Shown one piece after another: positions 1 to 64,000 of a stretch of DNA of 64,000 nucleotides; the stretch's first letter is position 1; each line of letters opens with the position of its first letter. A program made the position numbers and the translations under genes. The stretch is from Telopea speciosissima. Its lineage: Eukaryota > Streptophyta > Magnoliopsida > Proteales > Proteaceae. The stretch covers positions 6,647,307-6,711,306 of the forward strand of contig NC_057920.1 of the NCBI RefSeq assembly GCF_018873765.1. The letters run 5' to 3'. The notes under the pieces are model-generated. The model was not told the DNA's origin. It worked only from the letters and a program-made list of their open reading frames with translations, and did no database searches.

Positions 1-179
1 GCTACCTGGGCACGTGCAGCGCGTTGCCCCTATGCCAGACACATGAGTGGGTGAAATGATTGCGACACCGGCCCCCATGGACAGGTAGAATTTCTTAGGG
101 GTGGGGCGGTCATTTTGCCCGCCCATGTCTGGGTGCAGGGGCAACGCACCGCACTCACCCAGGTAGCGTTCTCTTTCCC
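1..179. repeat. Foldback element, cut by window edge (core-sharing group)
   Basis: Imperfect inverted repeat: the first bases GCTACCTGGG pair with CCCAGGTAGC near 160-170, and GCGTTGCCCC pairs with GGGGCAACGC. The central part carries TGAAATGATTGCG and, inverted, GGCGGTCATTTTGC. The right end is GTAGCGTTCTCTTTCCC. By comparison with the copy at 398-577, about a dozen bases of the left end lie outside the window. Non-coding. Confidence 0.7.
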
Positions 180-191
180 ATTAAAAATAAT

Positions 192-300
192 AGAGAAAAA
201 AACGTTACCTGGTTGTGTGCCCACTGCACCTAACACAAGGGGTGTAAAATGACTGCCTTGTCCCCATGGAAAGGTGAGAATTCTATCCCCATGATACTTC
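192..300. repeat. Partial foldback element
   Basis: One arm and the core of the same group: GAGAAAAAAACGTTACCTGG resembles the left end of neighbouring copies, and AAAATGACTGCCTTGTCCCC resembles the core. The opposite arm is not found, so this looks like a truncated copy. The bases from 300 to 397 show nothing recognisable. Confidence 0.4.
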
Positions 301-397
301 TGTGCATGCTCCCATTAGCCTTCAAATTGGCATAGGGCATGCAACCATGAAGTGCTCTCTTGCCCAAAACTAATATCTGTATTTTTAGTTGATAAAT

Positions 398-577
398 GGG
401 AAAACGAACACTATCTAGGCACGTGTGGTACACTGCCCCTACGCGAAGACACAGGGCAATTAAAATGACTGTCGTTACCCCAAGTAATTCAGCCTTTTCA
501 TGAGGTGCGACGGTCATTTTACCTGCCTCTGTGTTTGGGTGTAGGGGCAGCGCACCGGATGCGGCGTTCTTTCTCCC
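398..577. repeat. Foldback element with 9-bp target duplication
   Basis: 180-bp inverted repeat starting GGGAAAACGAACAC and ending GGCGTTCTTTCTCCC. It is flanked by TTGATAAAT (389-397) and TTAATAAAT (578-586), a 9-bp duplication with one mismatch, as made by Mutator-like transposases. The core holds AAAATGACTGTCGTTACCCC and the inverted CGACGGTCATTTT. No coding capacity. Confidence 0.75.
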
Positions 578-935
578 TTAATAAATACAATTAAAATCAA
601 ATTAATTTGATATTTTATGATTTTATCACAAAAGACGAGGGATTTTTTTTATTTATTTTTTTTGTTGTTAAAACACGAGGACATTTATAATATGTCAAGT
701 GGGAGAGGCGTGGACGTACAATATGCTATCTTTAATCAACAAAATCATAGAGACAATAATACCCTTATATATTTCATGAAATAACAACTATTACCCTTAA
801 CCCTAGAACTCTTATTCCATCATTATAAATCCTTTATTACGACAAATAAGTACTCAAATGTTACTTAATTAGTCCTCTTCGACCTCTAAATTGTGTATTA
901 TTATTATTATTATATTCTTATATGTATTATATATA
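578..935. other. AT-rich intergenic stretch
   Basis: Strongly AT-rich with a TTA/ATT microsatellite near 898-915. I see no gene or recognisable element. Confidence 0.6.
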
Positions 936-1080
936 CATGTATAGGGGTGCTGTTCTCTGTGCCGCAGCACAGGCTGCGCCCAAGCACATGGGGGTCGGTA
1001 CAATGACCACCTTGTCCCCTTGAGTGGCAGGCCCATGTGCCTAGACGCAGCCTGTGCTGCGGCACAGAGAACATTCTTCC
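936..1080. repeat. Foldback element upstream of the AHL gene
   Basis: Near-perfect hairpin: GTTCTCTGTGCCGCAGCACA (about 949-968) pairs with the inverse near 1050-1071. The core ACAATGACCACCTTGTCCCC is shared with other foldback elements in this window. Instead of a 9-bp duplication the flanks share about 30 bp, beginning TATTATTATATTCTTATATG at 905 and again at 1081. A related arm (TTCTCTGTGCCGCAGGCTG) occurs near 48610. Confidence 0.7.
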
Positions 1081-1399
1081 TATTATTATATTCTTATATG
1101 TACTATATATTATATCATAACATAGGACCAAATGACCAAACAAACTATAGAATATGCCCATAATTATATATTTCTTTCTTCCCCCACATGCCAAAGCCTC
1201 TTCTTTTGTTAATTGCTTCTCTATTAGCCCCCTCTTTCCACCATTTCCTCTTCAAAACCCATCTCTCTCTCTCTCTCTTTTACTTGGGTCTCTACTGTTT
1301 TTCTTCTCAGAAACTTGTGCAAGCTCTGCTCCTTTACTTCTATCAAAGATCTGATCAATCTGGTTTGGAGCCTTGGAGGAGTTACTGATCTTGAAACAG

Positions 1400-1588
1400 G
1401 TAGCTAGACATGATTTATTTATAGGCTTTAGATCTTAGCTTCTTAGCTTCTTAGTTTCAGGGTTTTGGCTTTTCAGAGTTAAATTTTTATTTTATGTTTT
1501 GGATTTATAACTTTAGGTTTGGAATTTCAGAAAAAAAAAAAACAATTCTTGATCTTAATTCCTTCATTATTAATTTCTTGTGTTATAG
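1400..1588 (+). other. Probable 5' leader intron of the AHL gene
   Basis: A donor-like AACAG|GTAGCT lies at 1399/1400 and an acceptor-like TGTTATAG|AGAAAG at 1588/1589, with T-rich sequence between them, about 70 bp upstream of the start codon. The preceding CT-rich tract (about 1261-1280) looks like a plant 5' leader. Inferred from splice-site likeness only. Confidence 0.4.
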
Positions 1589-1657
1589 AGAAAGAGAGAA
1601 GAAGAAAGAAGTAAGAAACAAAAAAAGCTGGCAAGCAAGTGGTGGGAGAGAATAGAT

Positions 1658-2512
1658 GTGGCGATGGCAGGTTTGGAACCAGGCCCAGGTTCTCGTTACG
1701 TTCACCAACTTCACAGACCAGAGTTGCACTTACAAAGATCCTTAGACCTTCAAAACCAAACAACCCAAATCTCAGATTCTAATGAATCACCCGAGAAAGA
1801 CCAGAAATCTGATCCAAACGCAGCCACCACTTCCTCCGCCAATCGCCGGCCACGTGGTCGTCCTCCGGGCTCAAAGAACAAGCCAAGACCACCAATAATT
1901 GTTACCCGTGACAGCCCAAATGCACTCCGATCTCATGTACTAGAAATCTCAGCCGGCGCCGATGTTGTGGAGTCAATATCTAATTATGCAAGGCGGCGAG
2001 GGCGTGCTGTATCTGTGCTTAGTGGTGGTGGATCAGTCGCAAATGTGACGATAAGACAACCTGGAGCTCCGGCGGGGAGTGTAGTTACTCTACATGGGCG
2101 GTTTGAGATATTATCGTTGTCTGGGACAGTGTTGCCACCGCCGGCGCCGCCTGGAGCTGGTGGGTTAACGATATTTTTGGCAGGTGGGCAAGGACAGGTT
2201 TTAGGAGGGAGTGTTGTTGGACCTTTGGTGGCGTCAGGTCCGGTGGTTTTGATGGCGGCGTCATTTTCTAATGCAGTTTTTGAGAGGCTACCGTTGGAGG
2301 AGGAAGAGTCACCGGTGCAGGTCCAGCCTACTGCGTCTCAGTCTTCAGGTGTTACAGGTGGTGGTGGTGGTGGAGGTGGGCAATTGGGTGATGGTGCAGG
2401 TGGTAGCACCGGCGGTGTTCCGTTTTATAATTTGGGAGGTAACATGCCGAATTATCAATTCCCTAGTGATGTTTTTGGTTGGAGTGGAAATGCTGGAAGA
2501 CCTCCACTTTAG
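1658..2512 (+). CDS. AHL: AT-hook motif nuclear-localized (AHL) protein, AHL25-like
   Basis: Single-exon 284-aa protein. One AT-hook ([13 protein letters not shown], about residues 63-75) binds the minor groove of AT-rich DNA. It is followed by a PPC/DUF296 domain (about 85-210) with the family's GRFEIL core and [11 protein letters not shown] stretch, used for trimer formation and contact with other nuclear factors. A Gly-rich run precedes a tail ([12 protein letters not shown]) typical of clade-A AHLs. That clade is known to be intronless and to regulate hypocotyl growth, flowering and gibberellin feedback in the nucleus. An HRPELHLQ motif near the N terminus and the IRQP..GGVVTL-type PPC text recall Arabidopsis AHL25/AGF1 from memory. 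A second ATG two codons on (1664) gives MAGLE, also common in the family. Family assignment is firm; the exact member is inferred. Confidence 0.95.
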
Positions 2513-5500
2513 AGTTCTCGTTTATATTTCACCGTCCATGGAGAGTGGGTTCTATTTGATCGATAATGGAAAAAAGAAATTTAAATTCAAGACGACAGAA
2601 TAAAAATAAGAAGAAAGAAGATGAATTTAGATCTCCTATGATCCTCAGTTATTTCTTGAAGAAGAAGAAGAAGAAGAAGAATTAATGGAGAATGGCAGAA
2701 AGTTGGGAGACTGAAACCTGAAATCCAGTTGGAAATTAAAAAAATGGGGGGGGATTACAGCTTCTACAAATAGGTAATTTTCATGTACAAATCATTTTAG
2801 GGTTTTTTTTTTTTTTTGTTGGTTTAATTTCTCTTCTTTACCATGTTTACTGATTTTGAGTGAAGATTTAATGTGGAAACATGTCTTGGGTTTCTTTGAG
2901 CTTTAACTGTTCCATAAATTTATGTACTCTTCAGTTCATCAACAACTGTTCCCTTCTCATTGACTTGTTTGTTTCTTTCTGAAGAATTTTAAAGTTCAAA
3001 TACATAAAATGAACTGAAAATAAAATATTATTTTGTGTTTATTTCTCTTACATTGGATAGAATTATATATAGCTCCAATAATGTATGTGTTTGGTTTCTA
3101 AGAAAACCTAGTACTGAATTGAGCTGAGAAAAATCTTAATTTTTAGGTCATTCAGAAGAAGTTTCAAGTACAGAGTTAGTTTATTAGTCTGTCTTGCTTG
3201 CTTGTAGGGATGGATTCTTTATCTTTTTTGCTCTCTTTAACTCATTTTCTACTTACCTTACTGAGAAAAAGTCACTGTGAAGAAAAAGAAAGTTTCTCTT
3301 GTGTCAGTTACCAAAACACAAATAAATAACTCTTTGGAGAAGCATTAAAATGAGTCTGCAAGATTTCACCAGCTGTTTCACTTCTTGTTATAGAGATATG
3401 GAATTTATGCTGTAAAGCATTTCCACCCACTTCCCCAAAAACTGGAAAAAATTATTATATATAATACAAAAAACCAAGTGGCAACTCCTTTGTTTCTTGT
3501 TTGGTTTTTTATACACTTTCTGCTTGATTGTTCAAAATAGCTCTAAATTCCAAATTAATTTCAAGTATATATCTAGTAAACCCAATCTTTTAAACCCCAG
3601 AAGCCTTTAGTTTCAACAACTTCCATTTTAGTCAAAGAATTTTTTTGTTTCTTGGCATGTAGGTTCTGGGCATATATATATATATACATTTTTTTTGCTT
3701 CTCTTGTGTTTTTCAGACATGAAAGTGATAGTTTCTTGTTTTTGAAGCTTTTCTTGTATGTTGAGAGCACTTATTGATGAGTTAGCTTTTGCAGTCAAGA
3801 TTGTTGAGAAGCTATTATTGCCAAATTTGTGCATGCAAAGCATATATGCATAAAATAATAGAACATGGCAAGCACTTCACACATACATCAATCAATCATT
3901 TATCAATCATTTATATATATGCATGCATGAGTCTTTGTGTGTGCATTTAATTGGTTTGAAAGAGCTTTGAGTAGTAGTGTGGGTGGGGTGGTTATGTTTG
4001 TGTTAGAGAGAGAGAGATAGATTTCTGCTGCAATCCACAAGATGGTTGTCTTTAAAGCTTAATTTGTTAATTTCAATGAAGTAATTGAAAAAAACCAGAA
4101 GTGTGTCACAGGTATTTATATGAAATTATCAAAAGCAGTGGATAACAAGGGGGGTTTATAATCTTGGAATCTACGAAAATCTTGATTTATCAATGTTTAT
4201 TCAATGTTAATTAACAAGAAGAATGTGGCAATTAACTTAGTTATTGTGTGTGTGTGTTACTTGACACCTTGTGGGGTGTCAAAGTGTCAATAAGATTAGG
4301 TTGGTTCAATTTAGCGTTCATACATTAGAGTGGGTCTCATTAGGTACATAACAGATCACCACTATTCTGCAACTGTCGTCCTTGACGACTCCCACTCTAG
4401 GTAGCTTTCACTCTGGTAGTAGACGATAGCCTTTATTATTCCACAGTTGAGGAAACTTGTTGATTTCAATTCTGACAAATTTTTAAAGATTTTAACTGAA
4501 CTAAATGGAAGAAAATTTAACAAAAAAAGGGGAGTAAAATTTATCTCTTAATGGGAACCCACCTCCATAACTGTCCAATACTCCTCATTCTCCTCCTCAT
4601 GTTTCTTCAAGGCCTTTGCAAATCAAGGCAATTCTACAAGGCTGAAAAGCAACCTCTAGCAATCTATACATTAACTTTGTCCTTCATTAATTAGTGATCT
4701 CTCTAGCGATTAGGTATACTATGGTGAATTGTTACAATTCCATTTCAGTCATATGACGGGCTGATTTCACATCGATTACGAAAAAAATTTGGTGTCAACT
4801 GATATGATCTTGGATTACCTCATCTTATAAATCGTTGTAATGGTCTCATACAAGTTTTCATGTGATTTTATGAAGTTCATCAACTCTCATAATTTGATGT
4901 GTTTTAAAGTTGCAGGGTTAATAGAGGCTTCTCAGTGGAAAAATAGAGAGCGAAAAAAAAAAAAGAGATGTTCAAAGTTGACTGTTCAAATTTTAGATTT
5001 TTTTTTTTTTTTTGGTGGTAGAAATTTTAGACCTAATTCAATGGCCAACATTATTTTGAGAAGAAGTGAGAGGCCGGGTCTTATAATAAAACAACACATG
5101 ACACATATCATACTAACCACCACTTAACCGATTAAACAATGGCATTTCAGCTTGCATAAGGTGAAAGGTTTTAATTCACATTAAATTCCAAGTTGCACCT
5201 TCCAAAGAAAAAAAAAAGGTCATAGTCCTTCTATAAAAAATTAAAGTGTTAATCTTTAAAATGATAAGGGACATTAAACTAGCTAGATGCTTCATTTAAA
5301 TGCTTAAAAAAGAAGAAAAAAATTACTTTTATTTTAAATATTATCCTCTTTTATATTCTCCTACTTTGAACTTCTATGTCCTAACCAACATGATGTCTCA
5401 CTAAAAATTTTATGGGAAAAAGTTTCATGATACCCCCATGAATGATGGAAATTCCACCGCCCATTGTGCTGTCGTACGCGTTCTCATTGGCTGCCACGTG

Positions 5501-5550
5501 CGGCGTGGCCCCTGCATCCCACACAGAGAATGACTTCCCAAATTTAATAT
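2513..5550. other. AHL 3' flank and AT-rich intergenic DNA
   Basis: Holds the probable AHL 3' UTR, a GAA microsatellite (about 2655-2681), TA-rich runs, a short hairpin GACACCTTGTGGGGTGTC near 4263-4280 and a weak foldback near 4327-4400. No conserved reading frame is seen on either strand. Confidence 0.6.
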
Positions 5551-5739
5551 AGGGGAAAGGAACACTACTCAGTGTTGTGCCTGGGCATGTACCTGTGCCC
5601 AGACATAGCCCAGTGCAAAAAGACTGGTGCTGCCTCTGTTCCTTTCTACCTTTCCAAGGGGTAGTGTCGGTCTTTTCGCACTGACCTATGTCTGGGCGTA
5701 GGTACACCCACAGGCACAGCACCGGTTAGCGTTCTCTCT
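5551..5739. repeat. Foldback element with 9-bp target duplication
   Basis: 189-bp inverted repeat. The left end is AGGGGAAAGGAACACTACTC and the right end GGTTAGCGTTCTCTCTC. Flanks ATTTAATAT (5542-5550) and CTTTAATAT (5740-5748) match at 8 of 9 positions. The centre (AAAAAGACTGGTGC and inverted GTCGGTCTTTTCG) is a diverged version of the shared core. Confidence 0.65.
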
Positions 5740-6445
5740 CTTTAATATTATATGATCTTAATTTGTTTTTTAATGGTAAGTGATCTTAGTTTTGAATTTT
5801 GACCCCTTAAGAAATTTTGTTTAGATTGGCTTATTTTCTTACTCTAGGATTTGTTTATTTTTTGGTGGCCTCTTATTAATTAATGTTAGCATCAACTGAT
5901 CTAATGTTAGCATCAACTGATCTCAAATCCTGCGTATATGAAGGTATTAATGTTAAGTTACCAAACATAAGCCTACATATATTATTTCTAATTCAACTCT
6001 TAAAAAATTAATAGAAACTTAGTTTATAGAATCCTAAGGTTTTTAAAAAAAATTATTCTTGCGCAACCCCAAAACTCATTTTTCTTTTATAATTTGAACT
6101 TTATTAGATGTCCGAAACACGAGAAAATTTTTTAAGGAATACATTCTATTAGCCCTACAATTATTCTAAGTCACCATGTGAATATTAAGTACTTCTTGTA
6201 CGATCCCACCAAGTCCTCTATTAATTTTAAATTTAAATTAGGCATGCAGATATTATTTATTTTGTTATAGAAAAAAAAAAGAAAAAAAAGATAATACATG
6301 TTTCTATTGTCCTTACTTTTGTTTTATATTGTTTTAAAATATTAAAATATTAGGGTATTTGCCTCTCAAAACTATTCCCAGAATATAAAAGAAAAATAAG
6401 ATGTTTCATGATAGTTTTGCTTCTTTGAATAGGTATTATTTTTAA
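5740..6445. other. AT-rich intergenic stretch
   Basis: No gene seen. It contains a two-copy direct repeat of about 21 bp (TAATGTTAGCATCAACTGAT) near 5882-5923. Confidence 0.55.
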
Positions 6446-6611
6446 AGGAGAGGGATGGGTATGCTAGTGGTATACCGTAAGCTAGCGCCCTATATATGTA
6501 TCTCTCTCTTCCCCTTTTGAAATGACTCCCTTACTCCTCAAAGGGAGGAAGAGAGATAGATACAGAGGGTGCTAGCTTACGGTATACCGCTAGCATACCC
6601 AGCCTTTTCCC
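6446..6611. repeat. Foldback element with exact 9-bp target duplication
   Basis: 166-bp hairpin with arms GGGTATGCTAGTGGTATACC and its near-perfect inverse. Flanked on both sides by TATTTTTAA (6437-6445 and 6612-6620). The core TTGAAATGACTCCCTTACTCC is shared with the group; the arms are unlike those of the other copies, except for half-copies near 6985-7030 and 36025-36058. Confidence 0.8.
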
Positions 6612-6739
6612 TATTTTTAATTAATTCTATTATATCCTATATATCCTGTTTACTTCAATCCCAGGTACCATGGTTAATAATAATGCCATTGTTCAAAGAA
6701 AATTCAAGGGATATTATATCCTATCATTGCGCGTGCTGG

Positions 6740-7030
6740 CATCTCAGTTTGGAATTTGCGCCTTTCATGGGGGGTGGGGCGATCATTTCGTCCCCATCGT
6801 GTTTAGGTTTGGTCTACACCCCCCTTCCATAGAGAACATTTTTCTTAATTTTTAATATAATTTTACTACAATGACTTGCCAAGGAAGAGGGTTCTTTAAA
6901 AGTGGCATAGAGGAGCGCAACGATGAGATGCGGTAGAATGTTTTTGTATATAGAAGATCAACGAGATCATTTCATATGGAGAGTACAAAGATAGAGAGGG
7001 TGCTAGCATACCCTCGATCCTGCTGGCGGC
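6740..7030. repeat. Two partial foldback elements
   Basis: One half (about 6760-6840) has GGGGCGATCATTTCGTCCCC and a TAGAGAACATTTTTC end. A second (about 6960-7030) has ATAGAGAGGGTGCTAGCATACCC, resembling one arm of the 6446-6611 element. Neither has a complete partner arm. Confidence 0.4.
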
Positions 7031-7201
7031 TTAGAGAATATTTTATCATTTCTTACGTAGAAAAGAATATTTAGCTCGTTCAAAAAAAGGGTGTTGAGAA
7101 ATACCCAAATTTAATGACCCATCTAACTATGGACAAGAAGGGTAATAAGCTTGAGAAGGATATTCAAATTGGATCTATAGCCTATCTCTTATTTACCTAA
7201 T

Positions 7202-7388
7202 AGGAAAAAGAACGCCACCTGATCGCTAGACACACTGTCTCTGCACACTGACACAGGGGCATAGGAAATGACCACCACACCCCTACTCATTCATAGGGTT
7301 CCACGAGGTGCGGCGGTCATTTTGCATGCCCCTAAGTCAGGATGTAGGGGCGGCGTGTGCTACGTGACCAGGTGGCATTCTCTTACTC
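7202..7388. repeat. Foldback element with 9-bp target duplication
   Basis: 187 bp. The left end AGGAAAAAGAACGCCACCTG pairs with CAGGTGGCATTCTCTTACTC. Flanks TTACCTAAT (7193-7201) and TTATCTAAT (7389-7397) match at 8 of 9 positions. The core GGAAATGACCACCACACCCC and inverted GCGGCGGTCATTTTGC match the copies at 1-179 and 398-577 closely. Confidence 0.75.
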
Positions 7389-7760
7389 TTATCTAATTGT
7401 TAATATATCAAATCATCTTGTTACAAGATAGAAAAAGAGCCCACATGTAGCCTGCATGTAGTGTACATATGAATTTATGATGTGATAAGCTAATCAATAT
7501 GATGGATAATGAATTGCTAGCAAGGACAAGAAAATAAGAGAAGAAGACTTAACATAATAATTGACTTTTCTGCCAGCCCAAAAAATCCAAGTTGTTTGGA
7601 ACAGCCCATAATCAAAATAGGCCCTAGCTTGTATATTTCCATCCCAAAATCTTATCTGGGCCGAATCCATGCCTTTTCAAATGGTAATGCTTAGAGGCTA
7701 GAGTTGTGACATTACTAAAACCAAAAAAAAAAAAAAAAAATTCCAGAGGAAAAAGGGAAA

Positions 7761-8546
7761 GTGAAGGTTGCAAAATGCATCTCTCTCTCTCTCTCTCTCT
7801 GGATTAGCCTCCTTTGGATCACTGTGTTCATTAGCATTAGGATTGATGATGCAGGCCCTCAAGTTCTTCTTGAACAGTATCTCCAAGTAAGACTAAAACC
7901 AAAACGATGGTGCAAAATTGCTAGGGGTGTCAATGGGCCGGGCTTGCCTTAAACCCTAGCCCAACCCTAGGGATCTTAAACTCGACCCAAGCCCAGCCTG
8001 ACCCTGCCACAGTTTACCCTAGCCCAGCCCTGATTGACCCTCATTGACCAAATCTCTTATTTCTCTTTCTTCTTTTACTTGTTATCCCCGTGTGCACTCT
8101 TTCTTCAAAGAAATGCTTTACCATTTGTCTTGTTGCACTGAGTACTGAGACACAAGTTCATGCATTCGGTTTGTTCTTCCAGACTGTCGAATTGAAGGTG
8201 TCGGTAAACTGCTGCAAAGGTTGTAACAGGAAAGTGAAGAATGTGTTGCAAAGCATTGAAGGTCAAGAATTAACGAGACTCAGAAAAAGATGAATAAATA
8301 TTTAGGGGTGGATGTAGATTTATAGACATTCCTCCTAAGTAGATTTATAGTAATAACCTTGACATTTGTAGATAGGTGCTATATATTTGATCAATGAACA
8401 TATGTTGTATGAGCAGCACGAAACCAAGAGTGAGAGAGGTGCTTGGAAACATTGATACTCAAATCCTCATCAAGAAGCTAATGAGGGCTGGAAAGCAGGT
8501 TGAAATGTGGCCCAGCAACATCAAGAAAGAGAATACCAACGCATGA
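7761..8546 (+). pseudogene. Heavy-metal-associated (HMA/HIPP-like) gene, decayed
   Basis: Three exon-like pieces. 7761-7887 is an open frame ending ...LEQYLQ at a CAA|GTAAGA donor. 8183-8261 (after TTCTTCCAG) encodes TVELKVSVNCCKGC...VLQSIEG, the first half of an HMA domain in which the usual metal-binding CxxC is CCKGC. 8409-8546 encodes ...VLGNIDTQILIKKLMRAGKQ then a WPS tail and stop, the domain's second half. Intact relatives (HIPP proteins) bind copper, zinc or cadmium. The third piece cannot be spliced in frame to the second from the splice-like sites I see, and the strand between the halves is degraded. There is no C-terminal isoprenylation CaaX box. Called a pseudogene, but an undetected splice site is possible. 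GC-rich hAT-like sequence lies in its first intron and after its stop. Confidence 0.6.
7921..8045. repeat. hAT-like GC-rich repeat end
   Basis: Begins TAGGGGTGTCAATGGGCCGG, the terminal motif of a common plant hAT-like short element, followed by CCCTAGCCCA-type repeats. A matching GC-rich piece (AGGCCAAGCCCGGCCC, ending TTTTTTGACACGGGA) lies at about 8556-8672, so the two may be the ends of one element enclosing the HMA pieces. No clear target duplication. Confidence 0.4.
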
Positions 8547-8672
8547 ATATTATAGGGTCGGGCTCAGTTCAAGGCATCAATCTAGGCCAAGCCCGGCCCA
8601 AGCCCACACTGCAGGCTACAAAACCGGGGCCAAGCCCTGTCCAGGCTCAGGGCAGGCTTTTTTGACACGGGA

Positions 8673-9387
8673 TCAATAAACATGAATGAAGCTACAATGA
8701 TCAAAACGTGTTGGAACGATATTGTCATAAACAATAACATTAGAAAATGAAGATGGCTTTCAGGCGTGATTTGGTCCCACTCAAAATTGAGTTTGCTGAT
8801 GAATGTTTTATTGGCAAGCTGCTTCTAGGATACAACAAAGCTTCAGAGAAAGTAATCCTCTAGCAATAAAAGTCTGAAATGCTCTAAGAGTCGTGGGAGA
8901 GAATGAAAGAAGGAAAGAGTAGCATAAACAAGGTACACATCTACCAACTAATCATTCCCATTCTTCTAGTTGATGAATTAAAAAAGTCAATAAATAAATA
9001 AATAAAAATTCCAATCCAACAGATCCTTGCCAATTCCAAAACAAAGATTTCTCGGCCGTGCGAGGCCAAAAACCTGAGTAGCATTGTTATGGGACATGTA
9101 TTCTTTCTACCAAAAATTTCTTCAATCTGTATATTTCATTTCTGTAGTATCAGGATATACAGAAAACTGGTATCCAGATGCTTAATCAATCAACAAAAGA
9201 AGACATGTAGCAGAACAATAACAATAACAAGGGAAACCGAAACACTAACAGATATTATTTTTTATCTCATGAAAACAACAATGGATATAGTTGAGAATGC
9301 AAACATATCCAAAATGAAAGCTTCCTTCTACAGATGAGAGGTAATTTTCCGTGACACGGTTGGTTTACTGGAGCAGCAGACAGATAG
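8673..9387. other. 3' flank of the thioredoxin reductase gene
   Basis: No gene recognised. A TAAA microsatellite sits near 8990-9005. The part next to 9387 probably encodes the reductase 3' UTR on the minus strand. Confidence 0.5.
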
Positions 9388-9458
9388 TCAATCACTCTTG
9401 CCCTCTTGAGAACCAATCTCTTGCAGGTAATGCTCTGCCTCTAAAGCGGCCATGCATC
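9388..9458 (-). CDS. NTR: Terminal 71-nt exon of the thioredoxin reductase
   Basis: Encodes the conserved C-terminal helix [20 protein letters not shown] plus SD and stop. It starts after the minus-strand acceptor CATTTTATACAG and is in phase with the main exon 12.5 kb away. No other NTR-like sequence lies between them. Confidence 0.93.
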
Positions 9459-12400
9459 CTGTATAAAATGAAAACTTAAGATGCCAAATCATCTCGAAAT
9501 AGAAGCAAATGAAACCCACTTTGGTAAACGCATACTTTATTTACCAAAAAAATATTAAATGCCGACTTTAGATGGAGAATGTGCAATTAAACTACCCTGA
9601 TGCAATCTCCTGTATAAAATGAAAACTTAAGGTGCCAAATCATCTCAAAATAGAAGCAAATGAAACCCACTTTGGAAAACGCATACTTTATTTACCAAAA
9701 AAAAATTTTAATGCCGACTTTAGCTGGAGAATGTGCAATTACAACTACCCTGCTGCAATCTCCTATATAAAATGAAAACTTAAGATGTCAAGTCATCTCA
9801 AAATAGAAGCAAATGAAACCCACTTTGGTAAACGCATACTTTATTTACCCAAAAAAAAATGTAAATGCAGGCTTTAAATGGAGTATGTGCTATTACAAGC
9901 ACCTGATTCAATCTAGTTCGTAAGGCATCAGGGGAGGTGGAGAAAAATCAGATTCTAAAGGGACACTTGGCATGCAATCCTAGATTTTCAATCCTGGATT
10001 ATAATCTTGAATTGAGTATCCGGGATAAGGATTGTGTTTGGGTGTGTTACATCCTGGATTGTAATCCTGAAGATCTGGATTGAGATAAGTGTTTGGTTAC
10101 TCTTGGTAATTTTGCAATTTACAAATTATATACTTTACTTACCATTTGTTGGTTGCAGGTTCAAAGGGGGTATGGCTGCGTACATTTGCCCCTCCCAGTC
10201 CCTGCTGTAGCGGGAGCCTCATGCACTAGGACACTCTTTTATACTTACCATCTATCAACAACACAGTATATCAAATAAGATAAATGTTCATCTATCCACC
10301 AACCCTATCTCTTCAACTGTGATTGGTCAATAATGATAGTATCCCATGGGCCCCACTTGGATGATAAGTCAGACTTGTTGATGACACAGCTGGGAAACTT
10401 AGACCCCATATATGGCACATTTCATGGGGAAATTTTTTCATCATTTTCTATAAAATGCATATACACTTTCCTAGGCTCAAAAACCAACGAGGCCAATTAT
10501 AGGAATAAGTGTGTCACATGGGACAATTAAAGGGAGAGAACAATTCTTCTTCCTCCCCCCATACCCAGCTTAATATGTACTTTGAGATCATCCAAATAAG
10601 AGTTCATCGTTCATCTACACGCCATAAGAGGTATGTATAGCTCATAGAGTACTCAAAATAGAACCCACGAAAAAAATTCTCATAAAAAGTAAATCATTCA
10701 TATTATAATAAGGAATTAAAAAGTTATGAATAGAAACTTAAAACCAAAGGGGTCAGACTAGTTAAAATTGAAAGACAAACAAACAGACCTTGCATATGGA
10801 GTGTTTGATGAAGATAACTACAATAGTTGCAGCAACAAAATTGATGAAATAATGGAGGGAAGATAAAAATTGCCTTTCGAGAATAAACCCGTTTCTACCA
10901 GATTAATTTAAAGAAAAAAAAATATTTACATATGCAAGAGAGAGATGCATGCCTCAATCAGCGACAGAGGAGGCTCTCCTTCATACTCTTATGCAGAGAA
11001 GTTAGTGTGAAAAGATGGGGTCAGCTAGATGGATCTTTCTCCAAGCAACTCTATTCAAAGTCATACTTGTTATTAATCCTAAGCTATGCATGTCTTTCCT
11101 CACCACTTCTCCTAAAATCCTTTTAGGCTTACCCTGACTCTTTTCCAATCTGGATCATATTACCTCTCCTTACTGGAGCATTCAAAGGCCTCCCATTGCA
11201 CATGTCCATACCACCTCAAACAACTCTCACAACTTATCATATATCGTAGCTACTCCAAAATTAGTTCTAATATGTCCATTACTAATTTTATATTTTCTAG
11301 TTTTACACTTTTACCACTCATCCATCTCAACATCCTCATAATAACCCTCAAATATGGTGTATAAACCACATACTAATTAACCGTTTAGTGCAATTTTGGT
11401 AGAATTGAGATCCGCCAATCGGATCCTGTATTTGGAATTGAGCCATTGAATGCAATTCCAATCCTAGCGATTTTGCAATCTCAATCCCAGGATTCAATCC
11501 TTTCGGCACCAAACACACCCACTTGAGCCTGGATTGCAAGCCATGTCGAGATACTAATCCTGTATTCCATACCAAACACCCCCTAAATCTTGAAGACAGA
11601 AAACAGTCTGCAACAGCATGGCCATTCATGTGGTGGATGGATTTCGCCTATAAAGATTATCATTATTACTTTAGCAAACAATTCATCTCAATGTTGATAA
11701 AGAAAAAGATAGGACACATTATGCTCCTGATCAGCATGGCAATGGTTACGGGAGAAATCTCCTGCACTATATGTACTAAACATCATTAATGGAGGTTGTT
11801 TTCTCATTAGGAGATGCAAGAGATGGAATCTAATACTCTGTGCAACATATCCAGTATGGACAAAATAAGTCGTACAACACAAACCTTATACTAGGATCTG
11901 AGGTCGGAAATGCAAGACTGACCCTAGTGGAGTGACATGTCATCAGGAGAGATAGAGCTGCAATGCCTTATTTTCCAAATTTTCCCTTAAATTTCAGGAA
12001 AGAGAGAAAAACTTTTGAGTTAGAAGGCTGAAATCCCCTCAACAAAAATAATTCCCTGCAGCCTCCACCCAAATCTCCACCAGTGATTCAACCCAATAAT
12101 ACCAAGCCCTAGGAGTCGCCCAACTGTTGATCTTTGGCAACTTCTTATCCCTCTGAAACAGGGTATTTCAGATCATGAGTCACTAAAAGGTCAATATATG
12201 TACCATATTTAAATCTTTACACCCCTACCAATGGGGCATTCTGATGTCAAAGCCTCAGAAGCCGGTCTCAAAGACATTAAGATGTTTTGAAAAATGAAGT
12301 CAGGATGAGAACAAACTCCAGATTTTTTAACCACAATTAACATGTGTTTCCGAGGGCATCAAAAGGAGTCCAAAGGAACTAAAAAGAAGTAGAAGAATTT

Positions 12401-15400
12401 CCTTGTTGGTTTTTGCAAGGAGCTAAAAGGCATTCATGAAGTGCCAAATGCTATGGGTAGCAGTTGCTCAGACATAGAGAAAGAGAGTCCAATAGGTGTA
12501 GCCTATGGTGAACCCCCCCTGCTATTGTTTTTTATGAATGTATTGAGTCCCTGTTACACTTGAAACAACCAGCTGAAACAAGATTAGTGCGGAAGAACTA
12601 GTCATTTTATGCTAGGCCTATTTATTAAAAAACTTCAAAAAGTGAGCAAGGATGTGATGAAAGAACCTTCGTAAATAGTCCTTGAACATAATACCTACCA
12701 CCAAATGATTACTGGCGACTGAAAAAAAAAACCCTGCTAATACTCTGGTTATGTGGTATTTTGAGTTTGAGTGATTTTCCTCTAATTGGTGGTGTAACAA
12801 TATAGAGACTAATAAACCAGTAACAGAAGTAAGAGAGAGAAGATTAACGAACTCTGCAACAAAAAAGGAAGCAAGCCGGTGAGTCTATGAGCTCACCCTA
12901 TGACCATTTAAGTATAGAAAGATTACAACTTATAGTAGGAGTCAAAAACAGACTCAAAGAAGGAAATAAAGAATACTAGACTACCTAGAACTATTAAACA
13001 GAAACACAACTTTACATAAATTGGTAGACTCTTTAACACTCCCCCTCAAGCTGGAGTATACATATGGGCTCTTGCTTGGAACAAGAACAGGTATTAAAAG
13101 TAGCACCAATCTTGAGCATAAACAGTAGTGGTAGACGCCAATAAGCACAGGGATAACATTCAGGTAGTAGTATCAACTTAAAGTTTAGGTGTCAACCGGT
13201 CGGTGTCGGCCGGTCTCGGTCGGGCTTAATCGGGCACCACCAGCTTAAGATGTTGCACCTTTCCTGACCGATTATGGAGTTGGGCCTTCAGACGCTGGGC
13301 ATGAACACGACACCATTCGGTCGGTCGGTTGCCGGGCCATTATCGGCGTGAGGATGGAGATTTGGCGACGCTTTTCCAGGCCATAATTGGGCTTTAAGGA
13401 TGGAGATGCTAGCAGAGCTTTTCCTGTTCTTCGTGGTCTCCTTAATGTTGATCTGTGAGATGAATAAATTCCAATATTCATCTCATAGATCAACACAAGA
13501 TTTCCATAGACGGTGAGTTCCAGGCATGAAGCTTTTGGGATTTTGTCAATAGAGAAATAGAGAGGGAAAAAGAAAAAAAAGCAAATCAAAACTTTAACAG
13601 CAGCCGAGGTTGCGCCCCTGAGAGACAAACGATATCCATGGCAAGAGAGGGGAAGGTTTCAGGAAAGAAAAGTGAAATGAGAATTTAAGCAAAAACCATA
13701 TGGAAGCCTCGACGATAGGCTCACAAAACAAACTATGCTTCTAGGATTACATTTTGAGGAGCGTGGCTTGAAGATGTTGAAACTGTTGCGGCTGATCTTT
13801 CCGGAGACTTTTAGGGTTTTGAACCGTGCGGTGGAGAAGAAACAAAATAGGGTTTGTGAAGTAGTGGGTTAATATTTTAATATTTTGTGTCACTTCAATC
13901 AGTAGAAGTCATCGTTGATTATATAAATATGTCAGTGAAATCATTAATTTGATCATTCCATTAGCCATTATATCTATATATATATTATATATCATGTCAA
14001 CAGAGTATAATTTTTTACTTTAAAAAAATCAATTTGATGACAAGTCTAGGTTTCGATCAGTCGGCCGGTCTCCCATTCTGCACTGGGAACGACCGATTAA
14101 TAATCGTCGGTCTTGAAGCCTGACATGTTTATAAACGGTCGTGTCGGTCACGGTTTTTCATCGGTCGGTACCGGTCAGTTCTACCGATGGGGGTCTGTAA
14201 TTGACACCCCTAACTTTAACACATCAATCATCAACAACTCCAATAGATAATAATCTTCATGTCGAATAAAATCCAATCAGCAACGAGCAAAATAGGCAAG
14301 TAATGAGCACTAACCACAATCCCCAATATTATAACAACAACAACAATATCAAAACACGCCAGTAATAGGTAGCATTTCACAAAGAAGGCCAATAATAGGT
14401 AGGCATCTTCTCAAAAAAAGATAAAAGTGCAGCATCCAATGGCTACATCAAAAGCCCTTATTAAGGAAGATAGGTAATAAGTAGTATTCTGCTCAAACAA
14501 AGGTAAATATGAAGCCCCAAACAGAGGTCTCAGATAAAAACTCTAATGATAAATAGGCAGTATAGGTTATTGCGGATCAAACCAAACAGCATCAGTTTGT
14601 TGTAAACCAAATAACCAAATAGGCAGTATAGGTTACTGTGGACCAAATAGACAATATAGGTTACTGTGGACCAGACAACATCAAGTTGTTGTAGACTAAA
14701 TAAATATGAATTGTTGTTGAATACCATCTTCACAGATAAAATTGTTGTTGAGGACACGAACAAATAAATAATAATAATCTTCAGACAAAAATAGTCTTGA
14801 ACTGATGATTTGAGCAAAAAAGAGAATAATAATCTTCAATCTCCCCCTCACGTGTAACATTACACATGGACAAATAATGACTACCACTAATCAGCATCTC
14901 AAAAGATGAGCATCACAAAAAAAAATCCAATAATCAAGAGTAGCGTTGCAACAAGATCCCAATAAAATAATCCCTAATTCACCCTGTAACGGTAGAAATA
15001 ATCTCCATGCAAGTAAGATCCCAATAAATAATTTCCAATCTCCCCTCACGGTAGCAAATAATTGTCACGCAATTATAAATCCCAAACTGATGCGATCGAG
15101 GGCCCCACCAAAGTAATACTATGGCAAATATATAAGCTCAATGGCAATTTTGCAAATTCTGGCCACATTAATGGGACCACCCAAACAAAAATACCAAATA
15201 ATGTAACTAGGGTTCCACAACCCAACTTGGATGGCTTATGGGCCCACCCATTTAACAAGACACCAAGAATTAAAAAGACAATGATAATTTGGTAACCAGA
15301 TTTTTTCAAGGGGTTATTGGGAAATAATGAAGCAAGGGGAATGAAGGGAATTAATATTTATTGCTTGGGGGTACACTAGGCAATAACATAAAAATGGATA

Positions 15401-18400
15401 TGGGCTGAATTAGGCACGAAGACAAGGGTACTATGGAAGGAACAAATTATGGGACATGAGTGACATGGGTGAAATGGGGTAATTATGAGATTAAAAAATA
15501 AATAAATAACTAAAAAATAAACCAAAGGGCAAAAGTGCAAAACCGAGAGGAGTATAACATAGTGAAAGGGAAAACTTGGAACAGAAAACAAAATAAGGAC
15601 AAAGGGGGATTATGAACCAATGGCAAGATAATATTGGAAAATCAAATAAAGAGGGTGGGGGCTGGGAAATAGGCATTAAAAACAAGAAATAAACGTGACA
15701 CATGCTACCAGCAACTATCAAGATTCTAGAACAAAGGAGAAAAAGGGATTTCGAGGGTAGGTAACTGTAACAGCCTTGGAATTAATGCTTAGATGATCTG
15801 ATCAATCATCCCAGCCTCTTATTTATAATAAAAACAAATTACAGCAAAGATAGGAATCCCCCCCAATCCTATTCCTACTAGGAATTCCCACTATAACTAG
15901 GAATCCCAAATAGAAATCGTATAGGGGAGAAAAACAGGGAAAAAACAATTAAAAACTAATCAAACTAAAATAAGAAAGGAAAGCCAACTAGGACTAGGTT
16001 ACCCCTAGTGGGTAACGTAGCCTTATCTCAACACTCCCCCTCAAGTTGGAGCAAAGATGTCGATCATGCCCAACTTGACTAGATTGGGATGAAACAGCTT
16101 CCCAGACAATCCCTTAGTGAAGATATCTGCAAGTTGATCAGTAGACGTCACAAAGGGAATGCAAATCAACCCTTCTTCTAACTTCTCTTTGATGAAATGC
16201 CTATCCACCTCAACATGCTTGGTACAATCATGCTGTACTGGGTTGTGTGCGATGCTGATTGCAACCTTGTTGCCATAGTACAACATCATAGGAAGACGAA
16301 TAGGAACACCAAGATCTTGTAGCAGCCCTTTAAGCCAGAGTAACTCACAAATCCCTTGTGCCATAGCTCGAAACTCAGCTTCGGCACTAGAACGAGCAAC
16401 AACATTTTGCTTCTTACTACGCCACGTGACAAGATTTCCACCTACAAATGAGCAATACCCAAAAATAGACTTGCGATCTGCAGAACCAGCCCAATCAGCA
16501 TCAGTGTATGCTTCAATCCGTAGATGGCCATGCGTAGACAAAAGAATTCCTTTTCCAGGAGCTGACTTCAAATAGTGCAAGATACGAAGAACAGCCTCCA
16601 TATGTGAAGAGTAGGGATCATGCATAAATTGGCTCACAGTACTCACGGCGACAGCAATGTCAGGACGAGTGTGTGAAAGATAAATCAGCTTCCCTACAAG
16701 TCTTTGGTACCGGCCTTTATCAACAGGCTCACCCTCTTTCTCCTTGAGTCGAATAGTAGGGTCCATAGGAGTATCTAAAGGATGACAGCCAAACAACCCG
16801 GTCTCAACCAATAAATCGAGGACATACTTCCTCTGGGAGAGAAAAATGCCTTTAGAAGATCTGGCTACTTCAATCCCAAGAAAGTATCGTAGTTTCCCTA
16901 GATCCTTAATCTCAAATTCTTGTCCAAGGAAGGTCTTCAACCGTCCGATCTCATCACCATCATTGCCAGTAACCACTATATCATCAACGTAGACTATAAG
17001 AACAGTGAGTTTTTCACCAACCCTCTTTATAAAGAGTGTGTGATCAGCATTACTCTGCTTATAATCCACAGAAATCATGGCCTTGTGGAACCACCCAAAC
17101 CATGCTCGAGGTGACTGCTTCAGCCCATAAAGTGCACGCTTCAATTTACAAACTTTTCCTTGGTTTCTGTCACAAGATAATCCTGGTGGAATGTCCATAT
17201 ACACCTCCTCATCCAGTGTTCCATTTAGGAAGGCATTTTTTACATCTAGCTGCTGCAAATCCCATCCAAGGTTGACTGCACAAGATAATAACACACGAAC
17301 AGTATTTAACTTGGCAACAGGTGCAAAAGTTTCCTGGTAATCAATGCCGTATGTCTGAGTGAAACCTTTGGCCACGAGTCGTGCCTTATACCTATCCACA
17401 ATGCCATCCACCTTCTGTTTCACCACAAACACCCATTTGCATCCAACGGTTTTCTTCCCAGGTGGAAGAACCACAAGCTCCCATGTGTTATTTTTTTTCA
17501 GGGCTTCCATTTCTTCCATCATAGCTGCCTTCCACTTTCCGTCTAATAAAGCGTCCTGCCAATTGTTAGGAATACGAACAGAAGAAAGAGAGGAAACAAA
17601 GGCACGAAAGGATGGGGAAAGGGAATCATAAGAAACAACATGAGATATCGGATGCTGAGTGCAAGATCTGACACCTTTGCGAAGAGCAATAGGTAAATCA
17701 GGAACATTACCAGGTGGAGAGGCAGGTTCTGGATCTGGGTTCGGCAATTGGATGGGTATTGGAGCTATACTTTCAGTGTGATTAGCTTTGTTTTTAGACT
17801 TAGCACGACCACGTTTAGCCTCAAAATCAGCTGGCTTCCCATGTAATTTCCAACACTGAGCCTTAGTGTGATATGGTTTGTGACAATGCTCACACTTAAC
17901 AGGCTCTTTGGTAGTAGTAGTAGAAGTAGCAACACTGTCAGCAGAAGCAACAGGAGTAGAACCAGCAGTCTGGAAGGCTGATCTCTCAACTTTGGGAGTG
18001 ATCATCATGGCAGCCCTGCGTGTCTCTTCACTGTGAACATAAGAAAAGGTCTCCTCTAGAGTAGGGAAAGGAACCCGTCCAAGGACTTGCACCCAAATAG
18101 GGTCATAGTCATCATTGAGGCCAGCCAGGAAATCATAGACACGGAATTGGTCTACATAGGTGTGGTAGGCAGAATATCGGCAGCAGAGTAGGTCGAAACC
18201 GAGCATAGTGATCCAATTGTTGCCATAAACACTTGAGGGTAGCATAGTATTTGGTGACAGACATCTCCTTCTGAGTAGTGTTTTGGAGTGTCTTTCTAAT
18301 TTCATAAACCTGAGCACCACTACCTGAACGACCATAAGTGCCCTTGACAGCTCTCCATATTTGTGTAGCAGTGTCAAGGAGAAGATACTGACTAGAGAGG

Positions 18401-21400
18401 TCAGTGGTCATAGAGTTTAGAATAAAGGGCATTACCATTGCATCATTGGCAGCCCATTTAGTACGAGCACCCCTTCTTGATGGGTTGTTTGGTGGTGCCG
18501 AGAAGATGGCCGGTGAGTCCCCTTCCACCATCGTTAGGGATAATGATCGGCCCAAATTAAGTAGTTTGTACCATCAAGCTTGATGACAAGAGATAAGGGA
18601 GAAAATCAGACCTTGTTTGATCTCCTCCAGAAGTAGCAATAGTCATCTCTGAGTCACCCATGATTCAGCCAAGCAGTAGTAAAAATCAGATCTTCAAACA
18701 ACCTGATTCGAGTGTGAATAATGGGTTTTGAAATTGCAGAATTTTCAGCCTGCAGAATGGGCTGAAACTGATGTCGAGTTTCCCTCTAATAGCAGGGAAG
18801 ATATCTGCCAAAAATTAGCTCTTTCTAATAAGCCAATAAAAAGCCCTAAATTTTTGCCAAATTTAGAAATAAAATCTGATTGCAGAAACCCTGATTGCAG
18901 GAAAAAGATGCAGAAAAAAAATGCAGAATTGGATCTAAACCAATGCTGCAGTCTTCAAACAAGGACTGGTGCAGACCACTAATAGCAGGAACCAAACTCC
19001 ATAAGTGCAGAAATCAAACTCCAGTTGAAAAATAGTTCGATCTCCAAGGATGGAAAAAACCTGCCGGCAGAAATAGGTCACACCTCTGTTCTTTGATCTT
19101 CAATGAGGTGACATTGAGGGCAGCAACTAAATTTGCATTCTATCACCTCATAGTTGCTGCCCTGATGGAGAGAAAGAGGCCGAGAGTGGTGGAGAAGAAG
19201 AAAAAAAGAAAAAACTGAGAAATAAGAGAGAGGAGAGAACCAGAAATCGAGAGTAGCTGTTCCTAGATCAGATTAGGCTCTGATACCATGTAAACAGCCT
19301 TGGAATTAATGCTTAGATGATCTGATCGATCATCCCAGCCTCTTATTTATAATAAAAACAAATTACAGCAAAGATAGGAATCCCCCCCAATCCTATTCCT
19401 ACTATGAATTCCCACTATAACTAGGAATCCCAAATAGAAATTGTATAGGGGAGAAAAACAGGGAAAAAACAATTAAAAACTAATCAAACTAAAATTAGAA
19501 AGGAAAGCCAACTAGGACTAGGTTACCTCTAGTGGGTAACGTAGCCTTATCTCAACAGTAACCAAGGAAGAAGATGGCAGTAACCAAGAATGAACCTGCA
19601 CCTTCTCTTCTTCAACCTTCTACCATGAGATTGCAGAACAGTAGCAGATGATGAAATTGTAGCAGTAGCAGTATATGAATACTAGCAGCAAATCGATGAC
19701 AGCACTTGTTCTTCAATTCGTATGCAGCAATTAGCAGAGCCAGAAAAAAATAGATAGTTGATCTTCTCATCACGTACTTGGTCTGAACTCTAGTTCGATG
19801 GCTTGAACCATCAAATCACGATACAGCAGCAGCAATATACGATAATCAATTCAGAAAATAGTAGGAGCAGGAATGATCTTCATACTAATCAACCAAAATC
19901 AGTACATGAAACCCTAATTCTTTTTCTATGAACTAGGGTTTTCTTCCTCAAAACAGAGACCCAAAAACGACTCTCAGAACGGCTATCACAGAGAGAATCA
20001 GGTACTGGTTACAGCTTTGATACCATGTAACAATATAGAGACTAATAAACCAGTAACAGAAGTAAGAGAGACGAGATAAAGGAACTCTGTAACAAGAAAG
20101 GAAGCAGAACCGGTGAGTCTATGAGGTCACCCTATGACTATATAAATATAGAAAGAATACAACTTATAGTAGGAGTCTAAAACAGACTCAAAGAAGGAAA
20201 CAAAGAATCCTAGACTATCTAGAACTATTAAACAGAAACACAACTTTACATAAATCGGTAGACGCTTTAACAGGTGGCTTAGTAAGCCTCCCCCCTCCCT
20301 GGAAGACTCTTCCTTTCCTCAAACGTCTCCTTCATAATGTAATGAAATCAAAGTTAATCTCTTTAACCAAGAAATAAATTGTTAATTTCAATATCCCTTA
20401 AGTAATCCTTAAACAATAGACGCCTACCCTACCACCAAATGATTGCCGGGGACTGAAAAAACCCTGCTAATACTCTGGTTATAAGATATTTCGATTTTGA
20501 GTGATATTCCTCTAATTGGTGGCTTAGTAACCACACCTTCCCCCCCCCCCCCCGGGACTTTTCCTTTCCTCAAACCTCTCCACCATAATGTAATGGAATC
20601 AAAAGATAATCTCTTTAACCAAGAGAAAATTTGTAATTTCAATATCTCTATTTACTTTGGTAGTTTCTTGACAGATAGTTGATTAAGCAAGCTTGTTATT
20701 GTTGAACGTTCCCCCCAATTGGTGGTTTGTCCACTGTTTTCTCTATTAGTGGACACTTTATCTTGTGAAACCAAGGGCAATAATGGACATGTGAAATCCA
20801 AAAACAAGACATGCAAAGCCACAAACCATAAAGAAACACAGACTAGAGGAGAAGAGTGAGCAAACCCAAGAGTCGGGGGTTAACCACAAAGGTGGTTGGG
20901 TGTGTGGGGCTCCTAGACATCATATGAGCTGCCCTATCATTCACCCAAATAATTGATATTACCGTTTTCATTCTCAAAATGTCATAATCTTTGTATAACG
21001 AGTGAGTGTACAAGAGAAGGATCTATTTACAACAACATTTAATCAAACAACTAGGACATGCAAGTGCTTCATCTCATAGGATTTATTATTGAAAAAGATC
21101 CCAACCAAGTAGCCTTGCATAATCACTTTGTGATTCACTTGTTTAGGGGGGAAATAAACCTTGGTGATGGTTTGGCCATCAGCAAATAGAGATGAGGGGG
21201 GAGGGGAGGCAGTTGGTGATCAATGACCAACAGATTTTGTACCTAAATCTGTGGTTTTAAAATAAATATTAGGAAAGAAACACAAAGGGTGAATTCCGCT
21301 TCAGTTGCAGTAGTACCAACTATCCTATAATTTCAGTCGTACAAATCTGAAATCATTGGCTGCCCTCTTGGAACTCAGAGTGTGCATTCTTACATGGACT

Positions 21401-22876
21401 TAGATCGTTCTATGCAATATATGAAGAATGGATAGCTCGAATTGAATCTTGAGCAAAAGTTCCCAGATCAGATACTATGGTTGTTTCTTTAAAAACTTCA
21501 AGTGACAGCCTTGAGAATGTGAATATGACAAACTGATGATACAGATGACGTCTAAACTACAATGAATAAATCAGTATGTCAAGTTCCTGATTACCAATAA
21601 ACATGGTAATGCAAAAATTCAAGGGACAGATGTCCGGCAAACATATTTAGGATGCCAAAATTAATTTGAATCAACCACCAAAGCAGGCCAACATTTTCTG
21701 AAACAACAGAAGAGCCTCGAATGCAAAAATAAAACTCCTAAATGAAACAAATTGGACAGACTCAATAAAAGCAAAGCCAAGCAAACAGCGAACATCATTT
21801 CACTAAGCTCAACGAAATAATGAAACCCATCAAACAGATACCACGCACCGCATTTATCTTTAATAAATCGATTGAGAGAAGACAACCAGAAGACTGAATG
21901 AAGAAACCAAAAATAAGAACATCGCCAAGTAATAGTAGCACTGACCTGTGCCAGCAGCAGTAATCGCTTGCCTGTACTTTTTGTCCTGCACATCACCAGC
22001 CGCGTAAACACCTCTGACACTCGTCTGTGTCGTTCCGGGCTTCGTCAAAACGTAACCATCAGAGTCGAGTTCCAGCTGGCCATCCAAGAACTTGGTTGCC
22101 GGCTCATGCCCGATGGCAAAGAACAAACCCGACACCTTTAAATCGGAAACGTCGCCAGTTACCACATTCTCCACCTTTAAACCTCCCAAAACACCCTTGA
22201 CTCCATCCCCATAGGCTTCAAGCACCGCCGAGTTCCACACGACCTCGATCTTAGGATTGGTCAATGCACGATTCTGCATGATTTTGGAAGCCCTAAAAGT
22301 ATCCCTTCGGTGAATGACATAAACCTTAGATCCATACTTAGTCAAGAAATTCGCCTCCTCCATCGCGGAATCACCTCCTCCGATCACCGCCAATGGCTTG
22401 TCCCTGAATATGGGGGCCGCACCATCACAAACCGCACAAGCAGAGATCCCTCGATTCCAGAAACCACCTTGGCCATCGCCAGACCCAGGGAACTGCAAAC
22501 GCTTTGCGACAGCACCAGTGGCGACAATAACGGAATCGGCCAGAACGGACTTGGAATCAGTAAAAACCTTGAAAGGGTTAGTGGAGAAATCGACTTTAGT
22601 GACAGTCTCGGTGAAAATTTCGGTGCCGAAGCGAACGGACTGGCTGCGGCAGCGATCCATGAGCTCCATCCCCATGAGACCATCAGGGAAGCCAGGGAAG
22701 TTCTCGACATCGGTGGTGGTGGTGAGTTGGCCACCAGGTGCAATATCGTTGGCCATCCAACCTTCGAAGAGGATGGGTTTGAGCTCTGCACGGGCGGCGT
22801 AGATGGCGGCGGTGTGAGCAGCGGGGCCGCTGCCGATGATGCAGAGGCGGGTCTTCAGGGCCTGGAGTTCATCCAT
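9388..22876 (-). CDS. NTR: NADPH-dependent thioredoxin reductase (NTRA/NTRB type), two exons
   Basis: Flavoenzyme that passes electrons from NADPH through FAD and a CxxC pair to thioredoxin h/o in cytosol and mitochondria. Exon 1 (22876-21946) carries FAD site GSGPAAH (about 15-21), the [14 protein letters not shown] loop, redox pair CAVC (147-150), NADPH site GGGDSA (166-171), HRRDTFRAS and the second FAD motif [11 protein letters not shown]. Exon 2 (9458-9388) encodes the last 22 residues, [17 protein letters not shown]... to GKSD-stop. The splice is ACAG|GTCAGT to TATACAG|GATGC, phase 1, rebuilding TGCMAA exactly as in the family. The product is 333 aa, the usual length of the cytosolic form. 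The first ATG at 22876 is used because a TAG lies 35 codons upstream in the same frame with no ATG between. Both exons look intact. The 12,487-bp intron is full of transposons. Confidence 0.95.
9459..9913. repeat. Three tandem copies of a ~152-bp unit including the splice acceptor
   Basis: Units start at 9459, 9610 and 9763, each with CTGTATAAAATGAAAACTT (CTATATAAAATG in the third), ...ACGCATACTTTATTTACC and a terminal GATGCAATCTC-type end. Identity is high between units. On the minus strand each junction reads ATTTTATACAG or ATTTTATATAG, so the acceptor region of the last exon has been copied upstream twice. Confidence 0.85.
10151..10240 (+). mobile_element. Au-type SINE, 3' part
   Basis: The order GGTTCAAA (box-B-like), GGCTGCGTACA, CCCCTCCCAGTCCCTGC, GCGGGAGCCTC and ATGCACTAGG matches the 3' half of the plant Au SINE family. 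The same text occurs at 48716-48803. The 5' half with box A is not evident. Confidence 0.6.
11014..11345 (-). mobile_element. RTE-type LINE fragment
   Basis: The minus-strand reading contains RMLRWMSGK and further on text matching the known RTE-LINE C-terminal stretch (LRWYGH..RRPL-type); the + strand shows the matching CACATGTCCATACCACCTCAAAC and CTTTCCTCACCACTTC. It is the 3' end of reverse transcriptase plus tail, 5'-truncated and frame-decayed. No target duplication found. Confidence 0.65.
12690..12792. repeat. First half of an LTR-split tandem repeat unit
   Basis: ACCACCAAATGATT...CCCTGCTAATACTCTGGTT...CTCTAATTGGTGG is repeated at 20424-20522. The other half of this unit resumes at 20278 (CTTAGTAA...), so one unit was split by the LTR element at 12793-20272. 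The second, uninterrupted unit is about 20424-20645. Confidence 0.75.
13186..14212. mobile_element. hAT-like element inside the LTR element
   Basis: The left end TAGGTGTCAACCGGTCGG pairs with the right end ...AATTGACACCCCTA. Both ends are rich in CGGTCGGT-type repeats and the middle is non-coding. These ends are typical of plant hAT non-autonomous elements. I could not find a clean 8-bp duplication. Confidence 0.6.
15766..19557 (-). mobile_element. Ty1/copia LTR retrotransposon, young, broken
   Basis: LTRs 15766-16033 and 19289-19557 (TGTAACAGCC...ATCTCAACA) are flanked by exact 5-bp GTAAC (15761-15765, 19558-19562). Minus-strand primer-binding site TGGTATCAGAGC (19277-19288, initiator Met tRNA) and polypurine tract next to 16033. 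A long minus-strand reading frame at 16041-18377 holds gag-like text, a zinc knuckle (CEHC...H...C), reverse transcriptase ([20 protein letters not shown]) and RNase H (YTDADWAGS). The order of domains and the tRNA primer identify Ty1/copia. The LTRs differ at about 6-7 of 268 sites (roughly 2.5%), suggesting about a million years at a generic plant rate. It is broken and shorter than an intact element, with a small number of breaks. Nested inside the older LTR element. Confidence 0.93.
20278..20645. repeat. Rest of split tandem repeat plus second unit
   Basis: 20278-20400 continues the unit interrupted at 12792; 20424-20645 is a whole second unit (ACCACCAAATGATTG... to ...TTTCAATATCTC). The two differ by scattered substitutions and by a C14 tract at about 20540 in the second. 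Confidence 0.75.
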
Positions 22877-22989
22877 GACGGCGCCGGAGAGTTTAGAGGG
22901 AGAAGAAAAGAAGGCAGAAGCGGCGGCGGAAACGAAAGCGATAGCTGAGAAGCTCCTGAGAAGGGCAATGAGCTTTGAGCACTAACGCC

Positions 22990-23016
22990 TCAGGATCCGC
23001 ACATATCATCTGCCAT
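22990..23016 (-). promoter_or_regulatory. Possible upstream ORF in the NTR leader
   Basis: On the minus strand ATGGCAGATGATATGTGC... encodes an 8-residue peptide (MADDMCGS) and stops 113 bases before the NTR start codon. It counts only if the transcript begins upstream of 23016, which the sequence does not show. Confidence 0.35.
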
Positions 23017-23040
23017 TCTGCCTCAGTCTTCCCTCGCTCC

Positions 23041-25070
23041 TTTTAAGGGTCTTATCTTTCCTCAATTTTGGGCGCCAAAACGTGTCCGGTGATCCAGTCA
23101 TCGATTTCACTTCAGCCTTCGACTCACCGGCGAGAGGACGGGGGTTTGATACTTTGATGCTTCGTACTTTTATGTGAGTGAGATTGTGGGGTGGACGAAA
23201 ATGCTAATCTCACGGTTCCATGCTGTTTTCTCTTTGAATCGTTTGCCAACCGATCAGCATCTTTACTCATATATTGGGCCCAGAGAACAAGAAATCAGCT
23301 CCAAGGAAATTATCTCCACTGGCAAAGAAGAAGTCCCAAATCCATGGCCCATTTGGCTAGGTTATGAGCCGGCCCATTGCGTCTCTCCTGTTTGCATTTT
23401 TAATCCTATTGTGGGTCGGGCCTGAGTTGGGGAATAGATTAAATTTGAAACAAAATGAGCCCAACTCTGTCCAGCCACTCAATTTGGTTCAAAGTCGAGC
23501 CGTAATTTGCGCCTGAGTTGAACCCCTGGCTTTCTTTATTAAGAGTAACATTAGTTTCAAACATTATTCTGGACGGTCAGAATCAAACATGGCCGGTAGG
23601 TTGTGCGTGGTTGCATTCTTGAAATGCATTCTAAGTCAATTACACATTATAAAAAGATAAGAATAGGAATGCAAAATTCAAACTAAAATGCATTTTAGGA
23701 ATGCATATCAAAGGCAACCTTAGATTCTGGATCACCTACCCATGTATGTAACCTTAAGTACATATAGTTGATAACATCTATCCATTTTCTTTCATAAGTG
23801 TTACTAATTGGTATCAGGATCGATATCGATCTGTATCGGTCTGGATCAGACATATTTACCCTTATTTTGTTTTAAAAAATTAAATTAGTACATCTAAATA
23901 GGGCTGGTATGACTCAAGCCGGTTTGTTTGAGAAAATGTACTCATTTGGACCAGGTTGGGTCAACCCTAAATGTGATTGGGCTGGGCTAGGTTGATACCA
24001 ACCTGACTTGAGTTGAACTCTATGATTGTAATAAGGGTATCGATCAGTCAGTCCTGATCGATATTTTCTTTTTTCATCTTAAAAAAAAACTGGGTCAATG
24101 AGTTTGGACAGTTGGATATCGCACTTGCTAAGTGTCGAATTTTCTACTCCGAACGACATCGCACTATACCATTGGAGGAATTGGAGAGGATTTAAATCCA
24201 TTTGCACCATGTGTGGGATCCACTAAACGAACCTTTATCCCCTGAGATTCGTTGATTGGTACGATTGTGCAATTCCTCTCATAGGGGGGCTGAAATGATA
24301 ATTTCATTCCCTGATCAAACACACTATCCAGATGGGGTCCACCCCCTTTTATTAGAGGCACTAGAAAACCGTACTAGACAGGGGAACCACAGGTGATAAA
24401 AATTCCCCACTAATATGACTGTGGTCTCCTACCGTACGTGGCCAAGGCCGACAACCTAAAATTCGGTTCTACTCCCAATCCATTTTTTTTTGAGCTTTAA
24501 AACATTTTCTGACCAAGAAAAGGAATCTTCAAATAAAAAAAAATAAGATGAGGTACAGAACGATACAAGTAGAGTTGTCCACTTCCTCCGGCAAATTTCA
24601 GCTATTTGGCTCATGCAATATGGATATAAAGTATTTTTTTTATTTTTTCTTTTAGGGAAAGAAGAGCTTTGTTTCTAAGAGATGGACGGTCAAATTTTAT
24701 ATATGAGGGTCGGTTGGTAAGATATGAGGCCTCTCATTTAAATCATTGTTCTATTGACATTTACCAACAAAAGCAACGGTTCAAATTTACAAATGCATTA
24801 TAGAGATTAAAGAGTCATTAAAAATGGAAAGCCTTTTTCTAGGAATGAGTTTTTTTTTTTTTTTTAATAACTATATATAATGGAATGTGGAAAGTAATTT
24901 TGAGTAGACGATTGCTCACTTCAGGGTAAGCTCCAAGGCGACCATGGGTTTCATTGTTCTATTTTAAAAAAAGATTGAATTTTTTCTTTTACTTTTAGGG
25001 TTTTGGAGAGAGTTTTCTTTCATCGTGCGTATGGGAAGGGTTCAGCCACCATCCAAGGGTTTTAAAACAT
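23041..25070. other. NTR upstream region and intergenic repeats
   Basis: The first few hundred bases are the NTR promoter side (minus strand). About 23811-24070 holds degenerate GATCGATATCGATC and GGGTTGGG-type repeats like the ends of hAT-like short elements. About 24164-24365 has a GC-rich stretch with GCTGAAATGATAATTTC. No gene seen. Confidence 0.5.
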
Positions 25071-25255
25071 GAATTTTTTTCCTCTCTTGTCCGCTGCCCG
25101 AACAGGACCGTGCTGTCCCCTCACATGGGGGGCGTGAAATGATGACTTAACCTCGCCCAGGCATTGTGTGCGGGCAGGGGGTAAGGTCGTCATTTTGCAC
25201 CCCCATGTGAGGGGAAAACACGATCCTATCGCGGACAGGAAAAGATAACGATTCC
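25071..25255. repeat. Foldback element with exact 9-bp target duplication
   Basis: 185 bp, flanked by TTAAAACAT (25062-25070 and 25256-25264). Arms GTCCGCTGCCCGAACAGGA and CCCCTCACATGGGGG pair with inverses near the right end. The core GTGAAATGATGACTTAACC and inverted GGTCGTCATTTTGC. Confidence 0.8.
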
Positions 25256-27207
25256 TTAAAACATCCTCCCTATTGAATGAAGTGGATAATATCCTTTACT
25301 AATACCGGATACCCTCTTTCGCTCATCCAAAAGCTACAGTCAAGGATTCACCTTCACCATGACTTAAGGAAAACTCAGTACTACTTTTATTGCATGGGTT
25401 TTTTTTTTGTTCTTATCAAAAGCAAGAAAGAATAACTCTTTGAGAGAATCCTTGTTATCCAAGCTACAAATTTCAAGTTCCAAAGCATGTCCTGTGAGAG
25501 CTCAAATCCTTTTATGAGTCCCAAAGAAAGCAAAAAGTCACGGATTTTAGTATTAACAATTTATCAGCATCCAAAGCCCATTGAACGCTTAGAAGGTTTA
25601 GCTCAAGCTCATAAAACCCTTCACTAGAAGGTCTTGAAAGGAGTCTCTTTATCTAGTCTAACCTCCCAAAACTCTGGCAAAATTCTTGCTTTTGGTGTTC
25701 CACATGGCTCAATAGCTATTAAGATATGTGTTGGGATAATAGCCGTACATCGATTACCCTAAGAGACCTTTCGTCCTCTTATCTGAATATGGATGCAAAT
25801 CAAATTCAGATTTTTAATTATCTGTTTATTTCCCTAACTTGTGTAACTCGGATCTTCCTCCCCAATGATATGATTCGTCTCAATTCATGTCTTGTAATTG
25901 TCTTTTAGTTGTCTTAGTCTCATGATTCTTTTTTCTTCATTCTCTAAAATTTGTCAAATCTTCAAAAACCCTCGGGATTATTAGCTATTTAATTTTTTAT
26001 TTTAATTGGATATCTTTTCAGATCAAATATATTTTTTCTAGTTTTTCTAATTTTGAATCCGAATAACCCTAAACAGATACAGATGCCTCTAAATAAATAC
26101 GGATGCAAATCGAGTTTTGAATTTTCGAATATCCATTTACATCCTTAATTCACATGGTATTAGAGCATGTTGCAACTTTTCTCATATTCTTTCACATCTG
26201 TACAATGGATTTTCAATTTAGGTATGAGTTTTTCCGTGGTTTATTGGTTCAATTAGGTCCTATTTTCATTCTAATTGAGCATTATCAATCACATTTTTAC
26301 TTTAATCTTAGTATTGAGAGATTTTTTATTTCTGCATATAGTACCATATTCATTGATTTTTTTCACAATATTGCCTGTTCTCAAACATATGATTCTCATT
26401 CATTAGTCCAATCATGAATTCATAATTCTCATTCATTAGTTCAATGATCATGATCATTTATTGTTTTCCTCTTCCTTGACAAAGCTAGGTGATAAATGGT
26501 GGTCCAAAGTGTTGGCAAGCTATCATAACCTTGCCATCAATTTAATTGGTTAGGTACAATTGTGATGTAAATGCTCACTTGTACTGCCCCCCATGAAGAT
26601 CAAGGTGGTTATTTTCTTTTTTTTTGATTGCGTAATAGGATTTTAACTATAGTTACAAGAGATTTAGAGTCGATCTTGTGACATCCTGGGGCATGGACTC
26701 TGGCAAGCCACCAACCAATTGAGCAAGCAATTTTTCATATGTGGCTTTTTTTTTGGGGGGAAAGGGTAAATAAGGAATTCATTAAGTTGAAAGGAGATCT
26801 ACGAATACATCACTTTCTAGTAGGAGGAGAAACTAAGAGAAGAGGAACTCCCTAACCCAAATTTAGCCATAGAGTGAGCTACATTATTTACTGTTCTATT
26901 GACATATCCTTAAAAAATATATATAGGAGGAAGCTATAACCAAAATGTCCTCAATATATGCATACTTTGTTATCTTTTTTGTTTTTTATAAACCACTTTT
27001 AAATCACTTCTATTATTCATCTTTGGCTGAAATTAGACCATGGAGATGAGCCAGCATGGGGCATACTTCATCACATGAACCCACCCTTGGCTATTAATTT
27101 CACCACATAACAAATTGGTGATGATGATGAGACTTCACCAACCATTGTTGCAATTTCATATTAATATTTTGGAATGCTCTCGTATCTAGAATCCTTTCTA
27201 TTGTGCC
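25256..27207. other. AT-rich intergenic DNA with a possible LTR relic
   Basis: A TGTTGGGATAATAGCC start (25729) and an ATTCACA end (26154) followed by TGGTATTAGAGCA, close to the Met-tRNA primer site, suggest one old copia LTR on the + strand. No second LTR or coding part is recognised, so this is weak. The rest shows nothing. Confidence 0.25.
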
Positions 27208-27317
27208 TAAGGGTGTCAATTGATTGGTCTCGGTCAATTTTGATGAAGCTGACTCAGACCCTTAAGGGTGTCAATCGACTGGTCTCGGTTAATTTCAATG
27301 AAGCTGACTTAGACCCT
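27208..27317. repeat. Two tandem 55-bp units with hAT-like end motif
   Basis: Units begin at 27208 and 27263 with TAAGGGTGTCAAT(T/C)GA and end ...GACCCT. The start resembles hAT-like terminal motifs, as do the CGGTCAATTT inner bases. No matching right end could be assigned with confidence. Confidence 0.6.
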
Positions 27318-27494
27318 TAACACATCTTAGTCTAGAGTCTAAGCTGAAATCGATTGATAAACTACTCAATCCTTAACATCAAATCGAGGCTGATTAGCGA
27401 TTGCTATGAACAAATTTTTTTCCCTCTTATTGATTTGGCTATCTGCCACTTATCAAATACTTATAAAAAAATTAATATAATTAATAGAAGAAAA

Positions 27495-27590
27495 AAAAAG
27501 GCTACTTGGTCACACTCCCTACGCCCAAACACATGGGTAGCAAAATGACTAGTGCAGTGGCCACGCGTACCAAGTATCATTCTCTCCCCC
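27495..27590. repeat. Short foldback element, degenerate
   Basis: GGCTACTTGGTCACAC pairs loosely with GTACCAAGTATCATTC, and the middle has ACACATGGGTAGCAAAATGAC, resembling the shared core. Shorter than the other copies. Confidence 0.4.
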
Positions 27591-28354
27591 TAATAAATAT
27601 ATAAACTTCAATCTAACACCTTAAATTGAGTTCATAATTCATATAGGCTTATATGCAAAATATATATAAATCTTGATTTTTAGTAATTATAACCCAATTA
27701 TTAAATATATAAATCAATAAATAATAAATGGTTTTCTTTCTGTCACTATCCTAGTGAAGTATAACGGTTCACTCACTTCTCACCAACAATGTTGATTTTC
27801 CTCTCTTCGTTCTTAATTAAACTCTCCTTGTGCCCCTACAGAACTAATAATAATACAAAGAAAGACTGTCAATCTTCGCTGTCTTTCACCTTTGCCTTTC
27901 TGGTTCTTAATTTTCAAATCCAAATATTCTAACGGCACCGAATAAGAAGCGAAACCAGGAGAAGATCTCTCAACGCAGGGAGAGGTTCCGCTAAACCAGT
28001 TTGAAAATACTTCAGTTATTCCATCCACACGGAAGAGAAATTTATTTTTTTCTTCTTCTCATTCTTCATAATTTTCTACAGAGACTTCAAGGAATCTAGG
28101 AAAGAAGGAAGCAAGAAAGAAAGAAAAATTAACACAACCCAGTGAAACAAATCCTCATTTCGGATTTTTTCCTGTAAAACAAAATTAAGGTGGACAAGAG
28201 TTGCACTCAGAGATCAATAGTGCTCTAAAGTCTCAACCTTGAGAACAGGGGTTCTTTGAATTGATCAAACACAGAAAATTAAACAAACCCAACAAAAATA
28301 ATACTTCAATAACTACATATAAACATTTCTATATGTGATTTTTACCAGTTTTTC

Positions 28355-28735
28355 TCATCTCTGAACAACTGGGTTATCATCAATAGAAACAGAGGACCTC
28401 TTGATGAACTCCAAACAATCAGCAATAGCTTCTGAATAGAAAGAATTTGATCTCCCATAGTTTCTCAACTTACAATTACCACCATTAAAGCTTCCTTCTT
28501 CCACTACTGCCACTGCTTTGCTGCTCTTCTTGCAACCACTGCACCTAGTGATGCCTTTCTTCAAGGAACCTATGGCTTGCCCATATGAAGATTTCCACCT
28601 GTTTAAGAGCCTTATGAAGTACAGAAACCTCACACGCAACCGATACACAGAGAACCTCCGAGGGCTTAGCCGGAAACCTCTCGTCCGATTCCATCTCTTC
28701 CCAACCTTGTTTAAGCTCATCTCAGACTGACCCAT
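28355..28735 (-). CDS. Small basic plant-specific protein of unknown function
   Basis: Single-exon 126-aa protein. The N-terminal half is very basic and aromatic (RRFSVYRLRVRFLYFIRLL, NRWKSSYGQAI), then a basic CSGCKKSSK stretch, then a conserved tail SFYSEAIADCLEFIKRSSVS. I recognise this combination, mainly the SFYSEAIADCLEFIKRSS tail, from a small uncharacterised plant family; from memory Arabidopsis At4g35320 may be a member, which is uncertain. No signal peptide or clear membrane segment. It stands alone, with no neighbour overlap. The conserved tail supports a real gene; function unknown. Confidence 0.75.
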   Translation of the reverse strand: MGQSEMSLNKVGKRWNRTRGFRLSPRRFSVYRLRVRFLYFIRLLNRWKSSYGQAIGSLKKGITRCSGCKKSSKAVAVVEEGSFNGGNCKLRNYGRSNSFYSEAIADCLEFIKRSSVSIDDNPVVQR

Positions 28736-29369
28736 TTGCAGTAAACATGAAACAGAGCTCTATTAGTCTCTCCTAATGGACTTTTTATACACAGATATAA
28801 AGAATGGTGGAAGGTGAGATCATAAAAGGGGACGAAGATACGGGGAAGATTGGTTGGGTTTTGGACAAAAAGTCTTTAATTTACAGAAAGGTGAACGAAT
28901 TTTACAACGTGGACATGAACAGATTTATTGTTAAATTAATGTTATAAGAAATGTGATTACAGAGGAGAATAAAAAGGAGAAGTATGAAGGAAAGTGGCTA
29001 ATTTAATTTTTGTTGTTAGTTTAACAATGTTGACTCTATCATCTCTTAAGAGAATTTTGTATTGGGAAGGGAAAACTTTTTAGCTTAACTTTGATTATGA
29101 CAATTAGTGTTAAATTAGTGAAAGGTTTAACCTTTTATTTAAAGGTAGAAGAAGAGGTTAAGGAGGAAACAGAGGAAGGCCCATCCTATCCTACATGGTC
29201 GGCAGCAGGAAAATATTGAAAAAAATAGTATCTAAGTCAGCTAGGGTTGTCCATCAACCTCTTACTTCACTTTCATTTTTTGTATTAGTTTAAGTAAATG
29301 TTGTCGTCGAATTAGGTAGGGTTAAGGGGAATACTGGTAAATCCATTGTTTTAATTTCTAGGGTGGGGT
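28736..29369. other. Upstream region of the small protein gene
   Basis: AT-rich, with a likely TATA-type TTTTTATACAC on the + strand at about 28781 (not oriented to this gene). No other gene seen. The 27591-28354 stretch on the other side likewise shows no gene beyond a probable 3' UTR. Confidence 0.45.
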
Positions 29370-30740
29370 TGACAGTTGCAGCAATATTACTATTCACCTC
29401 CTTAAAGTTTTAAAAAAAAAAAAAATAAAATTTCTAGAATGTTCGACTTAAGATTGTTAAATGATTTGGTTCGATTTGATTTATGATGTAATTGATGAAA
29501 ATTGAAAATCGAATCAATTATTACTTGGTTTCAAGTTCCTAAACCAAGTAATAGTCACTTAATCGGCTCAGTTAAGAGCTGATTTTATGAAATAGTAAAC
29601 AAATAGATTTATTGCTCAAGAAATTGAAATTGTTTTGATTACATCAATTTAAAAAATTTGAAGAATAAGTAATTCATTTTATAATTTATATTTTGAGAAT
29701 ATATTTTCTATATTTCTTTGGGAGAGAGCGGTAGGAGCAAGGGGTGGGGGTGGAGATGGGAAATGGTGGTGGTCGTAGTGATGGTATTGGGGAAATAGAG
29801 CTTTCATTTATATTGAAACAGGTCAACGGACATATTTACTTCCATTATTAACATATGCTTATTAAAGTGGAGCACAAAAAAGACTTGAAATTGATTTCAA
29901 TTTCAATATCATCCTCAGTTATTTTACTATTTCAATTGACAATTGCAACAATATTACTATTCACCTTCTTAAAGTTTTTAAAAAATTTAATTTCTATAAT
30001 GTTCGACTTAAGGTTGTTAAATGGTGTGGTTTGATTTGATTTATGATGTAATGGATGGAAATTGAAAATCGAATCAATTACTACTTGGTTCCAAGTAGGA
30101 ATGTAAACGGATCGGATTTGGCTCGGATAGTGCTATGTCCGCATCCGTATCCGATTAGCTTTTGGATGGATTTGGATAGTGCTGAACGGATACGGATACG
30201 AATCAGATATTTTATCCGTTTACATGTAAATATAGCTTTTTGGATAGCTATAGCTTATCCGTTTAGCTTTCGGACAGATTCGGATAGTGCCAAACGGATA
30301 CGAACATGGATACGGAAATGGATTTCAGCTATTCATTTACACCCCTAGTTTCAAGTTCCTAAACCGAGTAATAGTCACTTCATCGGCTCAGTTAAGAGCT
30401 GATTTTATGAAATAGTAAACAAATAGATTTCTTGCTCAAGAAATTGAAATTGTTTTGGTTGCATCAATTTAAAACATTTCAAGAATAAGAAATTCATTTT
30501 ATAATTCAATTTCTGAGAATATATTTTATATATTTCTTTGGGAGAGGGCGGTACGAGCGAGGGTAGGGGTGGGGATGGAAAGTTGGTGGTGGTGGTAGCG
30601 ATGGTATTGGTAAAATAAAGCTTTCATTTATTTTTAAACATGTCAAAGGACACCCTCAATTATTAGCCTATGCTTATTAAAGTGGAGCACAAAAAAGACT
30701 TGAAATTGATTTCAAGTTATTTTATTATTTCAAATGAAAT
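29370..30740. repeat. Tandem duplication of a ~570-bp unit
   Basis: Unit 1 (about 29370-29937) and unit 2 (about 29938-30740) share GCAACAATATTACTATTCACC, GTTCGACTTAAG, GGAGAGAGCGGTAGGAGC and AAAGTGGAGCACAAAAAAG. Unit 2 is longer because of a 252-bp insertion at 30096-30347. Non-coding. Confidence 0.85.
30096..30347. mobile_element. hAT-like short element with 8-bp target duplication
   Basis: TAGGAATGTAAACGG at the left and TTTACACCCCTA at the right. Flanks GTTCCAAG (30088-30095) and GTTTCAAG (30348-30355) match at 7 of 8 positions, the size hAT transposases make. The uninterrupted tandem unit carries GGTTTCAAGTTCC at the matching place (about 29538), giving an empty-site control. The interior is CGGATACGGAT-type, non-coding. 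Confidence 0.8.
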
Positions 30741-30912
30741 TGGGATTTCAATTTTTTATAAATATGTGAAAAAATCATACCGAACACCATAACAAAGCAG
30801 CCTTAGTTAATCGCTTTATATGATTTAATCGATTTTTCAATTTAACGATTTAGTTGTTCTATTTAATCAATTTTTTTCAGTTTGTAACTTATTTCACTTT
30901 TAAATAGTTTAA

Positions 30913-31078
30913 AGAAGAAAGAACTCTGTCTGGAAGTGTGGCCTACGCCAGCACTCCCATGAGTCTATCTCTCTCCTCCCTGTATGAAAAAACATCTTTA
31001 CCTTGTTTTGAAGTGGAGACAGATAAACAAATGAGATTGCTAACTTAGGCCAAAGTACCAAACAAAAAACTACTTCCC
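30913..31078. repeat. Foldback element, same family as 32695-32865
   Basis: 166 bp with ends AGAAGAAAGAACTCTGTC and AACTACTTCCC. Flanks ATAGTTTAA and ATAATTTAA match at 8 of 9. It shares AGTGTGGCCTA and CACTCCCATGAGTCTATCTC with the copy 1.8 kb away. Confidence 0.75.
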
Positions 31079-31485
31079 ATAATTTAAAACCACAATTTAT
31101 CGATTCAAAGGCGAAACCAAACCAATTATATTTTTTTCTAATCAAAATCGAACTAAACGTTTCGATTCAATTTCTATTGAACAATTTCGGTTTAAAATTA
31201 ACACCCTTAGACCTCCACTATTATATACCGAGTTAGAAACTAAACTCTTAAAACACGTAGTTTATGGGCTGTGAATCTGTGACAAGTGAAGCCCACACTC
31301 CACTACGTGTGTAAGGCAAAAGCTAACGTGTCCAAAAACCTCTTCTTACGTGGCACGTCACAAGAGTTCCACATGGCAAATGTGAAGGAAACCATGGAAA
31401 AGTTCCCTAGCCGCTTTTTTGTCACCACAAATTAAGAGTATCAGGTTGACCCAGAGCCCAAAAGACTTGTCAACAAAGAAAAAAG

Positions 31486-31683
31486 GTAATTTGGATCCTC
31501 TACTGCCGAGCTGCCCGGCAGGGCTGGCAGGACCCTACTGCCAAGACATAGCAAGGTGATAAATGACCATCTTACCCCCACTTGGGTAAGGCGCTTGAGC
31601 AAGGGTAAGGTTGTCATTTACTGTCTTGCTATGTCTTGGTAGTAGGATCTTGCCGGACAACTCGACAGTAGAGGATCAAGGTC
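31486..31683. repeat. Foldback element with 9-bp target duplication
   Basis: 198 bp. Arms ATCCTCTACTGCCGAGCTG and inverse; the core ATAAATGACCATCTTACCCCC and inverted GTAAGGTTGTCATTTA. Flanks AGAAAAAAG and CGAAAAAAG match at 8 of 9. Confidence 0.7.
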
Positions 31684-32194
31684 CGAAAAAAGGAGGGAAG
31701 ACTGAGGAGAGCCTTTTAGCCCAAATATTTGAATTCCAAGTCCAATTTTCCCAAGTTTTTTGGGTTTTACTTCTGTGCATAGATGATGACATCTGAGTTG
31801 GAGGTTAAGAAATTTGAACCTTTGACCCTCTAGTGTTGAAGATCAGATTTATTTCATGTAAGGTTAAGAGAGAATCTTTTAATCCAAAGGTTTTGGTGGT
31901 TGGATGTGATTCCTATCAATTGATTCTCTTCTCTCATATTGAAGAAAACTTACACCGATATATGGATGTCCTGGTCCTTGAGGGGTTATTTGTTGGATAA
32001 GTTATGGGAAAAGGTTCTCTTGGTCGCCCTTTGGGTAGGGTACGCTAGCTAGAACCTCTATGTCTATCTCTTTCTTCCTCACATGAAATGCCCTCGTTGC
32101 CTTCTAATGAATGATACTATTTTGCTCCAACTTATTGAATTGGTGTGCTCCTCTATGCCACTTGCTCAGCAAACCCTCTCCGATAAATTTTATT

Positions 32195-32370
32195 GGGAAA
32201 CGTTTTCTATTCGAGAGCGTTGCTCCTGCGTATGGGGAGAGGGCAATGGGAAAGCGAGTGAAAGCATCAAGTGGGATGTTATTTGCATATTCCATGCGAG
32301 GCGGGATGGTCATTTCAACTTCCATATGTTTGAGCACAAAACATGCACTCCTAGACGGTTCTTTTTTCCC
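32195..32370. repeat. Foldback element within another foldback-like stretch
   Basis: GGGAAACGTTTTCTATTCGAG at the left pairs loosely with GACGGTTCTTTTTTCCC at the right; the middle has GGATGGTCATTTCAAC. Flanks match at only about 7 of 9. The surrounding 32010-32545 has another candidate outer pair (CTTTCTTCCTCACATGAAATG and TTTCACGGGGAGGAGAGAG), so one element may sit inside another. Confidence 0.4.
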
Positions 32371-32694
32371 AAGTTTCATATATATCAAATTAGGGACATA
32401 AATGTGATTCTCTGCCTTCTGATAGTGTGACTTACCCTAATGCTCCTTCTCTCTCTCTCTCTCTCTTCTCCCTCAAACAAAGGATAAAGTTGTCCTTTCA
32501 CGGGGAGGAGAGAGATAGACTCATAAGTAAAGGCAGTAGCAAAATATTGTCCAATTCATGGGGAAAGGAAAATTTTTCTTTACTCCCAAAATGAGTATTA
32601 GTAATAAAAGGTCGCATCATGCTTCATACATTTTCATCAATGGAATATGTATTCTTTTCAAAATAATAAGAAAATACTTTTGATTATTATTTAT

Positions 32695-32865
32695 GGAAAA
32701 AAGAACTATGTTCGGGAGTGTGGCCTATGCCAACACTCCCATGAGTCTATCTCTCCCCTCTCCATTTGAAAAGACACTTTTGCCTCTTTGTTTTGAGGAG
32801 AAAATGAATAGAAGGATGAGAGTATTGACGTAGGCCACACTCCCAGACTGGAAACTACTTCCCAT
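32695..32865. repeat. Foldback element with exact 9-bp target duplication
   Basis: 171 bp, flanked by ATTATTTAT (32686-32694 and 32866-32874). GGGAGTGTGGCCTATGCC pairs with GTAGGCCACACTCCC. The core region TTTGAAAAGACACTTTTGCC is a diverged version of the group core. Confidence 0.8.
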
Positions 32866-32874
32866 TATTTATTA

Positions 32875-34185
32875 TTGATGAACGAAATCATTTTTGATTC
32901 TTCTTTGCCCCATATAGAGTACTTCCTTTAACAATGCATAGCCACCTTTGTCATAAAATGCCTCTAAATGCTCTTACCTCTTATGTGATATGGAAGGGTG
33001 ACCTAATTCAGTCTCCCACTAATCCAATCATTACTTAAAAAATTCACAGTTGTTAAAATGATTACATGGACAATATGCCATCAAAGCTTAGCTCTTAATG
33101 ATATCATTCTACTGTTATGGTTTTGGTATTGTTTATAAGAAAAATTATTTTGCATGTTAAATTGCCAACTTGCTCATATGAAATACAACAACAACAACAA
33201 CAACAACTCAGCCTTATTCCAATCAAAGGGTCAGATCTCACTGGTAGATGAAAAAAAACTGAGTATTAAAGAAAATACCATTAGATGTCAATTTCCATAT
33301 CAATCTCTCATGTGCTTTATTAATCTGGAGGCCCAAGCAGGCACAACCCAATAGTTTAAGGCGTTCAGCCCGTATTAGAAAATGAAGGATTGCGAAACCC
33401 AGGCCCACCAGGATGCCAATTAGCCAGCTAAAAGAGTGTTTTAGGTGTTACGATACTTCTCTTATTTTATTAATGGACCGAGTTTCTCTTCACCCATGAT
33501 GAAAAGATTCCTTAGCTTCAGTGTTGTTGGATGTGACTTCAATGGGCAAGGGCAACTTCGTACAATAGGGAGGGATAATGCGAACTTGAAATATTTAATC
33601 TTTTAAAAATACTGCCAGTTTTCGATAAGCTAGCAGCACACACCAATCACAGAGTTGGACAAAGGAGGGCAATGAGGTCTTTTCAAAAGGGAAGTAGAGA
33701 GGATGACACATGTTGAGCACCTTGGCGATTTGCCCAACCGTTTCCCTTAAAAAAGAATAGGAAAACTGATGCACATACCCTCTCAAACACTCTCTCTCTC
33801 CCCTGACCATGTGGACCCTCCATGTATAAGAATTGTGAGGCACTCACTCCATTTTGCGTCCATTGGCTTGACAAGGGAGATGCCAATACACGCAGATGGT
33901 GTATAGATCTCTCAATTAAGAAGAATTATGCATCCTTGCATCGTCTTTGATAGAGAGCTTTTCAAACTTTGGCATGGGATTACTTAATGTCTTGTCTCAC
34001 AAGAAAAGGGAAGAATTCCTTCATTGTTCAACCAAACAAGGAAAAAATCTTTTTCCTCTCTCTTGTAAAATACTCTTAAAGAGAAATTGTGGTGGATGGA
34101 AAAATGTTTTAAGTAGAGTCGTCATTTCTATACTTGACTGGGTTTGATCAAAATTGATTGGAGTTGGAGACCTCAATTCACAAGG
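32875..34185. other. Intergenic DNA with LINE tail-like repeat
   Basis: 33186-33235 has (ACA)n followed by ACTCAGCCTTATTCCAATC, the inverse of the 3' end of plant RTE-type LINEs with a TTG-repeat tail. The rest shows no recognisable gene. Confidence 0.4.
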
Positions 34186-34390
34186 TGTTGAGAATAGTTC
34201 AACATCGGTGAAATCTTGGACCTTGGATATCTTCATATACCCTTGGGCGCCTGCACTTGATATCTTAAGCTACACGTGAGGGATAGTGTTGAAAATAATC
34301 CTACATTACTTAAGTTCGGGACATTGGATGTCTTCATATAGTCTTGGGCATCTCCACCTAATAGCATAGGCTTTTAGTTAGATACTTCAC
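34186..34390. repeat. Two tandem ~101-bp units resembling an LTR start
   Basis: Units start TGTTGAGAATAGTTCAACATC (34186) and TGTTGAAAATAATCC (34287) and share GGATGTCTTCATATAG and CTTGGGC..CTCCAC. The TGTTGAGAATAGT...ACATCGG type of text is common in plant genomes as LTR-derived repeats; here it is old and non-coding. Confidence 0.5.
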
Positions 34391-34859
34391 CACAAGGTTG
34401 ACAAACAATAGGAAAATACAATAAGAAGTAGGTTTCTAATATCTACTCTCAACTTGAATGTTTCCCAACTGATTCAGCAATCCCACAAATATCATAGACT
34501 CCAATTTATCAACTAAACTTCATAACCAATTGAAGAGAGAAACTTCCCTTTTTCTTGTGGTTCTCGCAATCATATCTGCAGCTAGATATTCACCAGAGGA
34601 GAAGAAACAAACTACTAGAGGAAGGATTGGAGATTTCAACTATTGGATTAGGTTCATTAGAGCTGTTGGATCATATAATACAGCTCCGTCATAACGAGCC
34701 CTTATTATGCATAATTATTCTCATATCATAAAAGACCGAGTTTTCCTTAAGCTACAGTGAAGCGAATTCCTTCATATATTGCTATCATTGCTTTTGAATG
34801 GGGAATCAGGTTCCACTCCCTGGCGGGTAACTACATCACCCAATCTCACACCATCCATA

Positions 34860-35490
34860 GGGTATGGATCCCATACCCCAAAGCCCGCCCTAGCCCACCC
34901 TAAACCTGAGTAGGATCTGGGCTGGATTTTTCAACCTTGAGGATGGTTTGGGTCGAGTTGGGTCAGGGTTAAGGTCTTGGGCTGTGTCCGGCCCAGCCTG
35001 ACCTTGTGTTAGTTTATGCTTTACAATTTAGTGTTTATATATTACAATTTTTGTTTAGTATCTAATTATTTATTGGTTTACCCAAAAAAAAAAAAAAACA
35101 GTCTAATTATCTATTGAATGAAAGTGTTTAAAATTTTAAGTTTGGACTAAGTTTTTTAACCCAAAGAAAAATCTTATAGTCAATTGAGTATGAAACAAAC
35201 CAATACTCAATCACATGATTCTCATTTTTTTAATGCATACGACAATGCAAATGGAAAAAAAGAAGGGTCAATTAGGGTTACAAAAATAGAGTCAATCAGG
35301 GTCAACCCGGCCTACCCCAGCCCAATCAGGGTCAATCAGGGCCGGGCTGGGTTGGGCTGAGCTTGACATGATTGCTCCTGGGCTGAGATATCTCAACCCC
35401 ACCTAGGGCGGGGTCGGCTTGGACTTGGGCTGAACTAAGAGGACTTAGGGTTGGACTGCTGTTTTGAAAAACCCTGATTCACCCCTACCA
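34860..35490. repeat. hAT-like GC-rich repeat region
   Basis: Degenerate GGGCTGGG, GGTCAATCAGGG and CCCAGCCC strings at both ends of an AT-rich middle, finishing GATTCACCCCTA. This matches the terminal style of the hAT-like elements elsewhere in the window. Boundaries uncertain. Confidence 0.45.
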
Positions 35491-35762
35491 TATACAGTGT
35501 GAGATAATATCATCATATCATGTGGTTACCTACAATGAATGCATGGGATCAATATATAGATTCATGGGTGAACCGTTGACCATGGGCGTACCAGAATTTC
35601 TGCCTCCAACATTAATAGCAGAGACACCCCGCTCGGAGCTCAAGGACTACGCTACGCTGTGCAACCACTCGGAAAGTAGATATATTGCATTGGAAAATAG
35701 GAGAGTAGAATGCTTGGAACTGTCCGTGTGCAGTAAACTAGCAGCCAACAACAATAGATATA

Positions 35763-35945
35763 CAATTCGACTCCTCTATTTTCGCCTTCCCCTACTGCCG
35801 TGTGCGTCCCACACACAAGCAAGGCAGAATGTACCGGCTTACTCCTGCCTGAGCGGGGGTAAGGTGGTACTTTCCGTTGTGCTTGTGTGTCGGCCGTGGG
35901 GGTGCAAGGAGGTACCGGGCAGGCGGAAGTAGAGGAGTCGGATCC
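35763..35945. repeat. Foldback element with 9-bp target duplication
   Basis: 183 bp. AATTCGACTCCTCTATTTTCG pairs with the inverse near the right end, ACACACAAGC with GCTTGTGTGT, and GGGGGTAAGGTGGTACTTTCC lies at the core position. Flanks ATAGATATA and ATAGATAAA match at 8 of 9. The stretch 35995-36058 is a half-copy resembling the 6446-6611 element (GTGCTAGCTTACGGTATACC). Confidence 0.7.
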
Positions 35946-36278
35946 ATAGATAAATCGGGTGGAACATCATACATGAGGGGTAAAGAAGTCATTTCAAATG
36001 AGAAAAGATAAATACAAATGGTGCTAGCTTACGGTATACCGGCGGTGTGCCAGCCTTTCCCCAACCTTTAAATTTTAAAAAGCTGTTACCAAAAATCCAA
36101 CTGTACATGAGAAGTTTCTTTATTCATTTGTTGGATTTTCTAGGTTAGAAGTAGCTGCAAAAATCCAATACGAAATTTTATATAAATTATTTTGCAAGAG
36201 ATCTTCTTCAGTTCTTCAATATACTGCTAAAGTAACAGTTAGGATCTTTCTTCCCAAAGAACCAGAAGCTAGCGAACT

Positions 36279-39200
36279 ATGTTGTCGCAATCAGAATCTC
36301 CTACTTCAACAACGACCACTACAAATTCTTCTCCAGCTCCAAACCTAAAACCTGGTTCAGATGAGAACTCTTTACCGGACGATATCGCCACTACCGTAGA
36401 AGATTCACCTCGACCACCTTCCAAGATCCCTCTCTCATGGCCACCCGACGGGAAGCTAACTCTAGATTGGGTTCAGGACCTCAGTTTCACCTTTGAGTGG
36501 TCATCGAAGAACATTGCACCTTCGAATTTTTCCTCTGTCTTATCTGTATCCATTTTCGATTCTCTGGTTCGCTCGGCGTTAAATATCCTGCTTAATGAAC
36601 CCAATTGCGTCAGAATTGATGGATGTGGGGAAGACTCTAGTGCCGTTGTCGTCGGTGATGTTCATGGGCAGCTACATGACGTGATTTTCCTTTTGCGGGA
36701 TGCTGGGTTTCCCTCTGACAATCGCTTCTTCGTGTTTAATGGTGATTATGTTGATAGAGGAGCTTGGGGTCTTGAGACATTCCTGCTCTTATTGGCTTGG
36801 AAGGTAGGGTTTCTCTCCTTCTGACGTTTTGATACTCACTTTTCGATCTTTCATATGTGTTCTGTGGTTCTTTTTTATAAGAAAAATATGGGATTTCACT
36901 CCTTTGCTTCTGAAGTACGACCTATCGATTTGTTTCATAGCTTTGTAACTTCATTTACTTAGTTGATTCTGTAAGCAAATTGAGGTTACTGGCCGAAATG
37001 TTTGGTTCCATCTTTTTTCTGTAAATTTGGAAAGAAAAGAAAAGAAATGGAATGGACAAATAGCATCTAAAGATTTTCTTTTGATTCTTTGTCAAAGATA
37101 TATCTTGTTTATTGGAAACGAACTAAATGCATTTGCATATGCACTCCAACTCTTTTGTTCGAGGTTTACTTCTGAATAACCTCTCCCTGTTCACAGGTCT
37201 TTTTGCCAAACAGAGTGTTTCTCCTCCGTGGGAATCATGAATCAAAATATTGCACCTCTGTTTATGGTTTTGAGCAAGAGGTGATGAAAAAATATGGAGA
37301 CCAAGGGGAACATGTTTACCGAAAATGTTTAGGATGCTTTAAGGGGCTCCCATTGGCCTCTCTTATAGCTGGCCGTGTTTTTACTAGTCACAGAGGGCTC
37401 TTCCGCTCCATGGCAGCTACACCATCAAAGAGAACCAAGGGAAAGAAGGGTCCCAGAGTGGTTTTAAAGAAACAAGCGAATTCTCTCGCACTTGGTTCAT
37501 TGGATGAATTATCCAAAGCAAGGAGATCAGTTCTCGATCCTCCATGGGAAGGTTTGAATTTGATCCCTGGTGATGTGATGTGGTCAGATCCATCAATGGA
37601 CCCTGGTCTTTCTCCAAATAAAGAGAGAGGCATTGGTCTACTATGGGGTCCTGACTGCACTGAAGAGTTCCTAAAGAAGTACCAGTTAAAGGTATGGTTC
37701 CAAACAAGATTTCCAAATTAAATTTACCTGATTTGCATCGTGATGCTCATTATTGACTACTTGAACAACTAACCGTATTGATCAGTGAAGAGTTAAGCTT
37801 AAAAGTTGACAAAACCATGAAAACTTGATCGTGTATGCATGAAAGTATAACTACTAAAGGAACTCACTATTGTACTTATTTCTGATTGCGAGTTGGATGA
37901 GCTTACCTTGTTCTTGAAACATGATAAACACACCTTTTCCAACTTATTGAAATTTTTGGATACTTGATCAAGGAACATGGAAATAGGATGGATTGAAGAT
38001 CGAGGATCATTCTTTTAAAGCATTAGACTTCAAAATCTTGATGTTAAAGGCTGGTTTATAGGCATGGGTTTCTAAAATGGGTATTATAAACAATTAGTTG
38101 AAAGAATTAGTAGGTGTTAGTATATTACAGTCCTAACATGGGTTATTGATAGGGTAAATATTTTGGACGTATATAAGAAAAGTTAAGCAAGTAAATAGGC
38201 ACTGAAAAGATAAAAAAGAGAAGTGCAGAATAGGTGTTGAGCCTATTAGGCATTCCACTGCTAGGCTTTGTAGGAGTTACACTTAGAATGGTCAGAAAGT
38301 ATCGTAGTTCTTCATGCAAAAGTGGTACAAGAACCTTCAGTAAGCTTTAATTCGATTCTGCCCGGAGTATTTATATAGATAGTTGGACTCATTCCGAAAT
38401 GTTTGACTTTGGTAAATAAATATTTGTTATGTATGTCTCGAATTCTTAGACCCGTTTCAAAGAATGACCTGCTCCGACATTTTTGGTGGCAACCCGATGA
38501 ATCAGCCCGATCCGATGGAGGAGTATTTATATTCTTTACCTGCTTTGTTGTAATGTGTGTGAGAATTTTGGGGTTTTCGATTTAGGGTATCTGGGAGAGT
38601 GAAGCAGCGCCGTTTTGGGTGTTCTTGCAAGATCTCCATTGTAACTTTCTCCGATTTACATAGTGAAACATCTTTGCCTTCGCCCGTGGACGTAGCACAC
38701 CATACTGGTGTGTGAACTAAATCTCCATTTCATCTTGCTCTGTTTTCGTTTTTGTTCGTGTTTTGGTTGGTGTTTGTTCTAACAATATCTCATCTTAAAC
38801 TGATAATTTACCAGCATTTTGGTCTTCTCTTTTCTAATGTCATTGGATTGACAAAGTGTTGGGTATCTTTGCCTTCGCCCGTGGACGTAGCACACCATAC
38901 TGGTGTGTGAACTAAATCTCCATTTCATCTTGCTCTGTTTTCGTTTTTGTTCGTGTTTTGGTTGGTGTTTGTTCTAACAATATCTCATCTTAAACTGATA
39001 ATTTACCAGCATTTTGGCCTTCTCTTTTCTAATGTCATTGGATTGACAAAGTGTTGGGTATCTTTAGATAATTGAAGAAGGTCCCTGACTATAGTTGTCA
39101 GGCAACCTAAGGCATTGGAGGGGCGTCTGCCTACGCATCGTCTAAGCCCTACACATGCATTATATGACTATATGTAATATAACAGTGATAATTTTATATA

Positions 39201-42200
39201 ATTATGCTTATATGCAACATAGAGGTCACAATATGATATAATTATGATAGTAATGACCTAAGTTGAGAAAATCAGCATGTAATAAACAAAGCATAGGATA
39301 TAATAAAGCAAATTCATCAAAAATCAAAACAATAAACATTAATTAATGTAAAAACTCATATAAGTCTCAGCAAGGCGTGCTGTCGCCTTGGACCCAAGAA
39401 AGAGTTTGGATGCCTAGGTGACACCTTGACAACTGTGTCCTTGATGGCATCAAAGATCAAGCAAAGCTGGTAATCCTAACCTGAAGAGGGAGGAATAAGA
39501 GATGCTCTCAACTTAAAGCTTCTAGAGATGAATCAGAGACAACTCAAACTTAACCTGAAATTTGACTAAAACTGATAAATAGTATAATTGGCAAGGCTCA
39601 AATCATACATTAATGAAAAAACTTTAAGCCCAACATACCAAAATGCACTTGAACCCATTGGGGATGTATGACTGTTGAAATATGACATTTCCCACCTTGT
39701 CCACTTCTAAATGTAGATATTGTGTACTTGTCCACAAAGATATGACTATTTCACTCTTACCAAGAAGACCAACATAATGAAAGAAATTAGTTTTAGAGGA
39801 TCCTACGAACAATATCTTAAAGGAAGGGGGCACTGAGTGTTGCAAGGCATGACCTGATGTACTTCAAGGCCAATATATTAACTGATCATTGCTGTGCCAC
39901 TTCACAATGGAGATATGTCTGCAGGCTCCCTTTTTCTTACAGATGCGACATCCATTGGCTAAGCAATAACCCTTCTTCTTTACGTAATTCTCTGTTGAAA
40001 TTCTTTGAAGTGCTACTGCCCATGCAAAAGAGTCTACTTTTGAAGGGATTAGATTAAATTCTGATCTTCTCCAGCTTCATAATTTGAATCCTGCTAAATT
40101 TGAGGCAAAGTGCTATAATCTGTTTTTAAAAGCTAAGAGAATAGTATAGTACTGGCCAATCCTTTAGAGAAGCTGTCTTCTGAACCTTTATTTTAAGGTT
40201 AAATTGAGAAGGGAGAGAGCTATATAGTTAAATTCTGGATCTTATCACCTGGATCATATCACCTGGATCAGTAGAATTTTTGGGTAAAAATTAGGATATA
40301 TATAAACAGAAAGTTCTGATCTAGCCTGTGAGGAGAGAGATGATTATTGTATTAGAACTTGGCTGTCAATGCGCAAGTGAGTGCTCCCATGGCGTGAACA
40401 TGCGCAGGCTGAGAAATGCAAATATTTTTTTTTTTGGTTAGATTGAGCTTTTTCTTAACACGTGAAGGATTTGAGCCCCCCACCCCCAATGGAAAGTGCG
40501 TTTGTTACTTGGACTTTTTCTTTCTCTCTTTCTTTGTAGCTTACATATCTTGAAACATTTATTTCCTTTTCTGTATCCTATTAAAAGATTTCAGCTCCAA
40601 ATAATACTAGAAGTTGCAATGCTAACTGTGAAGATGTTTCTTGCTGGGACTGCAGATTATAAGATCACATGAAGGGCCTGATGCAAGGGAAAAACGGCCA
40701 GGTCTTTCAGGGATGCAGGAGGGATACACAATAGATCATGTGGTGGAGTTTGGGAAGCTAATTACCCTTTTCAGTGCTCCTGATTACCCACAGTTTCAGG
40801 TTTTTCCTTCTATATTTGCTCTGTTTCCCTTCTCTAATGCTTAATTTGGGTTTTTCTTTCGATTATCTTTGTTATGAGAGATAAACTACATGCCCTTCTT
40901 TCTCAACTTTTGTTTTAGCAGTGCAACACAAGTTTTGACCATTTTCTTACCTTCAAAATTTTGGGTGCTAATAACTGGATACCTATCCAAGAATAGGCAC
41001 AAAATGTACATGATAAATTATTAATATTGCGCATAATACTACAAGGATACTTGTAGATATGGGTTAACTGGACGTTGTTATTAATCACTTTAGTTGCCTT
41101 GTAAGACTCCTTAAGCAAAAGATGCGTGAAAAATGAGTTTGGCTTCATGCATACAAGAGGTGAAAAGAATCCTATGTCTTGGAGGATTTAGCAAAACTAA
41201 TTAAGTAACTAACCCCTCTCCCCCCCCCCACCGGAGGAAAAAGGATATAGCATGCCTAAGAAATGTGCACCAAACTTGCATTTTAATAGGATTCTCACTT
41301 GGTCTCCATAATGGATGATTAGCTATTTAGCATGTCATAAACTAAAATAAAAAATGCAACTAGTATTTGTTGTTTATACAACTTAAACATTTAAAAATAA
41401 GAGGCAAAAATTGGCAGCATGGACATGTTGCCAAGCTCCATGCCAAGTCCCTGTTCTTCATATCTGCTTCCTTTTCATGCTCAGCATCTTGGGTAAGTGA
41501 TGCAGAGCTCAAAGCCTCAAATAGTACCAGCGTAGGAGGAAAAAGAACCAGGCCAAAACTAGACCTGGTTCTGGTTCTAGAAGAGGCCCACAACCAGCAC
41601 TTGTAGATTTCCTTCAAAAAGATTGAATGAAGATTTGAGTGGGCCCCATGTGATTTGCATGGAGGGGAGATTATCTCGAAGATTGCTGGCTGGAATATTC
41701 TGTTAGATCTACTACTACTTTAGTTTCTCTTTTGTGATAGTTCCTTTATTCTAGTAAATATTTTGTAATACATTTGGTTGCTAAGCCATTAGCAATCTAG
41801 GAGTTGCTATTTTTGTTCTATTTCTTTCCTTTTTGTTTTTTAGCAAATAGATCTTCTTTCTAGAAAGTTGTTATGTTATTGAGTTGTTATTTTGTAAGCT
41901 ACTTGGTAGCCAAGACTTGCTATTCTTCTAACACCGTCTCTAAATTTATAAATACAAGCAAGTAGCATCTACACTCCGATTTGGCAAAAAACATTGTGTG
42001 TTCTCTCATTAGATGCAAGTTTTTTTTTTGCTAACTCTCATTAGATGCAAGTTACTGTTGTGATTCAGCACCAAACCCAAGGTGGTGATTCCTCGGTGGT
42101 GAAACCAGGTCATATCCCTTTTCTTTTCCCCTTCTTCCCTTCCACTTATTCTCAGTTTCAGCAAGTTATACAAGGAGTGCGTGGGTGACTACCAAGGAAC

Positions 42201-44374
42201 TCCGAAACTCTAATTTTGTGGGTTGGATTCTATCATTATTACCTCCATTCCTATTGACTTAGTTCAGTTATTATTCACTCCATCTTTTACTAGCTCTATT
42301 ACTCAGTTTTATTCTCTGCAGCAGTAGTTTCTGTCCCCTACCAAAAAAAAAAAAAAAACTTGTGATGTCAGACTTCCATCAAAGATTTCAGCCATTCCAG
42401 CGTTGGTTCAAGCCCAATTTTTGAGATGTTCCTCCTTATTGGGACTACACTTGTCCAAATTTGCAGGTTCATTAGGACAGGAACTTTGGAGTTATCCTTG
42501 TTTTCGAAACTTACTGTTTTCTGTTTTTCTTAAGTTTCCTGTCAACCATCGTTACCATTTAACCGTTGGTTTTCTATGATGTTTTAGCCACAAGTGCAGC
42601 AGGTATAGGCCAGGCCAGCCTTTGTCCAGTTTCTCAAACTCATCATTGGCTGGTTCTTTAATTATCGATCTTCTCTATTTCTGCCCTATTGTTCTCTAGA
42701 CCTGGGTCACTGCAATTCTGTCCTTTGCGTTAGTTTCCCAAATCTGTCCTCCAAACAGGTTAGTGGAATGCATCAGTAAGTTATAACCATTTCATCTTCT
42801 AAAAGTTACCCTGCAGGTAGACCGTAGATGAAAATAAGCTGTCATGGTGTGTGTGGCACATACAAGCAAGTAGGGCATTGTAATTCGTAGTACCAATGTA
42901 TGGATCTTGTATGCTAGACATTGGCTTCTGAGATTAATGATCTTCTGTAGGTGCTATTCCATACACCATAGTCTCTTGCTGTTTATTTTTTGAAACTTTA
43001 CATGGTAGAGAAATGGTAGAAGGTTCAGGCTGCCAGGGCAAATGCCAGAGTTCGAGTTTTGAAAGTGGCCACTTTGTGCAAAAAATGCCAAAGGTTAAGA
43101 CCTTCTCCAAACTCGCCCCACATAGGCTGGACCAGCACCAGGTTATGGTGGCCTTTACATGGTGAACATGTGTAATGGTGGATGCTCAGTGTCTTACAAA
43201 TAGTTTCAGGGAAAAAAATGCTCAGTGTCTTACAATAGTTTCATTAAATTTCCTTGATATGGAAGACAAATATCACGTGTACTCAAATTTAACTCTAGAA
43301 ATAATCATGATCTAAAGAGGATGATATATTATCTCAGATTTGTACTCTAGTCCTTTACATGTAGGGCATGGATACTTTGTCGAAGCCTCTACCAGAAGTC
43401 TCTCTCTCTTAATGCATTAAACATGCTAAGAATAGTATGGGAAAGTAATAAAATTTTGAAGTATCCAATGTTGTAATGGAAAAACAAATTGGGACGTAGA
43501 AAAACTCCAACACGGGCAGTCTTTGAGGGATGGAAGGAGTCTCTATTTCCCTAACTACAAGTCAACCAGCACAGCTAGGCCTGAAATTCTATCTTGCTCT
43601 GTGGTATTATGAATGGATTCGAGGAACCAATATGGAGTTTCTAAAGTGAACACTTTGACTGTATGTGCCACCAGATATAGATGTCACACATGGAGTATTA
43701 TTATTTCCTTCGCTTCTTTGAGAACCAGAATTCAACTCCTTTAAAACCAAATGCCTATAATGCCATTTTGAACAAATGTTATTTTTACCATGTTGGAGAC
43801 ATTAGGTCTTATGTATGTTATTCCAACGGAGAATGTTCAGTTGGCCTGGTTGACTTCAGAGCAATAAGACTTGAACTCATGCTCTCTGTTGGATACTAGG
43901 TTAGGATCTTATTGAGAAATTTGGCCCTGAAACTAAAACTAGAGTAAAGATAATTTTGACACAAGTTCATGGGATCGTTACACTAATCGTGTGCTTTAAT
44001 TGCATTACTGTGATAATCTGTCGGAATATTCATCTTAACATTTGTTGTCTGCTATGCAGGCAGCGGAGGAGAGGTATAGGAACCAGGGAGCATATATTGT
44101 GCTGGAACCCCCTGAATTTGATATGCCAGTTTTCCGTACTTTTGTAGCCGTAATGCCAAGGCCAAAGGTACAGATATTGTACTTCTCGTCTATGAACCAA
44201 AGCATACTTTTTGGTATATGAACTTCTGTGTTTGCACAATACTCAGCTCTCTTCATACTATGAGAAGCTTCTTTAAATTGATCATCTAAATGCAATCTGG
44301 TGCAGGTGAATGCGTACTATAATTATAAAGATGTGATTGATTCAGATGAAGAGCTGGATTTTGCATCCATGTGA
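36279..44374 (+). CDS. PP7: Serine/threonine-protein phosphatase 7 (PP7-type), five exons
   Basis: Nuclear PPP-family phosphatase; Arabidopsis PP7 is known to act in blue-light (cryptochrome) and heat responses and to bind calmodulin. Exons 36279-36803, 37197-37691, 40656-40799, 44060-44167 and 44306-44374 all join in phase 0 at GT/AG sites, giving 446 aa. The first ATG is followed by a Ser/Thr-rich leader (residues 1-50), then [14 protein letters not shown], typical of PP7. Metal and phosphate motifs: GDVHGQ (126-131), GDYVDRG (155-161), RGNHE (186-190), RSHEGPD and SAPDYPQF in exon 3. The PP7 insert with LDPPWEG and DVMWSDPS is present. Oddity: the usual HGG motif reads HRG (H240, R241). 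Exon 5 encodes an acidic tail ([11 protein letters not shown]). Introns 2 (2,964 bp) and 3 (3,260 bp) are long and hold repeats. Confidence 0.95.
38670..39059. repeat. Two tandem 195-bp units in PP7 intron 2, LTR-like
   Basis: Units 38670-38864 and 38865-39059 differ at about one base. They carry TTGCCTTCGCCCGTGGACGTAGC and GTGTGAACTAAATCTCCA, the style of a Ty1/copia LTR 3' end (GTGGACGTAG...AACCACGTAAATC in other plants). A single LTR relic, partly duplicated, is the likely source. No internal coding part here. Confidence 0.7.
43017..43155 (+). mobile_element. Au-like SINE in PP7 intron 3
   Basis: Box-B-like GAGTTCGAGTTTTG is followed by AGTGGCCACTTTGTGCAAAAAATGCC, the middle of Au-type plant SINEs, then a diverged 3' part. 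tRNA-derived and not coding. Another stretch of intron 3 (about 41700-42150) has a TATA-like TTATAAATACAAGC and may be an old LTR, but I could not delimit it. Confidence 0.5.
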
Positions 44375-45149
44375 ATGCGTTCATGTACATGTTTATCTAA
44401 ACATGAAAATTTTGTCGTGTATAATCTTTCCTTCTTTTTTTTCCATGTATTATCTCCTCTATTGTATGTTGTAGATATTTATATCCTGGAATCCTTTAAA
44501 ATTCAGTAATTTTTGCTGCAAAAAGAAATTTCTTTTGTCCGCCTTTGTAAATGTTGTTCATATGTAGAGGGAGAGGTTAACCTAGTTCTTAATTACATGG
44601 TTTAATACCTCTCACTGCCCCCTTAAGAAATTTTTTTCCTTCTTATATTCAGAATCCATACAAAATCCAAGATTTTGGTTTTGAAAATCTAGAGGGTGAA
44701 TCATCCCAAACAATCCAAAACCTGATCTCTGAGGTAGATAAACATAGGAATCATTGCAGGGTAAGAGCTAAAAGCTGTATAAAATTCATCGAGAGGATGT
44801 TGCCTTGCCTTGCCCTGCCCATCCCAAGCCTCTAATGTTACAAGTGCTAGAAGATCTGCCATCACGTTAGAAGTTAGAACTAAGGTCCCTACCCAAAAAA
44901 ATTAATGTTAGAACCAAGTTAGGGAAAATGTTTCTTATATGTGTACTTTGAATATTGTTGGGTGAACAGATGATGTGCCTATTCTATCAGTTGGATAGAG
45001 AGGTCACGGTGTAAAATAGCCAGACTTCAAATTTTAGGGCCTAAGCAAATACTCTCCAATGTATTGGCAGGCATCCCCGTATATGGCTATACACCCTTAT
45101 GTTTGTTCAACAACAATTATGCATTCTTCATATTATTGGATTTTTAAAG
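44375..45149. other. PP7 3' flank
   Basis: Probable PP7 3' UTR (to about 44530) and AT-rich sequence. No gene seen. Confidence 0.5.
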
Positions 45150-45460
45150 CATTATTGTAAGGTTAAATTAGGATGGGTTGCTATTAAATTAGACATGTCC
45201 AAGGCGTGTGATAGACTGGAATGGGGGTATGTCCATGCTCTCTTTCAGTTTTTGGGGGTTCTTGGAGCACTGCTGTGACTTGACAAGTTATTTGTTATCT
45301 TTTGTGTTCTATTCTATTAAACTTAGAAGGTTCGTCTTTTAATTTTTTTTGAACCGTCTAGAGGAATAAGGCACGGATGTGCTTTGAGTCTGTATCTTTT
45401 TATTTTGGCTATGGAAGGATTGTCTCGGCTTCTGTCTGAATTTAGATTGAGGATAAATGC
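45150..45460 (+). mobile_element. L1-like LINE reverse transcriptase fragment
   Basis: Translations in changing frames give WVAIKLDMSKACDRLEWGYV, then a piece like SIKLRRFVF, then SRGIRHGCALSLYLFILAMEG and LSRLL. These are the LDMSKAYDRVEW and RGIRQGDPLSPYLF motifs of plant L1 reverse transcriptase. It is frameshifted at least twice, and the acidic catalytic box itself is not present. Truncated at both ends. Confidence 0.75.
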
Positions 45461-45814
45461 TCTTTTTGCTTCACTAAAAGAGAAACTGATTTGGGAGGGT
45501 TCGTTATGACACCAGGGTGTAGTTTTGCACCAATTAGTCGGGAAGATTACAAATCATCCAGTAGGGGTGGGCATTTAATGAGAAGAGAAGATATGATGTC
45601 TAGGGGGAATGTGAGAGTGTGGGATAACAAGGATGGGGCGTGATAGGCGGTGTCATTGCATGGTGCGGAGTTGGCGGGGCTGACGCTTGGCAGGAGAAGA
45701 TGGTGATTTCAGGTAGGGAAGAAGATGGGGATTGCAGGTAAGGGAGGCAGCGGCAGGCAGGTTGGTTGCCGACAGTGTGTGGGAGGCAGTGGCTGTGCGA
45801 CCGTTGGCCATTAG

Positions 45815-46020
45815 AGCTCTAATACCATATCAAGCTGCAAATTAACCCTAATGAAAGGTAGAATTATATTTGGCTCTCATCAAAACTGTGGAGGAATATA
45901 TATGTTACAATGCCTTATAGGCACCAAGTATACAAAAACAAAGAAAGAATAGACAAGATAGGAACCAAGAGTCCGTTGTGAAATGTGAACAAGAAACCTA
46001 AGCCAGTAAAACTCATTCTC
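45815..46020 (-). mobile_element. Possible copia-type LTR relic
   Basis: GAGCTCTAATACCATATC at 45818-45835 is close to the inverse of the Met-tRNA primer site (TGGTATTAGAGC). It is followed on the + strand by about 190 bp that could be an old LTR. No second LTR or coding part. The GC-rich 45600-45800 stretch shows no recognisable protein. Confidence 0.3.
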
Positions 46021-46066
46021 TTCCACTTCTCATGTTCTTCATTATTCTTTTTTTTTTTTTTTTTTG

Positions 46067-46841
46067 CTATTCAATCAACCGGGTCATCCCTTCCAAGGTG
46101 GGAGCGTCCTCCACTCCAGCTGCTGCTGCTAGGATCTGCTTTTCCATGTTAGCTTGCCATCCTGCAAATCAAGTTCATTCAGAAGCAATAAAGCCATTAA
46201 TCTCTTTCAATTCAATACCAATAGATTCAAATTCGAATAACGGTAAACTTAAATTAATTGACAACCTATGTTCATGTCGAATCCTTGGCTTTTGAGCTCT
46301 CTGTACTCTTGGCAAAGAGCACATTGCTCACACAAGCAATGAACCCGGCAATCCCCACAGGGTTCCCCACAAGGACTCTCTTCGAGGCCAAATCGCTGTC
46401 TCATACATAACCGATTGCCAGCCGAGAAGATGCATCCTATGCCTGGTAAGAACATGAGCAGTGCATAGATTGCTCCTTGTGAAACACAGGAGGTTCCCTC
46501 ATTCATGATCTCTGAGATTTGACCAAAGGTAATGCATGGACACCACATTGTTATGCAACCTGTGAAAGTTGAAGCAATCCATTATATGGTCAGATTGTGA
46601 ATATGTTTTGGACAGAAAAGATATATGGTAGCATGGTAGGAGAGGAGCAAAATTAGATTAATTCAGACATACAGTTCTTAACATCGGCACCGCAGTCGAA
46701 TAGGCCGGATGACCAAGGAACCGAACCATCTGGATTCTCAGGAGGAGGAGTTGAAGAAGCATCGAAATGTGGAATAAGTTGTGCCGTGACAGAGGAAGCT
46801 GGAGTGAACTTCCAATTAGCATTTCTCTCTGACGAATCCAT
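46067..46841 (-). CDS. PLAC8 / plant cadmium resistance-like protein, copy A
   Basis: Three exons, 46841-46673, 46559-46266 and 46161-46067, give 185 aa with phase 1 joins at GT/AG sites. Cys-rich membrane protein of the PCR/FW2.2-like family, whose members export zinc and cadmium or limit cell number. Visible: a Pro-rich N terminus (STPPPENP), WSSGLFDC, the signature CCITMWCPC (built across the first splice), a hydrophobic segment ([13 protein letters not shown]), the second Cys cluster with [19 protein letters not shown], and a tail W.ANMEKQI...APTLEGMTR. All key cysteines are present and the tail is family-like, so it looks functional. A near-duplicate lies 1.6 kb further along on the same strand. 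Confidence 0.93.
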
Positions 46842-47159
46842 TTTTCTTACCTTTCAATTGATCCAAGGAGGTTTATACAACTCTGTTTGTGTACACCAGA
46901 GAGAAAGAGAGAGAGAGAGATGTGATTCACTGGTAGTTTGTATGACTAAGCTTGTCTATCGATTAATTGACTATGTATTTCATTTCTCTGCAATTGTTTG
47001 TGACATGCCACCATCATTTGTACACCTTTTGTGAGCATATAACACGCCACAACAACTTGAGAGAGTTTTTTTTAATTGAGCCTTTTAAACGTGGTTCATA
47101 CACTCTTGCACACCTTTTCTGGGTTTATAACAGGCCAAAACAACTTGAGAGAGTCTGTT

Positions 47160-47345
47160 ATTATCCTTTCCAATTCCTGAAGTGTGGCAGTGCGGTAGTA
47201 CTAGGTGGAGATGTCGACACCTGGCAGCTGCCGAATCTAATGGTCCATATCAATGAGCTCGGATGGTTAGATGCGGTAGTTGCCAGGTGTCGACATCTCC
47301 ACCTAGCACTGCCACACTACCACACTTTAAGGAATTGGAGAGGAT
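47160..47345. repeat. Foldback element in the flank of copy A only
   Basis: ATCCTTTCCAATTCCTGAAGTG pairs with the inverse at the right; GGTGGAGATGTCGACACCTGG pairs with CCAGGTGTCGACATCTCCACC. Copy B reads GAGAGTCTATAGGTCGCGG straight across the site, so this is an insertion after the duplication. No clean 9-bp duplication seen and it lacks the TGAAATGACC core. Confidence 0.75.
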
Positions 47346-48293
47346 ATTTTTCCTATGGATCGCGGATAAAATTTAGCTGCTAACTGGGTAGCAGCAACAT
47401 TCGGAGGGGTGCCAAAAAAACCCAGCCAGTCTGAACCCACTCGAACCTGTACTAAGCTCAAATAGGGCTTGGGAGGGGGGTAAAGGTGGAGGAGTTGGAG
47501 GTGGTGCAGGAGGTAGGGCTTCATGGTGGTGATGGTGTTAAGGATGGGTGGCAGTATAGGGTATCTACATTGTAAAAGAAGATGATGATTTGGGAAAGAT
47601 GAGGGCATTTTGGTCTTTTCAAATTTTAGCAAATAGGTTAGGTCAATTAGGTCTTTTCAAAATCTAGAAAAAATAGAAGAAAGGGTAGTTTGGTCATTTT
47701 TTAACATTTTAACCCCTGGTATGGACTTAAATGACTTTAGGGGGGTAAAGTAGGGGTGGTACGTGGAATTTTCAGGGGTGCGTGTGGACTTAATAAAACT
47801 TTAGGGGGGCATGAGGAATATTGGGTACATTTTAGGGGGATATGCGTATTTAACCCTAATTATTTTAAAAGGGAAAATGTTCTATATATGAGCAATTGGA
47901 TTAGGGTACGCTAGCATTTTTTGTATGCATCAATCTCTCTTCCTCAAATGAAATGACCTAATTACCCTCAAATGTACGATATTGTTTTGTCGTATTTCAT
48001 TGGTATGCTCTTCATAATTTTAAGTATCAGTACTAGAATGACTGTATCAATATCAGTCGTGATACGATACCGATATGTATCACTGTTGTCAGCCAAAAAT
48101 TAAAAAAATTGAGCATCTTTTTGGCTCATTCAACAGATATCATCGATCGATACATATCCATATCGTATCAGTTTCGAAATTGGCTGATACCCATTCCAAT
48201 ACATGTGAACTTGATCAGAAAACCTACTTCCATTATTTAACTTATAAACAAACACAAAACACCCTTTTCTTACAATTTTTTATTTTGTTTTCG

Positions 48294-48322
48294 GGGTTGG
48301 GGTTTGGGGTTGGGGTTAGGGT
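48294..48322 (+). repeat. Degenerate telomere-like tract
   Basis: GGGGTTTGGGGTTGGGGTTAGGG-type units, related to the plant telomere repeat TTTAGGG but irregular, about 30 bp. A simple G-rich microsatellite is the more modest reading. Confidence 0.4.
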
Positions 48323-48433
48323 TGTAAGACTCCACACTAGGACCAGATAATTAAAGATTTAATTAAAGACACATAAGGGGGCCGGAGGGGTTTCAATGGG
48401 TCAAACTTATAATCTTTCGGATCGCTTTCTTGG

Positions 48434-49373
48434 TTAGTCACTCTTACAGGCCATGCGACTCGTGCTTTGGGGCACGGTGGGAGCCTTCTCCACTCCAGCT
48501 TCTGCTGCTGCTTCTAGGATCTGCCTTTCCATGTTACCTCTTCTCCATCCTGCAAATCATCAAGCTCATTCAAGAGAAGCAATTAAATTAAGGGCTTATG
48601 TTCTCTGTGCCGCAGGCTGCGCCCAAACACATGGGCCTGTCACTCAGGGGCAGGGTGGTTAATGTGTCCACCCCCATGTGTCTGGTCGACATTCTCCCTT
48701 AAGCAGCCTCATTGCAAAAGCAGGGGTAAGGCTGCATACATATGACCCTCCCAGACCCTACAGTTGCGGGAGCCTTGTGCACTGGGTATGCCCTTTTTAA
48801 CAAAAGATTCAAATTCAGAGAATAAGGGTTAAGAAGTGAAATTAATTAACCTTCGATGTTCATGTCGAAACCACGGCTTTTGAGCTCTCTATACTCTTGG
48901 CAAAGGGCACATTGCTCACAGAAACAATGAACCAGACAATCCTCACAAGGACTCTCTTCGAAGGCAAATCGCTGCCTCATACATAACCGATTGAGAGTCG
49001 AGCAAAAGCAATTTAAGCCGGGTAAGAACATTAGAAGTGTATAGATTGTTCCTTCTGAAACACAGTTTGCATTCTCAAACAGGGTCTCTGAGATCTGACC
49101 GTAGGTAATGCATGGACACCACATTGTTATGCCACCTGTGGGTGGAAGTAGATCGATGAGAAGCAATCCATCCAAGGAACAACATTAGATTAATTAAGAC
49201 TTACAGTTCTTAATATCGGCACCGCAGTCGAAGAGGCCGGATGACCAAGGAGCCCAACCATTTGGATACTCAGGAGGAGGAGTTGAAGAAGAATCGGAAT
49301 CTAGAAGAGGTTGGGTGGTGGCAGAGGAAGCTGGAGTGAAATTCCGGTTAGCATTTCTCTCTGATGAATCCAT
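48434..49373 (-). CDS. PLAC8 / plant cadmium resistance-like protein, copy B
   Basis: Same three-exon layout as copy A: 49373-49205, 49135-48851 and 48549-48434, phase 1 joins, 189 aa. Visible: N terminus [35 protein letters not shown], a hydrophobic stretch (LLMFLPGLNCFC), [19 protein letters not shown], and W..GNMERQILEAAAEAGVE. Two departures from copy A: the second Cys of the CC pair is Gly (CG), and the C terminus ends APTVPQSTSRMACKSD instead of the family-like APTLEGMTR. Intron 2 carries a foldback and a SINE. Probably expressed, but the Cys loss could alter metal handling; that last point is inference. Confidence 0.9.
48600..48705. repeat. Foldback element in intron 2 of copy B
   Basis: TTCTCTGTGCCGCAGGCTGCG matches one arm of the element at 936-1080; ACACATGGGCCTG pairs with the inverse CCCCCATGTGTCTGG. 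Copy A's intron lacks it. Confidence 0.6.
48716..48803 (+). mobile_element. Au-type SINE, 3' part, in intron 2 of copy B
   Basis: GCAGGGGTAAGGCTGCATAC, GACCCTCCCAGACCC, TTGCGGGAGCCTTGTGCACT and GGGTATGCCCTTTTT match the Au SINE 3' end and the copy at 10151-10240. Confidence 0.7.
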
Positions 49374-49529
49374 TTTTCTTACTTTTCAACTGATCCAAGG
49401 ACCTGTATAGTACTCAGTTTGTGTACACCAGAGAGAGAGAGATAGAGAGAGGTCAGGAAAAATTGGTAGAGGAAACTGTATTTCAATTATTCGCAATTGT
49501 TTGCGACATGCCATAATCATCATTTGGCA

Positions 49530-49615
49530 TGAAATCCGTGGCGGCTTGGGGTTGAGCGCCATTGTGTTGTGCTCAAGTCTCCATTCAAAGGCCGTTATGT
49601 GGATTTCATGCCAAT
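49530..49615. repeat. Short foldback element in the flank of copy B only
   Basis: GGCATGAAATCCGTGGCGGC pairs with GTTATGTGGATTTCATGCC. A second GATACAAATCC/ATGAAATCC-rich piece follows to about 49750. Copy A has no equivalent at this point. Confidence 0.55.
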
Positions 49616-49847
49616 TTAATGTTTAGTAGATGAGTTCAATTTAAAATTCAAAAATAGCAAATCGCTGTCTCAATATGAAATCCAAATGGCGGCCCATGAA
49701 TCGAGTGCAGCACGATGACCGCTCAACCACATGTCACAGAGGATACAAATCCTCATTTGTATACCTTTTGTGGGCATATAACACGCTACGACAACGATAA
49801 AGATTTAAAAAAATAATAATAATAACTTGGAAGAGTTTTTATTTTAT

Positions 49848-49987
49848 GGGAAAAGTTTTCATACACGCGTGTGCGTGTATGTGAGAGTGAGAGAGTGGGA
49901 GTTCATGGCATTAATTAATGAATAAGGATTTATGATTTTTCCAATTCTTTGTGAGAGGGATCAAGACCGTGTATGAAAACTTTTCCC
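49848..49987. mobile_element. MULE-type short element with exact 9-bp duplication
   Basis: 140 bp, terminal inverted repeats GGGAAAAGTTTTCATACACG, flanked by TTATTTTAT on both sides (49839-49847, 49988-49996). Same family, opposite orientation, as 60210-60346; both share GGCATTAATTAATGA-like and CTTTGTGAGAG text inside. Confidence 0.85.
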
Positions 49988-49996
49988 TTATTTTAT

Positions 49997-51486
49997 TTTT
50001 ACATTTTAAACGTGGTTCACACTCTTGCACACTTTTTTTTCAGTTTTTTGTGTGTATAAAACGCCAAAACAACTTGAGAGAGTCTATAGGTCGCGGATAA
50101 ATTAATTTAGCTGCTAGCTGGGTAGCAGCAACGTTCTGTCTTGAGCCCGAACAGGGCTTGGGCTGAACTATTCAATCTGCAGGGTGGGCTTGGGTTGGGA
50201 TTTTGAAGCCTGCAGTTGTGCTGGGCTGGGGCCGGGTTGTGGCATTGGGCTGAGTTCAGTCCAACCCAACCCGATCCTATATATACTATGTGACTATTCT
50301 ATGATATAAAAATATGGGTAGTCTTTCATAGCACTATGAAGAGTGAAATGTATTGTTTCACTATGACTTTTTTACCCATATATTGTATCCATATTGTTTA
50401 GTATTTTTAGGTTAGTTATAGGAATTGCACACAAAGAAAACTGTACCAAATTCCTACGTTGGCTCCCCTCACCCCTTCCCCGTCCCCGTCCTTCTCACAG
50501 CACGTACCCCCTTCCCCGACACCAGCTGTGCCCTTTGCCCCACTCCATTCCACCCCACCTCCGCTATCCCCTTTACCAATTAGAGCACACGTAGGGGCAT
50601 CAACATATATGCGATTTTTAATTTCATAGAGAACAGGGCAGTACTTTCACACGCTATTGTGTTTGGGTGCAAGGGCCACACGACCAAGTAGCGTTATTTG
50701 TCCTATTTTCATTTTAGCATCCACATGGACACCATCAATCCAACAATGTGTGATATTTGATATATGTAATGTGGATTGACAAATTTTATAGCATATTCTC
50801 TATCTACGTATAAAATTAGCATAAATACATATTAAAATAATTTAATCCTCTAATTAACTAACCTACTAATTAAGCATATATGTACCCACAAGACCATGGT
50901 TTCAATAATCGGGATTGGATCGGCCGATTTGAATCAGAATTGGTTGAAGCCGATCCTGATTCGGACTCAGGAAAATGAAGGTTCCTAAATTTCCTCTCTC
51001 CCGCAGAAAAGAAGTCTCCAAGCCCTCCATTCTCCTCCACAAACACACTGCTTAAAACAGGCAAGAGAGAACCCAAAAATAACAAACAATGACTGAGTCT
51101 CTCACCATCAATTCATCGACCAATCTTTGACCTATAACAAAATTTTCTTTGTTCTGTCTCTCTTCTTTCCTTCTTTCTCTCTCTTTCTCAATATCTTTCT
51201 TCTTCAATCAATTCTCTCTTTACGTACTTCCCCATTTGTTCCTTCACTAGGTGGTAGAAAGGGCTTCTTCAATGATCACATCTTCTTCAACCTACCACCA
51301 ATTAAACCAACCTTTCCTTTAGAGTTTTTTATACAGCCATTTCTCCAGTTTTACAAGACCCAAATCTGTTTAATTAAATCTCTCAAAATAAAAATGGTTT
51401 AGTAAGCTTCTTTCTTATGGCGGTTTTATGATCTGGGTAAATTGGGTTCAGCCCAGAAGACATCATCTTTGATGCTGGTTTGATCT
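49997..51486. other. Upstream region of the CSLD gene
   Basis: GC-rich hAT-like repeat text (CAACCCAACCCGATCC, GGGCTGGGGCCGGG) at about 50140-50280; a C-rich stretch 50460-50580; a partial foldback 50630-50705; GATCGG-type repeats near 50905-50960. From about 51130 the sequence becomes TC-rich (TTCTTTCCTTCTTTCTCTC), typical of a plant core promoter and leader. Confidence 0.45.
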
Positions 51487-51556
51487 GTAAGTATTTTGCT
51501 TTCTCTCTCTCCCATTCAAATTTCACCTTAATTCTGGGATATACTTATTTGAGCAG
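51487..51556 (+). other. Possible 5' leader intron of the CSLD gene
   Basis: GATCT|GTAAGTATT at 51486/51487 and TTGAGCAG|GAAAAG at 51556/51557, 70 bp apart and 55 bp before the start codon. Splice-like by sequence only. Confidence 0.4.
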
Positions 51557-51611
51557 GAAAAGTGCAGAGAAGAAGCATTTGCAGAACTGAAAGGTTGAAG
51601 AGAAAATAAAA

Positions 51612-54600
51612 ATGGCATCTTTATCGACAAACCCATCAAAGAAGGCTATAAGGAGTCCCAGAGCTTCAGAATCACAGCCAAGCAGAAGTTCAAGTGGGCA
51701 AACGGTGAAATTCGCAAGAAGGACTTCAAGCGGTCGTTATGTGAGCCTTGAGAGGGATGACCTTGACATGTCAGGAGAGATTAATGGAGATTACATGAAC
51801 TACACCGTTCACATTCCTCCGACACCGGACAACCAACCTATGGACTCGTCGGTGGCGACGAAAGCCGAAGAACAATACGTAGCGAATTCTCTGTTCACCG
51901 GAGGGTTTAACAGTGTTACCCGTGCTCATCTCATGGATAAGGTCATCGATTCCGAAGTATCTCACCCTCAGATGGCTGGATCCAGAGGTTCTGCATGTGG
52001 TATGCCTGCTTGTGATGGTAAGGTAATGAGAGACGAGAGAGGTAATGATATCACTCCTTGCGAATGCAGGTATGTGTTCGTTCGTCGTCTCCATATGCTT
52101 TACCACAAACTTCGCTCTGATACTTAATTGTAAGGAATTTTTTCAAGAAAATATTGTGTTTGTTTGTGTATAGGTTCAAAATTTGCAGAGATTGTTTCCT
52201 AGATGCAACAAAAGGGTCAGGAATATGCCCGGGATGCAAGGAACCATACAAGATTGGAGATTACGACGATGACGACATGCAAGATATGATGAGTGGGAGA
52301 CTTCCATTGCCAGGACTAGATGATTCTTCAAAGATGGATCGTCGAATGTCAGTGATGAATTCCAATAACAATAAATCTATGTTGTTAAGAAATCAAACTG
52401 GAGAATTCGATCATAACAGATGGTTGTTCGAGACAAAAGGTACTTACGGTTATGGAAATGCTTTCTGGCCTCAAGACGACATGTATGGTGATGAAGACAG
52501 AGATGAAGGTCTTCAAGGTGGAATGGTGGAAACAGCAGATAAACCATGGAGACCATTGAGTAGAGTTATTCCAATGCCTGCTGGAATCATAAGCCCTTAT
52601 AGGTTATTGATTGCAGTGAGGTTTGTTGTGCTCTGTTTCTTCCTGACATGGCGTTTACAGCACCCAAACGATGAGGCTATGTGGTTATGGATGATGTCGG
52701 TGGTATGTGAGGTCTGGTTCGCTTTCTCTTGGATTCTTGATCAGGTCCCTAAGCTCTGTCCAGTTAATCGTTGCACAGAATTGGAAGTTTTAAGGGACAA
52801 GTTCGATATGCCCACCCCTTATAATCCTACCGGAAGGTCTGATCTTCCCGCCGTTGATCTCTTCGTTTCTACCGCCGATCCAGAGAAGGAACCACCATTA
52901 GTTACTGCAAACACCATTCTTTCCATCTTAGCAGTTGATTATCCTGTGGAGAAGCTCGCTTGTTACATATCTGATGATGGTGGTGCACTTCTGACCTTTG
53001 AGGCTATGGCTGAAGCTTGTAGTTTTGCTGACTTGTGGGTCCCTTTCTGCAGAAAACATGATATTGAACCTAGGAACCCGGATTCTTATTTTGCCTTGAA
53101 AGGGGACCCCACAAAGAACAAGAGACGGTCGGATTTTGTTAAGGACAGGAGAAGGATCAAGAGAGAGTATGATGAGTTTAAGGTCAGGATTAATGGTCTC
53201 CCAGATTCTATTCGGAGGAGATCTGATGCATTTAATGCGAGGGAGGAGATGAAGATGTTGAAGCACATGAGAGAAACTGGTGGTGATCCCTTGGAGCCTG
53301 TTAAGGTTCAGAAAGCCACGTGGATGGCTGATGGGACCCACTGGCCTGGTACGTGGGCCACCCCTTCCCGTGATCATAAAAAAGGTGACCATGCTAGTAT
53401 CCTCCAGGTGAGAGGAAACTAATTAAACTAAATTTGATCGAACTCGGTTTATGGAGACTCAGTCATGATGATGACAACTCAGTAAAATTATTGAATCTCT
53501 CTTCTTCTTCCTTCCCTTCCCTTCCCTTCCCTTCCCTCCCTTGTTTGTTGTTGCAGGTGATGCTAAAGCCACCAAGTGCAGATGCTTTAATGGGGTGTGC
53601 AGAAGATAAGATCATAGATTTCACTGATGTGGATATAAGGCTTCCCATGTTCGTGTACATGTCTCGTGAGAAGCGTCAAGGCTATGATCACAACAAGAAA
53701 GCAGGAGCCATGAACGCACTGGTTCGTTCTTCAGCTGTTCTTTCTAATGGCTCCTTCATCCTAAATCTCGATTGTGATCATTATATCTTCAATTGCAAAG
53801 CCGTTCGAGAGGGTCTCTGTTTCATGATGGATCGTGGAGGCGAAGACATTTGCTATATTCAATTCCCCCAAAGGTTTGAAGGTATTGATCCTTCTGATCG
53901 TTATGCCAATAACAATACTGTCTTCTTCGATGGAAATATGCGAGCATTGGATGGTGTGCAGGTAATTAAGTTTTGGGGTTTTTCATTCTGTTGAATGAAT
54001 GAATTTTTGAATTTTCCAGAAGGGCTAAGAGTTTGGGATTTGGAAAATTGCAGGGCCCGTTTTATGTGGGAACAGGATGTATGTTCAGGAGATTTGCTCT
54101 GTACGGGTTTGATCCTCCGAATGTGAATAAAATAGTGAAGAACGGAGAACAAGAGACGCGTGCGTTGAAACCCACCGATTTTGATCCTGATCTAGACGTG
54201 AACATGCTTCCTAAGCGGTTCGGCAATTCAACCTTACTTGCAGAGTCCATACCAATTTGCGAGTTCCAAGGCCGCCCACTCGCCGACCATCCTGCAATCA
54301 AGTATGGAAGACCACCTGGAATCCTTACCGTCCCACGCGAGCCTCTTGATGCCACCACCGTCGCTGAGGCAGTTTCTGTAATCTCTTGTTGGTATGAGGA
54401 CAAGACAGAGTGGGGAGATCGAGTGGGTTGGATTTATGGGTCGGTGACGGAGGACGTGGTGACGGGCTACCGTATGCACAACCGTGGGTGGCGCTCCGTT
54501 TACTGTGTCACGAAGCGTGATGCGTTCCGAGGATCGGCACCCATTAACCTCACAGATCGGCTTCATCAGGTGTTGCGATGGGCTACAGGTTCTGTTGAGA

Positions 54601-55352
54601 TCTTTTTCTCCAGAAACAATGCCTTCCTTGCCACCAGGAAGGTCAAGTTTCTGCAACGCTTGTCTTACATCAATGTCGGTGTTTACCCCTTCACTTCCCT
54701 CTTCCTTATCGTTTACTGCTTCCTTCCTGCACTCTCTCTCTTCTCTGGGTACTTTATCGTGAAAACCTTGAGTGTTACTTTCCTCTTATACCTCCTAGTC
54801 ACCACTCTTTGCCTCATCGGTTCTGCCATTCTGGAGGTCAAGTGGTCTGGTATTGCCCTTGAGGAGTGGTGGAGAAACGAGCAGTTCTGGCTCATCTCAG
54901 GCACCAGTGCTCACTTGGCCGCTGTGTTACAGGGGCTTCTCAAGGTCGTTGCAGGTATTGAAATCTCATTTACTTTGACTTCCAAATCTGCGGGAGACGA
55001 GAATGAAGACGCATTTGCAGAGCTCTACTTGGTCAAGTGGACTTCTTTGATGATTCCTCCCATCGTCATCGGCATGGTTAACATAATTGCGATTGCTACT
55101 GCATTTGCTAGGACAATCTATGCTTCCTCCCCTCAATGGAACAAGTTCGTGGGAGGAGCTTTCTTTAGTCTCTGGGTATTGACTCATCTCTATCCCTTCG
55201 CAAAGGGGCTCATGGGAAGGGGAGGCAAGACACCCACCATTGTATTTGTCTGGTCAGGTCTGATCGCTATTACTTTGTCCTTACTTTGGATAGCAGTTAA
55301 CCCACAAAAGGCGCCTACAACGCCCGCTACTTCAGGATTTCAGTTCCCATGA
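51612..55352 (+). CDS. CSLD4: Cellulose synthase-like protein D (CSLD4-type), four exons
   Basis: Processive family-2 glycosyltransferase making beta-glucan or mannan in tip-growing cells (pollen tubes, root hairs), in Golgi and plasma membrane. Exons 51612-52069, 52174-53407, 53557-53961 and 54054-55352 join in frame, giving 1131 aa. Order: a CSLD N terminus ([45 protein letters not shown]), a Cys-rich RING-like finger (CGMPAC...[15 protein letters not shown]...CPGCKE), two membrane helices (about 290-345), then catalytic motifs [25 protein letters not shown] and QVLRW, and six C-terminal helices. The end FQFP is typical. Short insert [21 protein letters not shown] and the N-terminal text match Arabidopsis CSLD4 from memory better than CSLD2/3/5. 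All catalytic residues are present. A CCCTT pentamer repeat (about 53508-53538) serves as pyrimidine tract in intron 2. Confidence 0.96.
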
Positions 55353-56358
55353 CCAGATGATGATGATCCATTCATGTTCAGTTTTAACTTCCACATCACA
55401 AGAAAGCTTGAGGTTTTTCCCTTTTTTTTTTTTTTTCTTTTTCTTTTTCATTTTCTTATCTTTTTTCTAGGAGATGGGCTCTTGATTTATCTTTCTAAAA
55501 ATTGAAACAAACAGAGTAAGGGTGGGTTTTTGTTTTTGTTTTTTTTCACTCAATAGAAACAGAGGAGCTGCTGAGAGATTGATATTAGATACTTTTTCAA
55601 CTTTTGAGGATTGGGGTTTTGTGGGACTTGATTAATGTGGAATTCTATTCTTTTTTCCTCTTCCTCCTGCAACTGAAGAAAATGATGTTGGGTGATTGAA
55701 TTTCCTACAGATGATTTAACAAATGAAGTGTGGGAGGTCATTCTTTCTGCATCCTGTGACATTGAAGGGGTGGGCTTCTTTTGGAGATGGATTTCTAAAT
55801 TCTAGTTGCAGGATCTGTTCATATCTGTGATGGGTTGTTTGGTTGAAATGCAGGAGAGAAAAAAAATAATTTATGTATGTACACTGTGATAGCTGATTCA
55901 ATTTGTAATGGAAGATGATAAATATGTGTATTTTACAGAAGCTGATTTTGATTTTGAGCAGTGAAGTAATGTAACTTTAAACAAAATTATAAGAGAATCA
56001 AGATTTAAATTTTAAGATTCATGTGGATGAATGCCTAACAGAGTTTGAAGCCAAAATTTTTAAGAGGTCTGAAAACTAAATCAAGTTCGAGTCTCCAATT
56101 TCAATTTACTAGGAACATTTCCTGTAACATTTGTACAACCTCAAGGGAAGAACTCCCATAATGCTTTCACCATTTTTGAGCTTTGAGAAAAGAGAACCCC
56201 CCGGAGGCCACAAGTGATTCAAAATTTCAAAGGGTCCAAGAGGCTGACACAGCACTACTGGATAAGCAATCATCCCTCACCCATCACCATGTCCTGGGAG
56301 TCAATAGTAAAAACGGATGAAACAATTTCCTCTTCCATGAATAACTTGAACTCCCACT

Positions 56359-57279
56359 AGATGTACCGGTTTGGCTCGGTTTTGGTCCGGGGTTGAATTG
56401 GTTTCGGTCTCGGAATGGTGAGACTAAAACCAAACTGTTAAAAAACTTTGGTTTTCGGTTTTCGATTTTGGTCCGGTGCGGTTTTGATTTATTTCGATTT
56501 TTCAATATCGAATTAATACCGGTTTAGATCGATTTTTTTTGAGTTTGAGTCACAATTAAATCTTAAATTCATCATTCGCAATGAGAAAAGATTCGATAAA
56601 AACACCTCAATTCACCTTCCCAAGTCAAAACAAGTATACAACTAACAATAATAAAATTGATTTGATATGTCCATACTATAATTCGAACAAAGAATAATAA
56701 ATTATATGGGGAAGAATGGAAGATAATTAATATTCAAATCAATCGATAAATAGAGCTCGTAGAGAAATCATTATTACAAATCATATAATTATTTATCATT
56801 AATTGTAAGGAAAAGATAATTAAAATTGAAATCAATAAATAATCACTGAGAAGATAATTAATATTAAAATCACAAAATGAGCCCTACTATCAAATCATTT
56901 ATTTTGATAACCAACTAATTTTGTATAGCAAACAAGGAGATCAATGTATAGTTACAAATCAATTTCCTTTTTTTCATAACCTCCTACTCATTGATTTGTA
57001 ACAATTCCCCTTAAAACTAGAAATTTGTTCACTAATATTGAAATCAAATGGATATCAATTCATCTATTCATAACCTTATACTTAATGATTTTTTTTATTG
57101 GTTTCATTCGGTTCAGTTTTCGGTTTGTTATCTGCCGATCCGATACGATCTGATTTTCAACCGACCCCGTCATACCCTAGCCCAAAACCAATCCAATAAG
57201 GATCGATTCGGTTTGGTTCGGGTTTTTTTGATCGATTTCAATCGATCTTAACGGTTCAGGCTAGGTTTTGACACCCTTA
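56359..57279. mobile_element. hAT-like non-autonomous element
   Basis: Starts AGATGTACCGGTTTGG and ends GGTTTTGACACCCTTA; both ends are GGTTCGGTTTTCGG-type and the middle is AT-rich and non-coding. The end motif matches other hAT-like copies here. Target duplication not found. Confidence 0.5.
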
Positions 57280-57714
57280 AATAGGGGACCTCTAGACCAA
57301 TGCAAGGGTGTCTTGTGTGTCTCGGTTTTTGTGAGATTTTTTTTTTCCTATACCAAAAAACTTCAAGGGAGTGCAAGAACAAGAATAGACACGTGTAAAT
57401 GTGGATCTTTGTCCCCTTAAGTTTTTTGCCCGACCCAGTTAAATTAGTGGAGATAATTTTTCATGTAAATGTTTAGACGGATTGCCAAGAAATAGTAGAA
57501 CTCGATTAGTTAATGCACGGAACAACAAATAAAGGGTGGCCATGGGAAAATTCCTCTTTATTTATTTGACATTTCTGACCTAATGAAGAGTTTTGATTCT
57601 ATACGCATGGTTAAAAAGGACAGACGTACAGATGTTGTCAAATTGCCCATAGATGGGGCTCGCTTTCGAAGGTCTTAACCTCGGTTAAAGATAATGTTAT
57701 GGACTTTTTATTTA

Positions 57715-57990
57715 AGGGTGAATTGCCCTAGATCTACTGAGTAGGAAAAAATATATATAAAATTGATAGGTATAAATTATATTTTATAATTATAAATTAC
57801 AATATTAAAAAAGATTTTACCAAATCCCCATATAAGTAATATGAGTAAGAAAAGATAAATGAACAACTTAAAATAACCCCAACATCATCCTCTCCACAAC
57901 CACTCCCTCTTCACTGCAAACCCACGTCGCACCACCACTGCCGTCTGCCACCACCGCCGCCACCCACTTCTGTCTCACCATCTTGCTCTT
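57715..57990. repeat. Dispersed repeat, copy 1
   Basis: AATTGCCCTAGATCTACTGAG, AAAATTGATAGGTATAAATTATATTTTA and TTACCAAATCCCCA, ending in GCACCACCACTGCCGTC-type text, recur at 61216-61800. Nature unknown; no coding frame. Confidence 0.6.
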
Positions 57991-58075
57991 CTTCTACAAT
58001 TATTCATCATAGTAGATCGAAGAAGTAATATATATATATATACTCTTTACTTGGAACCATAGCCATAAAGCATTG

Positions 58076-58507
58076 TTAATTGCTGTAATAATAGTAGATG
58101 AAGAAGGAAAAGAAGGAGAGAGCAGAAATAAGGGAAGTGAGCCATTTGAGAGGTGGTGGAGTAACGGACATATACATAACCATAAAGAAAGCAAGCACAG
58201 CGAAGATGATACCCATATGCTCCAATAGTACTGCTGCTGTAGTTGGTAACTTAGTGCGGCGGAACAAAAGCCCAGCTAAGGATGTTGCGAAGGCGAGCAA
58301 GATTAGAACGCAAAACACGTAAAATGATGATGAAAGGTTCAAATGGGTGGTGGTTTGTTGGAAGGAGAGGGGCACAAGAGCAAGGGCACTCATTAGGCAG
58401 AATTCAAAGATGGTTTTCCCCCAGTCAATCACCGCCACTGAAGTCGAATTGTTGGAATTGTGTCGGCCGTTGGGAATAGCCTCCTCCTCCTCCTCCTCCA
58501 ATGCCAT
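58076..58507 (-). CDS. Small four-helix membrane protein of unknown function
   Basis: Single-exon 143-aa protein. An acidic N terminus (MALEEEEEEAIPNG) and Ser/Asn-rich stretch are followed by four hydrophobic segments: about 30-48 (TIFEFCLMSALALVPLSF), 60-82, 92-116 and 120-142 ending in SFFSFFIYYYY. I do not recognise the family. The long open frame, sensible topology and start context GAGATAATGG support a gene, though it could be a fragment. The frame stays open about 55 codons upstream without an ATG, through the CCAAGT repeat. Confidence 0.55.
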   Translation of the reverse strand: MALEEEEEEAIPNGRHNSNNSTSVAVIDWGKTIFEFCLMSALALVPLSFQQTTTHLNLSSSFYVFCVLILLAFATSLAGLLFRRTKLPTTAAVLLEHMGIIFAVLAFFMVMYMSVTPPPLKWLTSLISALSFFSFFIYYYYSN

Positions 58508-58561
58508 TATCTCTATGACAGTATCAGCAGCAACAGCAGAAGAATCAATAGTAGTTGATGG

Positions 58562-58610
58562 GCTTGGACTTGGACTTGGACTTGGACTTGGACTTGGCCT
58601 TGGCCTTGGT
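58562..58610. repeat. Hexanucleotide GGACTT/GGCCTT microsatellite
   Basis: About six GGACTT units then two GGCCTT units; on the minus strand it lies 55-100 bases before the start of the membrane protein and would be in its leader. Confidence 0.9.
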
Positions 58611-58734
58611 TGCCTGAAGAGGAAGAACAGATGAATAGCAGAGAAGGTAGCTATGAAGGCCTTGGTATATATGCTTCATGACTTCCATATCGTCTGATTT
58701 TCCTTCGTCTCCTTCCAGGCTCCAGCAGCACCTT

Positions 58735-58865
58735 CAGTTTTATAGAGTTATTAGGCAATTCACATCCCCTATGGACAGCAAGCCGCAGCTTTAGCTTTAT
58801 GGAGTTATTAGGCAATTCACATCTTCTACGGGCAGATCTTCTATGGGTTACGGGCAGCAAGCCGT
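58735..58865. repeat. Two tandem units, imperfect
   Basis: TTTTATAGAGTTATTAGGCAA...CACATCCCCTATGGACAGCAAGCCG is followed by TTTTATGGAGTTATTAGGCAA-like text ending GGGCAGCAAGCCG. About 60 bp per unit, with an extra TTCTA.GGG.. insertion in the second. Confidence 0.7.
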
Positions 58866-59886
58866 GGACAAGTATGACCAGTGTGATTGACTGTCATAAT
58901 CTTCCCTTTCTCCCTTTCTTTTTGGATGGGAAAAAAAGTCGCAGCGCGGTAGACAGGGAAAGTGAGTTAAACACACCGCTAAATACACGCTGTTTGTTTG
59001 CCCTGGGAAAAAAATTTTCGTCCTCCATCACTATCGTTAGAATGATGGCAAACAAACAGTGACCATCCGATCCTAAGGTGTGTTTGTTGACTAGATCGGA
59101 ACTTTGGGTTTTTTTCAGTCGGGAAGTTATTTGTTTGGGGTCCTTCTATTTGTCACTATGAAGCAATGTTCAAAATCCAAGTATTGGACTCACGATCGGT
59201 CATGGTCGAAACCTTTTCAGATCAGGATTGGATCGATTCAAATCGGTCAAGATCGGTAAAAAAAAACCCCCAAAATCATTTTTTATGGATTGGGTCATGT
59301 ATCGGCCAGAGTTGATGGGTGTTGTGATATCGGGATCAGATCGACCGATATTATTTGGATCGGATCGGTCAAAATCGATTGGTATTGATCAAAATAATAT
59401 AAAAAACTAAAAAAAAAATATTCAGTTGGATCGGTCAAGGATCGGATCAGATCGATCGATCCAATTGAGTTGAGTGATCCAATCAATGATCCAATCAAAC
59501 CTTATTGTATCGGTCAAATCTTGGGATTGGCCTCGACCGATACCAATTCGATCCAACCAATATCGGCCAATCCGATCCTATATCTCAAACCATGCTATGA
59601 AGAGTGAAATGGATTGTTTCACTCTACCGTTTTTGCCTATCTTTCTCATAATTTGGAGATTTGGACAATAAAAGGGGCCCATCAGATTCGGATAAAAAAA
59701 CACGCCCACCACTGCACCGTGGCAGAAGCTTCTGTCTGTTTTTTTAATTTTTTGATAGAAGACAAAAGCGTCTGCGTGGGCTAAATTCTTCTTTAAGACC
59801 TAAAGCTTTGGGTCTTCACGTGCTTTCTTCGAAAAACACAAATTGGGATTTGAGAAATCAAAGCGGGTTTTACCCTTTTACAAGGC
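58866..59886. other. Intergenic DNA with GATCGG repeats
   Basis: 59170-59600 is full of degenerate GGATCGGATC, GATCGGTCA and CCGATACC strings, like the hAT-like short elements, with no boundaries I can fix. A short foldback with AAACACACCGC and CAAACAAACAGTG is near 58965-59060. No gene. Confidence 0.5.
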
Positions 59887-60564
59887 AAGGGTATCAATCG
59901 GTTCCATTTCGGGTATTTAGTTTGGTTTCGATTTGGTTCGAGAGAGTGTTGTTGTGATTCAAAAACCAAATCAGTTTTGAAATTCGATATTCAAATCGAA
60001 TTTGTTCGGTTGATTTGATTCCAATTCTTATACGGTTCTATTAGGTTCTTACACGGTTCAGTTTCTATTCCTCTACTCAATCCATACCTATAATATTATC
60101 GTATAGTATAATAATATTATAAAATCTAATACTAATATTAATAATATATATTATAATATATTAATATTATAATGATACACTACAATCTATTAGTATTATA
60201 ATAAAATAAGGGGAAGGTTTTCATATGTGAGAGGGTCTCTCACAAAGAAATGAAAAAGTCAAAAATCCCCACTCATTAATTAATGTCTTGCAACTCCCAC
60301 CCTCTCACATACACGGTTTATATGACCGTGCATGAAAACTTTTCCCATAAAATAACATAGTATAATATACTAATATCCAAATTCAGTTCGTTTTCGGTTC
60401 TAGAATTCGGTTCCTATGCTTGATTCGAAACCAAACTAAGAACCGAATCGGTTCTGAAATCTAATATTCAAATCTAACTGAATTTTATTTGGTTCAATTT
60501 GATTCAACTTATTCAGTCCGATTTCGATTTCGATTTTCAGCTCCGGTTCTAATTTGCACCCTTA
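59887..60564. mobile_element. hAT-like non-autonomous element
   Basis: Starts AAGGGTATCAATCGGTTCC and ends GGTTCTAATTTGCACCCTT, with GGTTCGATTT-type ends. The 60210-60346 MULE-type element lies inside it. Target duplication not seen. Confidence 0.5.
60210..60346. mobile_element. MULE-type short element with exact 9-bp duplication
   Basis: 137 bp, GGGGAAGGTTTTCATATG at the left and GCATGAAAACTTTTCCC at the right, flanked by ATAAAATAA on both sides (60201-60209, 60347-60355). Internal text matches 49848-49987 in reverse. Confidence 0.85.
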
Positions 60565-60723
60565 CTCACAACCCCCTTGTACCCCCTCCCCCTCCCCTTC
60601 TAACATAATATGAGAGTACAAGTACTACCATTTGCAGCCATCACCACCACTATTATTGCATATCCATTCACACACACCCTTAACACTCAAAACAAGTTGA
60701 ACCTATTCTCTCCATCTCTACTC

Positions 60724-60900
60724 GGAAAATTATCATTTCCATTTGTTTGCCCCTCCATTTCCTCTATTTCATCTAATAGAGGAGAGTGGACCTCACCCGG
60801 GCAATGTGTTAGGGCAGGGGGGAGGGTGGTCATTTCAACCCCCCTATGAGATGAAATGGAGGAAATGGAAGGGCAGATATATGGAGACGATAAAAATCCC
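60724..60900. repeat. Foldback element with 9-bp target duplication
   Basis: 177 bp, arms TGCCCCTCCATTTCCTCTAT and inverse, ATTATCATTTCC and inverse. The core is inverted: GGTGGTCATTTCAACCCCCC. Flanks TCTCTACTC (60715-60723) and TCCCTACTC (60901-60909) match at 8 of 9. Confidence 0.75.
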
Positions 60901-61215
60901 TCCCTACTCCCCCTTCTTGAGTTGGATGATCATTTTGTTTAGACTTCTACAGCCAAAGGTGTCTTTACTATCTCTTCATCCAATATACATGAGAATCTTC
61001 CTAGAAAGTACCTAGTTGTGGCAAATCTCATCCATGTTGATGCCCTTGTACATTTCCTCATTGACGCCATGCTCATGTAAGGGCTACATGACCTGGCAGC
61101 AATCTCTAATCTTTTTTTAGAAAAAAAGATGTTATTTGGTCGTGTACACCTATGCCAAAACACATGGGTGTGTGAAACTCTTTTTTTGCATACTATGATC
61201 GCCATTATTATTGCA

Positions 61216-61800
61216 TAGGGAGAATAGCCTAGATCTACTAATTAAAAAAAAAAAATTTACAAAATTGGTACTTACGGAGTATAAATTATATTTTACACTC
61301 ACAAGTTATGAGGTTGAAAATTTAGGAAAAAAACCAAAAAAAATTTAGGAAAAAAGATCTCTACTTGGTGGTGTTTCTTATGACCTCTTACAGGACACCA
61401 TGAGATGGTGTCTTTGCCCCTGTGTATCTAGCATCCTCACCCATTGACTCAGACGCTTGTGTAGAGATCATGCGACCAAGTAGAGATCTCCTGCCTAAAA
61501 ATTTATTACCAAATCCCCAATTAAATTAAAAAAAATAAGTAAACTGCCTAAAATACCCCCTAACATCCTTTCTTCTTGTGCTTCGTCTCTCTCCTTTCTT
61601 CCTTCTTCCTTTCTTTGACGAAGGAACACCTCTGCAACCACTCGTTCCTCCCTCCTCCCTCCTTCCCTGTGCAACCCCACCCTACCTTCCTCCTTGAAAA
61701 CCCGCCCCACAGCACCACTGCCATCCACCCCCTCCCTTCCTCTCCCACTTTCTTTCCCTGCACGCCCCACCATGCTTCTTCCTTAATAAATCATTTAATA
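61216..61800. repeat. Dispersed repeat, copy 2, with an insertion
   Basis: Matches 57715-57990 on both sides of 61348-61496: ATAGCCTAGATCTACTAATTA, GTATAAATTATATTTTACAC, and TTACCAAATCCCCAATTAAA then CACCACTGCCATCC. The interrupted copy gives the empty site for the foldback element. Confidence 0.6.
61348..61496. repeat. Foldback element with exact 9-bp duplication, core absent
   Basis: 149 bp, GGAAAAAAGATCTCTACTTGG at the left pairs with GACCAAGTAGAGATCTCC near the right. Flanked by AAAAATTTA on both sides (61339-61347, 61497-61505). The centre GACACCATGAGATGGTGTC is an extra hairpin rather than TGAAATGACC. Confidence 0.8.
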
Positions 61801-62260
61801 AAACGAAAAAACAAACATAGACAGTCAGGAATATAATAAATTAAGAAACCACAGACAATCTCTCTCTTTCTTTTCCACCATTATATTTGGTGATTTTTGT
61901 TACAGAAGATGTCTTACTTTTAGGATTCTGTTTACAACAAAAAATTGCAACTTTCTGGTTTTGGGAAATGGGTATTTAAAATTTGTTGGGTTGTGATATT
62001 TGTTGTTATTGCTTTATTCGGTTTGAAGTTAACGCCAGGTTTTCTATTTGAGGTTAGTAAAGTTTTATGGTTTTTCACCCAAGGCAATCTGAAGTCTGGG
62101 AGCCTTGCGGCGTCGACAATTGACAAGGTTTTGCAGTTAAGAATTCAACATGAACACGCAGATATGGAAGAAGTGCGGTTTTCCATGAATTTAATTTAAT
62201 CTACTCTGAAATAGGGTCTGTAAAATTTAACCAACGAAGCAAAATTCTATTGATGTTTTC
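61801..62260. other. Intergenic stretch
   Basis: AT-rich; a hydrophobic open frame at 61945-62199 has no recognisable domain or start context and is not called. Confidence 0.45.
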
Positions 62261-63510
62261 TGTTATGATCATGGGTAGATGGATAATTAATAGATAAGGA
62301 TAAATGGATAATTTCATTAGATAAGGCTTTATATAATAAGAGGATCGTTGTAAAGAGCATAAGAAATATATCAAATATCTTTTCTTGTCTATCTTCTTCT
62401 TCTCCTTTCCCTGTTTCTAGGAGGCTGCCCCTCGAAGTGGCATTACCCCTTCCATTACAACTAACTAATTCCATTGCAGGCCGATACGTGTTCGTATCAT
62501 TGGTGCTTTCATTGAACCTCCCTCTACCCTTCCATTCCAATGGGTCTCTTCTCTCATTATAACAGTTTGGTCCTCTGTTTTCATTCATGGGAACAACGCG
62601 ATCAGACTTCTCTGGTCCTAGGATGTCTTGAAGCTGCAATCGCCACCGAGCTCGAGCGGATCTACTATCTTGACACAGTGGAAGGCGCAGCAATTTCCAG
62701 GGAGCACGACGATACACATGCTGACTCCACGGCTTTGGTTTCGGCCCCACTGGTTTCGGCGGTCGTGGGATCAGATCCGGTTCCCGGTGTCGTGAATGAT
62801 GACCACCCTCATACCGTTCGCGTCGACCATAATCAGCAAGCAACGAACCACCTGATTCCCAGGGAGCCAGCGTCGCTTCCTTCTTCGATCCTTGCCCTGA
62901 TGGACCAGATTCTAGATCAGCAGGAATCTGGGATTGATGTCGTCGTCGATCATGGAAACCAGACCTTCAACGATGCAGCCATCGAGCAGAATCTGGTTGC
63001 TTCAACGATCGTGGCAGCAACGCTGGTCCCTTCCTTTGCCAATTAGAATCCCACTGGAACAGAGCTCATTCCTACCGTTGTATCTTCCGGCATGCACAAA
63101 GCCGATCTGGAAAACACCACTGGCGCAACTCTGGCTCTTTGTTCCACGACAACGGAATCCACCCAATCCGTTCTTCTCACTTCCTCCCCTGTTCCCTTTG
63201 CTTATTTTCTTCTCACCGCTTCAGGTTCTGGTTGCGTTCATGGCCTCGCCGGTCTATCAAGGATCTTGCTTCAAAGCGCTGGGCGGCCTCTGATTATGTG
63301 CGGCAAGTGTGCCGCTGATGTGCACGCTATGGATGCCTTGAAGATGTTCGTCGATACGACAAGGATAGGGAGAGCCGAAGACTAGATCAGTAGGCCACCA
63401 CCGGAGCCACCACCACCTCTGCCCGTAGCCAGCTGCCGGCGTCTCAGCTGTTGGACCAGCGAAGGTCCGGATTATATGGACACCATGGATTCCAATTTCT
63501 CTTTCTTTCC

Positions 63511-63636
63511 ATTTCTTCAAATGCATTCTGTGCCCCTGTTAATCGTTATCGTAGCCATTTTCTGTTTCCTCCTATTTCTTCAAATGCATTATGTGCCCCT
63601 GTTAATCATTATCGCAGTCCGACCATGGCAACAGGG
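63511..63636 (+). repeat. Two tandem 63-bp units
   Basis: ATTTCTTCAAATGCATT...TGTGCCCCTGTTAATC starts at 63511 and again at 63574, period 63 (21 codons). It lies just before the HPt-like stretch. Confidence 0.85.
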
Positions 63637-63639
63637 TCG

Positions 63640-63890
63640 CTTACCGTTTGTTTCAAACGAAGGTCTTGAGCAGCTCCAATTTGCTCAGCTTCAAGCATTC
63701 CAGGATGAAAGCAATCCTTCCGTTGTAACCGATGTGATTAAGGTGTTCATCCAGGACGCTGGAAAGATCATTGTGGAACTTAATAGATATAGTGCACGGG
63801 TGGTTGACTTCCAAAGGATGTTCTCATATATTCACCAGCTCAAGTATTGACGTTCAGCTCATAAAGGACGCCAGCGACTTCCTGAATCAA
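63640..63890 (+). pseudogene. Histidine-containing phosphotransfer (AHP-like) stretch, broken
   Basis: LEQLQFAQLQAFQDESNPSVV, then DVIKVFIQDAGKII and VDFQRMFSYIHQLK, match the start of plant AHP proteins (QLQ.LQDE.NPDFV, ...DF...YIHQ.KGSS), which carry phosphate from cytokinin receptors to response regulators on the histidine of HQ.K. This stretch is continuous without introns although AHP genes are normally split, and the C-terminal part of the family is not recognised. It is broken, with about one break in what is visible. Because it lies within a candidate LTR element it may be a captured transcript. Confidence 0.6.
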
Positions 63891-64000
63891 ATTCGGTATA
63901 ATTTAAGTTCTTTCCCTTTCAACACTTTGATTGTTGGCTATGCTGGCAGCGACACGCCATGGGCTGCAATTTTACCTTATAAACGGATAGTGCAAATTGG

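What the first reader, a model, noticed from the sequence alone, without database searches (positions are those of the whole stretch)
398..61496. A group of foldback elements with a shared core, unrelated arms and 9-bp target duplications
At least ten elements of 149-198 bp have 9-bp flanking duplications: 398-577, 5551-5739, 6446-6611, 7202-7388, 25071-25255, 30913-31078, 31486-31683, 32695-32865, 35763-35945, 60724-60900, 61348-61496. Four are exact (6446, 25071, 32695, 61348) and the others match at 8 of 9. The inverted arms of most have nothing in common (AACGCCACC, TATGCTAG, GTCCGCTGC, ATCCTCTACTG, AATTCGACTCC, CCATTTCCTC). Yet most carry TGAAATGACC (or a diverged form) and its inverse GGTCATTT plus a C-rich run at the same central place. 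In ordinary MITEs the ends are conserved and the centre drifts; here it is reversed. Nine-base duplications are the mark of Mutator-like transposases. One reading is that the enzyme recognises the hairpin fold or core, or that arms are swapped or re-templated. I know of no named family with this design.
Basis: partly seen in the sequence, partly recalled or inferred. Interest (0 to 1): 0.75.

Follow-up and report, generated by a model that had tools for sequence, protein, structure and literature searches.

The report
Old Mutator-type foldback MITEs, plant DNA
The hairpins are real short plant transposons of the well-known Mutator foldback kind; their outer ends are conserved after all, so the design is mostly ordinary, although a shared inner motif between strongly diverged arms is genuine and unexplained.

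Summary
The window is plant DNA. All 11 named hairpins have 9-bp flanking duplications (8 or 9 of 9; chance 0.035% each without shift), so they are real insertions. The inner motif AAATGACC is real too: 7 of 11 carry it at 7/8 or better, against a mean of 0.5 in shuffled hairpins. That the ends are not conserved is wrong: anchored on the duplications, the outer 12 bases match 40% between elements (25% expected, maximum 28% in 2000 draws). Arms change in matched pairs in A1, and in four elements the two arms group together, while 30913/32695 shows plain descent by side. Best reading: several old subfamilies of MULE-type foldback MITEs, moved by a transposase encoded elsewhere and acting on the conserved ends, like MuTAnT in Medicago. 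The core is probably a retained subterminal motif about 66 bp from each end; its role is unknown. No MULE transposase was found in the window and no genome was available.

The parts
1..179 (.). family A1 foldback element, cut by the window start; right end GTTCTCTTTCCC
   Evidence: aligns with 398 (z 24.8), 5551 (17.3), 7202 (16.7); hairpin
193..366 (.). diverged A1 element: left arm and core clear, right arm probably decayed; possible TSD AAAATAATA/AAACTAATA 8/9
   Evidence: left half in the A1 profile built with it, E 1.7e-14; right end only E 0.38; TSD from a wide search, weak alone
398..577 (.). family A1 element, TSD 8/9, core in both arms
942..1081 (.). foldback of another subfamily, core in left arm only; no clean 9-bp TSD (flanks share a longer AT-rich direct repeat)
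   Evidence: arm shared with 48591 (z 14.0)
5551..5739 (.). family A1 element, TSD 8/9
   Evidence: its two arms group 98/95
6446..6611 (.). A2-like element, TSD exact, core in left arm
   Evidence: arm shared with 35970-36062
6764..6846 (-). core plus one diverged arm, other arm missing
   Evidence: weak profile hit E 0.006
6963..7011 (-). A2-like fragment
   Evidence: E 9.8e-07
7202..7388 (.). family A1 element, TSD 8/9, core in both arms
25071..25255 (.). family B element, TSD exact
27487..27590 (.). internally deleted A1 element, possible TSD TAATTAATA/TAATAAATA 8/9
   Evidence: (in the model)
30913..31078 (.). family A2 element, TSD 8/9, core diverged
   Evidence: z 44.2 with 32695
31486..31683 (.). 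family B element, TSD 8/9, core in both arms
32006..32100 (+). left half of an A2-like element related to 47869; a terminus-like stretch on the other strand lies at about 32357-32370
   Evidence: E 9.6e-08; z 17.8 with 47869; no TSD found
32412..32550 (.). decayed A2 element
   Evidence: z 17.1 with 32695; no TSD found
32695..32863 (.). family A2 element, TSD exact
35763..35945 (.). family B element, TSD 8/9, core diverged
   Evidence: z 11.4 with 31486
35970..36062 (-). half element: core plus arm of the 6446 type, other arm missing
   Evidence: in the model; z 25.4 with 6446; no TSD found
47869..48014 (+). decayed A2-like element; possible TSD 8/9 from a wide search
   Evidence: E 8e-06
48591..48700 (.). 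decayed relative of 942; no TSD found
   Evidence: z 14.0
50628..50702 (-). A1 half; possible TSD 8/9 from a wide search
   Evidence: E 3.6e-08; z 8.8 with 398
60724..60900 (.). family B element, TSD 8/9, core in right arm
   Evidence: z 19.6 with 25071, mostly core side
61120..61177 (+). A1 fragment related to 27487
   Evidence: E 1.1e-05; z 13.9
61348..61496 (.). foldback with conserved left end and exact TSD; no close relative in the window (best z 3.9), no core at 7/8

Best explanation
These are several old, diverged subfamilies of non-autonomous foldback MITEs moved by a Mutator-type (MULE) transposase encoded elsewhere in this plant genome. Shown: insertion with 9-bp AT-rich duplications, conserved outer ends, families related through their arms (A1, A2, partly B), an inner motif starting about 66 bp from the end in most elements, and paired changes of the two arms in A1. 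Inferred: the transposase binds the conserved ends and perhaps the inner motif; the arm between is a tolerant spacer that drifts; the two arms stay alike because each subfamily descends from a near-perfect palindrome, founded or re-homogenised by repair within the element. The copies are mostly old, since the two arms of one element now match at 56-77% (71-81% with free-end alignment).
For: 9-bp TSDs at 8/9 or 9/9 in 11 of 11. Outer 12 bases conserved, 0 of 2000 draws as high, for all 11 and for each terminal class (the classes were drawn after seeing the ends). 30 of 136 pairs among 17 elements at z above 4. Further decayed copies by profile and pairwise score. 22 of 57 pairs of the A1 stem changed on both sides against 10.8 in shuffles, 0 of 500 as high, four elements. 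In B all four within-element arm identities (0.65-0.76) exceed all 24 between-element ones (max 0.57). Precedent: MuTAnT, foldback MULEs with 9-nt TSD, 90% of them 200-300 bp (PMC4486113, passages).
Against: No MULE transposase domain at E 0.01 in 30 six-frame pieces of the window, so no partner was seen; a decayed one could be missed. The ends of B differ from those of A, so one enzyme for all is not shown. Between families the arms are at background, which common descent must explain by long divergence. Arm pairing in the tree is unresolved for A1 apart from 5551, not tested for 25071, and contradicted by 30913/32695. 61348 has no relative beyond its ends.
Confidence: 0.82

Rival explanations
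1. One reading: the enzyme recognises the core or the folded hairpin, and arms are swapped or re-templated while the core is kept.
For: Core far better conserved than the middle of the arms in A1 (0.80 against 0.33); between families arms 20-50 at background while the core is shared; profile hits of the A1 model on the inner arm and core of B elements; arms of 5551, 31486, 35763 and 60724 group by element.
Against: Outer ends are conserved; A2 conserves arms more than the core and 30913/32695 descend by side; 4 of 11 elements lack a core at 7/8.
Confidence: 0.06
2. Bipartite signal: the transposase, or an accessory protein, binds both the end and the inner motif about 66 bp in; the arm between is a free spacer. 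(A finer version of the best explanation, not exclusive of it.)
For: The ten good motif copies start 59-76 bases from the terminus, mean 66.4, sd 5.1; between families end and motif are shared while the arm between is not.
Against: Not all copies carry the motif; a constant position follows also from common descent.
Confidence: 0.3
3. The hairpins are kept as RNA, as precursors of small RNAs, so pairing is under selection.
For: Paired changes in the A1 stem; strong folds.
Against: No Rfam match in the window; TSDs and ends mark mobile DNA; arms of single copies have decayed to 56-77%; paired changes also follow from palindromic founders.
Confidence: 0.05
4. Chance hairpins chosen by eye.
Against: TSD null 0.97% per element even with +-2 shift, 11 of 11 observed; end and core nulls exceeded.
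Confidence: 0.01

Closest known systems
MuTAnT (Medicago truncatula MULE foldback family, PMC4486113; passages read)
   Same: Foldback hairpin made of two long TIRs, 90% of copies 200-300 bp, 9-nt TSD, G-rich distal end, a quarter of copies lacking much of one or both TIRs.
   Different: MuTAnT targets TA microsatellites and has a putative autonomous element; here sites are AT-rich but not TA runs, and no partner was seen. Sequence divergence of the two sets was not compared.
Tm1 (Mutator/foldback family of root-knot nematodes, PMC3169594; abstract and one results section read)
   Same: 9-bp TSD, foldback TIRs with both conserved and variable motifs, MITE-like members, Mutator-type predicted transposase.
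   Different: Tm1 arms vary in the number of a repeated motif; here arms vary in sequence. The two TIRs of a Tm1 element average 93% identity over the compared parts; here 56-77%.
FARE (Arabidopsis foldback family placed with MULEs; known here only from PMC4486113 passages, paper not held)
   Same: Foldback elements with long palindromic ends.
   Different: Not compared.

Membership tests
MULE-derived MITE | target duplication of about 9 bp | tested here: met
   11 of 11 at 8/9 or better
MULE-derived MITE | terminal inverted ends shared across copies | tested here: met
   outer 12 bases 0.40 against 0.25, 0 of 2000 draws; two terminal classes
MULE-derived MITE | short, without coding capacity | tested here: met
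   104-198 bp for elements with an 8/9 or better TSD; judged by size, some short open frames cross them
MULE-derived MITE | ends shared with an autonomous element encoding a MULE transposase | not testable with these tools
   no genome held; no MULE domain in the window
MuTAnT | insertion into TA microsatellites | tested here: not met
   none of the 11 named duplications is a run of TA
FARE | sequence relationship to the Arabidopsis family | not tested
   paper not held and no plant sequence collection at hand

The most novel reading that the evidence does not exclude
A lineage of MULE foldback MITEs in which only the outer end and an inner motif about 66 bp in are selected, while the arms between are repeatedly rewritten as matched pairs by snap-back or cruciform repair, so that arm sequence turns over completely between subfamilies but pairing is renewed at the birth of each.
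Probability: 0.2. Interest if true: 0.5.

Novelty: new member of a known kind. Interest (0 to 1): 0.25.

Why it matters
It corrects an apparent reversal of MITE anatomy: the outer ends are conserved as in other MITEs. What stays of interest is that end and inner motif outlast the arm between them, and that arms of old subfamilies changed in matched pairs. A whole genome could show whether arms of foldback MITEs are renewed as pairs or simply descend from separate palindromic founders.

Tried and rejected
Half elements as separate mobile units: 193-366, first taken for a half, probably has a decayed right arm (E 0.38) and an 8/9 duplication; 35970-36062 gave no duplication. For 6764-6846 one 9/9 match exists at 6613, not taken because it lies beside element 6446, in AT-rich DNA, with no terminus-like sequence after it, with other bounds, found none. 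The 8/9 duplications of 193, 27487, 47869 and 50628 come from searches over hundreds to thousands of boundary pairs, so they are weak alone. A capture reading of 32006 to about 32370 was dropped for lack of a duplication.

Of the 30 pairs above z 4, one (31486 with the unrelated MITE at 49848, z 4.3) is taken as chance. In one search the matrix hits above 10 number 35 against 13-21 in six random sequences, but the 15 inside listed elements are largely the training copies, and the 20 outside are not above the null. One motif-sampling run of four missed the core.

Paper searches (9 made) found no report of this inner motif; two looked for its letters: 7 papers, all judged irrelevant from the listing, and 919 papers with 10 listed, none relevant. 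This does not show that it is unpublished. A passage in PMC2955051 (passages) notes that paired mutations of both ends may restore symmetry and mobility; that is another possible reason for paired changes. One 19-base arm word had no exact match in viral or prokaryote contigs, and one gene stretch none in plasmids, as expected for plant DNA. tRNA and Rfam scans gave none.
Full report
What the window is. Open frames match cellulose synthase (CSLD-like by my reading), PCC domain, PLAC8, calcineurin-like phosphoesterase, pyridine-nucleotide-disulphide oxidoreductase (thioredoxin-reductase-like by my reading) and a copia reverse transcriptase: a plant nuclear genome. No genome is held, so all evidence on copies is from 64 kb, and the species is unknown.

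The insertions are real. All 11 named elements have flanking 9-mers at 8/9 (seven) or 9/9 (four). Random placements of the same lengths reach 8/9 in 0.035% (20000 draws), or 0.97% with +-2 shift (4000 draws). The match stops on the left in 11 of 11 and on the right in 9 of 11. The left 9-mers of 15 catalogued elements, one of them (942) without a true duplication and one (49848) of another family, are 90% A+T, while the 11 named elements are 42-59% G+C.

The ends are conserved. Anchored on the duplications, with no freedom of alignment, the first 12 bases of the 22 termini match between elements at 0.399; random 12-mers from the same elements give 0.250, maximum 0.284 in 2000 draws. In seven elements (398, 5551, 6446, 7202, 30913, 32695, 61348) the value is 0.544, with G at position 2 and at position 9 in 13 of 14 each. 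In the other four (25071, 31486, 35763, 60724) it is 0.417, null maximum 0.372. The split was made after looking at the ends, so the class values are favoured; the value for all 11 is not.

The arms: related within families, not between. Among 17 elements (11 named, four further copies, two hairpins of other design), 30 of 136 pairs align at z above 4, on 100 shuffles a pair. A1: 1-179, 193, 398, 5551, 7202, with 27487 and perhaps 50628 and 61120. A2: 30913, 32695, 32412 and more loosely 6446. B: 25071, 31486, 35763, 60724, much weaker; 25071 with 60724 aligns on the core side only, and most B arm blocks are at 0.32-0.48 between elements. Smaller pairs: 6446 with 36062 (z 25.4), 942 with 48591 (z 14.0), 32006 with 47869 (z 17.8). 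61348 stays alone but for its ends. Between families, arm positions 20-50 match at 0.377 as best of 7 offsets against 0.357 shuffled, while the outer 12 bases reach 0.377 without any freedom and the 6 bases after the core octamer 0.420. Half-element profiles built from these copies recover their member copies and some further decayed ones, from E 9.6e-08 (32007) to 0.02 (48607); E-values of members are not independent.

The core is real but not universal. AAATGACC at 7/8 or better: 10 of 22 arms, 7 of 11 elements; shuffles average 0.5 elements, maximum 4 in 1000, also when the hairpin is preserved. The octamer was taken from the same data. Motif sampling gave z 4.6, 5.1 and 10.4 in three runs and failed in a fourth (z 2.4). 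Good copies start 59-76 bases from the end. In A1 the core is the best block (0.80; arm minimum 0.33); in A2 it is not (0.52; arm blocks up to 0.71); in B an outer arm block leads (0.67; core blocks 0.61).

How the arms evolved. In four A1 elements, of 57 stem pairs 22 have changes on both sides against 10.8 in shuffles (0 of 500 as high); sliding the partner by 1-3 columns gives 1-8. The structure was derived from the same alignment, which favours it. In B, within-element arm identity is 0.65-0.76 and between-element at most 0.57 (4 and 24 pairs). Trees group L with R in 60724 (100/99), 35763 (93/94), 31486 (82/86) and, in A1, 5551 (98/95); the other A1 arms are unresolved and 25071 lies at the root. 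Against this, the R arms of 30913 and 32695 group together (100/99) and their L arms match at 0.81, while within-element identity is 0.57 and 0.56. So copies within a young subfamily descend by side, and arms of older lineages have been renewed as pairs. Palindromic founders or homogenisation explain both (inference); selection on RNA is not needed.

Most likely mechanism. Cut-and-paste by a MULE-type transposase at the conserved ends, inferred from the duplications and ends; no such transposase was seen in 30 six-frame pieces of the window. The inner motif may be a second binding site or merely ancestral sequence; these data do not decide.

Comparison. MuTAnT of Medicago (passages) is the same kind: foldback, 9-nt duplication, mostly 200-300 bp, a quarter of copies defective. 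Tm1 of nematodes (abstract and one section) has 9-bp duplications and TIRs with conserved and variable motifs. Long TIRs of Mutator elements hold transposase binding sites and promoters (PMC3310237, abstract and discussion). The finding is a new member of that kind, with strongly diverged arms.

Noticed in passing
49848-49987: A different MITE with ends GGGAAAAGTTTTCATACACG, exact 9-bp duplication TTATTTTAT and no core; probably also MULE-type.
   Followed up: partly
47164-47344: Hairpin with 61-nt arms 89% complementary; no 9-bp duplication found; its end is not significantly like family B (z 3.2).
   Followed up: partly
49563-49720: Another hairpin of unrelated sequence, no 9-bp duplication found.
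   Followed up: no
one of the ten pieces aligned, place not resolved: Match to the C-terminal domain of NADH dehydrogenase subunit F (E 6e-10), perhaps an organelle DNA insertion.
   Followed up: no
16041-18573: Copia-type retrotransposon remnant: reverse transcriptase in this stretch; a copia gag match on the minus strand, place not resolved.
   Followed up: no
46249-46581 and 48846-49184: Two similar neighbouring open frames, the first matching PLAC8; likely a tandem duplicate.
   Followed up: no
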